Of a stretch of 64,000 nucleotides of DNA, positions 1 through 64,000 are shown piece after piece. Every line of letters starts with the position of its first letter. The stretch's first letter is position 1. The position numbers were made by a program, and so were the translations under genes. This stretch comes from Betaproteobacteria bacterium. GTDB lineage: Bacteria > Pseudomonadota > Gammaproteobacteria > Burkholderiales > Casimicrobiaceae. The DNA lies in the NCBI GenBank assembly GCA_013298695.1, contig JAAFIS010000011.1:1-64000 (forward strand), read 5' to 3'. Below the pieces are notes generated by a model. The model had not been told where the DNA came from, did not search any database, and saw only the letters and a program-made list of their open reading frames with translations.

Positions 1-274
1 TCGACTGGGCAGTTGCTCCGATGGAACCACCGCCCGCCCCTGCGTCCAACGCATCCTCATGGGTACGCAGCCCGCGCGGGTTTGCACGATGGATATCGAT
101 GGCGACGGCTTGGTGAAACCCACCACGGATGGCTTGATCCTCGCGCGCGTGTCACTCGGCCTCAAAGGCAGCGCCGCACTCGCAGGCGCATTGGGCGCGG
201 GCGCGTCACGAACCACGTGGGGGCAAGTGCTCGACTATCTGGTCGACCAATGCGGAATGAACCTCTTGCCATAG
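1..274 (+). repeat. Direct repeat shared with 1690-1963 (duplicated gene 3' ends)
   Basis: Positions 1-274 match 1690-1963 with an offset of 1689 and about seven base differences. All seven fall at synonymous codon positions. Homology stops at the stop codons. This is a tandem gene duplication, with protein-level conservation or recent gene conversion of the C-terminal module. Confidence 0.9.
2..274 (+). CDS. C-terminal part of a delta-60/dockerin-like secreted protein (cut by window edge)
   Basis: This is the 3' end of a gene that begins left of the window. Its 91 visible residues are identical to the C-terminus of the next gene (428-1963). The readable part holds a short calcium-loop motif (MDIDGDG) followed by TDGLILAR, which resembles one dockerin/EF-hand half, and ends in NLLP before TAG. 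By analogy with the complete copy next door it is probably the tail of a secreted delta-60 repeat protein. The N-terminal part is not visible, so repeat number and secretion signal cannot be judged. The 3' boundary is clear. Confidence 0.75.
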   Translation, partial: RLGSCSDGTTARPCVQRILMGTQPARVCTMDIDGDGLVKPTTDGLILARVSLGLKGSAALAGALGAGASRTTWGQVLDYLVDQCGMNLLP

Positions 275-427
275 TGGCGAGCCGCGGGTGCCACGTGATC
301 AACGTGAGTTCGCTTGAGTGCTGTCTTATGATGCACGGCAGGCGCAGGGTTCGGCTTTGTTGAGCGTCACGCTAAGTTCTTGCGAGCAAGAGGTGCGCTG
401 ACCGATTGATTTACCTTGAGGGATTGA

Positions 428-1963
428 ATGAAGCAGTATCGAATTTTGTTAGCAGCAGCGTGTTGCGCGCTGATTTCCTCCGTCGCGAGCGCGCAAACGG
501 TGGGCGCCATCGACACCAGTTTTGGCACGATCAACACCTGGGCAACATTTAATCCGAGCGTTCATGCGGTGGTACACGGAGAGGTGCGTGACCTCATCGA
601 GTTGCCGGATGGAAAAATTCTCGGTGCTGGCTGGTGTCGAGAACCTGTGACCAACGCTGACGTCACATGCCTTTATCGCTGGACAGCGAACGGGGGCGCG
701 CCTGATACGAGCTTTGGCGCGGGTGGTGTGAGCTACGTGCTCAACGGGGCGAGCAGAGAGCCTGTTCGAGTGATTCCCCGAAAAGATGGCCGTTGGTTGG
801 TAGCCGGTACATGCAATCGCAGTGCGGACCTTAGATTCAGCGAGATTTGTCTCGCCGTCGTCAATGAAAACGGCAACGGATTTGATATCAGTTTTGGTTT
901 GAACGGCAAGACGGTGATTCCTCCGCCAGCGTTCTACGACAAAGTTAGCTTAGCGGATTTGGTGCTGCGGGAAGACGGGTCCGTCTTGGTGGGGGGTACC
1001 TGCACAAATACTATCGAGAGTCGCAGCTATTGTGTGGCGCGCATTCGCACGAACGGTACGTTCGACCCCGCTTTTGGCGCAAACAACTGGTCACTGACGA
1101 CACCGGGACGTGGCGACAGTTTGATCAAGCTCATTGCACTGCCCGACGGTCGTTTTATCGCAACAGGAGGGTGCGGAGACGGGTTTCAACCGGCGAGTCG
1201 CGTATGTAGGTTCCGGTATTCCTCTAGCGGCTCGCTTGAAGTCAACTATTCGTTTGACTACGGTACGAATCAGTTTGAAATCATTACCGATGCGCGCGTA
1301 TTTGGAGAAATGATATTCATCGTCGGTTACTACCTAGGGACTGGTCGGGAGATCCTTGCAACACGTCGCGGCACCTTTACTGACATCGCGGACCCGAGTT
1401 ATGGGGGGAGCTTTCCAACGTCTGGTCAGACTCGCGAGCTCAATATTGATTTGTTGGAAACCGGCAATGTCAATTTTGCGAAGATATTGCGTGACGGCAG
1501 CGTGATGCTGTGGGGCGACTGCAACAATGCGTTCACCCCGTACCAATGCTCAGCGCGATTGAGTCCTCACGGCGTGTTTGATTCGAGCTATGGCGTGGGT
1601 GGTCGATACGAATATCCGTCGATGCCGACACCGTTTGGTTCGATCACCACGATGGCCGCATTGGCTGAAGGAGCATCCGGTCGTACCTATCGACTGGGCA
1701 GTTGCTCCGATGGAACCACCGCCCGCCCCTGCGTCCAACGCATCCTCATGGGTACGCAGCCCGCGCGGGTTTGCACGATGGATATCGATGGCGACGGCTT
1801 GGTGAAACCCACCACAGATGGCTTGATCCTCGCACGCGTGTCGCTCGGCCTCAAAGGCAGCGCCGCACTCGCAGGCGCATTGGGCGCTGGCGCGTCACGA
1901 ACGACCTGGGGGCAAGTGCTCGACTATCTGGTCGACCAATGCGGAATGAACCTCTTGCCGTAG
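428..1963 (+). CDS. Delta-60 repeat secreted protein with dockerin-like C-terminus
   Basis: 511 residues. Residues 1-22 are a signal peptide ending in ASAQ. The body is a series of units such as DTSFGAGG...DGRWLVAGTC and DPAFGAN...DGRFIATGGC, the pattern of the delta-60 repeat (beta-propeller-like) family of secreted proteins of unknown function. Cysteine pairs recur in each unit. The last 75 residues hold the DIDGDG calcium-loop module shared with the upstream paralogue; a related module is seen in the DUF1800 protein at 44.9 kb. GAGG at 418-421 sits six bases before the ATG. Residues 275-427 of the DNA form the intergenic promoter region with no gene visible. Probably exported to the surface or medium; the ligand is unknown. 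Confidence 0.8.
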   Translation: MKQYRILLAAACCALISSVASAQTVGAIDTSFGTINTWATFNPSVHAVVHGEVRDLIELPDGKILGAGWCREPVTNADVTCLYRWTANGGAPDTSFGAGGVSYVLNGASREPVRVIPRKDGRWLVAGTCNRSADLRFSEICLAVVNENGNGFDISFGLNGKTVIPPPAFYDKVSLADLVLREDGSVLVGGTCTNTIESRSYCVARIRTNGTFDPAFGANNWSLTTPGRGDSLIKLIALPDGRFIATGGCGDGFQPASRVCRFRYSSSGSLEVNYSFDYGTNQFEIITDARVFGEMIFIVGYYLGTGREILATRRGTFTDIADPSYGGSFPTSGQTRELNIDLLETGNVNFAKILRDGSVMLWGDCNNAFTPYQCSARLSPHGVFDSSYGVGGRYEYPSMPTPFGSITTMAALAEGASGRTYRLGSCSDGTTARPCVQRILMGTQPARVCTMDIDGDGLVKPTTDGLILARVSLGLKGSAALAGALGAGASRTTWGQVLDYLVDQCGMNLLP

Positions 1964-1981
1964 CCGACACCGCACATTTCA

Positions 1982-2443
1982 CGTGAAGCTCTAGAACTGA
2001 TACGAGCCGCTGGCGATCAATGCGCCAACTCAGCCCCTGCGTTCAACGATTTGATTGGTGGCCAAGTGCAGATGATGGCCGAGAGCGTACCGCAAGCAGC
2101 AACTTATGCGAAGAGCGGCAAACTACGCGCGCTCGCGGTCACCAGCCGCACGAGAAATCCTGCGTTGCCGGACACGCCGACGCTGATCGAATCCGGTGTG
2201 AAAGATTTTGAAGTCGTTGGCTTCTACGGCCTGCTCGCACCCGCAAACACACCCGCCGCGATCGTTGACAAAATTTCCAGCGCACTCAAAACCATCATCG
2301 AAGAGCCCGCGATGAGCAAACGCATGATCGACAGTGGTGCCGATCCCGCGTTCCTGGGTCGCGAACCTTTCGGCGCGTTTTTGAAAGCGGAGATGCCGAA
2401 GTGGGCGAAGGCGGTAAAGGATTCGGGCGCGAGCGTTGATTAA
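1982..2443 (+). pseudogene. Remnant of a Bug-family (TctC-like) solute-binding protein
   Basis: The open frame ends with a clear C-terminal half of a tripartite tricarboxylate transporter receptor: APAFNDLIGGQVQ, then GKLRALAVTS, LPDTPTLIESG, FYGLLAPANTP and a normal C-terminus at SVD. Complete members of this family are about 320 residues with a signal peptide. Here about 130 to 150 residues survive, and no start codon with a leader is visible before the preceding gene's stop at 1963. The N-terminal half is therefore missing, presumably lost when the delta-60 genes were duplicated or inserted. The longest frame opens at a TTG at 2051, but this is unlikely to be a functional start. Confidence 0.75.
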
Positions 2444-2478
2444 GCGCAAACGTTATCTTTGTTGCGCCGATTGATCGA

Positions 2479-3384
2479 TTAGCGCGATCCGAACCGATAG
2501 GCGACGCCCGCTGATGCGGTCCAGTTTTGTTTTTTCTGCGTGAGTGGACTCGCTGCAGCGTCTCCGCGCAACTGTGTTGCCCCGCCGCCCATAAAGCCGA
2601 ACCAGCGTGGCGCGAAATTCCAATTCAGTGATCCGCCTGCGGTGATGTCGCGCACACCCGCGCGCGGGCTGTAGGCGGCACGCCCGGTTATCGAAGCAGT
2701 CTCTTGACTGATTCCAAAATGTGTTTTCATGTAGGTTGCATCGGCAAACGAGAGCGCAGTGCCCACCGACCAATTTAATGTGGGCGTGATCTTGTCACCA
2801 TAACCAATGCCCAGGTTGTAGACCCCGCCGCCACCGCGACCCAACAAATCGTGGGAGGCACCGACGGTGGCGCTAATTTTGTTGGTCAGTTTGTAGCCCA
2901 GATAAACACGAGCTCGCGCCGTTGTTCGAATGTCAGGAAGTCCTGCAAGCGTGGCTGAATCCGATGACTTTCGCTTCGGATCAAATCGCAGCGAAACGCC
3001 CGCTGTCAATCGATCAAGGCTGAGCAAATCTACGCTCGCCCCAGCGCCCGAGTCTGGGGATCGATCATCGACGCCGCCCAGCATGCCAGCTGAGCGAGAA
3101 GGTGAAATTCGGAAGCGCCCGTATTGCGCCGCCCACACGGGGCGCAGCTTTACTTCGCGATCGGTGCTGCCAACGTAAATCGGTGCGGAAATAGCGGCAC
3201 CTCCGAGCACGATGCTCCAGCGCGTGTGTGTGGCTGTCTCTTCTTCGGCGGATTTGGCGGGTGTCTCAGCGTAGGTGACACTTGTCGACAGGTAAACAAC
3301 GGTGGCGATTAGTCCGCGAATTGAGATGATCAGACTCCGCGAAAGTGACTCGCGGGAGAATTGAGTAGCAGCGTGCTGAAGCAT
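2479..3384 (-). CDS. MipA/OmpV family outer membrane protein
   Basis: About 301 residues from the chosen ATG; a start at 3420 is also possible. A long N-terminal signal region ends near VTYA. The mature part shows the MipA/OmpV pattern: GGAAISAPIYVGSTDREVKLRPVWAAQ, then alternating beta strands (LGYKLTNKISATVGAS, LNWSVGTALSFAD, YSPRAGVRDITAGGSLNW) and a terminal ASAGVAYRFGSR strand typical of outer-membrane barrels. Family members are linked to murein scaffolding (MipA) or are general porin-like proteins; the role here is inferred only from family. It is a single gene convergent with the Bug remnant. Confidence 0.8.
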   Translation of the reverse strand: MLQHAATQFSRESLSRSLIISIRGLIATVVYLSTSVTYAETPAKSAEEETATHTRWSIVLGGAAISAPIYVGSTDREVKLRPVWAAQYGRFRISPSRSAGMLGGVDDRSPDSGAGASVDLLSLDRLTAGVSLRFDPKRKSSDSATLAGLPDIRTTARARVYLGYKLTNKISATVGASHDLLGRGGGGVYNLGIGYGDKITPTLNWSVGTALSFADATYMKTHFGISQETASITGRAAYSPRAGVRDITAGGSLNWNFAPRWFGFMGGGATQLRGDAAASPLTQKKQNWTASAGVAYRFGSR

Positions 3385-3668
3385 GAGTATTTCTAAAAAT
3401 TGTGTGGCGTTAAGTGGCATCGAGAAAACCGTGCACGACTACCGTTGAGTGCCGCGATTCAAGCTCCGGAAATATAAGAAGCCGCGGCGCGTTTCAAATG
3501 CGGGCATTCCCCTCCACGGTCACGTCATACCTTGCGCGCTACGGGTAAACATTTCCAGAAGTCAGTCGCGCGATGCACGAAAGCAACAGCGCATTGAAAT
3601 GTGTGCTCCGAACAGTCTGAGTTTCGCACGTGTTCAAATAGCGGTTTTCGGTCGCTAGAGTTAACCGC

Positions 3669-4532
3669 ATGCGTCACACATTGGTTGTTATATCGCGTTG
3701 TTTTGCACTGTTGTTGCTCGGGACAGGATTGGCGAACGCGCAAGTTGACCGCGCTATCGCCGAACGCGTATTGCAAAAATCTGGGACGCTCGCACAAGTC
3801 GACGCAGTGCCTGCGCAGTTCAAAGGAAACTTTGAGCAAGGTTTACGCGAACAGCGCGATACGCCGTTCACGCGCGACGAGATCAATCGATTCCTCGCGC
3901 TCGCCGAGCGTACTTTTACGTCGAAGGCGTTAGGCGCAACGATCATCGCCACGGTCGCCGACCAGCTGAACACAGACCACGGCGCAATCCTTGAGGCGTG
4001 GTACGACGGGGCGACGGGCAAGCGCATCTTGGCGGTTGAGGCCGCCGCTGCCAAAGCCGACCCAGCGGTAACAGTGAGGGAGGGCAGTGCGCTCTTCGGA
4101 AAACTTTCTGAATCGCGGCGCGAGCTGTTGAAGGAGCTACTCGCGGCAAGTCGAGCTGCGGATTTCGTGGCTGATTTGTCGATTGATATGGCCGTTACCG
4201 CCGCACATGCAACGGCCGCAGTGACCAGCGCCGGCTCAGCAATTGCCAACACCCGCACGGCCCAGCCATCGCTCAAAGAATTGCGCGAGAGCGCAGCGAA
4301 AGATCGCTCGCAAGTTGTAACTTCAATGAATGAGTTGCTGCTTGTTGTTTACGCAAAGACTTACGAAAGTTTGAGCGACGACGAGCTGCGCGTCTACGTG
4401 ACCGCGCTTACCTCGGCGGCAGGAAAACAGTTCACTGAAGCCGTAATCGTTGCGTTCAATCGAGCCTTGTTTGCGAGCGCTTCGGAGCTGGGCAAAGCCA
4501 TCTCGGAGCTGAATAAGCCGGCCAAAAAATAG
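3669..4532 (+). CDS. Exported protein with DUF2059-like C-terminal segment
   Basis: 287 residues. Residues 1-24 form a signal peptide (hydrophobic stretch, ANAQ cleavage). The rest is predicted mostly alpha-helical and rich in alanine. Near the C-terminus, LSDDELRVYVTALTSAAGKQF resembles the DUF2059 signature, in which an acidic ELxxYxxxxTSPxGxxF helix is conserved. No catalytic motif is visible. Likely periplasmic, function unknown. It stands alone, convergent with the S10 peptidase gene. Confidence 0.6.
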   Translation: MRHTLVVISRCFALLLLGTGLANAQVDRAIAERVLQKSGTLAQVDAVPAQFKGNFEQGLREQRDTPFTRDEINRFLALAERTFTSKALGATIIATVADQLNTDHGAILEAWYDGATGKRILAVEAAAAKADPAVTVREGSALFGKLSESRRELLKELLAASRAADFVADLSIDMAVTAAHATAAVTSAGSAIANTRTAQPSLKELRESAAKDRSQVVTSMNELLLVVYAKTYESLSDDELRVYVTALTSAAGKQFTEAVIVAFNRALFASASELGKAISELNKPAKK

Positions 4533-4714
4533 CGTCTATCGATTTGGCAGGAATACGCCGCACGGATGCTCAGGGTTCCCTTCGGCGGGCGCAGAGAGAA
4601 CTGGGCTCGCGACGAACAAAAAAAGCGCTAGAGCGGCATGCGTTAAGGCGACTAGCTGCCGAATGGGTGCCTAAATTTTAAGCAGAAAACTACGCAACAG
4701 CTTTACGCGCGACT

Positions 4715-4797
4715 GCCCAATTACGTTGGGCTAAAACTCAATAATTGATATTTTTCGAAAACTAGTGTTAATTGATGTTCGCCCCATTAGATACGCG
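4715..4797 (+). repeat. Twin-palindrome element, copy A
   Basis: Left unit 4715-4731 is GCCCAATTACGTTGGGC. A 49-base spacer follows with CG at 4756-4757 inside TTTTCGAAAA at its centre, then a decayed right unit at 4781-4797 beginning GCCCCATTAGAT. It lies in the 390-base gap between two convergent genes (4533-4922), which otherwise holds nothing recognisable. See the findings for the family comparison. Confidence 0.8.
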
Positions 4798-4922
4798 GTT
4801 TTAGCGTAAATGCTATTGCTTCTTCCCCGGCGCGTAGCCGCTGGAATTTGCGTTGCCTTCACCCGCATGTCCCAATCTCGATCCAGAACCATTCGTGCGC
4901 CACACGATCAATCGCCAGCGGC

Positions 4923-6389
4923 CTACGAGATAAAGGCGCGCAAATCTCTCGCCATCGCCACAATCGACGGCTTATGGATGTACATCATGTGCCCAGCGTC
5001 GTAGTAATGCGTGGTGATGTCTTTCGCGCGTTCGGCGTCGAGGTTCAAATGATTAAACGTGTAGTCCGTTGCGAAATGCGGCGTCGCTAGATCGTAGTAG
5101 CCATTGGCGACGTAGATTTTCAGATGCGGATTCATGCGCATCGCTTTGCGCAACGTCTCGGCAACATTTGCATATCGATTGGCGAAATCTTTCCAGCCCC
5201 ACGTCATGTAGAGCCCGGAAATCAAGTGATACGGCAAATCGCTTTCGAACTTCAGTGTGCCGCGCACGTAATCGTTCAAGGTCGCACCAAACGCGCCGCC
5301 CAGATTCGCGTGAGATGGGTCGAATTCAAAATGTTCGCCCGCGCTGTCACGATCCTTATTCTTAAACCGAGAATCAAGCCGCCCGACTGTCTCCCCCTTG
5401 TTGCGCAACAACTCTTTGCAAAAGCGATGAATGTGAATGCGAAGCTCGGTCGATTCGATGTACGCGGCTGAAAGCCCCGTGTATCGCACGAGTTTGTTGA
5501 CGATCGTTGCACGCGTTTCGGCGTCGAGCGATGAGCCCGCGAAGAGCGCGGCGCTGTACTCGCCCGCGGCAAAGATTTCTACCTCTTTGAGCAAATCCTT
5601 GAGCTTTCGTTTTTGTTCTGCGGGCGCGAGGGCCTTGTGATGCCAAGCCGTCGCGGTGTAGGTTGGAAGAAACAACACTGGCGGCAAATCGTTGCCGTGG
5701 TCGAAGCGAAGCGTTTGGAAATCGAGCGCGCACGAAATCAGCATCAAGCCGTTCATGTACATGCCGTGCTTTTCTTGCAAAAGTCCCGCAAGTCCGCACG
5801 CGCGCGTGGTGCCGTAGCTCTCGCCTGCGATGTATTTCGGGCTCGACCAGCGCTGATTGCGCGATGCGTAGAGGCGAATGAATTCACCCACACTTTCAAG
5901 GTCGCGCTGATAGTCATGAAACTCTTTCACTTTCTCGCCAGCGACCATGCGCGAATAACCCGTGCCAATCGGATCGATAAACACGAGATCCGTCTTATCG
6001 ATCACACTAAATTCGTTGTCGATTAATTCGTACGGCGGCGCACCAGCGTTGCCCTCATCATCGAGCTTAACGCGCTTCGGTCCGAGCAGGCCTAGATGTA
6101 GCCACACTGAACTCGAACCCGGCCCACCGTTGAACGAAAACGTGATCGGGCGCTTCGCGGAATCTTTCACGTTATCAAGCGTGTAGGCGACGAAGAACAT
6201 CGATGCACGCGGTTTTGCGTCTAGCGCTTCGCCTTCTTTGTCGTGCTCTTCGCGCAAAACAACCGTGCCGCAGGTCGCGGTGTACTTGATCGTTTTGCCA
6301 TTGATTTTGATCTCGTGCCTAGTGACCGACGTGATGTCCTTCGGCTCGATCTGTGGCTCCACTTTCTCTAAAGGCGTTTTCTCTGACAC
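4923..6389 (-). CDS. Peptidase S10 (serine carboxypeptidase-like)
   Basis: About 488 residues. The GTG at 6389 is preferred over an upstream in-frame start at 6422 because AAGGA lies about eight bases before it. Family motifs are in order: TFSFNGGPGSSSVW (oxyanion region), GESYG (nucleophile serine), NGYYDLATP (aspartate) and DAGHMMYIHKP (histidine), giving the complete Ser-Asp-His triad. No signal peptide is visible from the chosen start, so the enzyme may be cytoplasmic, unlike eukaryotic vacuolar homologues. It would remove C-terminal residues from peptides. The neighbouring minus-strand genes (tag, MFS) are separated by about 70 bases. Confidence 0.88.
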   Translation of the reverse strand: MSEKTPLEKVEPQIEPKDITSVTRHEIKINGKTIKYTATCGTVVLREEHDKEGEALDAKPRASMFFVAYTLDNVKDSAKRPITFSFNGGPGSSSVWLHLGLLGPKRVKLDDEGNAGAPPYELIDNEFSVIDKTDLVFIDPIGTGYSRMVAGEKVKEFHDYQRDLESVGEFIRLYASRNQRWSSPKYIAGESYGTTRACGLAGLLQEKHGMYMNGLMLISCALDFQTLRFDHGNDLPPVLFLPTYTATAWHHKALAPAEQKRKLKDLLKEVEIFAAGEYSAALFAGSSLDAETRATIVNKLVRYTGLSAAYIESTELRIHIHRFCKELLRNKGETVGRLDSRFKNKDRDSAGEHFEFDPSHANLGGAFGATLNDYVRGTLKFESDLPYHLISGLYMTWGWKDFANRYANVAETLRKAMRMNPHLKIYVANGYYDLATPHFATDYTFNHLNLDAERAKDITTHYYDAGHMMYIHKPSIVAMARDLRAFIS

Positions 6390-6461
6390 AGCGTTGTTCC
6401 TTAATGTAGCGCGCAGTCTCACTGCACCGCTGTTAGGTTGATGGCGCGATGAGATCGCGCC

Positions 6462-7079
6462 CTACAGTTTCTCGCCCATCGCCTTCACGGCTTCAAAACG
6501 AAAGCAACTCGTTAAATGGTCGTTCACGAGCCCAGCCGCTTGCATGTGCGCGTACACAATCGTCGAGCCGACGAATTTGAACCCGGCTTTTTTGAGCGCT
6601 TTCGACAGCGCATCGGATTCGGGCGTTGTCGCTTTGATGTCTTCCTTGCGCTTGAGCTTCGTTTGAATTGGCCGACCGTTCACGTATTGCCAGAAGAAAT
6701 CGGTGAGCGCGGAATCTGGCCGCGATGCGGTTTCACGTAACTTGAGCAGCGCTTGCGCATTGGTCACTGCTGCGCGAATCTTCAACTGATTGCGGATGAT
6801 GCCCGCATCAAGCAAGAGCTTTTGGATTTTCGGCTCTTTGTAACGCGCGATTTTTTCCACATCGAAATTGTCGAACGCTTTGCGATAGTTTTCACGTTTT
6901 GCGAGCACCGTTTGCCATGAAAGCCCTGCTTGCGCCCCTTCAAGAATCAGCATCTCAAACATCTTGTGTTCATCGAAACACGGCACGCCCCATTCTTCGT
7001 CGTGATAATCCTCATAAAAATCGGGAACGCCCGTTGCCCAGAAACAGCGCTTGATTTCAGATTCGATTTTTTTTGTCAC
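6462..7079 (-). CDS. tag: DNA-3-methyladenine glycosylase I
   Basis: 205 residues from a GTG at 7079 that overlaps the stop of the MFS gene in GTGA. The frame runs open to 7196, but family alignment begins at this GTG. Conserved Tag features: RCFWAT (first zinc cysteine), YHDEEWGVP (zinc histidine and glutamate), FEMLILEGAQAGLSW, DAGIIRNQLKI, DALSKALKKAGFKFVG and NDHLTSC (zinc His and Cys). The enzyme removes 3-methyladenine from alkylated DNA in base-excision repair. The four-base overlap suggests translational coupling to the transporter upstream. Confidence 0.93.
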   Translation of the reverse strand: MTKKIESEIKRCFWATGVPDFYEDYHDEEWGVPCFDEHKMFEMLILEGAQAGLSWQTVLAKRENYRKAFDNFDVEKIARYKEPKIQKLLLDAGIIRNQLKIRAAVTNAQALLKLRETASRPDSALTDFFWQYVNGRPIQTKLKRKEDIKATTPESDALSKALKKAGFKFVGSTIVYAHMQAAGLVNDHLTSCFRFEAVKAMGEKL

Positions 7080-8296
7080 GGTAGTTTCTTTTTTGCAAAC
7101 CAACTGCCCGAAAGCAAGCCACTTCCGACCAACAAGAACAGCGGCAGTAGTCCAGTTTTCGCGGAAAGAATTCCGAACACGAGCGGCATGGTCCATTGAC
7201 TGGTTGAAATCATCGTCATGCGCAGTCCGTTGACTTCGCCGACTCGGTTCGGCGGCGCAGCGCTATGCAAGAAGGACAGCACAATCGGCTGACTCGAACC
7301 GAGTCCGAGGCCCATGACAAACGAACAAACCAGCATCGCTGCATAGTTGTGAGCGAATGCGAAAGCGATGAACGACGCGCCAGCAACGATCATCGCGGCG
7401 ACGATGACGCCGCGCCCCCCGAGCCAGCGCTGTAGCCGCGGCATCGCAAAACGCACTAGGAATACGGCGACGGCGAACAATGACATTACCGAGCCAATCT
7501 GTGTCGCCGTCAACCCAATTTGGCTGCCGAGCACCGGCACCAGGAATATGTAGAGATCCCATCCAATTGTGATGACAGCACCTGTCATCAGTGTGTTGCG
7601 CACAATGGGAATTTGCAGGAGTTCGCTTGCCTTGCCGTGGGGCGCGTCGCGAACTTTGTTCTGAATCGAGGGTAACTTCAAGAACCTCTTCACGTAAAAC
7701 AACACACCCGCGACCAACGGCAATATCGCAAGCACCGCAAACGCCGCGCGGAAACTCACGTGATCGATCATGAAGCCTGCAATGAGCGGCCCCAAAAAAC
7801 TTGACACCGAAAAACCCATCGACATGATTGAAAACGCGCGGATACGGCGCTCTTCTTCACTTCCGCCGTACACGCCAATCGCGTACTGCGAAGCTGCAGC
7901 GATGACCATCCAGCCCACGCCCAAGCCACAGGCCGCTACGGCGAGCACCCAAAGCATCGGCTCAAATGCAGCGAGCGCGCCGCCCGCGACCATCATCACG
8001 CAGCCAAACACCAGCATCTTGCGCAGCGGCAGCCGATCCACGGCGCGACCCGCGCGAATCGCGAGAAATGCTGGAATCAAGTTGAACATCGCGGTGAGAA
8101 TGCCGACCCATAGCGCGCCGCCACCGGCTTTGATTGCGGCGAGCGAAGTGGCTACGCGAATTCCGTTGAATGCCGTGTGCGCGATGATGAGCAGAAGCAC
8201 CATCAAGAAGAGATCTCGCGGAAGCGCGCTTGCGTTTCCGCTCGACAACGACGACGAGGAATGGTCTGGAGGAGAATGCTTAGTGGGTGAAGCCAC
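7076..8296 (-). CDS. Major facilitator superfamily transporter
   Basis: 406 residues with about 12 hydrophobic segments. The loop RAGRAVDRLPLRKML between TM2 and TM3 matches the MFS signature G-x-x-x-D-R-x-x-R. The N-terminus is a 25-residue Ser-rich soluble tail. SFVMGLGLGSSQPIVL in the second half is typical of drug/metabolite exporters. Substrate unknown. Its stop codon overlaps the start of tag (GTGA), so the two are probably co-transcribed; a role in exporting a DNA-damaging compound would fit but is only inference. Confidence 0.85.
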   Translation of the reverse strand: MASPTKHSPPDHSSSSLSSGNASALPRDLFLMVLLLIIAHTAFNGIRVATSLAAIKAGGGALWVGILTAMFNLIPAFLAIRAGRAVDRLPLRKMLVFGCVMMVAGGALAAFEPMLWVLAVAACGLGVGWMVIAAASQYAIGVYGGSEEERRIRAFSIMSMGFSVSSFLGPLIAGFMIDHVSFRAAFAVLAILPLVAGVLFYVKRFLKLPSIQNKVRDAPHGKASELLQIPIVRNTLMTGAVITIGWDLYIFLVPVLGSQIGLTATQIGSVMSLFAVAVFLVRFAMPRLQRWLGGRGVIVAAMIVAGASFIAFAFAHNYAAMLVCSFVMGLGLGSSQPIVLSFLHSAAPPNRVGEVNGLRMTMISTSQWTMPLVFGILSAKTGLLPLFLLVGSGLLSGSWFAKKKLP

Positions 8297-8433
8297 ACCT
8301 CAATTATTGCTCAAGTGACGGCATGATCCAGCCAGCGGTTTCAAAACGCGCACCGCCCGCGCTTTGAATGCTCGTTCCCGCGCAGGCGGGGGCTCGCGGA
8401 CTTCGCTTCGGGCTCGACTCGCTTACAACACGT

Positions 8434-10659
8434 CTAGCCTTTGATGCTCAGAACGATTCCGTACCAAGTACGCGGCTTGCTCACCGCGTTCGTTGTGCTT
8501 TGGTTGGCAAACGCGGTCGTGTTCTCGCTTGCAAGTGGCGCGACGTTATTGGCGATCAGGCGAACCGATACCGTGGGGCTCAGCGGCACGTTTGCGTACA
8601 AGTCGATACTACGCGAACGCACGAACTCAATAGCTTGTTCGGTGGTTTGCTGCGTACGATAGCCGGGCGTGAAAGATACGCTGCCGCCCAAGCGAATCGG
8701 CGCAGCGATGACGCCGCTCAATATGTAATCGATCCCAAGCGTCCCCGACCACGGTTGTTGACGATCTAGGCGGTTATCTGGGCGCGGCACGCCCTTCACC
8801 CGCGACTCATAGAAATTGAGCGACGCGCGCACATCAAGCGGCGTTTTCGCGCTGAACGCAAACGGCAGCAGCGTACCCGCCCGGCCGCGCGCTTCGAGTT
8901 CCAAGCCAAACGTGTTGGCCGAATCGAAGTTCACGGGTTGCGAAACATAGCGCGGCACCGTTGCCCACGACACGGTTTCTAGTGCGGTGCGATTTCGGAT
9001 CAAATCCTTCACGTGGCGATAGAACACCGTCGCACTCGCAACGCCACCACCCGGGAAATACCGCTCATACGCCAGATCAAAGCCCGTGGCTAGTTCAGGT
9101 TTGAGAAGAGGGTTGCCGATTCGATCCGACGAGAGCGGGTCGTTCGGTTTGCTCAGATCGGTGTAGAGCGAGGAAACCTGCGGGCGCGCGAGCAATTGCG
9201 TAGGCTCTGGTGCTTTGAACGTGCTCGTTAAGCTGCTGCGGAAAAGGTGTTCTCCCTTTTCATCGAGTTTGTATTTCAGATGAAACATAGGCGTCACCAC
9301 GTTCGCGGGCTCGGCGTTCAGGCTCTGGCCCACCGCTTTACTTTTTGTTTCGATGCGCTCGCCGCGAATACCGGCATAGCCCGAAAGTCGTTTGCTGATT
9401 TCCCATTCGTCCTGAATGAAAAGCGCGTATCGGGCAACGCGCGCTTCGACGTCTTGGCCTTCAAAAACGGGCAGCAAAGGAACGCCGAGCTCCGTCGTGC
9501 GTGATCGTCCGATCCAGTCGCGCCATTCGAAGGTCCAACCTGCCGTGACCGTATGCGAATCGGCGATCAAGCGCGAATACTGACCACTTTGAGTCAATGA
9601 TGGGTTTTTGTTTTCCCCAAGCGTCAAGCGACGTTCCGCGCCGTTGCGAAACGCGCGTGCGGTGAAATCGTTCGCGTTGTATTGAACGCTCGCTTTGAGT
9701 TCAAGGCGCTGATCGCCGTCAAAGTTATCCGCGTAAGTGGTGCCCAGTCTCGCGTTGAGCCAATTGCCGAAATTGACTGAATCATCCGCAAAAACGGGTT
9801 GACCTGAAATGACGCGGCGATCAGTTGCGATGTCGCTCCAATGCCAGCGACCCTGATTAATGAATGCTTGGGTATTGAGCGAACGGGTGTCGCTGATTTT
9901 CCAATTGAGCGACGGCGAAAAGTTGTAGCCGCGGCCGTAGGGGTGTTGTTCGCTCACGCGTGTTCCAATCGCGGCGGGCGCGTTTGGATTGCTCACCGTC
10001 GTCGTTACGCGTGACGCGTTGAAATTGTTCCACTCGAAATACGAGAACGGCAAATTGAAAGCGGTGCTGCCCTGAATGCGCTCGCCCCAGGTGAGATTCA
10101 AACCGACCGCTGGGTTGTCGTATTGGTAGCTCACGCGTGTTTGCGCCTCGAGCGTGCGCGAGCGTGGCGGCTCTTTGAGAATTATGTTGATGGTGCCGCC
10201 GATCGCTTCTGCCGTTTGATCAGCGGTTGCCGCGCGCGCCACTTCGATTCGCTTCACCTGCGAAGGATTCAAATTGTTTAGATCGAAATTAGGCGGCGCA
10301 GGCTCGCCGTTGAGCAACACGCGGGTGTAGCTGCCAAGGCCGCGCAGCGCGGGGCCGCTGCCGCTCAAGCTCACGCCCGGCAAGCGCTTTAACACGTCGC
10401 CCACGCTCACGTCGCCGAATTTCTGGATGTCCTCTTCATCGAAAATCTGCTTTGCCGCAGTTGATTGACGGCGCAGCTCAACGGTCGTCTGCGGGCGCGC
10501 ACTCAACTCCACACGCTCCAAGCGCTGCGCATTCGGTGTTTCTGCGGGCGTCTCGTTGTTGGCCTGCGCAAACGCCGATGTGCACACTAGGGCTGCAGAA
10601 ACGGCCGTGACCAGGATGCGCACGTCGAAGCCTCGTGCAGGTTGCGATTGAAATTGCAT
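8434..10659 (-). CDS. TonB-dependent receptor
   Basis: 741 residues. The signal peptide ends at SAFAQ near residue 32. The plug domain is at about residues 45-165, with FDEEDIQKFGDVSVGDVLKRLPGV, GLGSYTRVLLNGEP and IEVARAATADQTAEAIGGTINIILKEP. The barrel follows, with strands ending in RTWYGIVLSIKG (terminal aromatic-rich strand). Family members import siderophores, vitamins or saccharides across the outer membrane using TonB energy; nothing in the sequence fixes the substrate. The 484-base gap upstream holds twin-palindrome copy B. The 138-base gap downstream (8297-8433) contains a GC-rich hairpin near 8370-8410 and no gene. Confidence 0.88.
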   Translation of the reverse strand: MQFQSQPARGFDVRILVTAVSAALVCTSAFAQANNETPAETPNAQRLERVELSARPQTTVELRRQSTAAKQIFDEEDIQKFGDVSVGDVLKRLPGVSLSGSGPALRGLGSYTRVLLNGEPAPPNFDLNNLNPSQVKRIEVARAATADQTAEAIGGTINIILKEPPRSRTLEAQTRVSYQYDNPAVGLNLTWGERIQGSTAFNLPFSYFEWNNFNASRVTTTVSNPNAPAAIGTRVSEQHPYGRGYNFSPSLNWKISDTRSLNTQAFINQGRWHWSDIATDRRVISGQPVFADDSVNFGNWLNARLGTTYADNFDGDQRLELKASVQYNANDFTARAFRNGAERRLTLGENKNPSLTQSGQYSRLIADSHTVTAGWTFEWRDWIGRSRTTELGVPLLPVFEGQDVEARVARYALFIQDEWEISKRLSGYAGIRGERIETKSKAVGQSLNAEPANVVTPMFHLKYKLDEKGEHLFRSSLTSTFKAPEPTQLLARPQVSSLYTDLSKPNDPLSSDRIGNPLLKPELATGFDLAYERYFPGGGVASATVFYRHVKDLIRNRTALETVSWATVPRYVSQPVNFDSANTFGLELEARGRAGTLLPFAFSAKTPLDVRASLNFYESRVKGVPRPDNRLDRQQPWSGTLGIDYILSGVIAAPIRLGGSVSFTPGYRTQQTTEQAIEFVRSRSIDLYANVPLSPTVSVRLIANNVAPLASENTTAFANQSTTNAVSKPRTWYGIVLSIKG

Positions 10660-10780
10660 AGATTGAGAATTGAGATTTGCGCTGAAAGCGTCGGATTGAG
10701 TGTTTTACTTCGCAACTCGATGACGAATAGTTCCGAGCGGTTGCAGCAGGAGAATATGAATTATAACAACAGCCGCTTTC

Positions 10781-10864
10781 GCCCAATTTAATTGGGCGAA
10801 GAGTCAATAAAATAGTATTTACGAAACACGTATTTTTCAATCCCGTGGCCCAATAAAATTGGGT
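10781..10864 (+). repeat. Twin-palindrome element, copy B (best-preserved units)
   Basis: Left unit 10781-10797 is GCCCAATTTAATTGGGC, a near-perfect dyad. A 50-base spacer has CG at its exact centre (10822-10823). The right unit starts at 10848 with GCCCAATAAAATTGGG. The element lies in the divergent gap between the TonB receptor and alaS. The rest of that gap (10660-11142) shows no gene. Confidence 0.88.
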
Positions 10865-11142
10865 ATACGTTGATGTAGTTGGAATTCGGAGGAACAGAGC
10901 GCGCTCAATGCCAAGTTCGCCTGGATCGATCCGCGCTGCCTGCATGATAGCCCCGTAAAATCATAGTGTGCGTGAGCTTCGCTTGCGTCCGTAATCTGAT
11001 GTAAGTCACCGCATTTCACGACGCGCGGAATCGCTTACTTTTTGAACCCCAAGGGCCGATTGCAATCCTCGCAATGATCGCAACGGCTGGCGGGACTGTC
11101 GTGACTGATCGTGCCGCGATCGGTAGTCAATCTGAAAATACT

Positions 11143-13785
11143 ATGAAACTCGCTGAAATCCGGGAAAAGTTTTTATCGTTCTTCGAATCGAAGGGGCACA
11201 CGCGCGTCGCGTCCTCGTCGCTGCTGGTTTCGGCGGATGACCCCACGCTTTACTTCACGAATTCCGGCATGGTGCAGTTCAAAGATGTGTTCGTCGGGAA
11301 AGACAAACGGAACTACGTGCGCGCCACATCTGCGCAGCGCTGCCTGCGCGCGGGCGGGAAACATAACGATCTGGAAAACGTTGGCTTCACCGCGCGTCAC
11401 CACACGTTTTTCGAAATGCTCGGTAACTTTTCCTTCGGCGATTACTTCAAGGAAGACGCGCTGAAATACGCATGGGAATTGTTGACCGAGGTTTACAAAC
11501 TCCCGAAAGACAAACTCTGGGCAACGGTGTATTTCGAAGATGACGAAGCCTATGACATCTGGACCAAAGTGATCGGCTTACCGCGAGAGCGCGTAGTTCG
11601 CATCGGTGACAACAAAGGTGCGCGCTACGCCTCCGACAACTTCTGGCAAATGGCAGACATCGGGCCGTGTGGCCCGTGTTCAGAAATTTTTTACGATCAC
11701 GGCCCCGATGTCGCGGGCGGCCCGCCTGGATCGCCGGAGCAAGACGGTGATCGCTACATCGAAATCTGGAACAACGTGTTCATGCAATTTGATCGCCAAG
11801 CCAATGGCGACATGCCGCGCTTGCCGAAACCGTGCGTTGATACCGGCATGGGTTTAGAGCGTCTCGCCGCGGTGTTGCAACACGTGCATTCGAATTACGA
11901 AATTGATTTGTTCGACAACCTGATCAAAGCCGCCGCACGCGAAACGCGCACGACTGATCATTCACACAACTCACTCAAAGTAATCGCCGATCACATCCGT
12001 GCCTGTGCATTCTTGATTGCCGACGGCACGATTCCCGGCGGCGCGGGTCCTGCGTACGTGCTGCGCCGAATCATTCGTCGCGCGATTCGTCACGGCTACA
12101 AGCTCGGCCAAAAATCGCCGTTCTTCTACAAACTCGTGCCCGATCTCGTGAAAGAAATGGGTGCCGCATATCCGATCATTGCGGAGAAGGCATCGCAAGT
12201 AGCGAACGTGCTCGAAGCTGAGGAAACGCGTTTCTACGAAACGCTCGAGAACGGCATGCAGATTTTGGATGCTGCTCTGAACTCCCCTCTACCTCCGGGA
12301 GAGGGGCGGGGGGTGAGGGAGAGCACGCAAGTGCTCGATGGCGACCTTGCCTTCAAACTACACGACACCTTCGGCTTCCCGCTCGATTTAACCGCAGACG
12401 TGTGCCGCGAAAGAGGCGTTACGGTTGACGAGGCAGGCTTCAACGCCGCGATGGAAAAGCAGCGCGAAAACGCACGCGCCGCATCGAAATTCAAGATGGA
12501 TGCTGCGCTCGTGTACGACGGCGCGAAAACCGAATTCAAGGGCTACACGCAGTTGCAAGTCGATGATGCCAAGATCATCGCGCTCTACAAAGATGGCGTT
12601 GCGACGAAGAAACTCGTCTCGGGCGATACGGGTGTTGTCGTATTGGATCGCACGCCGTTCTACGCCGAAAGCGGCGGACAAGTCGGCGACAAAGGCACCT
12701 TGTTTGAGGGCGACGAATGTGAATTGCTGGTGCACGTTGATGACGTCATGAAAATACAAGCCGATGTGTTTGGTCATCATGTGCGCGTAATTTCGGGCGA
12801 TCTCACGCAAGGCGAAAAAGTCGCCGCTCGCGTCGATGCGCTCACCCGCGCCCGTACCGCACGCAACCACTCGGTTACGCACATCATGCACAAAGCGTTG
12901 CGCACCGTGCTCGGCGATCATGTGCAACAAAAAGGCTCGCTCGTCGATGCTGAAAAAACGCGTTTCGATTTCATACAACCGACGCCGATGACCGACGTGC
13001 AAATTCGTGCGGTTGAAAAATATGTGAACGAAGAGATTCTCGCTAACAGCAAAACGCAAGCTGAAGTGATGGCGATTGCCGACGCGCAAAATAGTGGTGC
13101 GATGATGTTGTTCGGTGAGAAATATGGCGACGAGGTACGCGTGCTCTCCATCGGTTCATCGAAAGAGCTTTGCGGCGGCACCCACGTCGGTCACACGGGC
13201 GACATCGGCTTCTTCAAGATCACCAGCGAGAGCGGTGTCGCTGCAGGTATCCGTCGCGTTGAAGCGATCACGGGCGACAACGCCTACGCACTCGTCGACA
13301 AGATGAGTGACACGCTCGCAGAAGTCGCGAGCAGCGTGAAATCGCAATGGCAAGACGTGCCCAAACGCATCGCGCAATTACAAGACAACGTCAAAGCGCT
13401 AGAGAAAGAACTCGCCGCGTTGAAGAGCAAACTTGCGGCTGCAGCAGGCGGGGATTTGCTGAGCAAAGTCGTCGAAAAAGACGGCGTGAAATTCCTCTCC
13501 GCCGAAATCGAAGGCGCAGACGCCAAAGCCCTGCGCGAAATGGTCGATCAACTTAAAAACAAACTCGGCTCAGGCGTGGTGTTGCTAGGCTCGAAAACGC
13601 CGGATGGAAAAGTTGCGCTCTGCGCAGGTGTCACCGCTAATCTGGTTGGCAAGTTCAAAGCGGGCGATATCGTTGGCAAGGCTGCTGCGGTTGTGGGCGG
13701 TAAAGGTGGCGGAAGGCCGGATATGGCGATGGCGGGGGGCGTGGATGCCGCGAAGATTTCGGAAGCGCTTGCGACGGTGGTTTGA
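11143..13785 (+). CDS. alaS: Alanyl-tRNA synthetase (with in-frame repeat insertion)
   Basis: 880 residues from the ATG at 11143; the open frame starts earlier at 11074 but homology begins [10 protein letters not shown]. It charges tRNA-Ala with alanine in the cytoplasm. Class II catalytic core: [73 protein letters not shown]. The editing domain carries HSVTH and [13 protein letters not shown] (zinc/editing residues); the C-terminal C-Ala domain ends [12 protein letters not shown]. Around residues 380-395 a stretch reading [14 protein letters not shown] is foreign to the family and is encoded by a REP-like repeat. The enzyme must tolerate it, because the gene is otherwise intact and essential. 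Confidence 0.97.
12282..12324 (+). repeat. REP-like palindrome inserted in frame within alaS
   Basis: The segment has a stem CCCCTCT...AGAGGGG around a CCTCCGGG loop, followed by GGGTGAGGGAGAG. The same CTCTCCC/GGGAGAG plus GGTGAGGG layout occurs between malF and malG at 29000-29136. Translation gives the [10 protein letters not shown] peptide, familiar as a repeat-derived sequence in proteobacterial proteins. Confidence 0.85.
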
Positions 13786-13812
13786 TGAGTTAGGCTTCGC
13801 CAAATGACGAGA

Positions 13813-13838
13813 ACCCGGATGCGAGCATCCGGGCTACG
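13813..13838 (+). repeat. REP sequence (RAYT family), copy 1
   Basis: A 26-base unit starting ACCCGGATGCGAGCATCCGG and ending GCTACG, with stem CCGGATGC/GCATCCGG. It lies immediately after alaS and has the same orientation as copy 3. Confidence 0.85.
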
Positions 13839-13852
13839 ATAAGGTAGCGCAA

Positions 13853-14170
13853 GTGGCAAAGTATTTTCATCCGTTACAGCCCATGCGAAGATGTTCTGAT
13901 CGATTCTCGCTCGGAGCAACGCTCTTGGGGTCGCTTTGGGCATACTCCGAAGGCATGCAATACGTCGGTGGTCGTTTAATCGTCATCGATGCCGCGATTG
14001 CTTTCTGTGCTGCCCTGACTTACGAGTTATTTGCTTTGACCTTTACTTCGTTGTCCGCATTCCTTATTGCCGCAGTCGTTTTCATAGGCTGCCGAATCGT
14101 CATTGGGTACTTTGCCCCGCGGCACCTTCGACGCCATCTGGAATCTTTTGGTTATCGTCGTTCTCCGTAG
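13853..14170 (+). CDS. Small membrane protein between REP copies
   Basis: 105 residues with three to four hydrophobic stretches (SLGATLLGSLWAY, VIDAAIAFCAALTYELFAL, FLIAAVVFIGCRIVIGYF) and a basic C-terminus RHLRRHLESFGYRR. No known family is recognised. It is bracketed by REP copies 1 and 2, and its TAG stop is the GTAG that opens copy 2. It may be a cargo gene or a neighbour caught between repeats. The start is uncertain: the reading frame opens at a GTG at 13853. Confidence 0.55.
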   Translation: MAKYFHPLQPMRRCSDRFSLGATLLGSLWAYSEGMQYVGGRLIVIDAAIAFCAALTYELFALTFTSLSAFLIAAVVFIGCRIVIGYFAPRHLRRHLESFGYRRSP

Positions 14171-14191
14171 CCTGGATGCTCGCATCCGGGT
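14166..14191 (-). repeat. REP sequence (RAYT family), copy 2, inverted
   Basis: This is the reverse complement of the unit at 14740-14765. With that copy it forms an inverted pair around the transposase gene. Its GTAG supplies the stop codon (14168-14170) of the small membrane protein. Confidence 0.85.
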
Positions 14192-14218
14192 CCCCCATCA
14201 CCGCCGAAGGCAAACCCA

Positions 14219-14722
14219 ATGGTTCAATACCGCCGCAATTTCATTCCTGGCGGCACTTACTTTTTCACGGTGACGTTAAATGATCGACGGCAAAGCTTGC
14301 TCGTCGATCACGTCGGTGCACTGCGCGATGCAATGCGACACGTACGTGAACTTTATCCTTGGCGCACCGACGCAATCGTTGTGCTGCCCGAACATCTTCA
14401 TGCGCTGTGGACTTTGCCCCATGAAGACGAAAATTATCCGCAACGTTGGCGAATGGTGAAATCGCTTTTCACGAAACATTTACGCGAATCTGGTTTGTGG
14501 TCGTCGCCGCGATCACCCTGGCAAGCGCGCTATTGGGAACACACCATCCGCGACGAACGTGATTTCGACGCGCACGCGAATTACATCCATTTCAACCCTG
14601 TGAAGCATGAACACGTCAAACGCGCGAGCGACTGGCCGCACTCGTCCTTTCATCGCTTTTTTGAGCGCGGCGATTTGCCTCACGATTGGGCTGCCGAACC
14701 GCACGTGGCGTTTAAGGAATAA
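14219..14722 (+). CDS. REP-associated tyrosine transposase (RAYT)
   Basis: 167 residues, a single-domain Y1_Tnp (IS200/IS605-like) transposase. It shows FFTVTLNDR, the metal-binding HLH at residues 59-61 (LPEHLHALWTLP), and the family-typical Y-I-H-x-N-P-V-K-H at about 122-130, where the tyrosine is the expected nucleophile. RAYTs cut single-stranded REP DNA and are thought to spread REPs. The gene is flanked by inverted REP copies at 14166-14191 and 14740-14765, the expected arrangement for a resident RAYT. It appears intact. Confidence 0.93.
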   Translation: MVQYRRNFIPGGTYFFTVTLNDRRQSLLVDHVGALRDAMRHVRELYPWRTDAIVVLPEHLHALWTLPHEDENYPQRWRMVKSLFTKHLRESGLWSSPRSPWQARYWEHTIRDERDFDAHANYIHFNPVKHEHVKRASDWPHSSFHRFFERGDLPHDWAAEPHVAFKE

Positions 14723-14739
14723 CCTCGTCGTTCATACGA

Positions 14740-14765
14740 ACCCGGATGCGAGCATCCAGGCTACG
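14740..14765 (+). repeat. REP sequence (RAYT family), copy 3
   Basis: This unit begins ACCCGGATGCGAGCATCCAG, with one stem mismatch (CCGG to CCAG), and ends GCTACG. It is the downstream flank of the RAYT gene and inverted relative to copy 2. Confidence 0.85.
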
Positions 14766-14796
14766 AGTCGCTCAGCACATTGCTATGCAACGGCCG

Positions 14797-16605
14797 CTAC
14801 GTAAGCGTCACCGATTCAGCGCTCCCGCTCTGCTCCGATTGCGTACCTCTTCGCATCGCAATCCCCACCGCGAGAATGTCGATCACGAGCAAGTGAAGAA
14901 TCCGACTCACCATCGGCAGCTGCGTTTGCATGTCTTCAATGTGATCGATCACGATGGCGATGTCGGCGCGGCGTGCTAGGCCGGTTTGACCTAGCGTTAG
15001 CGCGATTACCGTGACATTTCGTTCGCGCAGAATTTCTACGATGTCGCGAAGTTCGCTGCTGCGGCCGTCGTTATCGAACACGAGCGCGACGCTGCCGGGT
15101 TCGAGCAGTTGTGCAACGATGAGTTGTTCGGATTCACGAGGTAAATAACCACACGCAACACCTGCGCGCAGCAACTTGGATTGCGCATCGACAGCGACTG
15201 GAAAGTCGTTGCCACCGGTGAAGATCTCAGTTCGCTTCGATTTGCTAAGCGCATCAATTGCGCGATCAACCGAGGATTGATTCAGGTGGTCGCGCAGACG
15301 AAGGATCGCGGACGCAGTGTTGGAGAGCACTTTGCTTCCAAGCTCTACCGTTGAGTCGTCGTCGGTAATTTGCGCATGCGACACCGGAATGGTTCCGGTG
15401 ACCGCAGCAGCGAGTCGCAATTTCAGATCGGAAAGCCCCGCTGCGCCAAGCGTCCGGCAAAACCGAATCACCGTCGGTTGACTTACGTTCGCGAGCAGCG
15501 CAATTTGCGCGATCGGCTGGCTCAAAATCTCGCGAGGCCGCGCAAGAATGTATTCAGCAACGCGTCGCTCTGCCGGTGAAAACTGTTCAACGCCGCGTTG
15601 AATTTGCGCCAGCAATCCGGAATCACCGCTCGCGCGCAGCGTACGCAACTGCGCTTCGAGCACTGCCGAGACGCCACGGAAGGTCGCGTTTTCGGCGCCG
15701 ATAACGTAAGTAGGAATCGCGCGGAGGTAATCGCTAAAGCGGCCCTTTTCCTCAAATCTTGGGCGAAACGCAGATTTATCAAAGAAGTCGCCTAAGCGTG
15801 GAACAATCGCGCCGCCCACATAGATTCCGGCTTTCGCACCCAACGTCACTGCGAGGTTTGCCGCGGCCGTTCCTAAAATTTCACAGAACGCGTTGAGCGT
15901 TTCGCCAGCAATCGCGTCACTTCCAGAGAGTGCGCGCTGAGTAATTTCGTGTGAAGAGATCGCCTGGGCGGTGCCGCCGCTTTGTTGAGTGAGCGCGCGA
16001 TAAATGAGCTCGATCCCACGACCAGACAACAGCCGCTCAAATGAGACATGCGAAAACTCGGTCCACGCATGTTGAAGGATCGCAACTTCTCTCGCGTTGC
16101 GCGGCGAAAACGAGGTGTGCCCGCCTTCGGTGCCCAGCGCGACCCAGCCGTGATCGGCGCGAATAAGCCCGGAAACCCCTAAGCCGCTGCCGGCACCGAT
16201 CACCCCAAGCACGCTGCCCTCAGCGGGCGTGCCGCCGCCGACTTGCCGCATTTCGCCATCGGCCAAATTAGGCACCGCCATCGCGAGTGCAGTGAAGTCG
16301 TTAACGACAACCAACGTGCGCAGGTTGAGCTTCGTGCGCTCGTCTTCAATCGAGAACTGCCAGGGCGCGTTGGTTAGGCGAACGAAATCTCCTTCGACCG
16401 GATTGGCAACCGCGATCGCAGCATGCTGCACAGGGGGCTGACCGACGCTTGCCAAATACGAGACAACCGTTGCGTGAAGATCAGCAAAGGCGTCGATCCG
16501 CAGCGATGAAATGGATTCAAACTGGCGCGGTGCCGTTTCAATGGCGAAGCGGGCAAACGTGGCGCCGATATCAGCAATCAGGCGTGGAGAGTCAAACGGA
16601 GTCAT
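14797..16605 (-). CDS. Bifunctional glucokinase / RpiR(HexR)-type regulator
   Basis: About 602 residues from ATG 16605 (an upstream ATG at 16626 adds seven). Residues 1-320 form a ROK-unrelated, E. coli Glk-type glucokinase domain: LIADIGATFARF (P-loop-like phosphate motif, altered from DIGGTNARF), VVNDFTALA, GAGSGLGVS and TEGGHTSF. Residues about 325-400 form an RpiR N-terminal HTH (SPAERRVAEYILARP, NVSQPTVIRFCRTLG). Residues about 445-590 form a SIS sugar-phosphate domain (FTGGNDFPVAVDAQSKLLRAG). Glk-HexR fusions are known in Burkholderiales. It would couple glucose phosphorylation to control by a phosphorylated sugar. It is last in a three-gene minus-strand unit with an SDR and a second glucokinase. 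Confidence 0.9.
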   Translation of the reverse strand: MTPFDSPRLIADIGATFARFAIETAPRQFESISSLRIDAFADLHATVVSYLASVGQPPVQHAAIAVANPVEGDFVRLTNAPWQFSIEDERTKLNLRTLVVVNDFTALAMAVPNLADGEMRQVGGGTPAEGSVLGVIGAGSGLGVSGLIRADHGWVALGTEGGHTSFSPRNAREVAILQHAWTEFSHVSFERLLSGRGIELIYRALTQQSGGTAQAISSHEITQRALSGSDAIAGETLNAFCEILGTAAANLAVTLGAKAGIYVGGAIVPRLGDFFDKSAFRPRFEEKGRFSDYLRAIPTYVIGAENATFRGVSAVLEAQLRTLRASGDSGLLAQIQRGVEQFSPAERRVAEYILARPREILSQPIAQIALLANVSQPTVIRFCRTLGAAGLSDLKLRLAAAVTGTIPVSHAQITDDDSTVELGSKVLSNTASAILRLRDHLNQSSVDRAIDALSKSKRTEIFTGGNDFPVAVDAQSKLLRAGVACGYLPRESEQLIVAQLLEPGSVALVFDNDGRSSELRDIVEILRERNVTVIALTLGQTGLARRADIAIVIDHIEDMQTQLPMVSRILHLLVIDILAVGIAMRRGTQSEQSGSAESVTLT

Positions 16606-16628
16606 TGCCTGAAGTGTAGGGGGCAACG

Positions 16629-17354
16629 TTAAAAGTCTTGCTGCATCGGGTGAATCGTAAACTCGTCGATCACCACATGCTGAGGCAGATCGAGTAAATC
16701 CGCAATGCGCTCGGCAAGGTGTGCTGGACGCAAAGCCCAGGTTTCTTCTTTGCTGCCTTCGGTCGCGCCGTTAAATGCGGTGTCGATGATTCCGGGCAAC
16801 ACCGCTGTGACCTTAACGCCGTACATTTTCACTTCCCGCAGCAGGGAATGCGAGAAACCCAGCAGCGCGTGTTTACTTGCAACATACGGCGCCATGTTCG
16901 CGAGCGGTCGGCGCGAAAGATCGGATGCGATATTGATCACGTAGCCGCTTCGTCTCGAAATCATTCCGGGCAACACGGCTTTTGCAAGCAACATGGGCGC
17001 GACGATATTGACGTCGCTGCATTGACGAATCTCTTCGGTGCTCCAGTCGGCCAACGGTTTATAGGTGCCAACGCCGGCGTTGTTGACGAGTACGTCAATT
17101 CCATCGCCTGAAGTTTGCAAGCGCTCGCAAAGGGATTGCAGAGACGAGGGGTCGCCCAAATCGCAGGCAATGGTCGTTGCGCCTAGCCCGTATGTTTTCT
17201 CAATCGCTTGCGCAACGCCAATCAGCTCATTTGCATTGCGCGCCACTAACACCAAGTTCATGCCGCGCGCGGCCAGCGAGTTTGCAAGCGCGGCACCGAG
17301 GCCGCGGGATGCGCCGGTGATGAGCGCGGTTTTGTGAGGACTCAGTGGGGTCAA
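16629..17354 (-). CDS. Short-chain dehydrogenase/reductase
   Basis: 241 residues with a classical Rossmann SDR layout: TALITGASRGLGAALA (cofactor glycine motif), ACDLGDPSSL, NNAGVGTY, a catalytic serine in NIASDLS and YVASKHALLGF (Tyr-x-x-x-Lys). The lack of an acidic residue after the second strand (VLVARN) favours NADP. The substrate is unknown. Its start overlaps the stop of the second glucokinase (ATGA), and it is followed closely by the Glk-RpiR gene, so the three are probably one operon. Confidence 0.88.
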   Translation of the reverse strand: MTPLSPHKTALITGASRGLGAALANSLAARGMNLVLVARNANELIGVAQAIEKTYGLGATTIACDLGDPSSLQSLCERLQTSGDGIDVLVNNAGVGTYKPLADWSTEEIRQCSDVNIVAPMLLAKAVLPGMISRRSGYVINIASDLSRRPLANMAPYVASKHALLGFSHSLLREVKMYGVKVTAVLPGIIDTAFNGATEGSKEETWALRPAHLAERIADLLDLPQHVVIDEFTIHPMQQDF

Positions 17355-18364
17355 GGTGAGCCGAAGTGCTGTTCTAAGTAGTTCGCGGCACCGATCAAGC
17401 CGGGCGAATCGCCGATCAATAAATAGGTAGGAATTTCCCTCAAATAGCCGCTAAAACGGCCCTTAAACTCAAAGGAATCGCGAAACAACTGTTCGTTAAA
17501 TCGAGCTTGAAGCCTAGGTATTACGCCGCCGCCGATATAGAGCCCGCCAAAAGATCCCGTCGTGAGCGCCAGGTTTCCCGCCACGTTTCCGAGAAACGCC
17601 GTCAGCAAATCAACCGCCTCGTCACATTCCGGATCGGAATGCGCCATCGCGTGCGCTGCGACCTCTGCCGGGGTGCGCTTAATGATGGGCTTTCCGGCAA
17701 GCGCGCACAACGCCTCGTACAGGGCAACCAACCCCGGCCCGGACACCGCACGCTCGGCAGAAACGTGACCGAATGTCGAACGCAGCACGCTAATTACGGC
17801 GGCTTCTCGCTCATTGGTTGCCGCCAGCGTGACGTGTCCGCCTTCCCCCGCGATCGCACGAAACCCGCCGTGTGCGACGGGCACGAGCGTCGCAACACCC
17901 AGTCCCGTGCCCGGGCCGATCACTGCGATGGGGGAATCGGCGCGGGCAGTCCCGCACCCGATTTTGTGCAATTCGGTAGACGTCAAGGTAGGCACTGCTG
18001 ATGCGAGCGCAACGAAATCGTTAATGAGCACACCATCGTGGGTGCCGAGCATCGAACGCAGCTTGGGCAACGAGATGTGCCACGGATGGTTGGTCATCTG
18101 GAATTCGTCGCTCGTGATGGGTGAGGCCACACCAAACGCGAATTTTTCGGGCTGCGAAAGGCGCTCTGAAGCGAGATAACGCTCAATTGCGGATTCAAGG
18201 GACGGAAAGTCGCGGGTGGGGAGCGACTTTGCATGCGAAATGTGAGCTCCGGGTTTTGATCTCCAACCGAATCGCGCGTTAGTGCCGCCGATATCGCCGA
18301 CCAGAACTGCACCAGAGTTGTGCGTAGAGTTCACAGATTTCAAAGAACCAACGACTGTAGCCAC
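17351..18364 (-). CDS. glk: Glucokinase
   Basis: 337 residues, with all the E. coli-type glucokinase motifs in canonical form: LVGDIGGTNARFGW, INDFVALASAVP, GPGTGLGVATLVP, GEGGHVTLAA, SAERAVSGPGL. It phosphorylates glucose with ATP. It is the first gene of the unit with the SDR and the Glk-RpiR fusion. A HexR-like sequence (18379-18391) lies just upstream of the ATG. Having both a free and a fused glucokinase in one operon suggests a division between catalysis and sensing. Confidence 0.93.
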   Translation of the reverse strand: MATVVGSLKSVNSTHNSGAVLVGDIGGTNARFGWRSKPGAHISHAKSLPTRDFPSLESAIERYLASERLSQPEKFAFGVASPITSDEFQMTNHPWHISLPKLRSMLGTHDGVLINDFVALASAVPTLTSTELHKIGCGTARADSPIAVIGPGTGLGVATLVPVAHGGFRAIAGEGGHVTLAATNEREAAVISVLRSTFGHVSAERAVSGPGLVALYEALCALAGKPIIKRTPAEVAAHAMAHSDPECDEAVDLLTAFLGNVAGNLALTTGSFGGLYIGGGVIPRLQARFNEQLFRDSFEFKGRFSGYLREIPTYLLIGDSPGLIGAANYLEQHFGSP

Positions 18365-18378
18365 GAACTGCTGCTCAT

Positions 18379-18391
18379 GTAGTTTTACTCA
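18379..18391 (+). promoter_or_regulatory. Weak HexR-like site upstream of glk
   Basis: GTAGTTTTACTCA shares the left half and core of the HexR consensus (TGTARTWWWATTACA, as I recall it from gammaproteobacteria) but the right arm is poor. It is 14 bases from the glk start, in its leader. Confidence 0.35.
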
Positions 18392-18693
18392 AATTTAGAG
18401 GTTAGCAGAATCAAGGTGTTGCGCAAACCCTTGATCCATCCCAGTTTACGAATTTGCGTCACCGTGCGGTAAGTTGCTGTGGCGTTCGCGCGTAGTTTGA
18501 GTACCTGATGCGAACCACAATGTGCGTTGAAAGCACCAAATGCTGCGGCGCACAAACGAGCGGCGTCTGAAAAATTAGTCAGCAAATTCAATGTGATGTC
18601 TTACAAGTCAACCCGTTTTTGGCGCAACATGTTGTCATAAAGTTGGTCCAAAACAGCGGTTTTAACAAACCTGAACGACGTCGTTTCGGTGTT

Positions 18694-18706
18694 GTAACAA
18701 TACTAC
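18694..18706 (+). promoter_or_regulatory. HexR-like operator in glk/TonB-receptor divergent gap
   Basis: GTAACAATACTAC reads GTAGTATTGTTAC on the other strand and is close to the two sites in the malK/glgP gap. It is about 210 bases upstream of the TonB receptor start and 330 from glk. The remaining part of the 550-base gap (18365-18914) shows no convincing gene. Confidence 0.55.
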
Positions 18707-18914
18707 ATTGCATTGAAAAATGTGTTGCTCGCACTGAAAAAGCTCCGCCACGTGCGTTAGCATCGCACTCGAAATAGGCATTGGTAGATTGTGGTGCCGC
18801 GCGAAAAAAGCGCACAACATAAATCTAGTTTTCCTACGTTCGGGCGTTGGCGAAAGTGCGAAGGACAGGACGCTTTCTGCTCATCTGCCGTTTTTTGGAC
18901 ATTAAGGAGGCATC

Positions 18915-21674
18915 TTGGAGCATCGTAAAAACACTCGCCGCAGTGGCGCGCACCCGTTTCAGTACAAACATTCGAGCTACGCCGTTGCGTTAGCGATTTT
19001 TGCAATGAGCGCCACGGTCTCCGTGAATGCTCAGCAAGCGCCAGAGAAAAAGGACGAAGCACAAAAGCTCGAAACCTTGACCGTTACCGGTATCCGCAAG
19101 GGTATCGAAGACGCGATCTCTGTCAAAAAGAATTCCGACAACATCGTCGAATCAATCTCTGCTGAAGATATCGGCAAACTTCCAGACAACAGTATTGCCG
19201 AGTCGATCGCTCGCTTGCCAGGCGTTGCAGCGCAGCGCGTTGCTGGTCGCGCGCAAGTGATCAGCGTACGCGGTCTCTCGCCAGATTTCGCAACAAGCTT
19301 GTTGAATGGTCGTGAGCTCGTGAGCACGGGCGACAACCGCAGCGTTGAATTCGACCAGTATCCATCTGAGCTTCTCGCAAGCGTTCTCGTTTACAAAACG
19401 CCGGATGCTGCGCTTGTGGGCCAAGGCCTCTCGGGCACGCTCGACATGCAAACCGTTCGCCCTTTGAATTTCGCGAACAGCGTCGTTGCGCTGAACGCGC
19501 GCGCCACGAACAATTCGCTTGGTTCCGCGGCTAACGCTAGTGCAAACGGCAACCGTTTAAGCGCTAGCTACATCGGTCAATTCGCTAATCGCACCGTCGG
19601 CTTCGCGCTGGGCTACGCACACCAGAAGTCGCCGGTTCAAGAAAACCAGGTCGGCACCTATGAGCCGTGGAAAACCGATTCGCGCCCAGGTCTGCCAGCC
19701 GGCACCTACTCGACCGACGGTATCAAAGCATTGCGCCGCACGGGCGAAGTTACGCGCGATGGCGTAATGGCAACCGTTGAGTTCCGTCCATCGAAGGCGT
19801 GGACTAGCGTCGTCGATCTTTTCCATTCGGAAGCAAAACAAACCGACACCGCCAATCAATGGGAAGTTAATACGCAGTACAACGGCGACTTCCCGTGTAA
19901 GCCAGCGTGCGTTTGGACGCCAACTGTCAACGGAAACAACACCTTGACCGGCGGCAAACTCACGGGCGTCTATCCGCTCGTTCGCGGCATGTACAACACG
20001 CGCGACGACAAGATTGACGCGTTCGGTTGGAACAATAAATTCAAGCTCGGCGTAGTCGCTGTGAATGCGGATGTGTCGTACTCAAAAGCGACTCGCGCGG
20101 AGATCAATCTCGAAAACAACACGCAGTTGATTCCACGTTCGTCGAGCTATGAAACGCTTAACTTAACGTTCCGCAACGACGGTTTCTCGCAAATCGTTCC
20201 AACGTTGAACTACACGAACCCCGCAAACCTGTTCCTCACGAACACGATCTACGGTTCGGGCTACGGCAAAACTCCGAGTGTGAAGGACGAGCTGACCAGC
20301 TTCAAACTTAGCGGTTCGATGCCTGCGCCCGCGATGATGTCGAGCATGTTTAGCGATCTCGAATTCGGTATCAATTACGCTGATCGCGAAAAAACCAAGC
20401 GCCAGCCAGAGGGCAGCATCAATCTAGGCCCGCAAGGTGACGTCGCGATCGGATCGCAGTTCCAGTACGGCTTGGTTGATTTGAGCTTTGCGGGCCTTGG
20501 CAAAATTCCTTCGTGGAATGTGCCCGGCGCAGTGGCACGCTACATGACGTTCAATCCTGTTGACAATCTCGACTACCTGATTCCGAAAGCTTGGACGGTC
20601 ACCGAGAAGGTCACTACCGGCTTCCTCAAGGCCAATATCTCTAGCCAATGGGGATCAACTGGGATTCGCGGCAACGTGGGACTTCAAGTTCAGGGCACCG
20701 ATCAGTCGTCGGCTTCACGCTACTTCGACCGTTCGCAACCTGCAGGTCAACAGATCAAACCGTTTTCCGACGGCAAATCGTATACCGACGTACTGCCTGC
20801 GCTGAACCTCGTGTTCGACATGCCGGGCGAGCAAACCATTCGCTTCGCCGCTGCACGTCAAATTGCTCGTCCACGCGTGGATCAGTTGCGCAGCTCGTTT
20901 GAGTTCGGGATCAGCAACGAAGGCGTGCCTGGCGGTAGTGGTGGCAATCCAAGGCTTGATCCGTGGCGCGCAAACGCCCTCGACTTGTCGTGGGAAAAAT
21001 ACTTTGGTACACGCGCTTACGTCGCGGCCGCTGCGTACTACAAAGATTTGCGTAGCTACATCTACACGCAATCACGCACCTACGACTTCTCGGCGGTCAC
21101 CGCAGGCATCACTCGTCCACCGCTTCCACGTACCAACATCGGCCAGTTCTCGGCGCCGTACAACGGCACCGGTGGTCGCTTGCAGGGCATCGAACTCGCG
21201 GCGTCGCTCCCACTGCGTATGGTGAGCCCTGCGCTCGATGGTTTCGGTATCGTGTTGAACGCGAGCTTTAACGACAGCAATGTGAAGATCAAAGACCCTG
21301 AGAGCGCATCGAGCGTTGGCGACGGCGAGATCAGTCTTCCGGGGCTCTCAAAGTCGAACTACAACATCACGGCCTACTACGAAAAAGCAGGATTCGAAGC
21401 GCGTATCAACCATCGCACTCGTTCTGACTTCATCGGTGAAATTGGCAACTTCAACGGCGCGCGCACATTGCGCTATGTCGTCGGTGAAAGCCAACTCGAT
21501 GCGCAGATTGGCTACAACTTCACGAGCGGCAGCCTCAAAGGCCTCGGTATCGTTTTCCAAGTGAGCAACCTCACCGACGAAGCGTATCGCACCTATGCAG
21601 GCACCAAGGATCGTCCGCTTGAGTACGCGAAATACGGCCGTACTTATCAGTTAGGCGCAAGCTACAAGTTCTAA
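18915..21674 (+). CDS. Large TonB-dependent receptor, probable maltodextrin uptake
   Basis: 919 residues from a TTG start at 18915. A perfect AAGGAGG at 18904-18910 lies four bases before the TTG and decides it. A long leader (about 40 residues, ending VNAQ) precedes a plug with TLTVTGIRKGIEDAISVKKN, DIGKLPDNSIAESIARLPGV and GLSPDFATSLLNGREL, the pattern of the TIGR01782 class found in Xanthomonas and Caulobacter, which includes the MalA maltodextrin receptor. The C-terminal strand ends TYQLGASYKF. Its location beside glucokinases and an amylase/mal cluster supports oligosaccharide uptake. A strong terminator follows. Confidence 0.88.
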   Translation: MEHRKNTRRSGAHPFQYKHSSYAVALAIFAMSATVSVNAQQAPEKKDEAQKLETLTVTGIRKGIEDAISVKKNSDNIVESISAEDIGKLPDNSIAESIARLPGVAAQRVAGRAQVISVRGLSPDFATSLLNGRELVSTGDNRSVEFDQYPSELLASVLVYKTPDAALVGQGLSGTLDMQTVRPLNFANSVVALNARATNNSLGSAANASANGNRLSASYIGQFANRTVGFALGYAHQKSPVQENQVGTYEPWKTDSRPGLPAGTYSTDGIKALRRTGEVTRDGVMATVEFRPSKAWTSVVDLFHSEAKQTDTANQWEVNTQYNGDFPCKPACVWTPTVNGNNTLTGGKLTGVYPLVRGMYNTRDDKIDAFGWNNKFKLGVVAVNADVSYSKATRAEINLENNTQLIPRSSSYETLNLTFRNDGFSQIVPTLNYTNPANLFLTNTIYGSGYGKTPSVKDELTSFKLSGSMPAPAMMSSMFSDLEFGINYADREKTKRQPEGSINLGPQGDVAIGSQFQYGLVDLSFAGLGKIPSWNVPGAVARYMTFNPVDNLDYLIPKAWTVTEKVTTGFLKANISSQWGSTGIRGNVGLQVQGTDQSSASRYFDRSQPAGQQIKPFSDGKSYTDVLPALNLVFDMPGEQTIRFAAARQIARPRVDQLRSSFEFGISNEGVPGGSGGNPRLDPWRANALDLSWEKYFGTRAYVAAAAYYKDLRSYIYTQSRTYDFSAVTAGITRPPLPRTNIGQFSAPYNGTGGRLQGIELAASLPLRMVSPALDGFGIVLNASFNDSNVKIKDPESASSVGDGEISLPGLSKSNYNITAYYEKAGFEARINHRTRSDFIGEIGNFNGARTLRYVVGESQLDAQIGYNFTSGSLKGLGIVFQVSNLTDEAYRTYAGTKDRPLEYAKYGRTYQLGASYKF

Positions 21675-21698
21675 TAACAATACCAGTCTCTCCACACT

Positions 21699-21731
21699 GC
21701 CCGCGATGACTGCAGTTATCGCGGGCTTTTT
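21699..21731 (+). terminator. Rho-independent terminator after the TonB receptor
   Basis: GCCCGCGAT pairs with ATCGCGGGC around a short GACTGCAGTT loop and is followed by TTTTTATTGTTG. It is 25 bases past the stop codon. The gap 21732-21898 shows no gene. Confidence 0.9.
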
Positions 21732-21898
21732 ATTGTTGTGGCTCGCGGAGAGATGTCCACGTTGTGGGCGGAGTGCGCAGATCATCGCCGCTGGGCGCGC
21801 TTCGCGCTTGCACGCCGTACTTTGTCGCACGTGAATTGGTTCAAACGGGCGTAGCGTGCAAAATCGCGCTTAGTTTCGACCAATCCTGCGTCTAATTT

Positions 21899-23158
21899 AT
21901 GAAAATCATCACCAAAGGTCGCGTCATCTTTGTGGGTTTCCTGATTGTGTTCGCTGCGTTATTTATCGCGGGCAAGGCAATTGAGAAACGATTCACTGGT
22001 GCCGATGAGAAGACACCGCGCTACAAAACAGCCGATGTTGATCGTGGATCCATCGTTCAGTTTGTCACTGCGACAGGCACTTTAAATCCGGTCGGTCTCG
22101 TCAATATCGGAACGCAGGTTTCGGGTACGGTGAACGAGGTTTTGGTTGACTTCAATTCGTCTGTAAGAAAAGGACAGGTGCTCGCAAAAATCGACCCTAC
22201 ACTCATTCAGGCCTCGATCAACCAGGCTGTTGCGTCTCTGGGTGCAGCGCGCGCGCAACTTACGCTCGCCGAGACCACCCATAATCGAAATTCAAAACTG
22301 GTGCAGCAAGGGTTTCTTTCGGCAGCAACGCTAGATCAGTCGCGCCAAGCGCTAGATGCAGCGAAGGCGCAGATTCAAGTCAATCAAGCGCAGCTTGATC
22401 GCGCAAAAGCCGACCTGTCGAATACGATCATTCGATCGCCGATTGATGGTGTGGTGATTAAGCGCACCGCGGATTTAGGTCAAACGGTCGCGGCGAGTTT
22501 TCAAACGCCAAATCTCTTTCAGATCGCGCGTGATTTAAAGAAGATGCAAATTGACACCAATGTGTCGGAGGCGGACGTGGGTCAGCTTAAAGAGGGCCAG
22601 GCCGCGCGCTTTGTGGTGGATGCGTTTCCCGAGCGAGATTTCGAAGGCAAAGTCCGGCAGTTTCGGCTCGCCGCCAATGTGCAACAGAACGTCGTTACGT
22701 ACAACGTGGTGATCGACGTCGACAATCCAGAAGAACTCTTGAAACCGGGGTTAACCGCGCAAGTCAGGATCATTACGTCGAACAAAGCGGACGCGCTACG
22801 CGTGCCAACTGCGGCGTTGCGCTACCGGCCGAGCGATTTTGAAATCGCAATGGACGCGATGAAAAAGAAGATGAAAGGCGACACGTCGAGCGAGAGGAAA
22901 GATGAAAAAGCAAGCGCGAAAGACGCGTCGCAAGCCACAGCAAACGATGCCGACGCAACCGACGAGCTTGGATTGCGCACAAAAACTGGCGAGCGTTTGT
23001 ATCGGGTGTACAAACTCGACAACAACGAAGCCAAGCCGGTGGACGTCGTAATTGGTATTGCGAATTCGAAATACACCGAGATCGTGAAAGGGTCGCTTGC
23101 AGCGGGCGACAAGGTGATCACGCGATCACTGTTGCCCGATCCTACAAAGCAGCAATAG
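21899..23158 (+). CDS. MacA-like periplasmic adaptor (HlyD family)
   Basis: 419 residues. One N-terminal membrane anchor (RVIFVGFLIVFAALFIAG) is followed by a lipoyl half (GTVNEVLVDFNSSVRKGQVLAKIDP), an alpha-helical hairpin (about residues 105-170), the second lipoyl half (IIRSPIDGVVIKR) and beta-barrel/MP domains. This is the MacA order. A charged Lys/Glu/Ser insertion (about residues 322-350) interrupts the distal domain. It would link a MacB-type inner-membrane ABC exporter to an outer-membrane channel. It is followed 11 bases later by the ATPase gene. Confidence 0.88.
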   Translation: MKIITKGRVIFVGFLIVFAALFIAGKAIEKRFTGADEKTPRYKTADVDRGSIVQFVTATGTLNPVGLVNIGTQVSGTVNEVLVDFNSSVRKGQVLAKIDPTLIQASINQAVASLGAARAQLTLAETTHNRNSKLVQQGFLSAATLDQSRQALDAAKAQIQVNQAQLDRAKADLSNTIIRSPIDGVVIKRTADLGQTVAASFQTPNLFQIARDLKKMQIDTNVSEADVGQLKEGQAARFVVDAFPERDFEGKVRQFRLAANVQQNVVTYNVVIDVDNPEELLKPGLTAQVRIITSNKADALRVPTAALRYRPSDFEIAMDAMKKKMKGDTSSERKDEKASAKDASQATANDADATDELGLRTKTGERLYRVYKLDNNEAKPVDVVIGIANSKYTEIVKGSLAAGDKVITRSLLPDPTKQQ

Positions 23159-23169
23159 GCAGCGCGACC

Positions 23170-23928
23170 ATGACCGCTTCGCCCTCGCGCGCTCCGTCGA
23201 CGCTGCTTGAAGTGCATGACGTGCGCAAAAGCTACGTCACTAATCTTGTGTCAACACCTGTGCTGCACGGGATTAATTTCTCGATGCTTCGCGGCGATTT
23301 TGTGGCGATCATGGGGCAATCGGGGTCGGGTAAGTCGACGCTCATGAATATCCTCGGATGTTTAGACACGCCAACCAGTGGAAACTATCGGCTTAATGAC
23401 CGAGAAGTCGCGTCGCTCTCGCGCGCAGAGCTTGCGGTATTGCGCAACCAAACGATTGGTTTTGTGTTTCAGAGCTTCAACTTGTTGAAGCGAATGACAA
23501 TTCAGGACAACGTAGCGCTTCCGCTGATCTACGCAGGCGTTTCGCGGGGCGAGGCGCGCAAGCGTGCGAGCGAGCAACTCGCGAAGGTCGGGCTCGGCGA
23601 ATACGGGCAACGACAACCCAATCAGCTCTCGGGCGGGCAACAACAGCGCGTTGCGATTGCAAGAGCGCTGGTTGCCGATCCGCCGTTGATTCTCGCCGAT
23701 GAACCGACTGGTAATCTTGACACCAAGACGAGCGAAGAAATTATGGCGCTGCTCACCATGCTCAATCGCGAACGCGGTCAAAGCATTATTCTGGTGACGC
23801 ATGAACCCGATATTGCAGCCTACGCGAGCCGCTTGATCCGTCTAAAAGACGGTCTCATTTTGTTCGACGGCCCGGCCGCTGAAGGGCTCCATCAAATGCG
23901 CATCGAATCTAGTGAGGCGCTCGTATGA
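23170..23928 (+). CDS. MacB-type ABC transporter ATPase
   Basis: 252 residues with Walker [10 protein letters not shown], signature [15 protein letters not shown], Walker [13 protein letters not shown] and H-loop VTHEPD. It is of the LolD/MacB subclass, with the typical NRTIGFVFQ-like Q-loop ([14 protein letters not shown]). The ATPase and permease are separate genes here, whereas E. coli MacB is a fusion. The stop overlaps the permease start (ATGA), so the two are translationally coupled. Confidence 0.92.
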
Positions 23929-25148
23929 AGTTCGCTCATGTCTTCGCTGAAGCTTTCCGCGCGATGCTCGCTAATCCGCTGCGCACGATGCTCACTATGC
24001 TTGGCATCATCATCGGTATCGCGAGTGTTGTGTTGATGCTTGCTATTGGTGACGGCATTAAAAAATTCATCGATAAACAGCTCGCCGTACTCGGCAGTAA
24101 TCTCGTACTTGTGCAATCCGATACGCGAAAAAATGTCGGTGCGCGATTACGCTCGGGCAGCGTTCAGACGCTCACTGTCGACGACGCGCAGCAGATCAAT
24201 TCGCTTGCGAGCGTCGGCGGCGCGGCACCCATGCTCTCAACGTTTTCTCAAATTGCCTACGGCAACGCCAACAGCAATAGCCAGGTTCAGGGGACGACGC
24301 CTGAAACATTCAAGATTCGCAACCTGCGCATGGGAAAAGGCATTCCGCTATCGGAAGTCGACATCGCGAGTGCCTCGCGTGTAGCGGTGCTCGGAAAAAA
24401 ACTCGCAGAAGAGCTCTTCTACAAAAACGACCCGATTGGACAAACGATTCGCATTGATAACCAAAGTTTTCAAGTGATTGGCGTGCTCGATAACGAAGGC
24501 CAGAGTTTCGATACCGGCGACATTGGGCAAGTCGTACTCGTGCCGATTTCAACCGCACGTGTCGCGCTAATTCGCACGCCAACGCCGCGCTCGGTGGCCT
24601 ACATCGTTGCGCAAGCAAAGAGTGCGGAGCAGGTCAATGACATGGTGGCTGACATCGAAGAATTGCTTCGTGATCGGCATCGCATTCGTGCTGACGATGC
24701 CGACGATTTTCGGGTAGTTAACTTCGGTGAATTCGCGAAGCAAGGCGAGGCGATCGGCAAAGGACTCGCCTTCGCGCTGGGATTCATCGGTGCGGTGTCG
24801 CTCGTCGTGGGCGGCATTGGCATCATGAACATCATGCTTGTGTCAGTGACGGAACGTACACGAGAAATCGGTATTCGTATGGCGATTGGCGCAATGCCCA
24901 GCGACGTGCTTTGGCAATTCTTGATCGAGGCAGTTGCGATTTGCGTGGTGAGCGGCGTAATCGGGATTGCGCTTTCAATGGGGCTCGCTGCAGCGGTGAA
25001 CGCGACTGGCACATTCGAGCTGACTGTGGGCATGCGGGCGATTTTGATCGCGACCCTGTTCAGTGGCTTCGTGGGTGTGTTTTTCGGTTTTTATCCGGCG
25101 CGTCGTGCGTCGAAATTACAGCCGGTGGAATGCTTGCGCTACGAGTAG
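23925..25148 (+). CDS. MacB-type ABC transporter permease (FtsX family)
   Basis: 407 residues. TM1 is at about residues 22-42 (MLTMLGIIIGIASVVLML), then a large periplasmic MacB_PCD domain (about 50-270) and three C-terminal TM segments (FALGFIGAVSLVVGGIGIMNIML, the FtsX domain with ERTREIGIRMAIGA, and FSGFVGVFFGFYPARRASKL). The FtsX-family signature is complete. With the adaptor and ATPase it forms a mechanotransmission exporter; known substrates in the family are macrolides, peptides or lipoproteins. Its substrate and its link to sugar metabolism are unknown. Confidence 0.9.
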   Translation: MKFAHVFAEAFRAMLANPLRTMLTMLGIIIGIASVVLMLAIGDGIKKFIDKQLAVLGSNLVLVQSDTRKNVGARLRSGSVQTLTVDDAQQINSLASVGGAAPMLSTFSQIAYGNANSNSQVQGTTPETFKIRNLRMGKGIPLSEVDIASASRVAVLGKKLAEELFYKNDPIGQTIRIDNQSFQVIGVLDNEGQSFDTGDIGQVVLVPISTARVALIRTPTPRSVAYIVAQAKSAEQVNDMVADIEELLRDRHRIRADDADDFRVVNFGEFAKQGEAIGKGLAFALGFIGAVSLVVGGIGIMNIMLVSVTERTREIGIRMAIGAMPSDVLWQFLIEAVAICVVSGVIGIALSMGLAAAVNATGTFELTVGMRAILIATLFSGFVGVFFGFYPARRASKLQPVECLRYE

Positions 25149-25208
25149 AACGCGCCGTAAGTTGATCGCAGAACGCGATCAAATCGGATAACAACTTAAT
25201 GCGGTTAC

Positions 25209-25292
25209 GTTCAATTAATCCGGGCGACGTGGCGTTTTCAGCATATTCTCGATATTACAGTGAATTTTATCTATCGCCCAACTAAATTGGGC
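25209..25292 (-). repeat. Twin-palindrome element, copy E
   Basis: Read on the minus strand, the first unit 25292-25276 is GCCCAATTTAGTTGGGC. A 50-base spacer with CG at its centre (25250-25251) follows, then unit 25225-25209 GCCCGGATTAATTGAAC. It sits between two convergent genes. Confidence 0.85.
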
Positions 25293-25313
25293 GATAAGCA
25301 CGAAAGCTATAGT

Positions 25314-28091
25314 CTATTTCTTTTCTGAAATTGCGTTCAAAAGTACAACGCCAAACCGCGCTGGCACCGACACATTCAACACACTATTTGTTGGTTCAAC
25401 GCGACTCGAAGTCAGCGCGTCCTGCCACGCTTTAACGCCGTTCAACGTCGATAAATCAATCGAGACCGTCTTCTCACTCGCCGCATTGTTTAAAGCAATC
25501 AACGCGATTTGATCACCAAACGCGCGCAGCAACACGATCACATTTTCGTCGATGTAAATCGGCGCATCGAGCGAGCCGCGACGCAGCACCGCGTGATCGT
25601 TGCGCAGCTTTGTGAATCGTTTGAAATCATCAAGCAAGACGTTATCTGGCTTTCCTCCTAAATCCTCCCACGGGTACGTTCCCCGGTTGTAAGGATCGTC
25701 GCCACCTGTGACGCCGACCTCGTCGCCGTAATAGATTGCGGGCGATCCCGGATAAATCATCTGAAACAACACCGAGAGACGCAAGCGTTGCTTCGCGACT
25801 GAAATCGTTTCTGCCGACGCGGTTTCTTCGCGATAACCGAAGTGATGCAGTGCGCGCGCTTGATCGTGGCTCGACAGCAAATTCATGAGCGCATACAGCG
25901 CTTGCGGCGGATACTGCTCGCGAATGAGCTCGAGATTTTTATAGAGCTTTCGCGCATCGCCGCCGAGCGCATACTCTTGCACCGTGTTGCGAAAAATGTA
26001 GTTCATCGTCGAATCGAACATATCGCCCAAGAAATACTTCGATGAATCAAACCAGGTTTCAGACACCGTGATTGCATCCGGGCGATGCGCCTTAATCGCA
26101 GCGCGCCACTCGCGCCAAAAGTCATCCGACACCCAAGGCGCCACATCCATGCGCCAACCGCCCGCGCCTAGATCAAGCCAGCGCTTCATCACCGAATCTT
26201 TGTTGCCATACGCGAATGCGCGAAACGCGGGCGAGGCCTTGTCGATTTCTGGTAAATCGGTGATGCCGGTCCAGCCTTTGAACTGCTGATCGGGATTAGA
26301 TTTTGTAGTGTCGAAGGTGAACCACTTCGCATAGGGCGACGTTGGGTTCACCTGATTATTTTTGAACGCACCGTTATCGGTCTTTGCGTAGTTGCCGTAA
26401 CGATCAAAGTAGCGCGAGTCTGAACCGACGTGATTGAGTGACGTGTCGAGCACGACGCGAATGTCGCGCTTCTTTGCCTCCGTCGTGAGGCGAACGAAAT
26501 CAGCTTCAGTCCCGAAGTAGGGGTCAATCTCGTTGTAATCCGCAGTGTCGTACTTGTGATTCGAAGGCGCGCGAAAAATCGGCGTCATGTAAATCGTATT
26601 GGCACCGAGGCCTTTGATGTAATCGAGTTTTTCGATAATGCCCGCAAGATCGCCACCAAAAAAATCGTTGTTGTACACATCATCTGAACCATCGCCAGAT
26701 TTCGGTTTGAACGGTTTCTCATTCCAATTTTTGTGCAGCTCGACGCTGTAGCGCTGATATTTGTCGACACCAGGTTTCGGATCGTTCGCGCGATTACCGT
26801 TGCGGAAACGATCCGGGAAGATGTAGTAGTAAACGATGTCCGGTGCGTACTCCGGCACTGTGAAATTCGCATCGAAGACCGTTTGCCGGAAGCGGCGAAT
26901 TCCCGTCGTGTTGTCGGGCTTTTCAACAATTTCACCGACGCCACCGCTTCCGCGTTCGCGCGTCCAGAAAATGCTGTCGCGGTTGTTGCCGTAGATAAAC
27001 GTTTTGCCACCGATCAAGAGCTCGAAGTAATAGCCGTAAATGCTCACGTCAGTAAACGTATGACTCGCGCGCCATTGCTCTCCCGTGCGTTGCATCTGTA
27101 CTCGCGCAAACGGCGTGTATTCCAAGACTTCTTGATTGCCTTCAAGGCGACGTTTTTCAACTACAAGTGTTGCGCGTTCAACACGCGGCAAACTCGCGAT
27201 CGCGAAATCGATCTTTGCGCCCGCAGTGATAGCGCCGAAGGGCGCCTTGAATGAAGTATCTCGCGAATCAAATTTCACCGAGCGCGCTATAGGATCGGTG
27301 ATCGGTTGTTGCGATGGATCATCAAAGGCGGTCGGCGTGACGGTGAGCAGTGGCACGTTATTCGCGACTTCAAGTTTCAAGGTTTGCGGCCCATTGAACA
27401 TGAACGACACGTTGCCCACGCCGCCACTGTCTTGCGTGCGACCGAGTGCCAGCGGCGCACCTTGTAGTTTCAACGGCTCACTAACTTTCGGTGACGCGCC
27501 GAACGATGTAGCTTCGCCCCATTGCGCGTCAGCAATTTTGAATTCTTGTCCGCCTGCGAGATTTACATTCAAGTAGTACGCATCGCAACTCCAGGTAAAC
27601 GCGAAATCATCGAGCGCTCCCCAATTGTTCATCGTACCGCGAAGGTAAATTGTTTTGGCACCGAGCGGCGGATTGGGGCAAGTTTCAATCGTCATAGCGT
27701 AGCTCGGCACACTCACGCGAATGCGGTACGTGCCTTTGAAATTGTGAATGAGATTCGCGCTGCGCAGCGCGAGTTGACGGCGGCTACCCGATAGATTATC
27801 CGCACCACCAAAGTCAGCATCGGTTGACCATTGTTCATCGCCGACTTTGAAGCCGTGTTCGCCGTTGATCGTGGTGACGAGTTCGAACGCGTTGCAACGA
27901 TAAGTGAAACGATAGTTTTCAAGCGCATTCCAATTATTGAACGCGCCGCGAAGGAAGAGGGGGCGTTTGCCGAAAGGGCTTGCAACGCATTGTTCAGTCG
28001 CCGACGAGTCGGCGCTGACGCTGCGGATCTCTGTAGGCGTCGCGCACGCACCTAAGCCACACGCGATCGCGAGTAGCAGCGCGCTGCGCAT
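25314..28091 (-). CDS. Lipoprotein alpha-amylase family enzyme with two N-terminal CBM-like repeats
   Basis: 925 residues from ATG 28091, which overlaps the malG stop as TGATG; the open frame extends further upstream inside malG and is ignored. The signal peptide has lipobox LGAC, so it is membrane-anchored. Two repeats (LFLRGAFNNWNALENYRFTY and IYLRGTMNNWGALDDFAFTW) resemble starch-binding modules. The GH13 core follows: YYYIFPDRFRNGN, region I DTSLNHVG, region II WRMDVAPW, region III VSETW and region IV LLSSHDQAR. A GAVI..STLNGV-type C-terminal beta domain ends the protein. It probably cleaves starch or maltodextrins in the periplasm or at the surface. Confidence 0.92.
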   Translation of the reverse strand: MRSALLLAIACGLGACATPTEIRSVSADSSATEQCVASPFGKRPLFLRGAFNNWNALENYRFTYRCNAFELVTTINGEHGFKVGDEQWSTDADFGGADNLSGSRRQLALRSANLIHNFKGTYRIRVSVPSYAMTIETCPNPPLGAKTIYLRGTMNNWGALDDFAFTWSCDAYYLNVNLAGGQEFKIADAQWGEATSFGASPKVSEPLKLQGAPLALGRTQDSGGVGNVSFMFNGPQTLKLEVANNVPLLTVTPTAFDDPSQQPITDPIARSVKFDSRDTSFKAPFGAITAGAKIDFAIASLPRVERATLVVEKRRLEGNQEVLEYTPFARVQMQRTGEQWRASHTFTDVSIYGYYFELLIGGKTFIYGNNRDSIFWTRERGSGGVGEIVEKPDNTTGIRRFRQTVFDANFTVPEYAPDIVYYYIFPDRFRNGNRANDPKPGVDKYQRYSVELHKNWNEKPFKPKSGDGSDDVYNNDFFGGDLAGIIEKLDYIKGLGANTIYMTPIFRAPSNHKYDTADYNEIDPYFGTEADFVRLTTEAKKRDIRVVLDTSLNHVGSDSRYFDRYGNYAKTDNGAFKNNQVNPTSPYAKWFTFDTTKSNPDQQFKGWTGITDLPEIDKASPAFRAFAYGNKDSVMKRWLDLGAGGWRMDVAPWVSDDFWREWRAAIKAHRPDAITVSETWFDSSKYFLGDMFDSTMNYIFRNTVQEYALGGDARKLYKNLELIREQYPPQALYALMNLLSSHDQARALHHFGYREETASAETISVAKQRLRLSVLFQMIYPGSPAIYYGDEVGVTGGDDPYNRGTYPWEDLGGKPDNVLLDDFKRFTKLRNDHAVLRRGSLDAPIYIDENVIVLLRAFGDQIALIALNNAASEKTVSIDLSTLNGVKAWQDALTSSRVEPTNSVLNVSVPARFGVVLLNAISEKK

Positions 28092-28984
28092 CAGCCTTTG
28101 ACGCCGCCTGAGGTTAAGCCCGAAACAATCCATTTCTGCGCAAACAAAAAGACCAACGTGATAGGAAGCCCCGACAATACCGCCGCCGCTGCGAAGTCGC
28201 CCCACAAGAATTTTTGATCCTGCAAATAGTATTTCGAACCGACTGCTAGCGTGAGATTCGGTTCTTCGCGCAACAGAATTGATGCGATCGGATACTCAAT
28301 GATCGTGCCGATAAATGCGAGCACGAACACCACCATCAAGATCGGCACGGCCATCGGCAATAGCACGCGATGGAAGGTTTGCCACAGCGTTGCGCCGTCC
28401 ACGCGGGCGTTCTCTTCAATCTCTTGCGGAATCGTCTCGAAGTAACCTTTGATCGTCCAAATGTGCGTCGCGACGCCGCCAAGATACGCAACGATCACTG
28501 CGGCGTGCGTCTCGATACCAAGCCAGGGGACATAAGCCCCTAAGCGCTCGAAGATCGCAAAGATCGCCACGAGCGCGAGCACGCGCGGAAACATTTCGAG
28601 CAACAACATGCCGTTCAAATACGCGGGTTTGTATTTGAATTTGAATCGCGCGAAAGCGTACGCGGCAGTAGTAGAAAGTGCGACGATGAAGATCGAAGAA
28701 ATCGTCGCGATCTTGATTGAATTCCACAACCACAGCAATACGGGGAACGGCGGTTGCACTTCTTTGCCATCGGCACCTGTGTAGCTCATGCCGAGCGCGA
28801 GTTTCCAGTGTTCGAGACTGATTTCGGTTGGGATCAATGAGCCCGTAGCAAAGTTGCCGGGACGCAGTGAAATCGAAATAACTGCAAGTAGCGGAAACAA
28901 GATTACGCAAAGTAGCGCGATCAAAAACGCATGGGCTGCCCAGACGCGCCATTGATTTTTTTTACCGGTGACGATTGCCATCAC
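28091..28984 (-). CDS. malG: Maltodextrin ABC transporter permease, MalG type
   Basis: 297 residues with six hydrophobic segments, starting from [19 protein letters not shown]. The cytoplasmic EAA loop reads [25 protein letters not shown], the contact site for the ATPase. The C-terminus ends [13 protein letters not shown], as in MalG proteins (the tail that reaches the sugar site). It is translationally linked to the downstream amylase and separated from malF by a repeat-filled gap. Confidence 0.93.
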
Positions 28985-28999
28985 GCAACTCCAGTGTTT

Positions 29000-29136
29000 T
29001 CACCTCTCCCTGCGGGAGAGGTCGCGCGGTACGCGCGGGTGAGGGAATTCTCTGCGTCAGAAACGCTACTGTTTGTCGATCGGGAGGTTTCCCTCACCCA
29101 ACGCTTCGCGTTGACCTCTCCCAGAGGGAGAGGTAA
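29000..29136. repeat. Inverted pair of CTCTCCC/GGGAGAG repeats between malF and malG
   Basis: One copy runs 29002-29050 (CCTCTCCCTGCGGGAGAGG then GGTGAGGG). The second, inverted, runs 29090-29136 (CCCTCACCC then CCTCTCCCAGAGGGAGAGG). This is a BIME-like pair filling most of the 196-base malF-malG spacer. A copy of the same family sits inside alaS. Confidence 0.85.
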
Positions 29137-29180
29137 CGACTGAGTGCGCGCGCAAGATTTTTGAAACGTGACGAACATCG

Positions 29181-30728
29181 TCATTTGCCCTGATTCGCCT
29201 TCATCATGCGCAGATGAAACAGCGCCATGATCGCGACCATGAAGAAGACGACTGTAGAGATTGCGGCGGCCAAACCAAAATCTGAACCTGAATCTTTAAA
29301 CGCGATCCGATAGGTGTACGACACCAAAATGTCGTTTGTTCCTGCAGGTACGTTCGTATTTAAAAAGTCTGGACGACCATCAGTTAGGAGCGCGATCAAC
29401 ACGAAGTTGTTGAAGTTGAATGCGAACACGCCTACCAAAAGCGGTGCGAGTGGTTTGATGATTAGCGGCAGTGTGATTTTGAAAAAGTTGGTGAGCGGCC
29501 CCGCACCCGCAATCGCTGATGCTTCATACAAATCTGCAGGAATCGACTTGATGAGTCCCGTGCAGAGCACCATGATGTACGGGAAGCCAAGCCACACGTT
29601 CACAATCAAAAGCATCACTTTCGCGAGGAGCGGATCGGCGAACCACGCCGGTTTGATGCCGAAGAGCGCGCTCAAAATAGTGTTGATCTCACCAAAGTTT
29701 TGATTGAATAAACCTTTGAACACGAGGATCGAAATGAAGCCCGGAACAGCGTAGGGCAAAAAGAGTAGCGTGCGATAGATCGTCGCGCCTTTGAGCGCTT
29801 CCCAATTCAAAATGACGGCGAGTGTGGTGCCGACAGCTGTCACAAAAAACACCGAAAGTAGCGCGAAGACCATCGTCCAAATGAAGATCGAAATGAACGG
29901 CGCGCGGAAGTTTTCATCGTTAATCATTCGCGCGTAGTTCGCGAAGCCGACGTTTACCGTGTATCCGGGCGAGAGTTTGTCTCCGCTGGCGTTTTCGTAG
30001 TAGCCGACTTTGTCATTGGGTTTGAAGACCGCGCCGTCTTCTGCTCGGGTGAGTGAACCGTCGGGGTTTTGCTTCCAAACCGGTGTGACTTTTGCGAATT
30101 CGCGGAGGCTTGCGTAGCTTAGTACGTCTCCGTTGGGTAAGGCAAATTGCAAGCGCATCAACTTATTGCGCAACGCGATTCGTTCGCGAAGTTGAAACGA
30201 ATCCGGGTAGGCGTTGGTTGTCGGGGCTACTCGAATCGGTTCCGTCGCGTCCAGTGTGATGCTGGTTGAGAATTTCTCGTTTGTCTTGGGATTGGTAAGG
30301 AACACTGCCTGCAGGCCCGGTGAATACTCCAGCAACGAAAACTCATGCACACTCGCTTCGTCAGTCGTCGTCTGCTCCAACAAATACGCCGTCGCTCGAT
30401 CAAACGTTAGCAAATGATTCGACGAGTAATTCGTGAATCCAATTTGCATGGTGAACAAGAGCGGTAATGCGATGAACAGGAAAATCGCTGCGAGTCCAGG
30501 AAACGTGTAGCGCGACGCGATTGACCAATTCGTCGCGTAAATCGCAATCGCAATCGAAAACAAAATTAACGCGCCGAGCGCCCATAGCGGCTGCCCCGCC
30601 GCGTAGATTCTGAACACCAGATAGAGCGCGGCAATCGCTGCAAACGCGGTAATTGCGTGAGATAGCCAGCTCGGCGCGGTGCCGCGTGATCCCCGTACGA
30701 GCGGCGAGGAAATTGCAGCGGCGCTCAT
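29181..30728 (-). CDS. malF: Maltodextrin ABC transporter permease, MalF type
   Basis: 515 residues. Three N-terminal TM segments precede a large periplasmic P2-like domain (about residues 115-260), then five to six further TM segments. The EAA loop reads EASAIAGAGPLTNFFKITLPLIIKP. Length and layout match E. coli MalF. The start overlaps the malE stop (ATGA). With MalG it forms the membrane channel for maltose/maltodextrin. Confidence 0.93.
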   Translation of the reverse strand: MSAAAISSPLVRGSRGTAPSWLSHAITAFAAIAALYLVFRIYAAGQPLWALGALILFSIAIAIYATNWSIASRYTFPGLAAIFLFIALPLLFTMQIGFTNYSSNHLLTFDRATAYLLEQTTTDEASVHEFSLLEYSPGLQAVFLTNPKTNEKFSTSITLDATEPIRVAPTTNAYPDSFQLRERIALRNKLMRLQFALPNGDVLSYASLREFAKVTPVWKQNPDGSLTRAEDGAVFKPNDKVGYYENASGDKLSPGYTVNVGFANYARMINDENFRAPFISIFIWTMVFALLSVFFVTAVGTTLAVILNWEALKGATIYRTLLFLPYAVPGFISILVFKGLFNQNFGEINTILSALFGIKPAWFADPLLAKVMLLIVNVWLGFPYIMVLCTGLIKSIPADLYEASAIAGAGPLTNFFKITLPLIIKPLAPLLVGVFAFNFNNFVLIALLTDGRPDFLNTNVPAGTNDILVSYTYRIAFKDSGSDFGLAAAISTVVFFMVAIMALFHLRMMKANQGK

Positions 30729-31936
30729 TGCGATTTCATCCTAGCAGCGGCACCGTTGAGCGCGTCAGTCGGCGACTGCAACCCATTGGTAATTGCCTCG
30801 ATGGCGGCATCAAGCGCCGACCAGAAACGCCCCGTCTCTGGGATGTTGGGAATCGGTGCGCCGCGTTTCGCGTTCTCCATCGTGGCAACGATCAAGGGGT
30901 CGCTTGCAAGCTGCGTGTAGAACGCTTTATTCGCCGGCGCGCCAATCGGCACGTCATCATTCATCGTTTTCAAATGCTCGGTTTTGAGCATGTGATTTTC
31001 CAGAAACTCACGCGCGATGTCTTTCACTTTCGAAGGCGCGCTAATCATGCAGCCGAGGACGCCGACGAAGGGCTTCGATGGCTTGCCATCAATCGAGGGA
31101 ATCGGCGCAATGCCAAAATCAATCTTGCTGCGCTTGATGTTGTCCCACGCCCACGGGCCGGTCACCATCATCGCGATGTTGCCCTGATTGAAGCCCGCTT
31201 CCATTTCCGCGTAGCGAGCGCCTTTGGGCATTACGCCTTTATCGATGAGCATTTTGAGCGTTTCGCCGCCGCGAATCGCACCGGGCGTGTTCACCCCGAC
31301 ATCTTTCGGATCGAAATCGCCTTTCGCGTTTTTGCCGAACACATAGCCGCCCGGCCCCGCGATGATCGGCCATGTGAAAAACGTTTTGTTGAAATCCCAG
31401 AGGATTGCGCTTTTGCTGCCGCCGTATTTCGCTTTGAGCGCTTGATCGAGCTTCACTACATCATCAAAACTCTCAGGCGGCGTGGGCACTAAGGCTTTGT
31501 TGTAAATCAAACCGATGGCTTCGAGCGCAACCGGATAGCCCCATAGCTTGCCTTGATAACGGAATGCGTCCCAAGCGGAAGGCTCTATTTCGTCTTTCAC
31601 GCGTTGACTGGGTCGAATCGGAACGATCAAGCCGCCCTTCGCCCATTCGCCCGCGCGATCATGCGCCCAGCAAAATACGTCGGGGCCTTTGCCGGCAGCG
31701 GCGGCTTGCTGAAACTTGTCGGTCGCGCTCTCGGGATGTTGAACGATAACTTTCACCCCGGTTGATTTCTCAAACGCGTCGCCGACTTTTTGCAAGCCGT
31801 TGTAGGCTTTGTCGCCGTTGATCCAGACGAGGAGGGAGAGGTTGTTTTGGGCGTGTGTGGGCGAAGCGAATGTGATGCTTGTGATCGCTGCGACTGCTGC
31901 GACGTGAAGTAAACGTGGGAACCCTACCTTTGTCAT
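30725..31936 (-). CDS. malE: Maltodextrin-binding periplasmic protein
   Basis: 403 residues from ATG 31936. A clean signal peptide (KVGFPRLLHVAAVAAITS..., cleavage after THAQ) and the MalE-type fold follow: LVWINGDKAYNGL, GKGPDVFCWAHDRAGEWA, YNKALVPTPPESFDD, FTWPIIAGPGGYVFG, GNIAMMVTGPWAW. The open frame extends to a GTG at 32050 overlapping the malK stop, but that adds FPRRREP...WIPAFAGMT, the translation of an inserted repeat, and would bury the signal peptide. The start ATG itself lies in the repeat's edge. It binds maltodextrins and delivers them to MalFG. Confidence 0.9.
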   Translation of the reverse strand: MTKVGFPRLLHVAAVAAITSITFASPTHAQNNLSLLVWINGDKAYNGLQKVGDAFEKSTGVKVIVQHPESATDKFQQAAAAGKGPDVFCWAHDRAGEWAKGGLIVPIRPSQRVKDEIEPSAWDAFRYQGKLWGYPVALEAIGLIYNKALVPTPPESFDDVVKLDQALKAKYGGSKSAILWDFNKTFFTWPIIAGPGGYVFGKNAKGDFDPKDVGVNTPGAIRGGETLKMLIDKGVMPKGARYAEMEAGFNQGNIAMMVTGPWAWDNIKRSKIDFGIAPIPSIDGKPSKPFVGVLGCMISAPSKVKDIAREFLENHMLKTEHLKTMNDDVPIGAPANKAFYTQLASDPLIVATMENAKRGAPIPNIPETGRFWSALDAAIEAITNGLQSPTDALNGAAARMKSQ

Positions 31937-32032
31937 CCCCGCGAAGGCGGGGATCCAGTCGTGCAAAGAGCGCTGCGTGGAATCGAGTTCAACGTTTCGA
32001 TGAATGGGTTCCCGCCTTCGCGGGAATGACGA
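31932..32032. repeat. Inverted-repeat element (GTCATTCCCGCGAAGGCGGG type) between malK and malE
   Basis: The left end GTCATCCCCGCGAAGGCGGG and right end CCCGCCTTCGCGGGAATGAC are inverted copies about 100 bases apart. Similar ends occur at 37883-37983, and a single arm near 50281. The outer ATGAC supplies the probable malE start codon. Confidence 0.85.
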
Positions 32033-32046
32033 CGAGAAAGAGAACT

Positions 32047-33141
32047 TCACGCCACAACCCTCGGCAATGCTTTCCCAGCTGCATCAAACCAATAGCAATC
32101 TTTCGCCGCGAACGAAAGCGGCAACATATCGCCCGTTTTCACTTTCGCATTGCCTGGCGCGACGACGGTGAGCAATTCCGGTGCACCGGGAATCTCGCAA
32201 TAAATCTGCGTTTGGCTTCCAAGCGCTTCGACAAATTTAACTGGGCAATCGATGCTTTTATGATTTTTGTCAATCTTAATGTTTTCAGGCCGCAAGCCGA
32301 GCTTACATTGGACGTTAGTAAGTGATGCTGGAGCGCCAGAAAGTGACGCAATTTCGACACCGTTCTTGAGTTTCAGCCCGCCGTCACCGCTGCCGTTTGC
32401 GCTCAGCGTTCCTTCGAGAAAATTCATGCGGGGTGAACCCAGAAATCCCGCGACGAATTCGTTGGCTGGATGATCGTAGAGCTCCTGCGGTGATCCGACT
32501 TGTTCAATGCGTCCATCGCGCAGCACGACGATGCGATCAGCGAGCGTCATCGCCTCCACCTGATCGTGCGTCACGTAAATCATCGTGGTTTTGAGTTCTT
32601 CATGCAGTTTCGCAAACTCGTAGCGCATACGCACGCGAAGCTCGGCGTCCAAATTCGAAAGCGGTTCGTCAAACAGAAACACCTCGGGCTTGCGCACAAT
32701 CGCGCGACCAATCGCCACGCGTTGCCGCTGACCTCCAGAGAGTGCTTTCGGTTTGCGATCGAGTAAGTGATCGATATTCAGCGTCTTCGCGGCGGCGTGA
32801 ACGAGTTTCGAAATTTCGTCCTTCGGCACTTTGGCAAGCTGCAAGCCAAACGCCATGTTGTCGAAAAGATTCATGTGCGGATAGAGCGCGTACGACTGAA
32901 ACACCATCGCAATGCCGCGATCCGACGGCGGCACATCGTTGACGAGTTTGTCGCCGACGTGCAAGCTGCCCGAGGTGATTTCTTCCAAGCCCGCAATCGT
33001 GCGCAGCAGCGTCGATTTGCCGCAGCCCGAGGGTCCGACAAACACGACGAATTCGCCGTCATTAATTTCTAGATTGATGTCCTTCAACACATGGACATCT
33101 GCGAACGATTTTTGAACGTTCGCCAAGCGCACACCGGCCAT
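32047..33141 (-). CDS. malK: Maltodextrin ABC transporter ATPase (MalK/UgpC type)
   Basis: 364 residues. The ATG at 33141 is chosen because AAAGGAGGAG lies seven bases before it. Walker A GPSGCGKSTL, Q-loop MVFQSYALYPHM, signature LSGGQRQRVAIGRAI, Walker B VFLFDEPLSNLD, H-loop YVTHDQVEAM. A C-terminal regulatory TOBE/MalK domain starts around residue 235 (LGLRPENIKI). It powers MalFG. First gene of the operon malK-malE-malF-malG-amylase, transcribed away from glgP. Confidence 0.94.
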   Translation of the reverse strand: MAGVRLANVQKSFADVHVLKDINLEINDGEFVVFVGPSGCGKSTLLRTIAGLEEITSGSLHVGDKLVNDVPPSDRGIAMVFQSYALYPHMNLFDNMAFGLQLAKVPKDEISKLVHAAAKTLNIDHLLDRKPKALSGGQRQRVAIGRAIVRKPEVFLFDEPLSNLDAELRVRMRYEFAKLHEELKTTMIYVTHDQVEAMTLADRIVVLRDGRIEQVGSPQELYDHPANEFVAGFLGSPRMNFLEGTLSANGSGDGGLKLKNGVEIASLSGAPASLTNVQCKLGLRPENIKIDKNHKSIDCPVKFVEALGSQTQIYCEIPGAPELLTVVAPGNAKVKTGDMLPLSFAAKDCYWFDAAGKALPRVVA

Positions 33142-33245
33142 GCCGTCTCCTCCTTTAATGCCGAGCACGCCAATCCTCCTCGATCAACGTGCGCGGTCGC
33201 GGCATCGTAGCCGCTGGGAGAAATATAGAGCGTTTTAATGAAAAA

Positions 33246-33258
33246 GTAGTTTTATTAC
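33246..33258 (+). promoter_or_regulatory. HexR-like operator 1 in malK/glgP divergent promoter
   Basis: GTAGTTTTATTAC fits the core of the HexR consensus TGTARTWWWATTACA exactly, with only the outermost bases differing. It lies 105 bases upstream of malK and 90 upstream of the presumed glgP start. Confidence 0.6.
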
Positions 33259-33321
33259 GTTCGTTGAGTCACGTTCTTGGTGTCTTTTCCACAGTTTCCC
33301 CTCTGAAGCCAGTTGTGCGGC

Positions 33322-33334
33322 GTAGTTTAGTTAC
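33322..33334 (+). promoter_or_regulatory. HexR-like operator 2 in malK/glgP divergent promoter
   Basis: GTAGTTTAGTTAC differs from operator 1 at two positions. Its start is 76 bases from that of operator 1, roughly seven helical turns, on the same face. It is close to the glgP start. Confidence 0.55.
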
Positions 33335-33347
33335 TAATCTGCACTAC

Positions 33348-35825
33348 ATGCCCCTAGAATCCACCCGTCTGAATTCTGCAATGAGACCTATGTCTATCGT
33401 TTCCACGAAAGCAGCAGTGCCCACCATCGCCCCGATTGATGTGGGCGATACGGTAAATTTTGAACAAACTCGAAAGAACGCTTTAGCATTGCGCACCGAC
33501 TCTGATTCTGGGAACGCACGCTTGAATGCGCTTGCGCTCGCTTGCCGCGCCACGCTTGACGCACGTTGGGCGAAAACACAACGTGAAGATGCAACGCGCA
33601 GCGGCCGCCGCGTGCACTACCTTTCGATGGAATTTTTGATGGGGCGCGCGCTCAACAATGCGCTCGCCGCATTGCAAGTGTCGGACGAGGCTCGCTCGGA
33701 GGCGGCTGAAGTCGCCGATCGCGAACCCGATGCGGCGCTGGGCAACGGTGGACTCGGTCGTCTTGCGGCCTGCTTCCTTGATTCGTTCGCATCCATTGAG
33801 TTGCCATCGTTCGGCTACGGGCTTCGTTATCGCTACGGCATGTTCGCGCAGCGCATCGAAGGCGGACGGCAAACGGAAGTGCCGGATCAGTGGCTCAAAA
33901 ACGGTACCGCTTGGGAGCAATTGCGCCCTGAGCTGCAATACACGATTGGTTTCGGTGGCATTGTCGAAATGGCGAGCGCGAACACGTTGGCACGTCGTTG
34001 GGTGCCGCAAGAAACGGTGCATGCGCGGGCTTACGATTTCATCGTGCCCGGTCACGCGACTGAACGCGTCTCGACCTTGCGTCAATGGCATGCGGAAGCC
34101 TCGCGCCCCATTGACTACGCTGCGTTTAGCCGAGGCGATCATCTCGCCGCTGGCAAGCATGTGCTCGCGGCGGACTCGCTAAACTGGGTGCTCTATCCGG
34201 ATGACAGCACGGAAGCCGGGCGCGAACTACGTTTGAAGCAGGAGTTTTTCCTGGTGAGCGCGTCGCTACAAGACATGATCGCGCGACATTTGCGCGAAGA
34301 CCATGACATCGAATCCTTCGGTCGCAAAAATGTGGTGCATTTGAACGATACGCATCCTGCGCTCGCGCCGATTGAGCTGATGCGTTTGTTGCTAGATGAA
34401 TACGGTTTCTCGTGGGATGCCGCTTGGAAAACCACGCGTGAAGCGACGAGCTACACCAATCACACGCTGATGCCGGAGGCGCTCGAAACCTGGCCAGTGC
34501 GCATGATGGAAGCGTTGTTGCCGCGTCATCTTGAAATCGTCTATGAAATTAATCAACGATTCCTGGATGTGGTTCGCGCAAAGTTTCCGGGCGACGCCGC
34601 TCGCTTGCAATCGCTATCGCTAGTGGACGAGCGCGGTGAGCGTCGTGTGCGCATGGCAAACATCGCAATTATTGCTTCGACTCGTGTGAACGGCGTCTCC
34701 GCGCTGCATTCGCAATTGATGGTCGATACCATCTTCGCTGATTTCGCGGCGCTGTGGCCGGATCGATTCATGAACGTGACCAACGGTGTTACGCCGCGTC
34801 GTTGGCTCGAACAAGCTAATCCCGAGCTATCGAGCCTGCTCGATTCGACTATTGGTCAGAAGTGGCGTCGTGATTTGTCGCAATTGAAACGTCTTGGCGA
34901 TCATGCGGCGGACGAAAAGCTCGGTGCGAAGTTCCTTGCCGTGAAACGCGAAAGCAAACAAAAGCTCGCGGACTACATTCGTCGTGAACTCGGCATCGCA
35001 ATCAACGTTGATAGCCTGTTTGACGTACAAATCAAGCGCATTCACGAATACAAGCGGCAACTCTTAAATGTGCTCCATGTGATCGCTCGTTATCAAGCGA
35101 TCATCGCGAATCCACAAGCGAATTGGACACCGCGCACGGTGATCATCGCCGGTAAAGCGGCGTCCGCGTACGTCATGGCGAAGAGCATCATCCGTTTGGT
35201 GCACGACGTTGCGCGCGTGGTGAATAGCGATCCGCGTGTGGGCGACAAATTGAAGCTCGTGTTCCTGCCGAACTACAGCGTGAGCTTGGCGGAACTAATC
35301 ATTCCGGCAGCGGATTTGTCGGAGCAAATTTCAACAGCGGGCACCGAAGCCTCGGGCACCGGAAACATGAAGTTCGGCTTAAACGGCGCGTTAACAATCG
35401 GCACCTGGGACGGCGCGAACATCGAAATGGCCGAACACATGGGCGTGGACAACATGTTCGTGTTCGGCTTGCGCACACCGCAAGTCGCCGCGCTCAAATC
35501 GGTGGGCTACGATCCGCGCTTGTATCTCGAAGAAAACAAAGCGCTCGCGAATGTGGTTAACGCAATTCGCAGCGGAGCGTTCTCATGGGACGAACCGGAT
35601 CGCTACAAAAATATCGTGCAATCGCTCACGCAGCACGATCCGTATTTGCTAATGGCCGATTTTGCGGATTACGTTGTCACGCAATCGAAAGTCGACGCGC
35701 TCTACGTTGAACCTCGCGCATGGGCAGAACGCGCGCTGCGCAACATCGCAGGCATGGGATTTTTCAGCACCGACCGGACGATTCGTGAGTATGTTGAAAA
35801 GGTGTGGGATAAACCGAGGTTGTAA
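33348..35825 (+). CDS. glgP: Glycogen/maltodextrin phosphorylase
   Basis: 825 residues from ATG 33348; starts at 33381 and 33390 are equally possible because no clear ribosome site decides it. It cleaves alpha-1,4 glucan ends with phosphate to release glucose-1-phosphate. Landmarks: RRVHYLSMEFLMGRAL, LGNGGLGRLAACFLDS, NDTHPALAPIELMR, FMNVTNGVTPRRW, KRIHEYKRQLLN, and the pyridoxal-phosphate lysine in EASGTGNMKFGLNGAL. Family length is about 800 residues. First of five plus-strand genes for glucan metabolism and divergent from malK, so the shared region probably controls both. Confidence 0.94.
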   Translation: MPLESTRLNSAMRPMSIVSTKAAVPTIAPIDVGDTVNFEQTRKNALALRTDSDSGNARLNALALACRATLDARWAKTQREDATRSGRRVHYLSMEFLMGRALNNALAALQVSDEARSEAAEVADREPDAALGNGGLGRLAACFLDSFASIELPSFGYGLRYRYGMFAQRIEGGRQTEVPDQWLKNGTAWEQLRPELQYTIGFGGIVEMASANTLARRWVPQETVHARAYDFIVPGHATERVSTLRQWHAEASRPIDYAAFSRGDHLAAGKHVLAADSLNWVLYPDDSTEAGRELRLKQEFFLVSASLQDMIARHLREDHDIESFGRKNVVHLNDTHPALAPIELMRLLLDEYGFSWDAAWKTTREATSYTNHTLMPEALETWPVRMMEALLPRHLEIVYEINQRFLDVVRAKFPGDAARLQSLSLVDERGERRVRMANIAIIASTRVNGVSALHSQLMVDTIFADFAALWPDRFMNVTNGVTPRRWLEQANPELSSLLDSTIGQKWRRDLSQLKRLGDHAADEKLGAKFLAVKRESKQKLADYIRRELGIAINVDSLFDVQIKRIHEYKRQLLNVLHVIARYQAIIANPQANWTPRTVIIAGKAASAYVMAKSIIRLVHDVARVVNSDPRVGDKLKLVFLPNYSVSLAELIIPAADLSEQISTAGTEASGTGNMKFGLNGALTIGTWDGANIEMAEHMGVDNMFVFGLRTPQVAALKSVGYDPRLYLEENKALANVVNAIRSGAFSWDEPDRYKNIVQSLTQHDPYLLMADFADYVVTQSKVDALYVEPRAWAERALRNIAGMGFFSTDRTIREYVEKVWDKPRL

Positions 35826-35831
35826 GCATTG

Positions 35832-36014
35832 TCCCTCCCTCTTCAAGGGGGAGGTTAGGTGGGGAATGGGTTTGCTTAATTGATCACCAGTTTTTTGTTC
35901 GCACGGCATTCAATCGATAATTGGTTAAGCTACTTTCGCGCCGCCGACTTTATCTCTTAGCAGTACTAACGAACCCCATCCCCACCCTAGCCCTCCCCTT
36001 GAAGGGGAGGGGAC
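35832..36014. repeat. Inverted pair of CCCTCCCCTTGAAGGGGAGGG-type repeats between glgP and glgB
   Basis: Copy 1 runs 35832-35870 (CCCTCCCTCTTCAAGGGGGAGG then TAGGTGGGG). Copy 2, inverted, runs 35972-36014 (CCCCATCCCCACC then CCCTCCCCTTGAAGGGGAGG). The GGGGAGGGG end of copy 2 is nine bases from the glgB ATG and probably serves as its ribosome binding site. Confidence 0.8.
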
Positions 36015-36021
36015 TGAAAAC

Positions 36022-37845
36022 ATGCCTGAACTCCGCCCCTTCGAACGCCTAGGCGCACATCCTCTCGCAAACGGCGGCGTGCGCTTCTCCGTTTGGGCAC
36101 CTAATGCTCGTGCGGTGAGCGTCATTGGCGACTTCAATCATTGGGACGCAGCACACGGTCGTTTGCATTGCGAAGGCAGCTCTGGCACGTGGTCGGGCGA
36201 ATTCGCGCACGCAAAACTCGGTGATCGCTACAAATTTCAAATCGTCTCCGCAGATGGCCGTGTGTTGCCGCAAAAGGCCGACCCCTATGCGCGCGCCGCT
36301 GAAATGCGCCCTTCGAACGCAAGCGTCGTTGCGCCCCTCCCGACGAAGCGCAAGTTGCCCGCTGACCGCGCTGCGCGCAATCAACGCGATGCGCCAATTT
36401 CAATTTACGAAGTACACGCCACAAGTTGGAAGCGTCATCCCGATGGACGTTTCTACGATTGGGATGAACTTGCGGCAACGTTGCCCGATTACGTTGCCGA
36501 TCTCGGCTTCACTCACATCGAGCTTTTGCCAATCAGCGAATATCCGTTTGACGGCTCATGGGGCTATCAAAACCTAGGGCTTTTCGCGCCCACCGCGCGT
36601 CTCGGATCTGCGGATGCGTTGCAACGATTCATTGACGCTTGTCACGCTAAGGGGCTCGGCGTCATCGTCGATTGGGTGCCCGCGCATTTCCCAACCGATG
36701 CCCACGGTCTCGCGCAATTCAATGGCGAGGCGCTCTACGAACACGCTGACCCACGCGAGGGATTTCATCGCGATTGGAGTACGCTGATTTACAACTTCGG
36801 TCGCTTCGAAGTACGTGATTTTTTGGTAAGCAGCGCGCTCTACTGGACTGAGCGATTCGCCATCGACGGCCTTCGCGTTGATGCGGTGGCCTCGATGCTG
36901 TATCGAGACTATTCGCGCAACGAAGGCGAATGGATTCCAAACCATGACGGTGGGCGCGAAAACTACGAAGCCATTGCCCTGCTGAAACGGATGAATGAAG
37001 TGATTGGCATCGAATGCCCTGGTGCGATAACGCTCGCAGAAGAATCGACGTCGTTTCCGAAAGTTTCCGCGCCCACGTACGACGGTGGTCTCGGTTTCCA
37101 TTTCAAATGGAACATGGGCTGGATGAACGACACACTTTCCTACATGAAAGAAGATCCGGTTCATCGAAAGTTCCATCATCACAAGATGACCTTCGGGCTC
37201 GTCTATGCGTTTTCCGAAAACTTTGTGTTGCCACTGTCGCATGATGAAGTGGTGCACGGCAAAGGCTCGATCCTTGGCCGAATGCCTGGAGACGATTGGC
37301 AGCGCTTCGCGAACCTGCGCGCTTACTACGGTTACATGTGGGCGCATCCGGGCAAAAAACTTTTGTTTATGGGACAAGAGTTCGGGCAGTCCAACGAATG
37401 GAACCACGAGAGCGAATTGCCGTGGCGAGAATCCAGCGAAGCTTCACACGCAGGCGTGAGCGCATTGGTGCGAGATTTGAATCGTTTCTACGCCGAAAAT
37501 CGCGCGATGCACGTTTTGGATTGTGATGCGCGGGGCTTTGAATGGATTGCGGTCGATGATGCCGATCAATCGATGTTGTCGTGGATTCGTCGAGACGAAA
37601 ACGATAATGAAGTGATTGCGGTGTGTAACTTTACGCCGGTGCCGCGTGATAGCTATCGACTTGGCGTTGGTGTATCGAGTCAGTGGAGAGAAGTGCTTAA
37701 TACCGATGCAAAGAAATACGGCGGAAGTGGCGTGGGCAATGCTGACCGCGCAATCGCTGCCGAAAGAATTGCATCGCATGGAAAGCCGTTTTCGATTGCG
37801 GTAGCGGTGCCGCCGTTGGCAACGATTTATTTGGTGCGGTTGTGA
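36022..37845 (+). CDS. glgB: 1,4-alpha-glucan branching enzyme
   Basis: 607 residues. The N-terminal CBM48 (about 1-100) has GGVRFSVWAPNARAVSVIGDFNHWD. The GH13 core: WGYQNLGLFAPTARLG, region I VIVDWVPAHF, region II LRVDAVASMLYRDY, region III LAEES and region IV LSHDEVVHGKGS. It is shorter than classical 730-residue GlgB because it lacks the first N-terminal extension. It makes alpha-1,6 branches. It lies between glgP and glgX. No glgA or glgC is in the window, so it may act on imported maltodextrin or on glycogen made elsewhere. Confidence 0.93.
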   Translation: MPELRPFERLGAHPLANGGVRFSVWAPNARAVSVIGDFNHWDAAHGRLHCEGSSGTWSGEFAHAKLGDRYKFQIVSADGRVLPQKADPYARAAEMRPSNASVVAPLPTKRKLPADRAARNQRDAPISIYEVHATSWKRHPDGRFYDWDELAATLPDYVADLGFTHIELLPISEYPFDGSWGYQNLGLFAPTARLGSADALQRFIDACHAKGLGVIVDWVPAHFPTDAHGLAQFNGEALYEHADPREGFHRDWSTLIYNFGRFEVRDFLVSSALYWTERFAIDGLRVDAVASMLYRDYSRNEGEWIPNHDGGRENYEAIALLKRMNEVIGIECPGAITLAEESTSFPKVSAPTYDGGLGFHFKWNMGWMNDTLSYMKEDPVHRKFHHHKMTFGLVYAFSENFVLPLSHDEVVHGKGSILGRMPGDDWQRFANLRAYYGYMWAHPGKKLLFMGQEFGQSNEWNHESELPWRESSEASHAGVSALVRDLNRFYAENRAMHVLDCDARGFEWIAVDDADQSMLSWIRRDENDNEVIAVCNFTPVPRDSYRLGVGVSSQWREVLNTDAKKYGGSGVGNADRAIAAERIASHGKPFSIAVAVPPLATIYLVRL

Positions 37846-37882
37846 TTGTTTTGTTCGAAAGAGAAGTGATAGCCCCTCGCGG

Positions 37883-37983
37883 CGTCATCCCGGCGAAAGC
37901 CGGAATCTATTTGCGCACACTGCGACCTAATGATTCGAGTTCGCCGTATCAAACGATTGGTCCCGGCCTTCGCTGGGATGACG
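37883..37983. repeat. Inverted-repeat element between glgB and glgX
   Basis: The ends are CGTCATCCCGGCGAAAGCCGG and, inverted, CCGGCCTTCGCTGGGATGACG, enclosing about 60 bases. It has the same layout and size as the malK-malE element at 31932-32032. Confidence 0.8.
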
Positions 37984-38002
37984 CGTTGGCGGAGTGCGAG
38001 GC

Positions 38003-40039
38003 GTGAGTGCATACGTGTTGGAGGCGAGTCGCACCTCCGCCTTCGGCTCACACGTCTTCGACGACGGCGTCAACTTCGCGGTATGGTCGGACAACGCCGA
38101 CAAGATTGAACTCTGTGTTTTCGAAAACAACAACGAAACCCGTTATCCGCTTCACAACGCAGGCAACGATGTCTTCGCGGGCTTCCTGCGCGGTGCACGC
38201 GCAGGGCTCGTCTACGGTTTCCGCGCCCACGCGAACAACTTGCACGACTCGGGCCAATGCTTCAACCCGAACAAGCTCTTGCTCGATCCGTATGCGCGCG
38301 AGATCGTCGGGCAACATCAATGGACTGCGCGACACGCCGCGAGTAATCACGAAGACAACGCCGATATTGCGATCAAAGCCCGCGTTGCGACATCACTAGC
38401 GCACCTCGCGCGACCCACGCTTCGGAAAGACGATGAGGTCGTGCTCTACGAAATGCATGTCAAAGGCTTCTCGAAACTACACCCCGAAATTCCAGAAGCC
38501 ATTCGCGGCACCTACTCGGCGCTCGCGCATGAGGCATCGATTCGTTTTTTCAAGCAACTCGGCGTGACCACACTTTCGCTGTTGCCGGTTCAATATCATT
38601 TGGACGAGCCGTTTCTTGTCGAGCGCGGCAAGACAAACTATTGGGGCTACAACACGATTGGTTTTTTCGCGCCCGATCCAGCGCTCTCATTAACGCCAAA
38701 CGATCCGACTGCAACGATTGCTGAGTTCCGTGCGATGGTAGAAACGCTGCACGCAAACGGCCTCGAAGTCATCATCGATGTGGTCTACAACCACACGCCC
38801 GAAGGCAACGAGCAGGGCGCATGCCTGAGTTTTCGCGGCCTTGATCAACCGAGCTGGTATCGCATGCAGCCCCATGCGCGCGCGCATTGCGAAAACTTCA
38901 CCGGTTGCGGTAATACGCTCAACGTGCATCATCCGCGCGTGACGCAATTCGTGCTCGATAGCCTGCGCTATTGGGTGGAGACGATGGGCGTAGACGGTTT
39001 CCGCTTTGATCTCGCCCCCGTGCTCGGGCGCACGCCGCACAGCTTTGATCGCAATGCGCCGTTTTTTGTGTCGCTCGCGCAAGATCCGACTCTCTCCAAA
39101 GCACGCATGATTGCTGAGCCCTGGGACATTGGCCCGCACGGCTATCAAGTCGGTCATTTCCCCTCAGGATTTTGGGATTGGAACGATAAGTTTCGCGACA
39201 GCGTTCGCCGCTATTGGTTGGGCGAGCGCTTCAGTGAACACACGACGCGTGGCGAAATCGCGCAAAGACTCACGGCCTCTTCGCAGCTCTTCCGTCATCA
39301 TCGACATCGCTTACCAGCCGCCTCGGTGAACTACATCAGCGTGCATGATGGTTTCACGCTTGCCGATATGGTTCGCTACAACGCGAAACATAATCACGCG
39401 AACGGCGAAGACAATCGCGATGGGCGCGATCATGAGCCGTCTCAAAATTTCGGAGCGGAAGGCGAGACCGATGATGCTTCAATTATCGCGGCACGTGAAA
39501 GAACTCAACGCGCACTGCTTGCAACACTTGTTTTCGCGCAAGGTACACCGATGCTGCGCGCGGGCGATGAGATCGGGCACACGCAACGCGGCAACAACAA
39601 CCCCTATTGCCAAGACAACGAGATTACATGGCACGATTGGGAGAGCGCGGACGAAACACTGCGTGCCTATGTTGCAAAGCTCCTACAGATGCGCTCAAGC
39701 GAACCGCTACTGCGTTGGCCGCGCTGGTTTGGTCATCACGATCATTCACCGAAACTACGATGGCTTACGAGCGGCGGTCACGAGCTCGACGAAGCCGCTT
39801 GGCATTCGAAAGATGATCTCGCCTTGTCGCTCACCATGGATGCGGGCGACCATGCAGTATTGCTTTGTTTGAATCCTTCGGCGTGCGATGTTGGATTTCA
39901 CACACCGCGTCACGTCTCGCATGCGCCGTGGCAATTGCTACTTGATTCATCACTCACGCTTTCGAGTTCTCTTTCGTTTGAGTCGCACGTTGTCGTCCCT
40001 GCGCGCAGCGTGATGCTCGCGCGTACGAGTCATTTTTAG
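38003..40039 (+). CDS. glgX: Glycogen debranching enzyme GlgX
   Basis: 678 residues from the GTG at 38003 (GGAG eight bases upstream; an earlier GTG at 37994 is possible). CBM48 has DDGVNFAVWSDNADKIELC. GH13_11 isoamylase-type core: NYWGYNTIGFFAPDP, region I VIIDVVYNHTPEG, region II FRFDLAPVLGR, region III MIAEPWD and region IV SVHDGFTLADMV, then RNNPYCQDNEITW-like NNNPYCQDNEITWHDW. It hydrolyses alpha-1,6 branch linkages left by phosphorylase. Position between glgB and malQ is typical. Confidence 0.93.
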   Translation: MSAYVLEASRTSAFGSHVFDDGVNFAVWSDNADKIELCVFENNNETRYPLHNAGNDVFAGFLRGARAGLVYGFRAHANNLHDSGQCFNPNKLLLDPYAREIVGQHQWTARHAASNHEDNADIAIKARVATSLAHLARPTLRKDDEVVLYEMHVKGFSKLHPEIPEAIRGTYSALAHEASIRFFKQLGVTTLSLLPVQYHLDEPFLVERGKTNYWGYNTIGFFAPDPALSLTPNDPTATIAEFRAMVETLHANGLEVIIDVVYNHTPEGNEQGACLSFRGLDQPSWYRMQPHARAHCENFTGCGNTLNVHHPRVTQFVLDSLRYWVETMGVDGFRFDLAPVLGRTPHSFDRNAPFFVSLAQDPTLSKARMIAEPWDIGPHGYQVGHFPSGFWDWNDKFRDSVRRYWLGERFSEHTTRGEIAQRLTASSQLFRHHRHRLPAASVNYISVHDGFTLADMVRYNAKHNHANGEDNRDGRDHEPSQNFGAEGETDDASIIAARERTQRALLATLVFAQGTPMLRAGDEIGHTQRGNNNPYCQDNEITWHDWESADETLRAYVAKLLQMRSSEPLLRWPRWFGHHDHSPKLRWLTSGGHELDEAAWHSKDDLALSLTMDAGDHAVLLCLNPSACDVGFHTPRHVSHAPWQLLLDSSLTLSSSLSFESHVVVPARSVMLARTSHF

Positions 40040-40057
40040 AAATACGTCGTTTTCCCT

Positions 40058-41569
40058 ATGAAAATCCCATCGCGCGCCTCTGGCATCTTGCTTCACGTTA
40101 CTTCTCTTCCCGGGCCAAACGGCATCGGCGATTTAGGCCCTGATGCGTATCGTTTTGTTGATTGGTTGCAATCGACGGGGCAGAGTTTGTGGCAATGGTT
40201 GCCGACAACGCCAATTGGCCCAGGTGACTCGCCGTATCAAAGCGTCTCGGCGTTTGCTGGCTCGCCGTTGATGGTGGCGTTAGAGCCGTTGATAGAGAAA
40301 AATTGGCTGTCAGCCGCTGACATCAACGCCCAAGAAAACTGGGCTATAAACGTTGAATTTGGAAAGGTTGTTACTTTTCGTAACGAGGTGCTACGCCTTT
40401 CTAAATTGGGCTTTGATGCCAGAAGCTCGACTGCAGATAAAGCAGCTTTCGCGAGCTGGCGCTCAGCGAATGCAGAGTGGCTGAACGAGTACGCATTGTT
40501 CGCCGCGCTTCATCAAGCCAACGACTGGCGGCCTTGGTGGGAGTGGGACGCAGCGCTGAAAAAACGTGACGCGAATGCACTTGCTGCCGCGAAAAAAACC
40601 TACGCAAATGACATCGCGTTTTGGGAATTCGTGCAATGGTGTTTCGATACGCAGTGTGCCGCTTTGAAGCAATATGCCAACGAACGCGGCGTTGCGCTCG
40701 TGGGTGACTTGCCGATTTTCATTGCGGATAACAGCGCGGATTGTTGGTCGCGACAAGACTTGTATTTCTTGGGTGATGACGGAAAGCCAAACGTCGTCGC
40801 CGGTGTGCCGCCCGATGATTTCGGACCGAACGGTCAACGTTGGGGTAATCCGCTTTATCGTTGGGATCGGATGAAAGCGGAAGGATTTTCGTGGTGGGTG
40901 TCGCGAGTGAAACGTGCGCTAACGCAATGCGATCTATTCCGCATCGATCACTTCCGTGGCTTCGCGGGCTACTATGAAATTCCCGGCGCCAACGATCACG
41001 CGCGCGAAGGTCGATGGCTCACGGGGCCGGGCAAGGCGCTCTTCGATGCAATTGAGGGTGCGCTCGGAAAAGTGCCCGTAATCGCAGAGGACTTAGGTTT
41101 GATTACGGACGACGTGATCGAGCTGCGCGATAGTTGCGGCTATCCCGGCATGAAGATTTTGCAATTTGCATTCGGCGGCGACGGCTCACATGAGTTTTTG
41201 CCGCACAATTACACGAGCAATTGCATCGTCTACACCGGAACACATGACAACGACACCGCGCGTGGCTGGTTCGCAGCTGCGCCAGCGAATCAACAACACT
41301 ATGCGTGCACTTACCTCGCGTGCAGCGAACATGATTTTCATTGGGCACTGATTCGTGCAGCAAGTAATTCGGTTGCGAAGATGGCTGTGTTTCCGTTACA
41401 AGACGTGCTCGGTTTGGGCAACGATGCGCGTATGAATTTACCAGGCTCACTCGGTGGTTCGAATTGGAAATGGCGATTTACGTGGGACATGCTGGCCGCG
41501 GAGCCATCACGCGTGTTGCGATTGATTACGGCGGCGAGTGGGCGGGCTCCGATTCAGATGATTCGGTGA
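40058..41569 (+). CDS. malQ: 4-alpha-glucanotransferase (amylomaltase)
   Basis: 503 residues, of the Thermus/plant DPE1 GH77 type rather than the longer E. coli form: SGILLHVTSLPGPNGIGDLG, GDSPYQSVSAFAGSP, RWGNPLYRW, RIDHFRGFAGYYEIP (nucleophile Asp), PVIAEDLGLIT (acid/base Glu), TGTHDNDTARGW. It transfers maltodextrin segments and releases glucose for the glucokinases. A sequence with the exact geometry of the twin-palindrome family (40328-40411) lies inside the gene, in frame, over a segment that still aligns with the family (VEFG for VDYG). Confidence 0.95.
   Translation: MKIPSRASGILLHVTSLPGPNGIGDLGPDAYRFVDWLQSTGQSLWQWLPTTPIGPGDSPYQSVSAFAGSPLMVALEPLIEKNWLSAADINAQENWAINVEFGKVVTFRNEVLRLSKLGFDARSSTADKAAFASWRSANAEWLNEYALFAALHQANDWRPWWEWDAALKKRDANALAAAKKTYANDIAFWEFVQWCFDTQCAALKQYANERGVALVGDLPIFIADNSADCWSRQDLYFLGDDGKPNVVAGVPPDDFGPNGQRWGNPLYRWDRMKAEGFSWWVSRVKRALTQCDLFRIDHFRGFAGYYEIPGANDHAREGRWLTGPGKALFDAIEGALGKVPVIAEDLGLITDDVIELRDSCGYPGMKILQFAFGGDGSHEFLPHNYTSNCIVYTGTHDNDTARGWFAAAPANQQHYACTYLACSEHDFHWALIRAASNSVAKMAVFPLQDVLGLGNDARMNLPGSLGGSNWKWRFTWDMLAAEPSRVLRLITAASGRAPIQMIR
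40328..40411 (+). repeat. Twin-palindrome match inside malQ (copy G)
   Basis: Unit 1 is GCCCAAGAAAACTGGGC (40328-40344). The 50-base spacer has TG at its exact centre (40369-40370). Unit 2 is GCCTTTCTAAATTGGGC (40395-40411). Total 84 bases, 28 whole codons. Whether it is a true family member is unsettled: the encoded residues look native to MalQ. Confidence 0.5.
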
Positions 41570-41606
41570 TGCATCGTTGCGGCGCAAGTGACCACCGCTG
41601 CGGTTT

Positions 41607-41674
41607 GTAGGCGACGGCTTGACGTCGCTTCGTGGGTTTGCTGCGGCAGCAAGCGCGGTCAAGCCCGCGCCTAC
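41607..41674. repeat. GTAGGCG...CGCCTAC repeat between malQ and pullulanase
   Basis: GTAGGCGACGGCTTGACGTCG at one end is mirrored by CGCGGTCAAGCCCGCGCCTAC at the other, with a short AT-poor centre. Related units lie at 51151-51206 and 52471-52560. Confidence 0.8.
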
Positions 41675-41729
41675 ACATGAACTTGTGAAGTGTGCTTGCT
41701 CCACTTTCTTATCAATGCGTTGAGAAACC

Positions 41730-44537
41730 ATGAACACTGCCGAACTAAGAGCTGCTGCCATTTTGATCGCGACGCTGGGTTTCGCAGGACTCAATCCAGC
41801 CTACGCGTATTACGCATCGTTGAAGAACGAGCGAACTGAGCTGCTCGATGCCTGCAACGCGACCGCGCACGCAACAACGCTCGTGCCGGCAAAGCAATCA
41901 ATCACCGACGCGCGCGCGATTTGGTTAAACGCAACTACGATCCAATGGCCGGGTGTCGCGTTTGCGACTAACGAAACCTTTGTCTTGTACGCGTCAGCAA
42001 GTGGCGGAATAGTCGCTAGAAAGGGCGAGAAAATAGCGGGAGAAACGCGACGGATCGTGCTTTCAAGGCGAACATCACCATTACCCGAAGCGATCACGTC
42101 TCGCTTTAAGTATCTAGCGGCGGGCGCAGTGGTTGAGCTTCCTAGCAATCAACAAAAACAGATCGGTGCATTGCTTCGCGAACAAGTCGTTATCGCTCGT
42201 GAAGATGCTGCTGGGCACGTACTAGATGTCACGACTTTGCAGCATCCAGGTGCGTTGGATGAGCACTATCACCGCGCGGAAACGCTGGGCGATTTAGGCG
42301 CGGTGGTGGAGCGTTCTCGAACGACATTTCGCGTGTGGGCACCGACCGCGCGCGGCGTGCAGTTGTGCATGTACGACTCGCCAGCCGGCGCGGCGAGCTC
42401 AGTGCAACCGATGCAACTTGATGAGCGCTCCGGTACCTGGTTGCATCGTGCGGCTTCGCGAAGCGAGCGCTATTACACCTATCTCGTTGACGTCTGGGTG
42501 AATGGCGTCGGCTTCGTACGCAATCGCGTCACCGATCCGTACTCGCAAACGCTATCTGCAGATTCAAAGCGGAGCATGGCGATCGATTTGAACGACGCGT
42601 CATTGTTTCCAAAAAACTGGAATGCCGTTAATGCTCGTCATCGCGTTAGGCACGCGGTTGATATGTCGATCTACGAATTACATGTTCGCGACTTCTCAAT
42701 CACCGATGTAAGTGTGCCGGAAACTAAACGCGGGAAGTACCTCGGATTTACCGAACGAAATTCGCGCGGCATGCAGCATCTGGAAAAGCTATCAAAAGCA
42801 GGGTTGACTGACATTCATTTGTTGCCTGTATTCGACATCGCAACCGTGCCAGAGATCGGGTGCGTCACGCCGAAGATCGAAGCGAATCAAACCAACACCG
42901 CTGCGAGCGAAACGCAACAAGCCGAGATCGCGAAAGTGCGCGAACGTGATTGCTTCAATTGGGGCTACGATCCTTATCACTTCAACGCGCCTGAAGGAAG
43001 TTACGCGACGAATGCGCAAGATGGTCGCATCAGGATTCGCGAATTTCGCGAGATGGTGCAGGCGTTGAACGAGATTGGTTTACGCGCCGGAAAGGACGTG
43101 GTCTACAACCACATGTCCACGTCGGGTCAGAACGAAAAATCGGTGCTGGATCGAATCGTGCCCGGTTATTACCATCGCTTAAACGCCGAAGGAAAGATTG
43201 AGACCTCCACGTGCTGCGATAACACCGCGACCGAACATCGCATGATGGAAAAATTGATGAGTGATTCGGTGCTGATGTGGGCGAAGCATTACAAGATTGA
43301 TTCGTTTCGTTTTGATTTGATGGGGCATCAGCCGCGCGCGGCGATGGAGCGCATGCAAGCGCGACTGAAAAAGGATTTGGGCCGCGAGATTCAATTTTTA
43401 GGCGAAGGCTGGAATTTCGGCGAAGTAGAAAACGGCAAACGCTTTGTGCAAGCCTCGCAGTTGTCGCTCAACGGAACCGGTATTGGCACGTTCACGGATC
43501 GATTGCGCGATGCGGCGCGCGGTGGCGGCTATGGCGACGATGCAAACGGCCTCGTTCGCAATCAGGGGTATCTGAACGGTCTTGTGTACGATCTGAACGA
43601 AGCAAATGCCGCTGCGCCGATTGACGACAGCGCGAGAAAACGGCTGATGAAAACCGCGGACATGATTCGCGTCGGACTCGCCGGTTCGATTCGTGATTAC
43701 ACGATGGTGACGTTTGACGACAGCCACAAACGACTTGAACAGATTGATTACAACGGTCAGGCGGCGGGCTACGTAACTCAGCCGAGCGAAGTAGTGAACT
43801 ACGTTGAGAATCATGACAACGAAACGCTCTTCGATTTCAACGTCTACAAGATGCCGTTGACTGTAACTCGCGACGAGCGTGCGCGTGTGCAGGTACTCGG
43901 TATCGCTTTGACTGCGCTGGCGCAAGGCGTTCCCTACTATCACGCAGGCATCGACATCCTGCGCAGCAAATCAATGGATCGCAATAGCTACGATTCGGGC
44001 GACTGGTTTAATCGCATCGATTGGACGTATCGCGACAATGGTTTCGCAAGCGGGCTGCCGCGCAAAGATGACAACGGTGACAAGTGGCCGATCATCGCGC
44101 CGCGTTTGATCAACGAAAACATCAAGCCGACGCAACGCGAAATCGAGTGGACGGCGGCCGCAATGCGTGACCTTCTCGCTATTCGCGCGAGCTCGACGCT
44201 CTTTCGCATGCGCACCGCTACCGACATCAAACAACGGCTCAAGTTTTTCAACGTTGGCGTGGCGCAGATACCCACCGTCATTGCCGCAGAGCTTGTCGGT
44301 ACGGGCTATGCTGGAGCAAATTTTGAGCGCGTCTTTTTCCTCATCAATGTGGACAAGATGCCGCAGCAAATCGTCAATGCGAAACTGGTAGGCGCTGCGT
44401 TGACGCCGCATCCGCGTTTGGCGGATATCAACTCGGCGTCGCCGTCTGTTGCGCTCGGCGCAACTTTTGACACGAAGACTGGCGCGTTCGCTATTCCCGC
44501 GCGCTCAGTTGCGGTGTTTGTTGAGACACAGAAATAG
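41730..44537 (+). CDS. Secreted pullulanase-type alpha-1,6-glucosidase
   Basis: 935 residues with a signal peptide (residues 1-27, ending AYAYY; no lipobox). After an N-terminal beta region come CBM48 (SRTTFRVWAPTARGVQLCMY, about 200-300) and a GH13_13 core: MSIYELHVRDFS, NWGYDPYHFNAPEGSY, region I DVVYNHMS, region II FRFDLMGHQPR, region III FLGEGWNFGE, region IV VENHDNETLFD. It cleaves alpha-1,6 bonds in pullulan or branched starch outside the cytoplasm, so it complements the lipoprotein amylase upstream of MalEFGK import. Last gene of the plus-strand glucan series. Confidence 0.93.
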   Translation: MNTAELRAAAILIATLGFAGLNPAYAYYASLKNERTELLDACNATAHATTLVPAKQSITDARAIWLNATTIQWPGVAFATNETFVLYASASGGIVARKGEKIAGETRRIVLSRRTSPLPEAITSRFKYLAAGAVVELPSNQQKQIGALLREQVVIAREDAAGHVLDVTTLQHPGALDEHYHRAETLGDLGAVVERSRTTFRVWAPTARGVQLCMYDSPAGAASSVQPMQLDERSGTWLHRAASRSERYYTYLVDVWVNGVGFVRNRVTDPYSQTLSADSKRSMAIDLNDASLFPKNWNAVNARHRVRHAVDMSIYELHVRDFSITDVSVPETKRGKYLGFTERNSRGMQHLEKLSKAGLTDIHLLPVFDIATVPEIGCVTPKIEANQTNTAASETQQAEIAKVRERDCFNWGYDPYHFNAPEGSYATNAQDGRIRIREFREMVQALNEIGLRAGKDVVYNHMSTSGQNEKSVLDRIVPGYYHRLNAEGKIETSTCCDNTATEHRMMEKLMSDSVLMWAKHYKIDSFRFDLMGHQPRAAMERMQARLKKDLGREIQFLGEGWNFGEVENGKRFVQASQLSLNGTGIGTFTDRLRDAARGGGYGDDANGLVRNQGYLNGLVYDLNEANAAAPIDDSARKRLMKTADMIRVGLAGSIRDYTMVTFDDSHKRLEQIDYNGQAAGYVTQPSEVVNYVENHDNETLFDFNVYKMPLTVTRDERARVQVLGIALTALAQGVPYYHAGIDILRSKSMDRNSYDSGDWFNRIDWTYRDNGFASGLPRKDDNGDKWPIIAPRLINENIKPTQREIEWTAAAMRDLLAIRASSTLFRMRTATDIKQRLKFFNVGVAQIPTVIAAELVGTGYAGANFERVFFLINVDKMPQQIVNAKLVGAALTPHPRLADINSASPSVALGATFDTKTGAFAIPARSVAVFVETQK

Positions 44538-44579
44538 CAACGCAGTCAGTACAAAGCAGAAATAAATTAGAGAGCATAT

Positions 44580-44663
44580 GCCCAAATTCCCCTGGGTTAG
44601 CGGTTAAGTAGGTACGCAGTTGTGTTAAGTTAAATACCTAAGTTTCGCCCAATAAAAACGTGC
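44580..44663 (+). repeat. Twin-palindrome element, copy F
   Basis: The left unit from 44580 is GCCCAAATTCCCCTGGG. TG at 44621-44622 marks the centre; the spacer also holds TAGGTA/TACCTA arms. The right unit 44647-44663 is GCCCAATAAAAACGTGC. It lies in the 340-base gap before the DUF1800 gene; nothing else is recognised there. Confidence 0.8.
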
Positions 44664-44876
44664 GTTAAGCGATGTAGCCGATGGGTAAACGTCGTTGTTA
44701 TGGCATAGTTGCCGAATCACTCGCTAGACAAATGTTGAACAAAATCAATCGCTTCGCCCGCACTGACAGGTGATGACGCTGGCATAAATTGCGTATTTTG
44801 CTGTTATTCTCCGACTGGGGAGTTCGGTGGATGCCGCTGCTTGTTGGCAACACCGCAGTTGTTCTAGGGTGGAAAT

Positions 44877-47297
44877 ATGAACATTCACGGAAATCGCGCG
44901 ACTTGTTTTGACGAATCGCGACGTCAGCACGATGCGTTTCTGCACCACGCGCAGCGGGTAGTCGTCGCGCTCGCTGTGTGTGCGGGCAGCATCATTGGAA
45001 GCGTGCACGCGCAAGTCACCAACTGCGGCTTCGATGTGTCGCGTGACGTCGTTGCGAACACCGCGCCAAAAACGCCGAGCGCTGCACTCGACGGTGTGCT
45101 ACTCACCCGCTTTGCGTTGGGTATCCGAGGCCCGGATCTCTATGATCGTTTGTCTACAGATGCCACGCGATTCGTTGGCGAAGGCAATATAGGCTCGCTC
45201 GCTCGCCGTCTTGACGTGGATGGCGACGGCGTGTTCACCGAAGTTGACGCCACCGCAGCGGCTCGCTACATCGCAGGTTTCCGCGGCGACGCGCTCGCGA
45301 TGGGTTTGACGATGAACAGTGCCGCGGCTCGAAAAACGGGATCAGCGATATCTACGTTCATTAGCGGTGGATGCGTGCCAGACGCGCCAACCGCCAACGC
45401 GCAACGACACGCTGCACGGCTCCTTCAGCAGGGCACGTTTGGCGTGACGCTTAACGAAATCAATCGTGTTGCGCTGTTTGGATCAACCCCCAACGCGATC
45501 ACCAACGCTTGGCTCAACGAGCAGTTCAACAAGACGGGCTCAACGTACGGGAACTACGCAAAACAGATCATTGCCGAGAACAAAACCGCCAGTTTTAGTT
45601 GGCGTTGCGATCAACCGGACAACGGCTGCCCTTGGGGCGCGAACACACCGACCTTCTTCAAAGCAGCGATGTCCGGCGACGATCAACTGCGTCAACGTGT
45701 CACCAACGCGCTGTGGCAGACGCTAGTCGTTTCGATTTCAAACAACACCGTACTCGATGCAGGTACAGCACTGCCGAGTTATTGGGACATGCTGAGTGAA
45801 AACGTGTTCGCGGGTAACACTACCAACGCGGCCGGACAAAGCGTCGGCAACTTCCGCAAAATTCTGAAAGACATGACCTTGCACCCCGCAATGGGAATCT
45901 TTCTGGACATGCTCGGCAGCACGCAAGAAGTGCCAAATGAGAACTACCCGCGCGAGTTGCTGCAGCTGTTTTCGGTCGGCACTGTAATGTTGAACATTGA
46001 TGGCTCACCGATGTTAAGCGGTGGCAAAACGATCCCGACTTACAACGAGGACGTTGTAAAGGGGTTTTCAAAGGCGTTGACGGGTTGGCATTACGACGGC
46101 GCGGACAGCGGCACTGAAAATCAAACGTGGTGGTTTTATTACTACCCAAACCGCGATCACACCAAGGCTATGAAGCCATGGTCGCTGCGCCGATGCCCGC
46201 AGGACGCGCGCTGGCCACCGGGCACTACCGACGGTTGGTGCGACACAAAACTTGCGAGCCAGTCGTATCCAGCGCCGCACAATCGCGAAGCAAAAATGCT
46301 TTTGCAATATAGCGGCGCACCTTACGCAACTATCCCCGCGAGCCCGCAACCGCCACTCAATGCAGGAGAGACGCATCGGACGCAACGGGTGCGTGATGAG
46401 GTTGCAGCAACTGCCTTAGCTGATCTCGAAAAAGTGATCGACAATGTCTTCTATCACCCCAATGTTGGACCCTTTATCTCGCGTCAGTTGATTCAGCGTC
46501 TGGTGACTAGCAATCCTTCGCCCGCTTACATTCGACGCGTTGCTGAAGTGTTTAACGATAGCAACGGTGCGGCATCGGGCGGCGTGCGCGGTGATATGAA
46601 AGAAGTCGTTAAGGCGATCTTCTTGGACGACGAAGCGCGCAATATCAATACTGCGGCGCAGCCTTGGTTTGGCAAACTGCGCGAACCCGTTGTCAAATTT
46701 ATTCACATGCATCGGGCGTTCGGTGCAAGCTCGTCGGATGGCTACTACGACGCGTGGGACATGAGCTCGCCAGAAACTTTGGGCCAAGGCGCGATGAGGC
46801 CACCGTCGGTGTTTAACTACTATTCGCCAGATTTTGGTCCTTCGGGGCCACTCACTTACAGCATGACTCGGCCGATTGAAAATGCCGCACTTGGCGCGCG
46901 CTCAAGTGAGCCGCTGCTCGCGCCGGAATTCGAAATCACCAGCACGTCAACAATTGCAGGCTTCTCCGACTTCTGGAACTGGGGCGTGTTCGATGGTTAC
47001 TTGATGCGTGGCGATCGCCCACAAATGCGCTGGGTTCCTGACTATTCGCGCTATGTGACCGGCACGGGTGCGCTTGCCGACAATCCACAAGCGATGGTTG
47101 ATGAGCTTGATTTGCTGCTGACTGCGGGCAACTTGAAACCCGCGTTCAAAGCAAATTTGGTCGACATGGCCACCAAAATTAAGCGAACCCTGCCGCCAAA
47201 TTACACCGCACCGGACTTACCTACCGAGCGCAATCATCGCTTCCGCGCCGTGTATTGGCAAATCGTCAATTCGTCTGATTACGCCATTCAGCGCTAG
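44877..47297 (+). CDS. DUF1800 family secreted protein with N-terminal dockerin-like module
   Basis: 806 residues. A signal segment (about 22-45, ending VHAQ) is followed by a calcium-loop module (ALDGVLLTRFALGIRGP and LDVDGDGVFTEVDATAAARYIAGFRG), then the DUF1800 body from about residue 175: RHAARLLQQGTFG, WLNEQFN, LRQRVTNALWQTLVVS, NENYPRELLQLFSVG, FSKALTGW, FISRQLIQRLVTSNPSP, RPPSVFNYYSPDF. DUF1800 genes are commonly paired with DUF1501 genes, as here (nine-base gap). Function unknown; likely an exported protein of the cell surface. Confidence 0.88.
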   Translation: MNIHGNRATCFDESRRQHDAFLHHAQRVVVALAVCAGSIIGSVHAQVTNCGFDVSRDVVANTAPKTPSAALDGVLLTRFALGIRGPDLYDRLSTDATRFVGEGNIGSLARRLDVDGDGVFTEVDATAAARYIAGFRGDALAMGLTMNSAAARKTGSAISTFISGGCVPDAPTANAQRHAARLLQQGTFGVTLNEINRVALFGSTPNAITNAWLNEQFNKTGSTYGNYAKQIIAENKTASFSWRCDQPDNGCPWGANTPTFFKAAMSGDDQLRQRVTNALWQTLVVSISNNTVLDAGTALPSYWDMLSENVFAGNTTNAAGQSVGNFRKILKDMTLHPAMGIFLDMLGSTQEVPNENYPRELLQLFSVGTVMLNIDGSPMLSGGKTIPTYNEDVVKGFSKALTGWHYDGADSGTENQTWWFYYYPNRDHTKAMKPWSLRRCPQDARWPPGTTDGWCDTKLASQSYPAPHNREAKMLLQYSGAPYATIPASPQPPLNAGETHRTQRVRDEVAATALADLEKVIDNVFYHPNVGPFISRQLIQRLVTSNPSPAYIRRVAEVFNDSNGAASGGVRGDMKEVVKAIFLDDEARNINTAAQPWFGKLREPVVKFIHMHRAFGASSSDGYYDAWDMSSPETLGQGAMRPPSVFNYYSPDFGPSGPLTYSMTRPIENAALGARSSEPLLAPEFEITSTSTIAGFSDFWNWGVFDGYLMRGDRPQMRWVPDYSRYVTGTGALADNPQAMVDELDLLLTAGNLKPAFKANLVDMATKIKRTLPPNYTAPDLPTERNHRFRAVYWQIVNSSDYAIQR

Positions 47298-47306
47298 GAG
47301 AAATTC

Positions 47307-48806
47307 ATGGATCGTCGTCAATTTCTCCACACCAGTGCCGCGCTTTCAACGTTGCCCGCGCTCCCGTTTTCGATTAGCGTCGCTGAGGCTGGATCGGTTA
47401 CACCCAACGCCAATGAGTCGGGCTACAAAGCCCTTGTTTGCGTGTTTTTATTTGGCGGTAACGATAGTCACAACATGATCGTTCCGTATCAATCAAGCGA
47501 ATACGCCGCATATCTTGCGGCGCGCGGTGGGCTCGCTTCAGCCAATGGTCTTGCGCTGCCGCAGGCTAATCTGCAACCACTGATCGCGCCCGGCGGAAGT
47601 GCTGCTACGGCCGCACTTGCACTGCATCCCGCAATGACGCGTTTAGGTAGCGTCTACAACGCTGGAAAGATGGCAATCGTCGCCAACACTGGCCCGTTGC
47701 TCGATGAAACGACGCTTACGCAATACCGGAGTCCATCGCATCCCTTGCCGCCTCAGTTGTTTTCCCATTCCGACATGCAGATGCATTGGCAAACGATGCG
47801 CCCAGACGTTCCCGCAGACACCGGATGGGGAGGGCGCATGGCCGATGTCTTCCGTATCGCCTCGTCAGGGCGACTACCGGTGGCCACGGGGTTTGGCAGC
47901 GGCGGAATTTTCATGAAAGGCGAAATCACGGCGCCGTATAACTTGGTGCCCATGCGCTACGCAAACGGAGCGATTGATCCGCGCTCGCCCGTTGCGCGCA
48001 CGCCCAATGCAACGCTTTCGTGGGACAACACCGCGAACCCTCAAGGTGTGTTTCAGAAGAACTACATGCAAACGCGCGGCAATCTGCTTGAACAACAGTT
48101 CTCGAAAGTGACGCGCGCGTCGCTCGAAGTCGGTGAGTTTGTTCGTAACGCGATGTATACCGAAGCGAACGGCAACTACACATTGAGAAACGCGGTACCC
48201 GGCACCTGGCCGACTAACAATGGGCTCGCGGCTCAGCTGCACGCAGTGGCAGCGATGATCGGTTCCCGCGCGTCGCTGGGAACCACGCGCCAAGTATTTT
48301 TCTTGAGCCTCGGCGGCTTTGACAACCACGGCGATCAATTTGGCGACATCGCAGGCTCAAAGTCGCTGCTTGCCGGAAAACATTTCACGCTGCTGAACTA
48401 CGTGGACGAAGCGCTTCGAGCGTTTTACGACGCAACCGTTTCGATGGGCGTCGCCAATGACGTCACCACCATGACGATGAGCGATTTCGGACGCACTATT
48501 AAGTCCAACGGCCAAGGCTCGGATCACGGCTGGGGCGGACACAATCTGGTGCTCGGCGGGGCGGTGAAGGGCGGTCGGGTTTATGGCGCAGCCGCGTCCG
48601 GAGCGGCGGTTACCCAGTATTTTCCCTATGCGTCGCAGCTCACGAGCCAAGCGCTTGACGTCGGCGAAGGTCGTCTGTTGCCAACGATTTCAGCGGATGC
48701 GTACACCGCGACGCTCGCGAAATGGTTTGGCGCCGATGCGGCGGAACTGAACGATATCTTCCCGAACCTCACGCGATTTAACGTGCAAGACGTTGGTTTT
48801 ATGTAG
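47307..48806 (+). CDS. DUF1501 family exported protein
   Basis: 499 residues. The N-terminus MDRRQFLHTSAALS has a twin-arginine-like pair followed by a hydrophobic stretch, so Tat export is likely. DUF1501 landmarks: LVCVFLFGGNDSHNMIVPY, FFLSLGGFDNHGDQ, VTTMTMSDFGRTIKSNG and SDHGWGGHNLVLGGAV. The fold is alkaline-phosphatase/sulfatase-related, but activity is unproven. Partner of the DUF1800 gene directly upstream, probably one transcript. Confidence 0.88.
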   Translation: MDRRQFLHTSAALSTLPALPFSISVAEAGSVTPNANESGYKALVCVFLFGGNDSHNMIVPYQSSEYAAYLAARGGLASANGLALPQANLQPLIAPGGSAATAALALHPAMTRLGSVYNAGKMAIVANTGPLLDETTLTQYRSPSHPLPPQLFSHSDMQMHWQTMRPDVPADTGWGGRMADVFRIASSGRLPVATGFGSGGIFMKGEITAPYNLVPMRYANGAIDPRSPVARTPNATLSWDNTANPQGVFQKNYMQTRGNLLEQQFSKVTRASLEVGEFVRNAMYTEANGNYTLRNAVPGTWPTNNGLAAQLHAVAAMIGSRASLGTTRQVFFLSLGGFDNHGDQFGDIAGSKSLLAGKHFTLLNYVDEALRAFYDATVSMGVANDVTTMTMSDFGRTIKSNGQGSDHGWGGHNLVLGGAVKGGRVYGAAASGAAVTQYFPYASQLTSQALDVGEGRLLPTISADAYTATLAKWFGADAAELNDIFPNLTRFNVQDVGFM

Positions 48807-48865
48807 GCGTAGTTGCGCCCGATCGCGGCGCAAGCTAGATTCTGAAATCGGCGAAAATAGCGCCG

Positions 48866-49594
48866 ATGGATCACGTGTTCACGATTGTTGGAATGCAAAG
48901 CAGCAAGTGCGTGGATCGCGTGAGCCGTGTATTGAAACCCTTCGCACGGCATGTGCAAGTGACGTTCGATCCCCCGCGCGCGGTGTTGCGAGATTTGGAT
49001 GCGGATGCGACGCTAGAAGTCCTAAATATCGCGGCAGCGGGTGCAGGTAAGTACACACTCGAAGTTGATCATAAATCAATTCACGCCCCACACCTATGGG
49101 CCGACAGCGGCGATAGCTGGTTTGGCGTGTACAAACCGTTTTTCCTATTGACCGCCTTCCTGTTGGGCGTCACGTTACTGATTCATTCGCGTTTCCCCGG
49201 CCGCTCGTGGCACGACTGGATGAGCGACTTTTTGGCGAGCTATTTCTTCGTTTTCGCATTTTTCAAACTGCTCGATTTGAGCGGCTTCGCGACCGTGTTT
49301 CGCGGCTACGACCTCATTGCTGCGAAAAGTGTTTTCTACGCGTATGCGTACCCTTTCATTGAACTCGCGCTGGGCACTGCCTACATAATTCGCTGGAATC
49401 CGGTGGCGACGAATGGGATCACGCTTATTGTGATGCTGGTGTCGGTCGCTGGCGTGGTCAACGCGTTACGAAAACGCAAGCTCATCGAACGTGCCTGCCT
49501 CGGAACCGTTTTTAGGTTGCCGATGTCGAAGTCCACGTTAATTGAAAAACTATCGATGGCCATGATGGCGGCCGCCCTGCTTGTTTATGTGTAG
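48866..49594 (+). CDS. HMA-like domain fused to MauE/DoxX-type membrane protein
   Basis: 242 residues. Residues 1-70 resemble a heavy-metal-associated ferredoxin fold (FTIVGMQSSKCVDRVSRVL), but the usual GMTCxxC has become GMQSSKC, so one metal-binding cysteine is missing. Residues 90-242 have four hydrophobic segments of the MauE redox-associated type (FFLLTAFLLGVTLLIHS, PFIELALGTAYII). It precedes PCuAC and Sco genes, suggesting metal or disulfide chemistry at the membrane. The TAG stop is the GTAG that begins the following repeat. Confidence 0.7.
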   Translation: MDHVFTIVGMQSSKCVDRVSRVLKPFARHVQVTFDPPRAVLRDLDADATLEVLNIAAAGAGKYTLEVDHKSIHAPHLWADSGDSWFGVYKPFFLLTAFLLGVTLLIHSRFPGRSWHDWMSDFLASYFFVFAFFKLLDLSGFATVFRGYDLIAAKSVFYAYAYPFIELALGTAYIIRWNPVATNGITLIVMLVSVAGVVNALRKRKLIERACLGTVFRLPMSKSTLIEKLSMAMMAAALLVYV

Positions 49595-49669
49595 GAGGGG
49601 CTTGCCCCGACCTGTCTTCGCATCGCAATTACCCCTAAATCCAAGTCGGACTCGGGAAACCGCTCCTAC
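49591..49669. repeat. GTAGGAGGGGCTTGCCCCGAC repeat after the MauE gene
   Basis: GTAGGAG at 49591 is mirrored by CTCCTAC at 49663-49669, with internal GGGGCTTGCCCC and GTCGG/CCGAC arms. The first TAG is the upstream gene's stop. Confidence 0.75.
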
Positions 49670-49678
49670 AATCTGATT

Positions 49679-50152
49679 ATGAAAAAACAAATATCTTTCC
49701 TTCTCGCTACCGCCGCAGCTGCGATTTCTTCACTCACCTTTGCAGGTGCCGATGTAAAACACGGCAACATCACGATTGGGCATCCTTGGGCGAGAGCCAC
49801 TCCGGGAGTGGTGAAAAACTCCGCGGCGTTCATGACGCTGTCCGCGAAGGACGGCGCTGACAAGTTGATTGGCGTATCGGGCGACGTTGCGCGTGAAATT
49901 CAAATCCACACCATGCTGACTGAGGCTGGCGTGATGAAAATGCGCGAAATTAAATCGCTCGATGTCCCAGCCAATGGCAAAACCGAGCTCAAACCCGGCG
50001 GGCTTCACATCATGTTGATCGGTTTGAAGGACGGGCTCAAAGAGGGCCAAAAGTTTCCGTTAAAACTCAAGTTTGAGAAAGCGGGTGAAGTGACGGTGGA
50101 TTTCGTTGCGGAGAAACCGGGCGCGCATGACCATTCTGGGCATAAGCACTAG
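49679..50152 (+). CDS. Periplasmic copper chaperone, PCuAC family
   Basis: 157 residues. A signal peptide (residues 1-22, AISSLTFAGA) precedes the PCuAC domain: AFMTLSAKDGADKLIGV, and the copper ligands HTM (H77, M79), VMKM (M88) and GGLHIM (H110, M112). A His-rich tail HDHSGHKH could bind more metal. Such proteins bring Cu(I) to Sco and to cytochrome oxidase Cu-A in the periplasm. Followed directly by the Sco gene, which supports this role. Confidence 0.93.
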   Translation: MKKQISFLLATAAAAISSLTFAGADVKHGNITIGHPWARATPGVVKNSAAFMTLSAKDGADKLIGVSGDVAREIQIHTMLTEAGVMKMREIKSLDVPANGKTELKPGGLHIMLIGLKDGLKEGQKFPLKLKFEKAGEVTVDFVAEKPGAHDHSGHKH

Positions 50153-50280
50153 CGCGCGTCGCGCACGGGACGTCGCCGCTAGCGCGGCTTAAGACGACGG
50201 CGCTCCCGCCTGTTGCGAAGACGAAGTTTGAACTTTGATCGCCAGTGCCTAGCGAGTGGTCTTTTTATCGATGCATAGAT

Positions 50281-50298
50281 TCCCGCCTTCGCGGGAAC
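50281..50298. repeat. Single hairpin TCCCGCCTTCGCGGGAACGA before the Sco gene
   Basis: Stem CCCGC/GCGGG with loop CTTC, equal to one arm of the 31932 and 37883 elements. It lies 15 bases before the Sco start. Around it (50155-50250) is GC-rich sequence with further small dyads and no gene. Confidence 0.6.
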
Positions 50299-50312
50299 GA
50301 CAGGAATTTGTA

Positions 50313-50939
50313 ATGACGAAATTGCCTTCGGTGCGCATGAGAATTTTCCTCGCGTCATCACTCGCGATCATCGCCGCCGCCTGTTCGCCCACTGCGGACA
50401 AAGCCTCGCCACTCAAATTCAACGCGACCGACATCACCGGCGCGTCATTTGCGAAGACACTGGCGCTGAACGACGCGGCGACGAAAACACCACGAACACT
50501 CGATTCGTTCAAAGGCAAAGTCACAGTGTTTTTCTTCGGCTACATGTTCTGCCCGGACTATTGCCCGACCACGATGACGACGCTCAACTCAGCGCTCGCG
50601 AAGATGTCGCCTGAGGATGCAAAACAGGTCGAAATCGTTTTCGTTACCGTCGATCCAAAGCGCGACACGCCGGATCAGCTCGCTAAATACGTTGCAGCGT
50701 TCAATCCCAATTTCAAGGCGCTCTATGGCAGCGAAGAGGCGACTGCCGCGATCGCTAAAGATTGGAAGATCATCTACCAAAAAGCGCAAATCAAAGATGA
50801 GAACACCTATCTCGTTGATCATTCAACGCAGATGTATGTGTTCGATAAGCAGAATCGAATTCGCTTGATGATTCGGCACGAAGCGGGCGTCGAGGCGATC
50901 GCGAAAGACCTAACCACGCTTGTGAAATCTGAGTCCTAG
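50313..50939 (+). CDS. SCO1/SenC family copper-delivery lipoprotein
   Basis: 208 residues from ATG 50313. The frame extends to 50256, but that part translates the repeat. Lipobox IAAAC (Cys24). Thioredoxin-like Sco domain with the copper-binding CxxxC in GYMFCPDYCPT (C80 and C84) and the ligand histidine in YLVDHSTQMYVFD. It inserts copper into the Cu-A site of cytochrome c oxidase or acts as its thiol reductase. Adjacent to PCuAC and the MauE-like gene, together forming a copper-maturation set. Confidence 0.93.
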   Translation: MTKLPSVRMRIFLASSLAIIAAACSPTADKASPLKFNATDITGASFAKTLALNDAATKTPRTLDSFKGKVTVFFFGYMFCPDYCPTTMTTLNSALAKMSPEDAKQVEIVFVTVDPKRDTPDQLAKYVAAFNPNFKALYGSEEATAAIAKDWKIIYQKAQIKDENTYLVDHSTQMYVFDKQNRIRLMIRHEAGVEAIAKDLTTLVKSES

Positions 50940-50953
50940 CTCAGAGCCACGCC

Positions 50954-51037
50954 GCCCACTCTTATTGGGCTACCACGTAGAAACTGATTATTTTCGAAAA
51001 GTATCGTAATTGATGCTATCGCCTCAATATAACGGGC
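50954..51037 (+). repeat. Twin-palindrome element, copy C
   Basis: The left unit is GCCCACTCTTATTGGGC (50954-50970). The 50-base spacer has TTTTCGAAAA exactly at its centre (CG at 50995-50996). The right unit is GCCTCAATATAACGGGC (51021-51037). It lies 14 bases after the Sco stop, between convergent genes. Confidence 0.85.
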
Positions 51038-51128
51038 GATAGGCGACGGTGTTGCTATTCCATCAGCGGGTTATTAGGCCGCTGCGCCCGCGCGGACGCT
51101 GGCGCATTGGTAGGTTTGTGAGCGCGGT

Positions 51129-51206
51129 GGATCCCCGCCTTCGCGAGGACGCGCCTACTGGTTCGCTGGTAGGCGCGGGCTCGACCGCGCTTGTGTTGCG
51201 GCCTAC
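51129..51206. repeat. Composite repeat (CCCGCCTTCGCG arm plus GTAGGCGCGGGC...GCCTAC unit)
   Basis: ATCCCCGCCTTCGCGAGGA is followed by GCGCCTAC...GTAGGCGCGGGCTCGACCGCGC and a closing GCCTAC. Read on the minus strand, the final GTAGGC supplies the TAG stop of the lipoprotein gene at 51203. Confidence 0.7.
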
Positions 51207-51559
51207 AACCCCTTCCAAAGCCCCGTTTCCTTGGCGCAGGTGCGAATCGTCGGGATGTATTCGGTCACGAAACGCAGCGTTTCCGGATTCAGTGAAATCT
51301 CTTTGACTTCATCGATGTCTTTTTCGAGCTTTGCAACATCGACTTTCTGTGTAAAACAGCCACAGAATTTCTTCGGAATATCGGTTTCGGCCACGACTGG
51401 AGACACCGTGTTCAACATGCGCACCACGCGATCTTGACACTTCGAATCGAGCAGCGAGCGTTTGGGAGCTTCCATCACCGTTGCACAGCTTGATAGCGCG
51501 AATACGGTTAGGGTTAGGAGCGTTACGCGCGCCCGAAAAGTCGTTTGAATCCCAACCAT
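51203..51559 (-). CDS. Small lipoprotein of unknown function
   Basis: About 118 residues. Hydrophobic leader RVTLLTLTVFALSSC gives a lipobox (LSSC). The mature part is acidic and helical, with CQDR, KKFCGCFTQK and RTCAKE cysteines. No family recognised. Starts are possible at 51559 or 51571; both overlap the end of the fatty acid hydroxylase gene by about 40 bases. The TAG stop lies within a repeat. Confidence 0.65.
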   Translation of the reverse strand: MVGIQTTFRARVTLLTLTVFALSSCATVMEAPKRSLLDSKCQDRVVRMLNTVSPVVAETDIPKKFCGCFTQKVDVAKLEKDIDEVKEISLNPETLRFVTEYIPTIRTCAKETGLWKGL

Positions 51560-52461
51560 TGTGTCTCCCAAAATCCAATGCCGTAATTTCGGCCGGTAAG
51601 TTGATCGCGAACGCCCGTATTTGGGTATTCGTTGCGGAAATCCGCCGTGCCAAATAGCTTATCCCAAAACGAGAATATCACCGCAAAATTTACACCTGAT
51701 TTCGCGCCCTCATGCCCCCAGCCGATCGCATGATGCACGCGATGAAATTGTGGACTCACAAGAACATATTTCAGCGGCCCGAAATTCCAACGCAGATTTG
51801 CATGCGAAAGCGACTCGATAAACTTCGTGGCGAAGATTACGAGCGGAAACTGAGCTGGTGGCACACCAATCATGAGCGCAATCGCCGCCATCCAGAACGC
51901 GGCGATAATCTCATCCAGAATGTGGTTGCGGTCATCGGTCCAAAACGTCATGTCACGCTGCGCGTGATGCAGCGAATGCAGTTGCCACCACCAACGAAAG
52001 CGGTGCTGCAAACGATGGCGCCAATATTCTGCAAAATCAATAATCAATACGTAGAGCAGAAGACTCGCAAACGGTACTGCCACGAGCGACGGCGCAAAGT
52101 CTTCCAGGCTAAAGGGCGCAATTCCGTGAAGACGTAACCACGCATCGAACGGCGTAAACAACGCAAGCAACAACCCAAACGACAACAACGGCAGCAACCC
52201 GAGTTTGTTGAATAGCGTGTAGGCGATATCGGTGCGAACGTTGCGTTGCTTTTCAACGGCTTGTGCGGGCGCCATTTTCTCGAGCGGCAAACAGATGAGC
52301 GCAGTTGCAAATACAGCAAGAACACCGCCCAATAAAAATGCGGTGGCATCGAACGCGCGCTCGCTCCATGACATCAGGTCGAGCGAAAACAATAGAGGTT
52401 GCACCGCCGTGGCGTAAAGCCATCCGGCGAGCGACTCAAAAGTTTCTAACGCAGACTCCAT
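51523..52461 (-). CDS. Fatty acid hydroxylase / sterol desaturase superfamily membrane protein
   Basis: 312 residues from ATG 52461 (a TTG six bases earlier opens the frame). Four or more hydrophobic segments and the iron-binding histidine clusters of the superfamily: EYWRHRLQH, LHSLHHAQRD and HRVHHAIGWGHEG. The superfamily inserts or removes oxygen on lipid chains using a di-iron centre and O2 at the membrane. Substrate unknown; bacterial homologues act on sterol-like, carotenoid or ornithine lipids. Confidence 0.9.
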   Translation of the reverse strand: MESALETFESLAGWLYATAVQPLLFSLDLMSWSERAFDATAFLLGGVLAVFATALICLPLEKMAPAQAVEKQRNVRTDIAYTLFNKLGLLPLLSFGLLLALFTPFDAWLRLHGIAPFSLEDFAPSLVAVPFASLLLYVLIIDFAEYWRHRLQHRFRWWWQLHSLHHAQRDMTFWTDDRNHILDEIIAAFWMAAIALMIGVPPAQFPLVIFATKFIESLSHANLRWNFGPLKYVLVSPQFHRVHHAIGWGHEGAKSGVNFAVIFSFWDKLFGTADFRNEYPNTGVRDQLTGRNYGIGFWETQWLGFKRLFGRA

Positions 52462-52470
52462 TGCCAAATT

Positions 52471-52560
52471 GTAGGCGCGTCGCCTTGATGGTGGGGATCA
52501 ACCCCGCGTCCGTTTACTTGCTGAGCGCGGTTGATCCCAACTTCGAGAGAACGCGCCTAC
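52471..52560. repeat. GTAGGCGCG...CGCGCCTAC repeat between hydroxylase and deacetylase
   Basis: The ends GTAGGCGCG (52471) and CGCGCCTAC (52552-52560) are inverted; inside are GGGGATCAACCCC and GCGGTTGATCCC. It supplies the deacetylase TAG stop at 52557-52559. Confidence 0.85.
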
Positions 52561-53435
52561 CGCGCCACGCGCTGGTTAATCCCGCCACCAAGCTTGGCGT
52601 CCTTCAAGGTCGAAAAACAAAACCCTTTCGCTTTCAACTGCGAAATGAGCGGATCGAGCATCGGCCAAAACGGATCTTTGCGTGACCAAATGCCCAAGTG
52701 CGCCATCATGATGTCGCCATCGCGAAGGTTTGCGGCCGCGCGCTTTACCAGCGCTTCGTTGGGATACGCTTCGCTTGAGAGTTCATCGCCCAGAAAACCC
52801 GCGTCAGCCCAATGCACGTGCGTGTAGCCGCAACTTTTCGCGAACTCCAATACGCGCGCTGTCGTTTTCCCACCGGGCGCGCGCCAAAAACCGTCGTAGC
52901 CTCGGCCGGTCATTTCTTGAAAGCGGTTCTCTGATTTTTTGAGTTCCGCACACACGCCCGCGCGATCCAACATGCGCCCGGATTTTGCGCCCCACGGAAC
53001 GTAGCTCACGCGTTCGGTGCCGATGTCGCCACGAAAATAGTGGTGATCCCATGTGTGCGAACCAAATGCATGACCTTCTTTCACGAGCCGCTGCCAGAAT
53101 GGCTTTTGTGAATCGTCTAAAGTAAAACCGCCGGATTTTGTTTTCTCATTCGCTAAAAAAAAAGTGGCTTTCACGCTGTGCTTCGCGAGGATATCCGCAA
53201 TTTGCGCGGCAGGCTCCATGTGGCCAGTGTCGAAGGTTAAGTAGAGCGTGCCGGCAGAGCAAACGGGTTGCGCTCTGGATTCAGTGACCGAGAGCGCGAG
53301 CGTGCCAAGCGCTGTCATCGCAATGAGCGAAGCCACGAAGCGATCCAGAAAGCACGTCGAGCGAGTAGAGTCAGTCCGCAAGCTATGTTTTCTAGGTTGC
53401 TTCGTTGCGCTCGCGATAACCGGAACAAAAAACAT
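52557..53435 (-). CDS. Polysaccharide deacetylase family protein with repeat-derived N-terminus
   Basis: 292 residues from ATG 53435, nine bases after the stop of the YVTN gene. The catalytic domain (about residues 65-285) has LYLTFDTGHMEP (TFDDG variant), AFGSHTWDHHYF (zinc histidines), RAPGGK and VHWADAGFL. The first 50 residues translate a repeat (53314-53421): VIASATKQ...LDRFVASLIAMT. The hydrophobic run RFVASLIAMTALGTLALS then acts as a plausible signal peptide ending SRAQ. It would remove acetyl groups from surface glycans or peptidoglycan. In TFDTG an Asp that usually follows is replaced by Thr, which may weaken catalysis. Confidence 0.8.
   Translation of the reverse strand: MFFVPVIASATKQPRKHSLRTDSTRSTCFLDRFVASLIAMTALGTLALSVTESRAQPVCSAGTLYLTFDTGHMEPAAQIADILAKHSVKATFFLANEKTKSGGFTLDDSQKPFWQRLVKEGHAFGSHTWDHHYFRGDIGTERVSYVPWGAKSGRMLDRAGVCAELKKSENRFQEMTGRGYDGFWRAPGGKTTARVLEFAKSCGYTHVHWADAGFLGDELSSEAYPNEALVKRAAANLRDGDIMMAHLGIWSRKDPFWPMLDPLISQLKAKGFCFSTLKDAKLGGGINQRVAR
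53314..53421. repeat. Inverted repeat (CATTGCGAGCGAAGCGAAGC type) inside deacetylase 5' end
   Basis: The end TCATCGCAATGAGCGAAGCC is mirrored by GGTTGCTTCGTTGCGCTCGCGA about 85 bases away. This is a widespread proteobacterial repeat type whose translation VIASxAKQ...FVASLLAMT is familiar. Confidence 0.8.
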
Positions 53436-53443
53436 CGTCAGTT

Positions 53444-54442
53444 CTACCGATCCCGCTTCGCGTGCGAACGGAAATACACGCCGTGCGGCGACCGCCCGAC
53501 TGGGATGTATTCGATGGGTTTCGCCCCGGTCATGTCGATGACCGCAACGCGAGCCTCGAACCGCACAGTTGCCCATACTTCCTTCCCGTCGGCAGATATC
53601 TCCATGCAATCCACACCGTTGCCGACTTTGATCGGTTTGCCCACCACCGCGAGGGCTTTGTAATCCACTTTCGCAATCGTGCCATCCACGCGATTACTCA
53701 CCAATACGTGTTGACCATCGCCCATCGGAAATACGTTGTGCGCGCCACGTCCGGTTACGATACGTTTAACCGATTCACGCTTGGCAGGATCGATCACATC
53801 AACAAAATCGCGCCCCATCGCACCAACGAAAAGCATGCCTTGTGGACTCATCCAGATGCCCGCAGGCGTTTTACCGATTTTCATGCGCCAGGATTCTTTT
53901 TGTGTTGCCAGATCAATCGTTGCGAGTTCATCAGAATCCTGCAGCGTGATGAACGCAAACTTCGAGTCGTTGCTAAACGCAACATGGCTGGGCGTTTTTG
54001 CGAGGGGAACACGCGCTTTGAGTTCGTAGTTGGGCATTGAATACACATCAACTCGATCCAGCCGCAAACTCACCGATACGAACCATTTACCGTCTGGCGA
54101 ATAGCCTAGTTGATAAGGATCGATAATGCGCGGCACGCGGCGCTTCACTTCGCCCGTCAACGGGTCGAGGAACACTAAATCGTTGGATGCCGCGTTCGCC
54201 ACCACAAGCTCACTGTCGTCAAGCGTGGTCACCAAATGATGCGGCTCTTTGCCCACCGGGCGCGTTTCGACAACCTTTCGAGTCGCTCTATCAATAATCG
54301 ACACCGTGCCGTCACCGGAATTAAGCACGATCACTCGTTCGCCAGGTTTCAGCGCAAACACGCTCGGCGTGTGGAGCGAAAGCGCGGCGAGGGTGACCAA
54401 AGTTGCGACAAAAGAGGTCGCGGAACGAAAAGCATTTTGCAT
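53444..54442 (-). CDS. YVTN/YncE-like beta-propeller secreted protein
   Basis: About 332 residues from ATG 54442; the frame runs open to 54496 without homology. The signal peptide ends near SVFA. Repeats of the YVTN type: RVIVLNSGDGTVSIIDRATRKVVETRPVG, PHHLVTTLDDSELVVAN, SNDLVFLDPLTGEVKRRV, with the last blade VAVIDMTGAKPIEYIPVGRSPHG. The role is unknown; YncE relatives bind DNA or act in surface or redox functions. The gene order next to the deacetylase may not be functional. Confidence 0.85.
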   Translation of the reverse strand: MQNAFRSATSFVATLVTLAALSLHTPSVFALKPGERVIVLNSGDGTVSIIDRATRKVVETRPVGKEPHHLVTTLDDSELVVANAASNDLVFLDPLTGEVKRRVPRIIDPYQLGYSPDGKWFVSVSLRLDRVDVYSMPNYELKARVPLAKTPSHVAFSNDSKFAFITLQDSDELATIDLATQKESWRMKIGKTPAGIWMSPQGMLFVGAMGRDFVDVIDPAKRESVKRIVTGRGAHNVFPMGDGQHVLVSNRVDGTIAKVDYKALAVVGKPIKVGNGVDCMEISADGKEVWATVRFEARVAVIDMTGAKPIEYIPVGRSPHGVYFRSHAKRDR

Positions 54443-54606
54443 GGTTGGATTGTAGTTTTTCACGCGCGAAACGCCTGAGCGTATGCGCCGGCACATTACG
54501 CTTGTTGGCGCTCAAACAGCGTGCGCGGACGCTGCCTAGCGAAGATTCTTAGTCGAGCAAACCAGAATCCGCTACGATTAACGCCCCTGTCCGATGCGGC
54601 GTTGTC

Positions 54607-55158
54607 ATGGTTCGTTTTTTAGTCCTGTTTTTGGTGTTGCTCGCGGTGTTGTTCGCGCTCGAACTAACGCCGTGGGGGCAAACGTATTTCGTGATTCCGT
54701 GGACCAACGGGCTCGCGCATTTCTGCGCTCAACTGGTGGCGTTAGTCGACGAATCGGCGGTGGCGACCGGAAAGGTGCTGCGTAGCGCCAAAAACGGTTT
54801 TGCGGTTTCGATCGAAGCGGGATGTAATGGCATCGAGGCAACCATCATTTTGCTTGCGGCGGTGCTTGCCTTTCCATCGACGATCAAACAAAAACTGTGG
54901 GGTCTTGCGATCGGCTTTGTCGCGATTCAAGCGTTAAATGTGGTTCGCATCATTTCCCTGTTCTATATTGGTCAGTGGAACATGACCGCATTCGAGTGGG
55001 CGCATCTGCACATCTGGCCCGCGCTAATCATCCTCGACGCATTAATTTTCTTCATGATCTGGTTGCGATTCGTGACCAAACAGCGGGCGAAAGATGAATT
55101 GCCACCACCGCCTTCGCCGATGGGTGGCGGTGGGTCCGCAAATCCGCAACCGGCATAG
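54607..55158 (+). CDS. xrtH: Exosortase H
   Basis: 183 residues, integral membrane. The exosortase catalytic set is visible: Cys73 in EAGCNGIEA, Arg114 in NVVRIISLF and a His in WAHLHIW (133/135). Exosortase H pairs with proteins bearing an IPTLxxWG-CTERM tail and processes them at the membrane, usually to send them to the cell surface. The C-terminus PPPPSPMGGGGSANPQPA is low complexity and encoded by a GC hairpin (55102-55138), probably a later addition. The partner gene follows four bases later. Confidence 0.9.
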   Translation: MVRFLVLFLVLLAVLFALELTPWGQTYFVIPWTNGLAHFCAQLVALVDESAVATGKVLRSAKNGFAVSIEAGCNGIEATIILLAAVLAFPSTIKQKLWGLAIGFVAIQALNVVRIISLFYIGQWNMTAFEWAHLHIWPALIILDALIFFMIWLRFVTKQRAKDELPPPPSPMGGGGSANPQPA

Positions 55159-55164
55159 CCTGTG

Positions 55165-55806
55165 ATGAAATTTCTCGGCGCGCCAACAACGATTCGGCGT
55201 TTTTTTGTTCGCGCTTTGCTGTTGATGCCAGTTGCATTCACCGTTTGGTATTTGCTGGTCCCAGCACTACATTGGCCGATCCGATGGTTCCTTGCGGGGA
55301 TGGCGGCGCTTGGGTATCCGGAGTTTTTGACGCAGGTGAATCAAACCCTACCGGGTTTTGAATTGATCACCTCACTCACACCAGGTGCCGAAGCGGGGCG
55401 CCCGTTCCGGCCCGGCGCGGTTATTACTACTGAGCTAGACGCGCGCATCTATACGTGGGGTACGGCGCTGATGGCAACGCTCACGCTCGCTGCTTGGGAC
55501 AAATCGCGCTGGAGCTATCTTTGGTATGGCTTTCTTGTTTTGCTGCCATTTCAGATGGCCGCTGTTTTTGCGGTGGCGATCAAAGAAATGGTGTTGTCCT
55601 CGCGCGCAGTTATGGCGCAAGTGGAGTGGGCACAGTGGCAATTTGAAGCGGTCGCCTACTTGTACCAATTTTCGACACTTATGATGCCACCGGTCACGGC
55701 CGTTGTTGTTTGGCTCGTTCTACACCGTGAGTTCGTCGCGAAGTTCGTAGGTGCTGATGTGATCGATTTGATCCGCGAAAGCGAAAAAAGCACTAAAAGA
55801 AAATAG
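55165..55806 (+). CDS. Exosortase H-associated membrane protein
   Basis: 213 residues (GTG at 55162 is an alternative start). About four hydrophobic stretches: LLLMPVAFTVWYLLVPAL, GTALMATLTLAA, YLWYGFLVLLPFQMAAVFAVAI and LMMPPVTAVVVWLVL. Position directly after xrtH matches the known two-gene arrangement. Role inferred from context only. Confidence 0.8.
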   Translation: MKFLGAPTTIRRFFVRALLLMPVAFTVWYLLVPALHWPIRWFLAGMAALGYPEFLTQVNQTLPGFELITSLTPGAEAGRPFRPGAVITTELDARIYTWGTALMATLTLAAWDKSRWSYLWYGFLVLLPFQMAAVFAVAIKEMVLSSRAVMAQVEWAQWQFEAVAYLYQFSTLMMPPVTAVVVWLVLHREFVAKFVGADVIDLIRESEKSTKRK

Positions 55807-55831
55807 AAGCGCACTGCGGTGAAACTCGCCG

Positions 55832-57127
55832 TTAGCGCGCTGCTTTTCGTCGATTCGTCATTGGTGCCTCTGGCGAGCGCGCCGCAGTTTTGATGTTTGC
55901 GTCCGCCTCGGTTTTTAGATCAGGGATGTGATTAAACGCAATCGCCATGCGCCCACCTTTTTCCGATCCATACGCACCACCCCAAAACAGCGCGCCTTTG
56001 CCGAATTTGAGGTTGAGTTCATCGACTATTCTGTCTAGTTTTTCAGTGTTGGGTTGGGCATCGAAAAGCGATAGCGATTGGCCCTCGCGCGGCGTGAGTC
56101 CTGAAAGCGCCATCGCGACTTGCATCGGTGCACCGTTTCGCGCGTTTCGGTTTTCAAGAATCTCATCGTAGAGCGCTCCGATCATCGACAACACGGTTTG
56201 TGACCGGTCGGTCGCGTCGATGCGTCGGTGCGCCTTGTGTTTTTCACCCCCACGCAATTTGATTGCAAGCGAGACATCGGTCGCCACGTAATTGGATTCG
56301 CGCAACCGAACACACGCTTTCTGCGTCAATCGGGACAGGATCGCTCGCGCTTTTTCATGGGTGCGAACATCAGGCGCAAGCACGTGCGAATGGCTGATGG
56401 ACGAGGTCTGCGTTTCCCGCTGTTGAACGTCTTCCCCGCGCAGTTTTTGCCAAAAACGTTCGCCTTCAACGCCGCCCCACACCGTGCGAAGTTTGTCCAT
56501 CGAGGCGTCGAGCAGCTGATCGGTGCTGAGAATGCCGTGATCATTCAATCGCTCCAGCATTTTTTTGCCGATACCAACGAACGCGTTTAACTTAAGCGGA
56601 CGCAACACATTCGGCAGGTCGCTCATTTCGATGACGATCAAGCCATCTGGTTTTTTCATGTCACTCGCGGTTTTGGCGAGAAAGGTGTTGGGCGCGATCC
56701 CGATGGAACAGGTGATGCATTCGCCAAGCTGCCGCGCTAAGCGATACTTGATTTCTAGCGCGAGTTTCTCAGCGTTTTCGCGTTGCTGATCACGGCCGCC
56801 GAGGCGAATCCACATCTCATCAATTGAATTCACATCAGCGATGGGCGCACAGCTTTCCACCACTTCTTTTGCCTTGTGATGAAACTCCACATACACCGCC
56901 GGCCGCGACACGACAAACTCAATGTCAGGACACAAACGTCGAGCGTCGGCGACGTTGGTTAACGTCTTCACCCCAAAGCGCTTTGCTTCAATGCTAGCTG
57001 CGATTGCGCAAGTGGTGTCAGCGATCATCGGCACCACCGCCACTGGACGCCCACGCAGCTCCGGCCGCAGTTGTTGCTCAACCGAGGCAAAATAGCTGTT
57101 GAAATCGACGTAGAGGGCGCGGAGCAT
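55832..57127 (-). CDS. Y-family DNA polymerase (DinB/Pol IV-like)
   Basis: 431 residues. The palm and finger motifs of Y-family polymerases are intact: YVDFNSYFASVEQQ (metal Asp8), DVNSIDEMW (metal Asp/Glu pair), CSIGIAPNTFLAKTASDMKKPDG and GIGKKMLERL. A little-finger domain lies at about 240-350 (REQTSSISHSHVLAP region). It copies damaged DNA with low fidelity. A LexA-like box (57177-57192) lies 50 bases upstream, which suggests SOS induction. Not the catalytically dead ImuB, because the acidic residues are present. Confidence 0.9.
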   Translation of the reverse strand: MLRALYVDFNSYFASVEQQLRPELRGRPVAVVPMIADTTCAIAASIEAKRFGVKTLTNVADARRLCPDIEFVVSRPAVYVEFHHKAKEVVESCAPIADVNSIDEMWIRLGGRDQQRENAEKLALEIKYRLARQLGECITCSIGIAPNTFLAKTASDMKKPDGLIVIEMSDLPNVLRPLKLNAFVGIGKKMLERLNDHGILSTDQLLDASMDKLRTVWGGVEGERFWQKLRGEDVQQRETQTSSISHSHVLAPDVRTHEKARAILSRLTQKACVRLRESNYVATDVSLAIKLRGGEKHKAHRRIDATDRSQTVLSMIGALYDEILENRNARNGAPMQVAMALSGLTPREGQSLSLFDAQPNTEKLDRIVDELNLKFGKGALFWGGAYGSEKGGRMAIAFNHIPDLKTEADANIKTAARSPEAPMTNRRKAAR

Positions 57128-57176
57128 CGATGTGGTTCGTTGTTGTTTTTGACGAATGAATTGGCGGTGGAAAACA

Positions 57177-57192
57177 CTGTTATTTTATTCAG
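57177..57192. promoter_or_regulatory. LexA (SOS) box before the Y-family polymerase
   Basis: CTGTTATTTTATTCAG fits CTG-N10-CAG with an A before and a T after, as in ACTGT...ACAGT. It lies 50 bases from the polymerase start, on the minus-strand promoter side, and is compatible with dinB regulation. Confidence 0.7.
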
Positions 57193-57242
57193 TTTTTGGT
57201 GGTTTCGTACGGGTTTTTGTAGGTTCAGCTTTTACTATATAA

Positions 57243-57326
57243 GCCCGATTTAATAGGGCAAACTACATGCATCGGTAAAGTCTTGATTAATACGATTCCT
57301 GACCCTGCTGCCCAATAAAATAGGAA
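57243..57326 (+). repeat. Twin-palindrome element, copy D
   Basis: The left unit is GCCCGATTTAATAGGGC (57243-57259). The 50-base spacer has TG at its centre (57284-57285). The right unit is GCCCAATAAAATAGGAA (57310-57326). It lies in the divergent gap between the polymerase and the patatin gene, 34 bases before the latter's ATG. Confidence 0.83.
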
Positions 57327-57359
57327 TTTAAATAACAAAGTGGAAACATACATTTTTCG

Positions 57360-58499
57360 ATGAGAGCGTTGCGGATTTACGCGGGTGCCCGCGCGCTTGA
57401 ACGCATCCGCGAGCGAGGTTTGTCGCCCTCTGATGTGCGCGTGATTCCGGCTGCGGCGGGCGGTCCGAAGGGGCTCACGTTGCTCGCTTTGGATCGATTC
57501 ATTTTCGGAGAGTGGCTACCGCAGTCAAAGTCGAATGAACACGTAGATTTAGTTGGAGCCTCTATCGGCGCGTGGCGGATGGCTGCTGCGTGCTTGCACG
57601 ATCCCACTGCTGCGCTCGATCAACTGGAACACGACTACATTCATCAAGAGTACGATATCGCGCAAGGAAAAAAAGGTCCTACGCCGGAACACGTGAGCGA
57701 GAAATTTGGCGCAGAAATCGCACGAACGTTCGGCGGTCGAGAAAGCGAAGTGCTTGATCACCCACGCTACCGTTTGCACATTGTGACTTCGCGCGGGCGG
57801 CACATGATGCGCCGTGAAACAAAGCTTCGTGCAGCGCTCGGCTATCTCAGCGCATACGTCACCAACGTTGCTTCGCGCAAAGCGATGGGCGCGTGGATTG
57901 AGCGCGCGGTCTTCTCGGCAAACGCGGCAGCGCTTCCGTTTGCGACCACCGACTACCGCACCCGACGCTATGGATTAACTGCGAAGAACTTTGCCAGCGT
58001 GGTGCAGGCATCGTGCTCAATTCCGTTTGTTCTGCGCGCTGTGCACGACATCGCAGGCGCACCCGCTGGAGCCTATTGGGATGGTGGTATCACTGACTAC
58101 CACCTTCATCTAGATTACCGCGTACGCTGTTCTCAGAGTGGTCATGCGGCTGAAAACCACGGCGAGACCGCACCAACGGAATCAAGCAGCGGCATCGTGC
58201 TCTATCCGCACTTTCAGCAAGCGATAGTGCCCGGTTGGCTTGATAAATCGCTCAAATGGCGACACGCATCGAGCCATTTTTTGGATGACGTCGTGGTGCT
58301 GGCGCCGGACGTGGAATGGGTACAAACGCTACCAAACCAAAAACTGCCCGACCGAACTGACTTCATGCGCTATGGGCGTGACACGCATGCGCGAGTCGTC
58401 GCGTGGTCGAAAGCGGCGAGCGCCTGCGCTGCGCTGCGAGATGAGTTTGCGGAGCTGGTGTATTCGAAGCGAGTTGCGGGCGTTGCCGAGCCGTTGTGA
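57360..58499 (+). CDS. Patatin-like phospholipase
   Basis: 379 residues with the patatin domain. Oxyanion loop GGPKG (34-38), nucleophile Ser68 in GASIG (66-70) and the catalytic Asp in WDGGITD at about 240, giving a Ser-Asp dyad. No signal peptide, so probably cytoplasmic or membrane-peripheral. It would hydrolyse phospholipid or wax-ester fatty acyl bonds. The insertion SQSGHAAENHGETAPTESSSG just after the Asp region is of low conservation type. The upstream gap contains twin-palindrome copy D. Confidence 0.88.
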   Translation: MRALRIYAGARALERIRERGLSPSDVRVIPAAAGGPKGLTLLALDRFIFGEWLPQSKSNEHVDLVGASIGAWRMAAACLHDPTAALDQLEHDYIHQEYDIAQGKKGPTPEHVSEKFGAEIARTFGGRESEVLDHPRYRLHIVTSRGRHMMRRETKLRAALGYLSAYVTNVASRKAMGAWIERAVFSANAAALPFATTDYRTRRYGLTAKNFASVVQASCSIPFVLRAVHDIAGAPAGAYWDGGITDYHLHLDYRVRCSQSGHAAENHGETAPTESSSGIVLYPHFQQAIVPGWLDKSLKWRHASSHFLDDVVVLAPDVEWVQTLPNQKLPDRTDFMRYGRDTHARVVAWSKAASACAALRDEFAELVYSKRVAGVAEPL

Positions 58500-58517
58500 A
58501 GGCGTCGTGAAGCTTCG

Positions 58518-59324
58518 CTACCAGCTCGGCGTGATCGCCATGCCCGCGCCACTGCCGATCTTTTCCACCTCGATATGCAATCCCCAGCGCAGGAAACGCA
58601 CGGACACTTCTAGCTTGCGTTCCCACCGTTCGGCGAACGTTGCGTTGTTGTGAATTGCGCGTGGATCCGATGCGTACTCTGCTCTGACTGTGCGAAGATC
58701 TTTCGACAGCGAATCGAAATACTCGATGCACTCTCGCAAAGCAAACTCTTTCCAGTGATGTCCATAGGTGGGTGTTCGCAATATTTCTTGCACTGGCAAA
58801 CCGCTCCCGCGCCGTCCAAGCAAACGTTTCAGATCCCAAAACCGGCCACGAAGCCAATAAAAGTTGGGTGTTGTAACCACAATTCGGCCGCCGGGCGCGA
58901 GGACTCGATAGACCTCTGCCCAAAGCGACATTGGATTAAATGTGATGTGTTCAAGAATTTCGCAAAAAAGCACAACATCGATCGATGCGTCGGGCACTGA
59001 CGCGAGCGCACTACCGCTATCTAATCGTTCGTAAGTCACGAGCGTTACGCGATTGTCAAGGGCCTGCTGTTGGACCCACGGCAAGTCCAACGTTAGCCCC
59101 AGATCGGCAGCGGTAACCTCGTAGCCGTCTTCGCGCCAAAGCATAGCCTGATGAAGCCAATGCGCGCCGATGTCGAGCATTCGCTTGCCCCGCATTTTTG
59201 GGTGGGGCTGCTCGTCAAACATCCTTTTCGTCAATAAAAATCGCGCGTAATGCGCATGGAGGTAGCCAAGATCGGTTTGGCCTGTGGGGAAGTATTTCGA
59301 GGCGAACGCGCTGCAATCTGACAT
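58518..59324 (-). CDS. Class I SAM-dependent methyltransferase
   Basis: 268 residues. Rossmann methyltransferase: KRMLDIGAHWLHQAML (motif I in an unusual form, DIGAHWLHQ rather than DxGxGxG), VTAADLG (motif II), DVVLFCEILEHITFNP (post-motif II) and YRVLAPGGRIVVTTPN (motif III). The acceptor is unknown. It is adjacent to a second methyltransferase and a WbsX-type gene, so a glycan or lipid substrate is plausible. Confidence 0.82.
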   Translation of the reverse strand: MSDCSAFASKYFPTGQTDLGYLHAHYARFLLTKRMFDEQPHPKMRGKRMLDIGAHWLHQAMLWREDGYEVTAADLGLTLDLPWVQQQALDNRVTLVTYERLDSGSALASVPDASIDVVLFCEILEHITFNPMSLWAEVYRVLAPGGRIVVTTPNFYWLRGRFWDLKRLLGRRGSGLPVQEILRTPTYGHHWKEFALRECIEYFDSLSKDLRTVRAEYASDPRAIHNNATFAERWERKLEVSVRFLRWGLHIEVEKIGSGAGMAITPSW

Positions 59325-59341
59325 CTCGATTCGATCCTAGC

Positions 59342-60442
59342 TTATTCTCGTGGCTCTGCAGGCCGCACGCAAAACTGTGGCGTGAGCACGGGCAAGAACT
59401 GCTGAGTGGTAGTTGATGTAGCGCTCAATACGGCAAACATCTGTGTCGGTTTAACCGTACCTTTCAACATCGCCGACTCGTCTTCGGCGTGTACGCGATC
59501 GATGAAGTTTCTATCCCATTCAGCTTCGACATTGAAGTTGTGTCCAAATCCACGCCCCACGAACGGAGAAATTGCGTTCGCGAACGGCAGGAACAATTCA
59601 AAGCTAAATTTCGCAACGAGCAGCGCAAGGATGTCCTGTGCGCGAACACCCTCGAACCCTTGTGATGAGCTGTCCCAGTCAAGAAACCTTTCTTCGTGGC
59701 GCTGCAGCTGATGGTTGAAGCGATAAGCGCTTGGCAGTTCAGGCCAGAATCGATCAACAATTTCGCGCGCCTCAGGCCATAGCTGATGCCCATTTCGTCC
59801 GATCATGTCAGCGACGATGAAGCGTCCCGTTTCCCCGATACCTATCCGGACTGCGTCAAATAAATGCTCTAACCGAACAACATGATGAAGCGACTGGTTC
59901 GCGATGATCCCATCGTAGAGTTTGTCGGGAACCCACGTATTGAAATCAATCATGAGGAATTCGAAATGGTTCTGCAGACCTAAGCTTCGCGCGTCCTCGC
60001 GCGCGCGCGCGAGCATGGTTGGATTAATCTCCAAACACTGGAAGCAAAAGTCATCTCGCCCCAACGAACGAAGTGTTGTCGCTACGCGAAGCTCGGTGTC
60101 ACAGTTACCAGCACCAATACTCACAAAGTGTTGCGTGCGATCAGGCTTACGCTCCCAGCAACTCGCAAGTTGTTTGACAAAAAAGTCGTCGGGATGCTCG
60201 AAGCCCATCGATTGCAACTTCGGAGCAAGGTACTTCGCTGACCAATAGTGAAAGATTGGCGGAAGATCGTGAATATTGAGCTGATCTTTGAAGGTCGCTA
60301 ATTCGCTCGCCAACTTCTCAGCATAATCAGCATCTAGCGGAATGGTCGCCGGAGCGGGTGTCGGAGTGAACCGTTCACGTATTCGATTAATCCAGTGTGA
60401 AAATCGCGTGCCGTTATCGCGGTCGCTCGCGCTATTTAACAC
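59342..60442 (-). CDS. SAM-dependent methyltransferase
   Basis: 366 residues from a GTG at 60442 (an alternative GTG at 60478 gives 378). Motif I HFVSIGAGNCDTE, motif II CLEINP, DGIIANQSLHHVVRLEHLF and GIGETGRFIVADM. The C-terminal part beyond residue 250 (WDSSSQGFEGVRAQDIL, VGRGFGHNFNVEAEWDRNF) is a family-specific extension. It overlaps the acyl-CoA synthetase stop by about 11 bases or more, so is probably co-transcribed with it. Acceptor unknown. Confidence 0.8.
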   Translation of the reverse strand: MLNSASDRDNGTRFSHWINRIRERFTPTPAPATIPLDADYAEKLASELATFKDQLNIHDLPPIFHYWSAKYLAPKLQSMGFEHPDDFFVKQLASCWERKPDRTQHFVSIGAGNCDTELRVATTLRSLGRDDFCFQCLEINPTMLARAREDARSLGLQNHFEFLMIDFNTWVPDKLYDGIIANQSLHHVVRLEHLFDAVRIGIGETGRFIVADMIGRNGHQLWPEAREIVDRFWPELPSAYRFNHQLQRHEERFLDWDSSSQGFEGVRAQDILALLVAKFSFELFLPFANAISPFVGRGFGHNFNVEAEWDRNFIDRVHAEDESAMLKGTVKPTQMFAVLSATSTTTQQFLPVLTPQFCVRPAEPRE

Positions 60443-62162
60443 GCGGCGTACCTCCGTGCGTACAAAGCATGTTTTCACGTTCCCGCAGCACTTTCCGCTG
60501 AATTTTTCCTGTGGTGGTCATTGGTAGTTCGCTCACGAATTCAAACTCTTTTGGGTATTCGTACGGCGCGAGTTTACCGCGCACGTGCTGCGCGAGTTCG
60601 GCCTCGAGCGCCGTGCGTTGTGCAATGCTTTGAGCGATGTGCGCATAGGCCGTTGAGAGCACGATAAACGCTTTCACGATCGCGCCGCGCTCGGTATCAG
60701 GTTTGCCGATTACGGCCGCCATCGCGACCGCAGGATGCTGAATTAAGCAGCTCTCAACTTCTGCGGGGCCGATACGATACCCCGCGCTTTTAATGACGTC
60801 GTCGCTTCGACCTTCATACCAAAAGTAGCCGTCGGCGTCGACGCGCGCGACGTCACCGGTACGACACCAATCACCCGTGTATTTGGCGTCGGTCGCTGCG
60901 TCGTTATTAAGATAGCCGAGAAAAAAAACGGGATCGAGATTGCCGTGAACATCAAATCGATTCACCGCGATTTCCCCGGTCTCGCCTGCTAACACGGGCT
61001 TGCATTCGTCGTTAACAACTGCGACGCGATGCCCTGGATAGCCGCGCCCCATACTGCCTGGTTTTGCAGGCCAAATCGAATGCGAGTTACCCACGATGTA
61101 GTTGAGTTCGGTTTGCCCAAACATCTCGTTGGTAGTGATGCCAAGCGCGGATTGAGTCCAGCTAAACACCGTGTCACCTACAGCTTCCCCCGCGCTCATG
61201 ATTGAGCGCAAGTGGAGCGAGTATTTTTCGCGAGGGTTCGGCACCGCTTTCATCATCATCTTCAGCGCCGTGGGAAACAAAAAAGTCGCCGTAACTTTGC
61301 ATCGCTCCATGAGATCGAACGCTGCGGTGGGGTCAAATCGACCCGCCTGGCCGACAACCGTTTGCCCGAGAAAGAGCGTTGGCAAAAGAGCGTCCCACAA
61401 TCCCCCCGTCCACGCCCAATCAGCGGGCGACCAAAAGACAAATGGCACTACATCTTCGAGTGCTTTGCGCGGGTCTGGGCGCAGGTTGTGCGAATAAAGA
61501 AAGCCAGGCAGATTACCGTACATCGCCCGATGAGGAATCGCTGCGCCCTTGGGCGGGCCGGTGGTGCCGCTGGTGTAGATGATGAATGCAGGATCGTTTG
61601 CTAGAGTGTCGGCGACGAGAGGTATTGGCGACGATGATGCGATCGCCTCTGCAAACGAGACTACGTCGTGCGGCAGCGCGCTGTCAGCCTCGGCGTCGCA
61701 CACAATGACGTGGCGAAGCGCGGGCAGCTCGCCGCGGATCGCAAGAATGTTTTTAAGTGTCAACGCATCGCACACGACTGCTTTGCATTGGGCGTCACGA
61801 AGTCGATAAGTCAATGCGTCGACACCGAAGAGGACGGTGAGCGGCACAGCCACCGCACCGAGCGCGACGATTCCAAGCAGCGCAACGGCTGTCTCAGTTC
61901 GTTGCGGCAGTACGACTGCCACGCGCTCTCCAATACGTATTTGACTTTCGTGCAAAAACGCTGCAAAAGTGAGGGCTAAGCTCGATAAATTATGATAGTC
62001 AGTAGTCTCGTAATTGCCGCTTGCTGCCCTAGTTAATAGGGCGGTTCGCTTACTTGCCGTTGCATCGTTCGACCACCGCACCGCGCACGCGTGAGCAAGA
62101 TTGAAGCGCTCGGGAACGTCCCAATGCCACTGCTGCCGATGCGTCTCCCATGCGTCAACCAC
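60432..62162 (-). CDS. AMP-dependent acyl-CoA synthetase
   Basis: 576 residues from a GTG at 62162, with AAGGA seven bases upstream; an ATG at 62255 extends it by 31 residues. Adenylation domain: FIIYTSGTTGPPKGAAIPHRAMY (A3 loop), WTGGLWDALLPTL, EMFGQTELNY, GDVARVDADGYFWYEGRSDDVIKSAGYRIGP, and the C-terminal catalytic lysine region MTTTGKIQRKVL. It activates an acid as an acyl-AMP, then acyl-CoA. Chain length is uncertain; it resembles acetyl/medium-chain AcsM-like enzymes. Confidence 0.9.
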   Translation of the reverse strand: MVDAWETHRQQWHWDVPERFNLAHACAVRWSNDATASKRTALLTRAASGNYETTDYHNLSSLALTFAAFLHESQIRIGERVAVVLPQRTETAVALLGIVALGAVAVPLTVLFGVDALTYRLRDAQCKAVVCDALTLKNILAIRGELPALRHVIVCDAEADSALPHDVVSFAEAIASSSPIPLVADTLANDPAFIIYTSGTTGPPKGAAIPHRAMYGNLPGFLYSHNLRPDPRKALEDVVPFVFWSPADWAWTGGLWDALLPTLFLGQTVVGQAGRFDPTAAFDLMERCKVTATFLFPTALKMMMKAVPNPREKYSLHLRSIMSAGEAVGDTVFSWTQSALGITTNEMFGQTELNYIVGNSHSIWPAKPGSMGRGYPGHRVAVVNDECKPVLAGETGEIAVNRFDVHGNLDPVFFLGYLNNDAATDAKYTGDWCRTGDVARVDADGYFWYEGRSDDVIKSAGYRIGPAEVESCLIQHPAVAMAAVIGKPDTERGAIVKAFIVLSTAYAHIAQSIAQRTALEAELAQHVRGKLAPYEYPKEFEFVSELPMTTTGKIQRKVLRERENMLCTHGGTPRVK

Positions 62163-62277
62163 GAATTGTCCTTGGGTGTTTAGTCGTTGAGGAAGGTCCA
62201 AGCCTCGCAAGAAGTGTATTGCTTCGAAAGAATGCGCGCCAACGCGCGGCAACATCGCGCGAAGTAAACTTGAGTTT

Positions 62278-62445
62278 GTGGACAGCCCTGAATCTCAACC
62301 TAATCAAGCCGCGACGACTGATCTCGTGTCGCGCAAGACGCGACTCGCGCTCTGGCTCATCGCTGCGGCGATGTTGCTATCGGTGTTTGCAGCGTATGGG
62401 CAGCTCGCGTTGCTACTGCAATGGGTAGAGATGAGGCTTTGCTAA
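62278..62445 (+). CDS. Small single-pass membrane protein (hypothetical)
   Basis: A 55-residue frame begins at GTG 62278, on the strand opposite to its neighbours: polar start (DSPESQPNQAATT), then RKTRLALWLIAAAMLLSVFA with a strong membrane helix, and a short end QWVEMRLC. No ribosome site is obvious and the frame continues open upstream, so translation is unproven. It fills the gap between the synthetase start and the WbsX-type gene. No family recognised. Confidence 0.4.
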   Translation: MDSPESQPNQAATTDLVSRKTRLALWLIAAAMLLSVFAAYGQLALLLQWVEMRLC

Positions 62446-62473
62446 GCGTGCGAGTTACGAGACGTGTTTTCGC

Positions 62474-63643
62474 TCAAGTGTTGACTTCTTTAAGCGCGTC
62501 GCGCACCGCTTCGATATAGCTTAGTCCGTGGCGTTCGTCAGGTTCGAGATACGTGCCTTCTGACCATTCGTTCCACGCATTGATAAACAAATGATTTTCC
62601 GGCGCGGGTCTCGTTGCGGTGCGCTGGACCAATTCGCGAAAGTAGTGTCGGAATCGCTCCGGCGACGCGCCTCGAAATAAACGTGCTCGCTCTTTGTAGC
62701 GCGCTGCGTTATCCCAGTCCATGAAGGCGCCGGGAAAACAAGGTAACTCAGGACGATCGCGCTCGATCTTTAGAATTTGCTGCCACACGGTTTCGTAGTC
62801 ATAGAACTCAAGTTTCGACTTAAACCTTGCGTTCAGCGAGCGCCCCAAATCGAGCACAGATTCCGGCAATCTGCGCAGTGGCGAAAGCCAGCGATTGCGT
62901 CGCGCAGCTTGTGCGTTTGGATTCGGATAGTCGGGCGAATACAACGCCTCAAACGGCTGAAAATGCATGGTCGCATCGAAGTGATCGAGCACCTCGGGAT
63001 TCGGATATTCGTACTGTTTGATCGCCACAAAATACAAACCCGGCAGGCCTCGCTGCTGTGCGAGTTCTCGCCAATGATCAAACATTCGCCCGATTTGTTC
63101 GATGCGATGCGGTCGATACACTAAAAACACCGGCTTGCCGTCGATTTTTATTGCGCGATCATCGCTCCACGCCTTAAAAAGATATTCGAAATGCGCGGTC
63201 CACTGTGCTGGCTCGGGGTCGTGCTTTTGCTGGATCAGAATATGGTGATCCAAGCCGTCCCACCGGCGCGACCACGTCTCGTTTGCCCACGCAAGACAAA
63301 ACGGCAAATTGAGTGATTTGTTGTCCAACATTAAATTGGTGGGCGTTTGCAGCAACTGCTTTCCCGAAAACCAATAGTGATAGTGGCAAAAACCAAACAA
63401 GCCGTGTCGCTTTGCGAGATCTTGCTGCCACGCAAGCGTCTCGAGTTTTGATTGATCGTAGTAGTTACCTGCGGCAGGCACTCGCGGCTGGTAATGACCG
63501 GAAAACTGTTGCTTTGCGGAGCGCACGTTGTCCCAATCGGTGAACCCCGCGCCCCACCACTCATCGTTTTCTGGGATCGCGTGGAATTGAGGAAAGTAAA
63601 GTGCGATCGCTTTGACGCGCGTGTCGACTGCGTTTTCTGTCAT
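62474..63643 (-). CDS. WbsX-like glycan-associated protein (GH99-like)
   Basis: 389 residues. ATG 63643 is chosen because family alignment starts at VKAIALYFPQFHAIPEND, with GGAG upstream; the frame is open to 63754. Landmarks: FTDWDNVRSAKQQF, GFCHYHYWFSGKQLL, FCLAWANETWSRRWDG, NAWNEWSEGTYLEPD. This is the WbsX/glycosyltransferase-WbsX (Pfam Glyco_tran_WbsX) pattern found in O-antigen and capsule clusters, with GH99-like fold. It lies beside methyltransferases and an edge fragment, supporting a surface-polysaccharide function. Confidence 0.88.
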   Translation of the reverse strand: MTENAVDTRVKAIALYFPQFHAIPENDEWWGAGFTDWDNVRSAKQQFSGHYQPRVPAAGNYYDQSKLETLAWQQDLAKRHGLFGFCHYHYWFSGKQLLQTPTNLMLDNKSLNLPFCLAWANETWSRRWDGLDHHILIQQKHDPEPAQWTAHFEYLFKAWSDDRAIKIDGKPVFLVYRPHRIEQIGRMFDHWRELAQQRGLPGLYFVAIKQYEYPNPEVLDHFDATMHFQPFEALYSPDYPNPNAQAARRNRWLSPLRRLPESVLDLGRSLNARFKSKLEFYDYETVWQQILKIERDRPELPCFPGAFMDWDNAARYKERARLFRGASPERFRHYFRELVQRTATRPAPENHLFINAWNEWSEGTYLEPDERHGLSYIEAVRDALKEVNT

Positions 63644-63711
63644 GTATCCGCCGCTCCGTGAGAGCGCCCCTTGAATGTATTTGTTATTCGATGAGTAGCA
63701 ACCGCGTGCGA

Positions 63712-64000
63712 CTATGCCGCTAACGCTCGCAGCTTGTTGATCGCACGACGCCACAGCGTGGGTCGAAGCGCGACCACGTTAGTCATCTCGACTGAAGGCT
63801 CCGGCGTGCTCGACAACTCTGCGAGCGCTGCGCTCGATTCGTGCGCCTCATTCTCAGTTTCACCGTAGCTGCCGTGTTGTGGAGGAGCGATGCCCAGCGA
63901 TTCGAAATGGATCGATACTAATGCGCCTTTCGCGGCAAAAAAACGACGCGTTTCCGGATCGTGACTTTCTTTGATTAACTCGATCACATTGGCGCATACA
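63712..64000 (-). CDS. C-terminal end of a protein that begins beyond the window
   Basis: The frame is open to the right edge (codons ...VCANVIELIKES). It ends RAINKLRALAA. A helix with HDPETRRFFAAKGALVSIHFES is followed by an acidic disordered linker and a basic tail. No family can be assigned from the fragment. It would be co-directional with the WbsX-type gene, about 70 bases upstream of it. Confidence 0.5.
   Translation of the reverse strand, partial: VCANVIELIKESHDPETRRFFAAKGALVSIHFESLGIAPPQHGSYGETENEAHESSAALAELSSTPEPSVEMTNVVALRPTLWRRAINKLRALAA

Follow-up and report, generated by a model that had tools for sequence, protein, structure and literature searches.

The window analysed here, a stretch of 64,000 nucleotides, carries six intergenic copies of an element built around two palindromes, for which no strand is assigned, and further copies inside genes. 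Site A (4695..4818) lies between converging genes, with palindromes at 4715-4731 and about 4781-4798, a centre near 4756/4757 and a PWM score of 65; the orthologous gap in G002, a genome of a related species, holds a 16-bit site whose relative position is 916 bp off, and A is a full dyad unit. Site B (10761..10884; palindromes 10781-10797 and 10848-10864; centre 10822/10823) separates diverging genes and scores 94, and the orthologous place in G002 is without a site (PWM -20.5). Convergent gaps are occupied by site C (25189..25312; palindromes 25209-25225 and 25276-25292; centre 25250/25251) and site E (50934..51057; palindromes 50954-50970 and 51021-51037), which score 90 and 61, with G002 values of 12.7 and 14, respectively. 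Site D (44560..44683; palindromes 44580-44596 and 44647-44663) falls in a tandem gap and scores 47; its G002 value is -56.9, and the two genes that follow it are unmatched in the G002 stretch compared, where no site was seen. Site F (57223..57346; palindromes 57243-57259 and 57310-57326), in a divergent gap, scores 63 in the window and 54 in G002; it has no match in the phage collection, and the viral contigs contain no match for the exact double palindrome. All six had been listed in a preliminary description of this DNA, and each is confirmed at its position, with palindrome starts 66-67 bp apart and, midway between the palindromes, the CG or TG step that had been claimed for it.

Although those six copies are real, the preliminary list of copies was incomplete, missing two clear in-gene copies and a weak one. 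The first (32210..32333; half-sites 32230-32246 and 32297-32313) lies in a malK-like gene on the minus strand (32047-33168) and scores 38, with 23 in the G002 ortholog. The second (40308..40431; half-sites 40328-40344 and 40395-40411) lies in a malQ-like gene on the plus strand (40058-41569), scores 48, with 15 in G002, and is present at the same place in G009. In search R1, these copies appear at 32213-32332 and 40308-40427 with E values of 3e-6 and 8e-10, respectively. The weak possible site (61939..62062; palindrome at 62026, site near 62001; E 3e-4; PWM 16) falls within a minus-strand gene for an AMP-binding enzyme (60432-62255) and is without a counterpart in G002.

The symmetry of aligned copies reveals a mirror-symmetric unit of ~120 bp with a single centre, of which the twin palindromes form the core. 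Its blocks are outer CAGCTT boxes, two GCCCAAT/ATTGGGC palindromes at a distance of 67 bp and, in the middle, TTnTCGAnAA; conserved positions reach about +/-62 bp either side of one dyad. Because the outer boxes stretch the unit to ~120 bp, the true axis of symmetry runs through the middle of the entire unit; the 83-85 bp originally given holds for the core and falls short of the CAGCTT boxes outside it. Across the genome, 190 GCCCAATNNNATTGGGC sites occur at no more than one mismatch, compared with none for the pattern read backwards, and the mean match profile around 49 exact palindromes with flanks peaks only at +/-66 to 68, rises at offsets 1 and 15 being self-overlap and set aside. A partner at 66-68 bp (at least 9 of 14 matches) accompanies 35 of 47 palindrome loci, a set from which L012 was left out as a duplicate of L011, and 12 of the 47 lack one.

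The 17-bp palindromes are present at this rigid spacing, but their palindromy is only approximate, since the arm facing the centre (GGG) is kept in 84-92% and the outer arm (CCC) in 59-81%. When palindrome pairs of any sequence were considered in G000, there was no 67-bp peak, the peak coming from sequence-specific half-sites; strict palindromicity is therefore not what is kept. Symmetry between the unit halves is in small excess in both spacer columns (752 observed vs 710.3 expected of 2075) and outer columns (694 observed vs 655.3 expected of 1992), figures that carry no significance value.

Palindromes, a T run after the second palindrome downstream of gyrA and an enrichment in convergent gaps of G000 would all suit RNA or hairpin elements, acting as terminators or as stabilisers of mRNA 3' ends. 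However, the palindrome arms show no compensatory changes, with 611 paired observations vs 608.2 expected of 1162 and 35 of 108 complementary double changes vs 40.1 expected. Since the arms do not covary, the site is a double-stranded one and a hairpin or cruciform is ruled out; in single-strand DNA folding, only one copy among the window's six clearly outperforms its shuffles. Units also occur in divergent gaps and inside genes, and the window contains no Rfam match at gathering score, which together make an RNA or hairpin function highly improbable.

A symmetric matrix located 74 units in 400 kb of G000; a Markov control and a reversed control, one of each, gave zero. The count corresponds to ~185 per Mb, or roughly one every 5 kb, in the stretch examined, and each genome probably holds hundreds. 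Spacing was computed on 400 kb (G000), two stretches of 200 kb (G005) and 272 kb (G011), and units are denser in the G000 stretch than in those of the other two genomes. In G000, the spacing CV was 0.59-0.60 vs 0.98 under uniform placement, and 0.60 vs 0.90 under a null that places units in intergenic gaps, the minimum of 5000 trials being 0.65. Evenness was weaker in two other species, in G011 (P 0.023 against uniform placement, 0.052 against the intergenic null) and in G005 (P 0.19 in one of two stretches); even spacing is strong in G000 and suggestive in G005 and G011. Integron attC sites were considered and dropped, as units kilobases apart seem hard to reconcile with them.

Among G000 gaps of at least 100 bp, a site is found in 16 of 26 convergent gaps vs 40 of 127 others (P 0.006), an enrichment that is absent from G011 (2/11), and divergent promoter gaps of G000 are not preferred (10/37). 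Downstream of rRNA genes the evidence is thin: a site follows one 5S gene at about 0.4 kb, and the other has only a weak one ~1.8 kb away. A transcription factor that governs a large regulon by looping between two operators would explain palindromic half-sites at a fixed distance, as well as the site that lies upstream of trmD, at similar distances, in several species, but the density in the stretch examined, the even spacing, the occurrence in convergent gaps and genes and the indifference to divergent promoter gaps leave such operators with almost no probability. Short single motifs dispersed along the chromosome are known from the chromosome-organising systems matS/MatP, KOPS and HIP1. Like these, the unit is a dispersed motif kept along the chromosome, but its ~120-bp dyad combines several conserved blocks.

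Eight of 15 in-gene copies align through homologues or domains without an insert of ~40 residues, five with a PDB homologue and three within Pfam domains of unchanged length; an insert is shown in none of the 15, and seven are uninformative. In the window, the malK-like site shows no insertion relative to the best solved homologue, nor does the malQ-like site, including relative to malQ orthologs, and the domain length around the weak site in the AMP-binding enzyme agrees, with no insertion. The uninformative copies lie in a gene that has a strong site (61 bits) but for which the searches gave no homologue, at an aminotransferase start, in an MmeI-like gene, in an HlyD-like and a FimV-like gene beyond any known domain, in a nucleotidyltransferase covered only in part and in one gene outside the scan. 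Synonymous codon shuffling lowers the number of in-gene copies from 12 in the real sequence to a mean of 1.3, and because most are lost in this way, the in-gene copies are shown to have evolved in place, within normal, uninterrupted genes. The trmD in-gene site is strong only in G000 (17.3 bits), with -9.2 at the same place in G002 and far lower values in the 14 other tabulated genomes (G008 lies outside the table); individual in-gene sites thus turn over.

Positional conservation between species is partial, with 10 of 18 syntenic intervals keeping a site in G002 where ~3.3 are expected (0.186 per random interval; binomial P 5e-4), and orthologous sites are kept while their spacers have mostly diverged. 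Within the genus, palindrome and centre differ by species, forming dialects. Among the genomes searched, the element is confined to this one genus, apart from one weak pair of matches in a sister genus and one partial match elsewhere. The genus counts 16 carriers, and its member G016 yielded no sites. A search of genome contigs returned three matches, of which L050, in G002, is genuine, while L049 and L051 are tandem-repeat coincidences. Within the part of the literature that the search covered, no description of such an element was found.

These observations bear on the earlier proposal of a small non-autonomous mobile element, taken here as either a MITE-like element or a REP/BIME doublet mobilised by the Y1 transposase associated with REPs, which would have spread and then decayed. 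The many, mostly intergenic copies and their greater density in the G000 stretch than in those of G005 and G011 fit this proposal, as does Y1_Tnp, which is found in 15 of 17 genus genomes and is missing from G016 and G008, the two smallest, with no or few elements. However, Y1_Tnp also occurs in 28 of 47 genomes of the family's other genera, which are element-free but for one weak case, and the sole G000 Y1_Tnp gene (weak, C1:100270-100635) is not flanked by units, the nearest being centred at 98391 and 105664. Near-identical copies are absent among 41 units compared (highest identity 0.63), and the even spacing, the orthologous sites kept amid diverged spacers and the in-gene copies, none of them with an insert, all count against insertion, making a mobile origin very unlikely. 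No empty site precise enough to fix the edges of the unit came to light.

MITEs and ERIC-like inverted repeats of ~127 bp are mostly intergenic and multicopy and have overall inverted symmetry. The unit shares these properties and their length, but shows no insertion vs homologues where testable, is evenly spaced and has diverged among copies except at motif positions. REP/BIME elements are defined by a stem-loop kept by compensatory changes and by repeats on both sides of an associated Y1 transposase (RAYT) gene. Their palindromes form regular pairs, with more than 100 copies per genome (PMC2817692). Many copies and paired palindromes at a regular distance are likewise features of the unit, which differs in its lack of arm covariation, its presence in genes without insertion, its even spacing and its location away from the G000 Y1 transposase gene.

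The rigid dyad geometry, the absent arm covariation, the even spacing and the in-gene copies without insertion support and extend the alternative that the preliminary description had named, a predicted target of a DNA-binding protein. From these sequence features, the units are probably docking sites for a chromosome-organising, DNA-wrapping protein, with gyrase as the leading candidate; we infer that this protein binds and wraps the DNA and, at less than even odds, that it is DNA gyrase. Gyrase is universal, yet the unit is nearly limited to one genus among the genomes searched, which is a point against it, as is the lack of sites in G016, and the central TCGA starts without the G that quinolone-trapped cuts favour. 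A DNA-binding protein peculiar to the genus and other than gyrase, such as an Lrp-like octamer or an unknown nucleoid protein, might instead wrap the DNA into a complex or loop it at a regular spacing, as suggested by the genus restriction, by dialects that fit a co-evolving protein, by strong base-specific half-sites and by G016, in which no sites were found. The ~120-bp length and single dyad already fit a footprint of gyrase size, however, and make a new protein unneeded, so that we hold this candidate to be rather unlikely.

For gyrase, a study of the E. coli enzyme describes a motif of 130 bp, symmetric about the cut, with a 10.75-bp GC periodicity in the flanks, and the binding of BIME-2 by gyrase (PMC6379681). 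Set against that motif, the unit is like strong gyrase sites (Mu SGS, BIME-2) in its similar size (about 130 bp) and one symmetry centre, and like gyrase sites in a GC variation that may suggest wrapping, a chromosome-wide spread and a role in topology (proposed for the unit), whereas the E. coli motif is described as degenerate (PMC6379681) and the unit has base-specific half-sites, genus specificity and species dialects. It is the similar size and symmetry of the known motif that make gyrase the leading candidate. The convergent-gap enrichment of G000 favours it as well, and the absence of that enrichment from G011 weighs against it. GC minima in G000 lie near 2.5, 12.5, 22.5, 30.5-35.5, 44.5 and 53.5 bp from the dyad, and those in G005 are similar; the best sinusoid over 0-57 bp has a period of 10.0 bp in G000 and 9.8 bp in G005. 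The sinusoid fit is modest, with an R2 of about 0.33, and a GC period of 7.5 bp does better over 18-66 bp. The GC profile correlates with the annotated gyrase cut of phage Mu, with a local best at +2 to +3, the expected place of the dyad, ranking only 132-191 of 7869, and the base-level matrix finds no match on the Mu gyrase site (-46 bits at the cut).

In the proposed mechanism, each unit would be a ~120-bp stretch of double-stranded DNA on which a protein complex with twofold symmetry docks, wrapping or bending it about the TCGA step in the middle; palindromes and outer boxes would mark the DNA-protein contacts on the two sides. Selection would keep hundreds of such sites fairly evenly spread, letting the complex work over the entire chromosome, where it would most likely serve supercoiling or the organisation of domains. 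It is conceivable, if still a tentative proposition, that the genus carries a chromosome-wide grid of hundreds of ~120-bp multi-block dyads at ~5-kb intervals, selected even in coding sequence, written in a species dialect and served by a dedicated DNA-wrapping complex; we know of no counterpart to a regular architectural chromosome grid of this kind. If the sites bind gyrase, they would form the most sequence-defined gyrase-site array known to us, and a need for supercoiling entry points at regular distances would become testable; if another protein binds them, they would point to an unknown chromosome-organising complex. Under either reading, the in-gene sites that arose in place and the species dialects would serve as a natural experiment in the upkeep and rewriting of DNA-architecture signals.

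The preliminary description had listed six intergenic copies of a twin palindrome in the window (C3:1-64000 of the 4.08-Mb, 22-contig genome G000), and all six were found at their positions. Across the G000 genome, GCCCAATNNNATTGGGC at ≤1 mismatch occurs at 190 sites, against 0 sites for the backward-read pattern used as a control at the same tolerance. In the match profile averaged over 49 exact palindromes and their flanks, the only rise apart from self-overlap is at ±66 to 68 bp, and a partner with at least 9/14 matches at 66-68 bp was present in 35 of 47 loci and missing in 12, the latter being excluded from the consensus.

The consensus of the resulting 41 units (35 partnered loci and the six window copies), oriented by an iterative profile, is dyad-symmetric. 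A symmetric matrix built from these units and then refitted to 83 sites found in 464 kb places an outer box, CAGCTT, at about -59 to -54 from the dyad, GCCCAATTTAATTGGGC at -42 to -26, T/A at -14 and -13, and TTnTC adjoining the dyad. Within the palindromes, the centre-facing GGG (84-92%) is more conserved than the outer CCC (59-81%). The units are strongly diverged, with a maximum pairwise identity of 0.63 (mean 0.47) overall and 0.62 (mean 0.35) in the spacers. No covariation was found between the palindrome arms (complementary cells, 611/1162 vs 608.2 expected; complementary double changes, 35/108 vs 40.1) or between left and right palindromes (755/1411 vs 751.9), and half-to-half symmetry showed small nominal excesses in spacer columns (752/2075 vs 710.3) and outer columns (694/1992 vs 655.3). 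Because the arms do not covary, the palindromes behave like half-sites in double-stranded DNA and unlike hairpins. In G005, another genome of the genus, the consensus has an outer box (about 46-60 bp out from the centre) that forms a short inverted repeat of its own, TCAGC-TTTTT-GCTGA, so that the unit may hold five dyads.

A scan for this geometry against controls, as the preliminary description had suggested, gave 74 matrix sites of ≥12 bits in C1:1-400000 of G000, a stretch containing two of the matrix-making units, whereas two controls, a first-order Markov sequence and the reversed sequence, held none even at ≥8 bits. The density of 185 per Mb extrapolates to roughly 750 units per genome, provided that it holds beyond these 400 kb. 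The mean gap between sites is about 5.4 kb, with a coefficient of variation (CV) of 0.59 when the 74 sites of the profile model R1 are used, compared with 0.98 under uniform placement, and of 0.60 for the matrix sites, compared with 0.90 for an equal number in random intergenic gaps, where the lowest of 5000 trials reached 0.65. In G005 and a further congener, G011, density is lower, at about 65 per Mb; two 200-kb stretches of G005 gave 12 sites with CV 0.42 (P 0.003) and 14 sites with CV 0.72 (P 0.19), and 272 kb of G011 gave 18 sites with CV 0.61 (P 0.023 uniform, 0.052 intergenic). Given these values, the evidence for even spacing is strong in G000 and suggestive in G005 and G011. Among G000 gaps of ≥100 bp, sites occupy 16/26 convergent, 30/90 tandem and 10/37 divergent ones (convergent vs the rest, P 0.006); the corresponding G011 fractions are 2/11, 10/52 and 6/22.

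Of the 74 G000 sites, 54 have <20% of their length within called genes and 13 have >90%; in G011, none of 18 sites is in a gene. Two clear in-gene units of the window lie in a stretch of maltodextrin-type genes (32047-41569), one at 32213-32332 in a malK-like ABC ATPase gene (32047-33168) and the other at 40308-40427 in a malQ-like 4-alpha-glucanotransferase gene (40058-41569). We examined 15 in-gene copies, 12 from C1 and three from the window, and saw an insert of ~40 residues in none. In trmD, the malK-like and malQ-like genes, alpha-amylase and a DegT-type aminotransferase, the best solved homologue aligns through with gaps of ≤6 residues; in DNA ligase, a TsaD-like gene and an AMP-binding enzyme, the copies lie inside Pfam domains matched over a length that differs from the profile's by no more than 5 residues. 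Seven copies were uninformative on insertion, the strongest (61 bits) lying in a gene for which a homologue was sought and none detected. The malQ orthologues agree in having the unit stretch without an insert, and the congener G009 bears a site at the same malQ-like place. When synonymous codons are shuffled within genes, the 12 wholly intragenic sites of ≥8 bits fall to an average of 1.3 (20 trials). Judged from these alignments and shuffles, the in-gene copies arose through base changes within coding sequence and are kept partly by codon choice. An MmeI-type restriction-modification gene of G000 (L091:5810-8689) carries a weak unit (13 bits) in its coding sequence.

The window is syntenic with contig C12 of G002, a related species. 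Of 18 intervals with conserved synteny, drawn from the window and C1 by a filter that site D (the tandem-gap copy) did not pass, 10 carry a site of ≥12 bits in G002, nine of them ≤200 bp from the same relative place; random same-length G002 intervals hold a site of ≥5 bits in 18.6%, so that about 3.3 of 18 would be expected (binomial P 5e-4). In the nine pairs, identity is 0.63 in high-information columns (0.58 for unrelated copies) and 0.38 in low-information columns (0.27), so that the spacers have mostly diverged while the motif persisted. No counterparts of site D or of site B, in a divergent gap, were found in G002. In G005, G006, G010, G012 and G014, a unit lies about 1.0-1.3 kb upstream of trmD (L200, L199, L206, L208 and L209), possibly a conserved site.

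The preliminary description had also proposed a small mobile element, and a REP-type repeat linked to a Y1 transposase would be of this kind. Such transposase genes occur in 15/17 genus genomes and are absent from G016 and G008, which have 0 and 20 matches (both strands counted) to the pan-genus profile R2; however, these are the two smallest genus genomes, so that genome size confounds the correlation, and Y1 transposase genes also occur in 28/47 family genomes of other genera. In-gene copies, even spacing and retained positions all argue against mobility. G000 has a single weak, RAYT-like Y1_Tnp gene (176-aa frame; C1:100270-100635).

Since the ~120-bp dyad has conserved blocks on either side of one centre, it suggests DNA that would be wrapped, at each unit, on a twofold-symmetric complex. 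In E. coli, the published gyrase motif (PMC6379681) covers 130 bp and has its symmetry axis at the cut; the GC content of the flanks varies with a period of 10.75 bp. GC minima in G000 units fall near 2.5, 12.5, 22.5, 30.5-35.5, 44.5 and 53.5 bp from the dyad, and at close places in G005. Over 0-57 bp, the best-fitting sinusoid has a period of 10.0 bp in G000 and 9.8 bp in G005 (R2 about 0.33); helical phasing is suggestive only, because 7.5 bp fits best over 18-66 bp. In 8 kb around the annotated gyrase cut of phage Mu, the GC-profile correlation has a local best at the expected dyad position, 2-3 bp from the cut, yet it ranks only 132 to 191 of 7869; at the cut, the base-level matrix gives no match. 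In G000, gyrA is an open frame with six matched C-terminal blades, and a unit (C18:241074-241195; L154:11074-11195) lies directly 3' of its stop, which ends at L154:11070; a T run follows the second palindrome, which could double as a terminator. Gyrase is the leading candidate binder, and a dedicated genus-specific protein is its main rival.

R2 matches at E ≤0.001 occur in 16/17 genus genomes, with dialects: G010 has GCCTTAT-type palindromes, and G005 and G011 share a strong outer CAGCTTTT and the centre AAAGTCGACTTT. Elsewhere in the family, 47 genomes from other genera yielded two weak matches (best 1.6e-4), both in a single genome. Under stricter filters, which lose weak matches, only five of 300 genomes sampled from the order matched, all genus members; among 398 from the phylum, G000 matched and the one further hit was a partial match of 51 bp. 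R2 detected no unit in G016 (2.6 Mb, 97% complete), and this genus member thus offers a natural loss case, useful for finding the putative binding protein.
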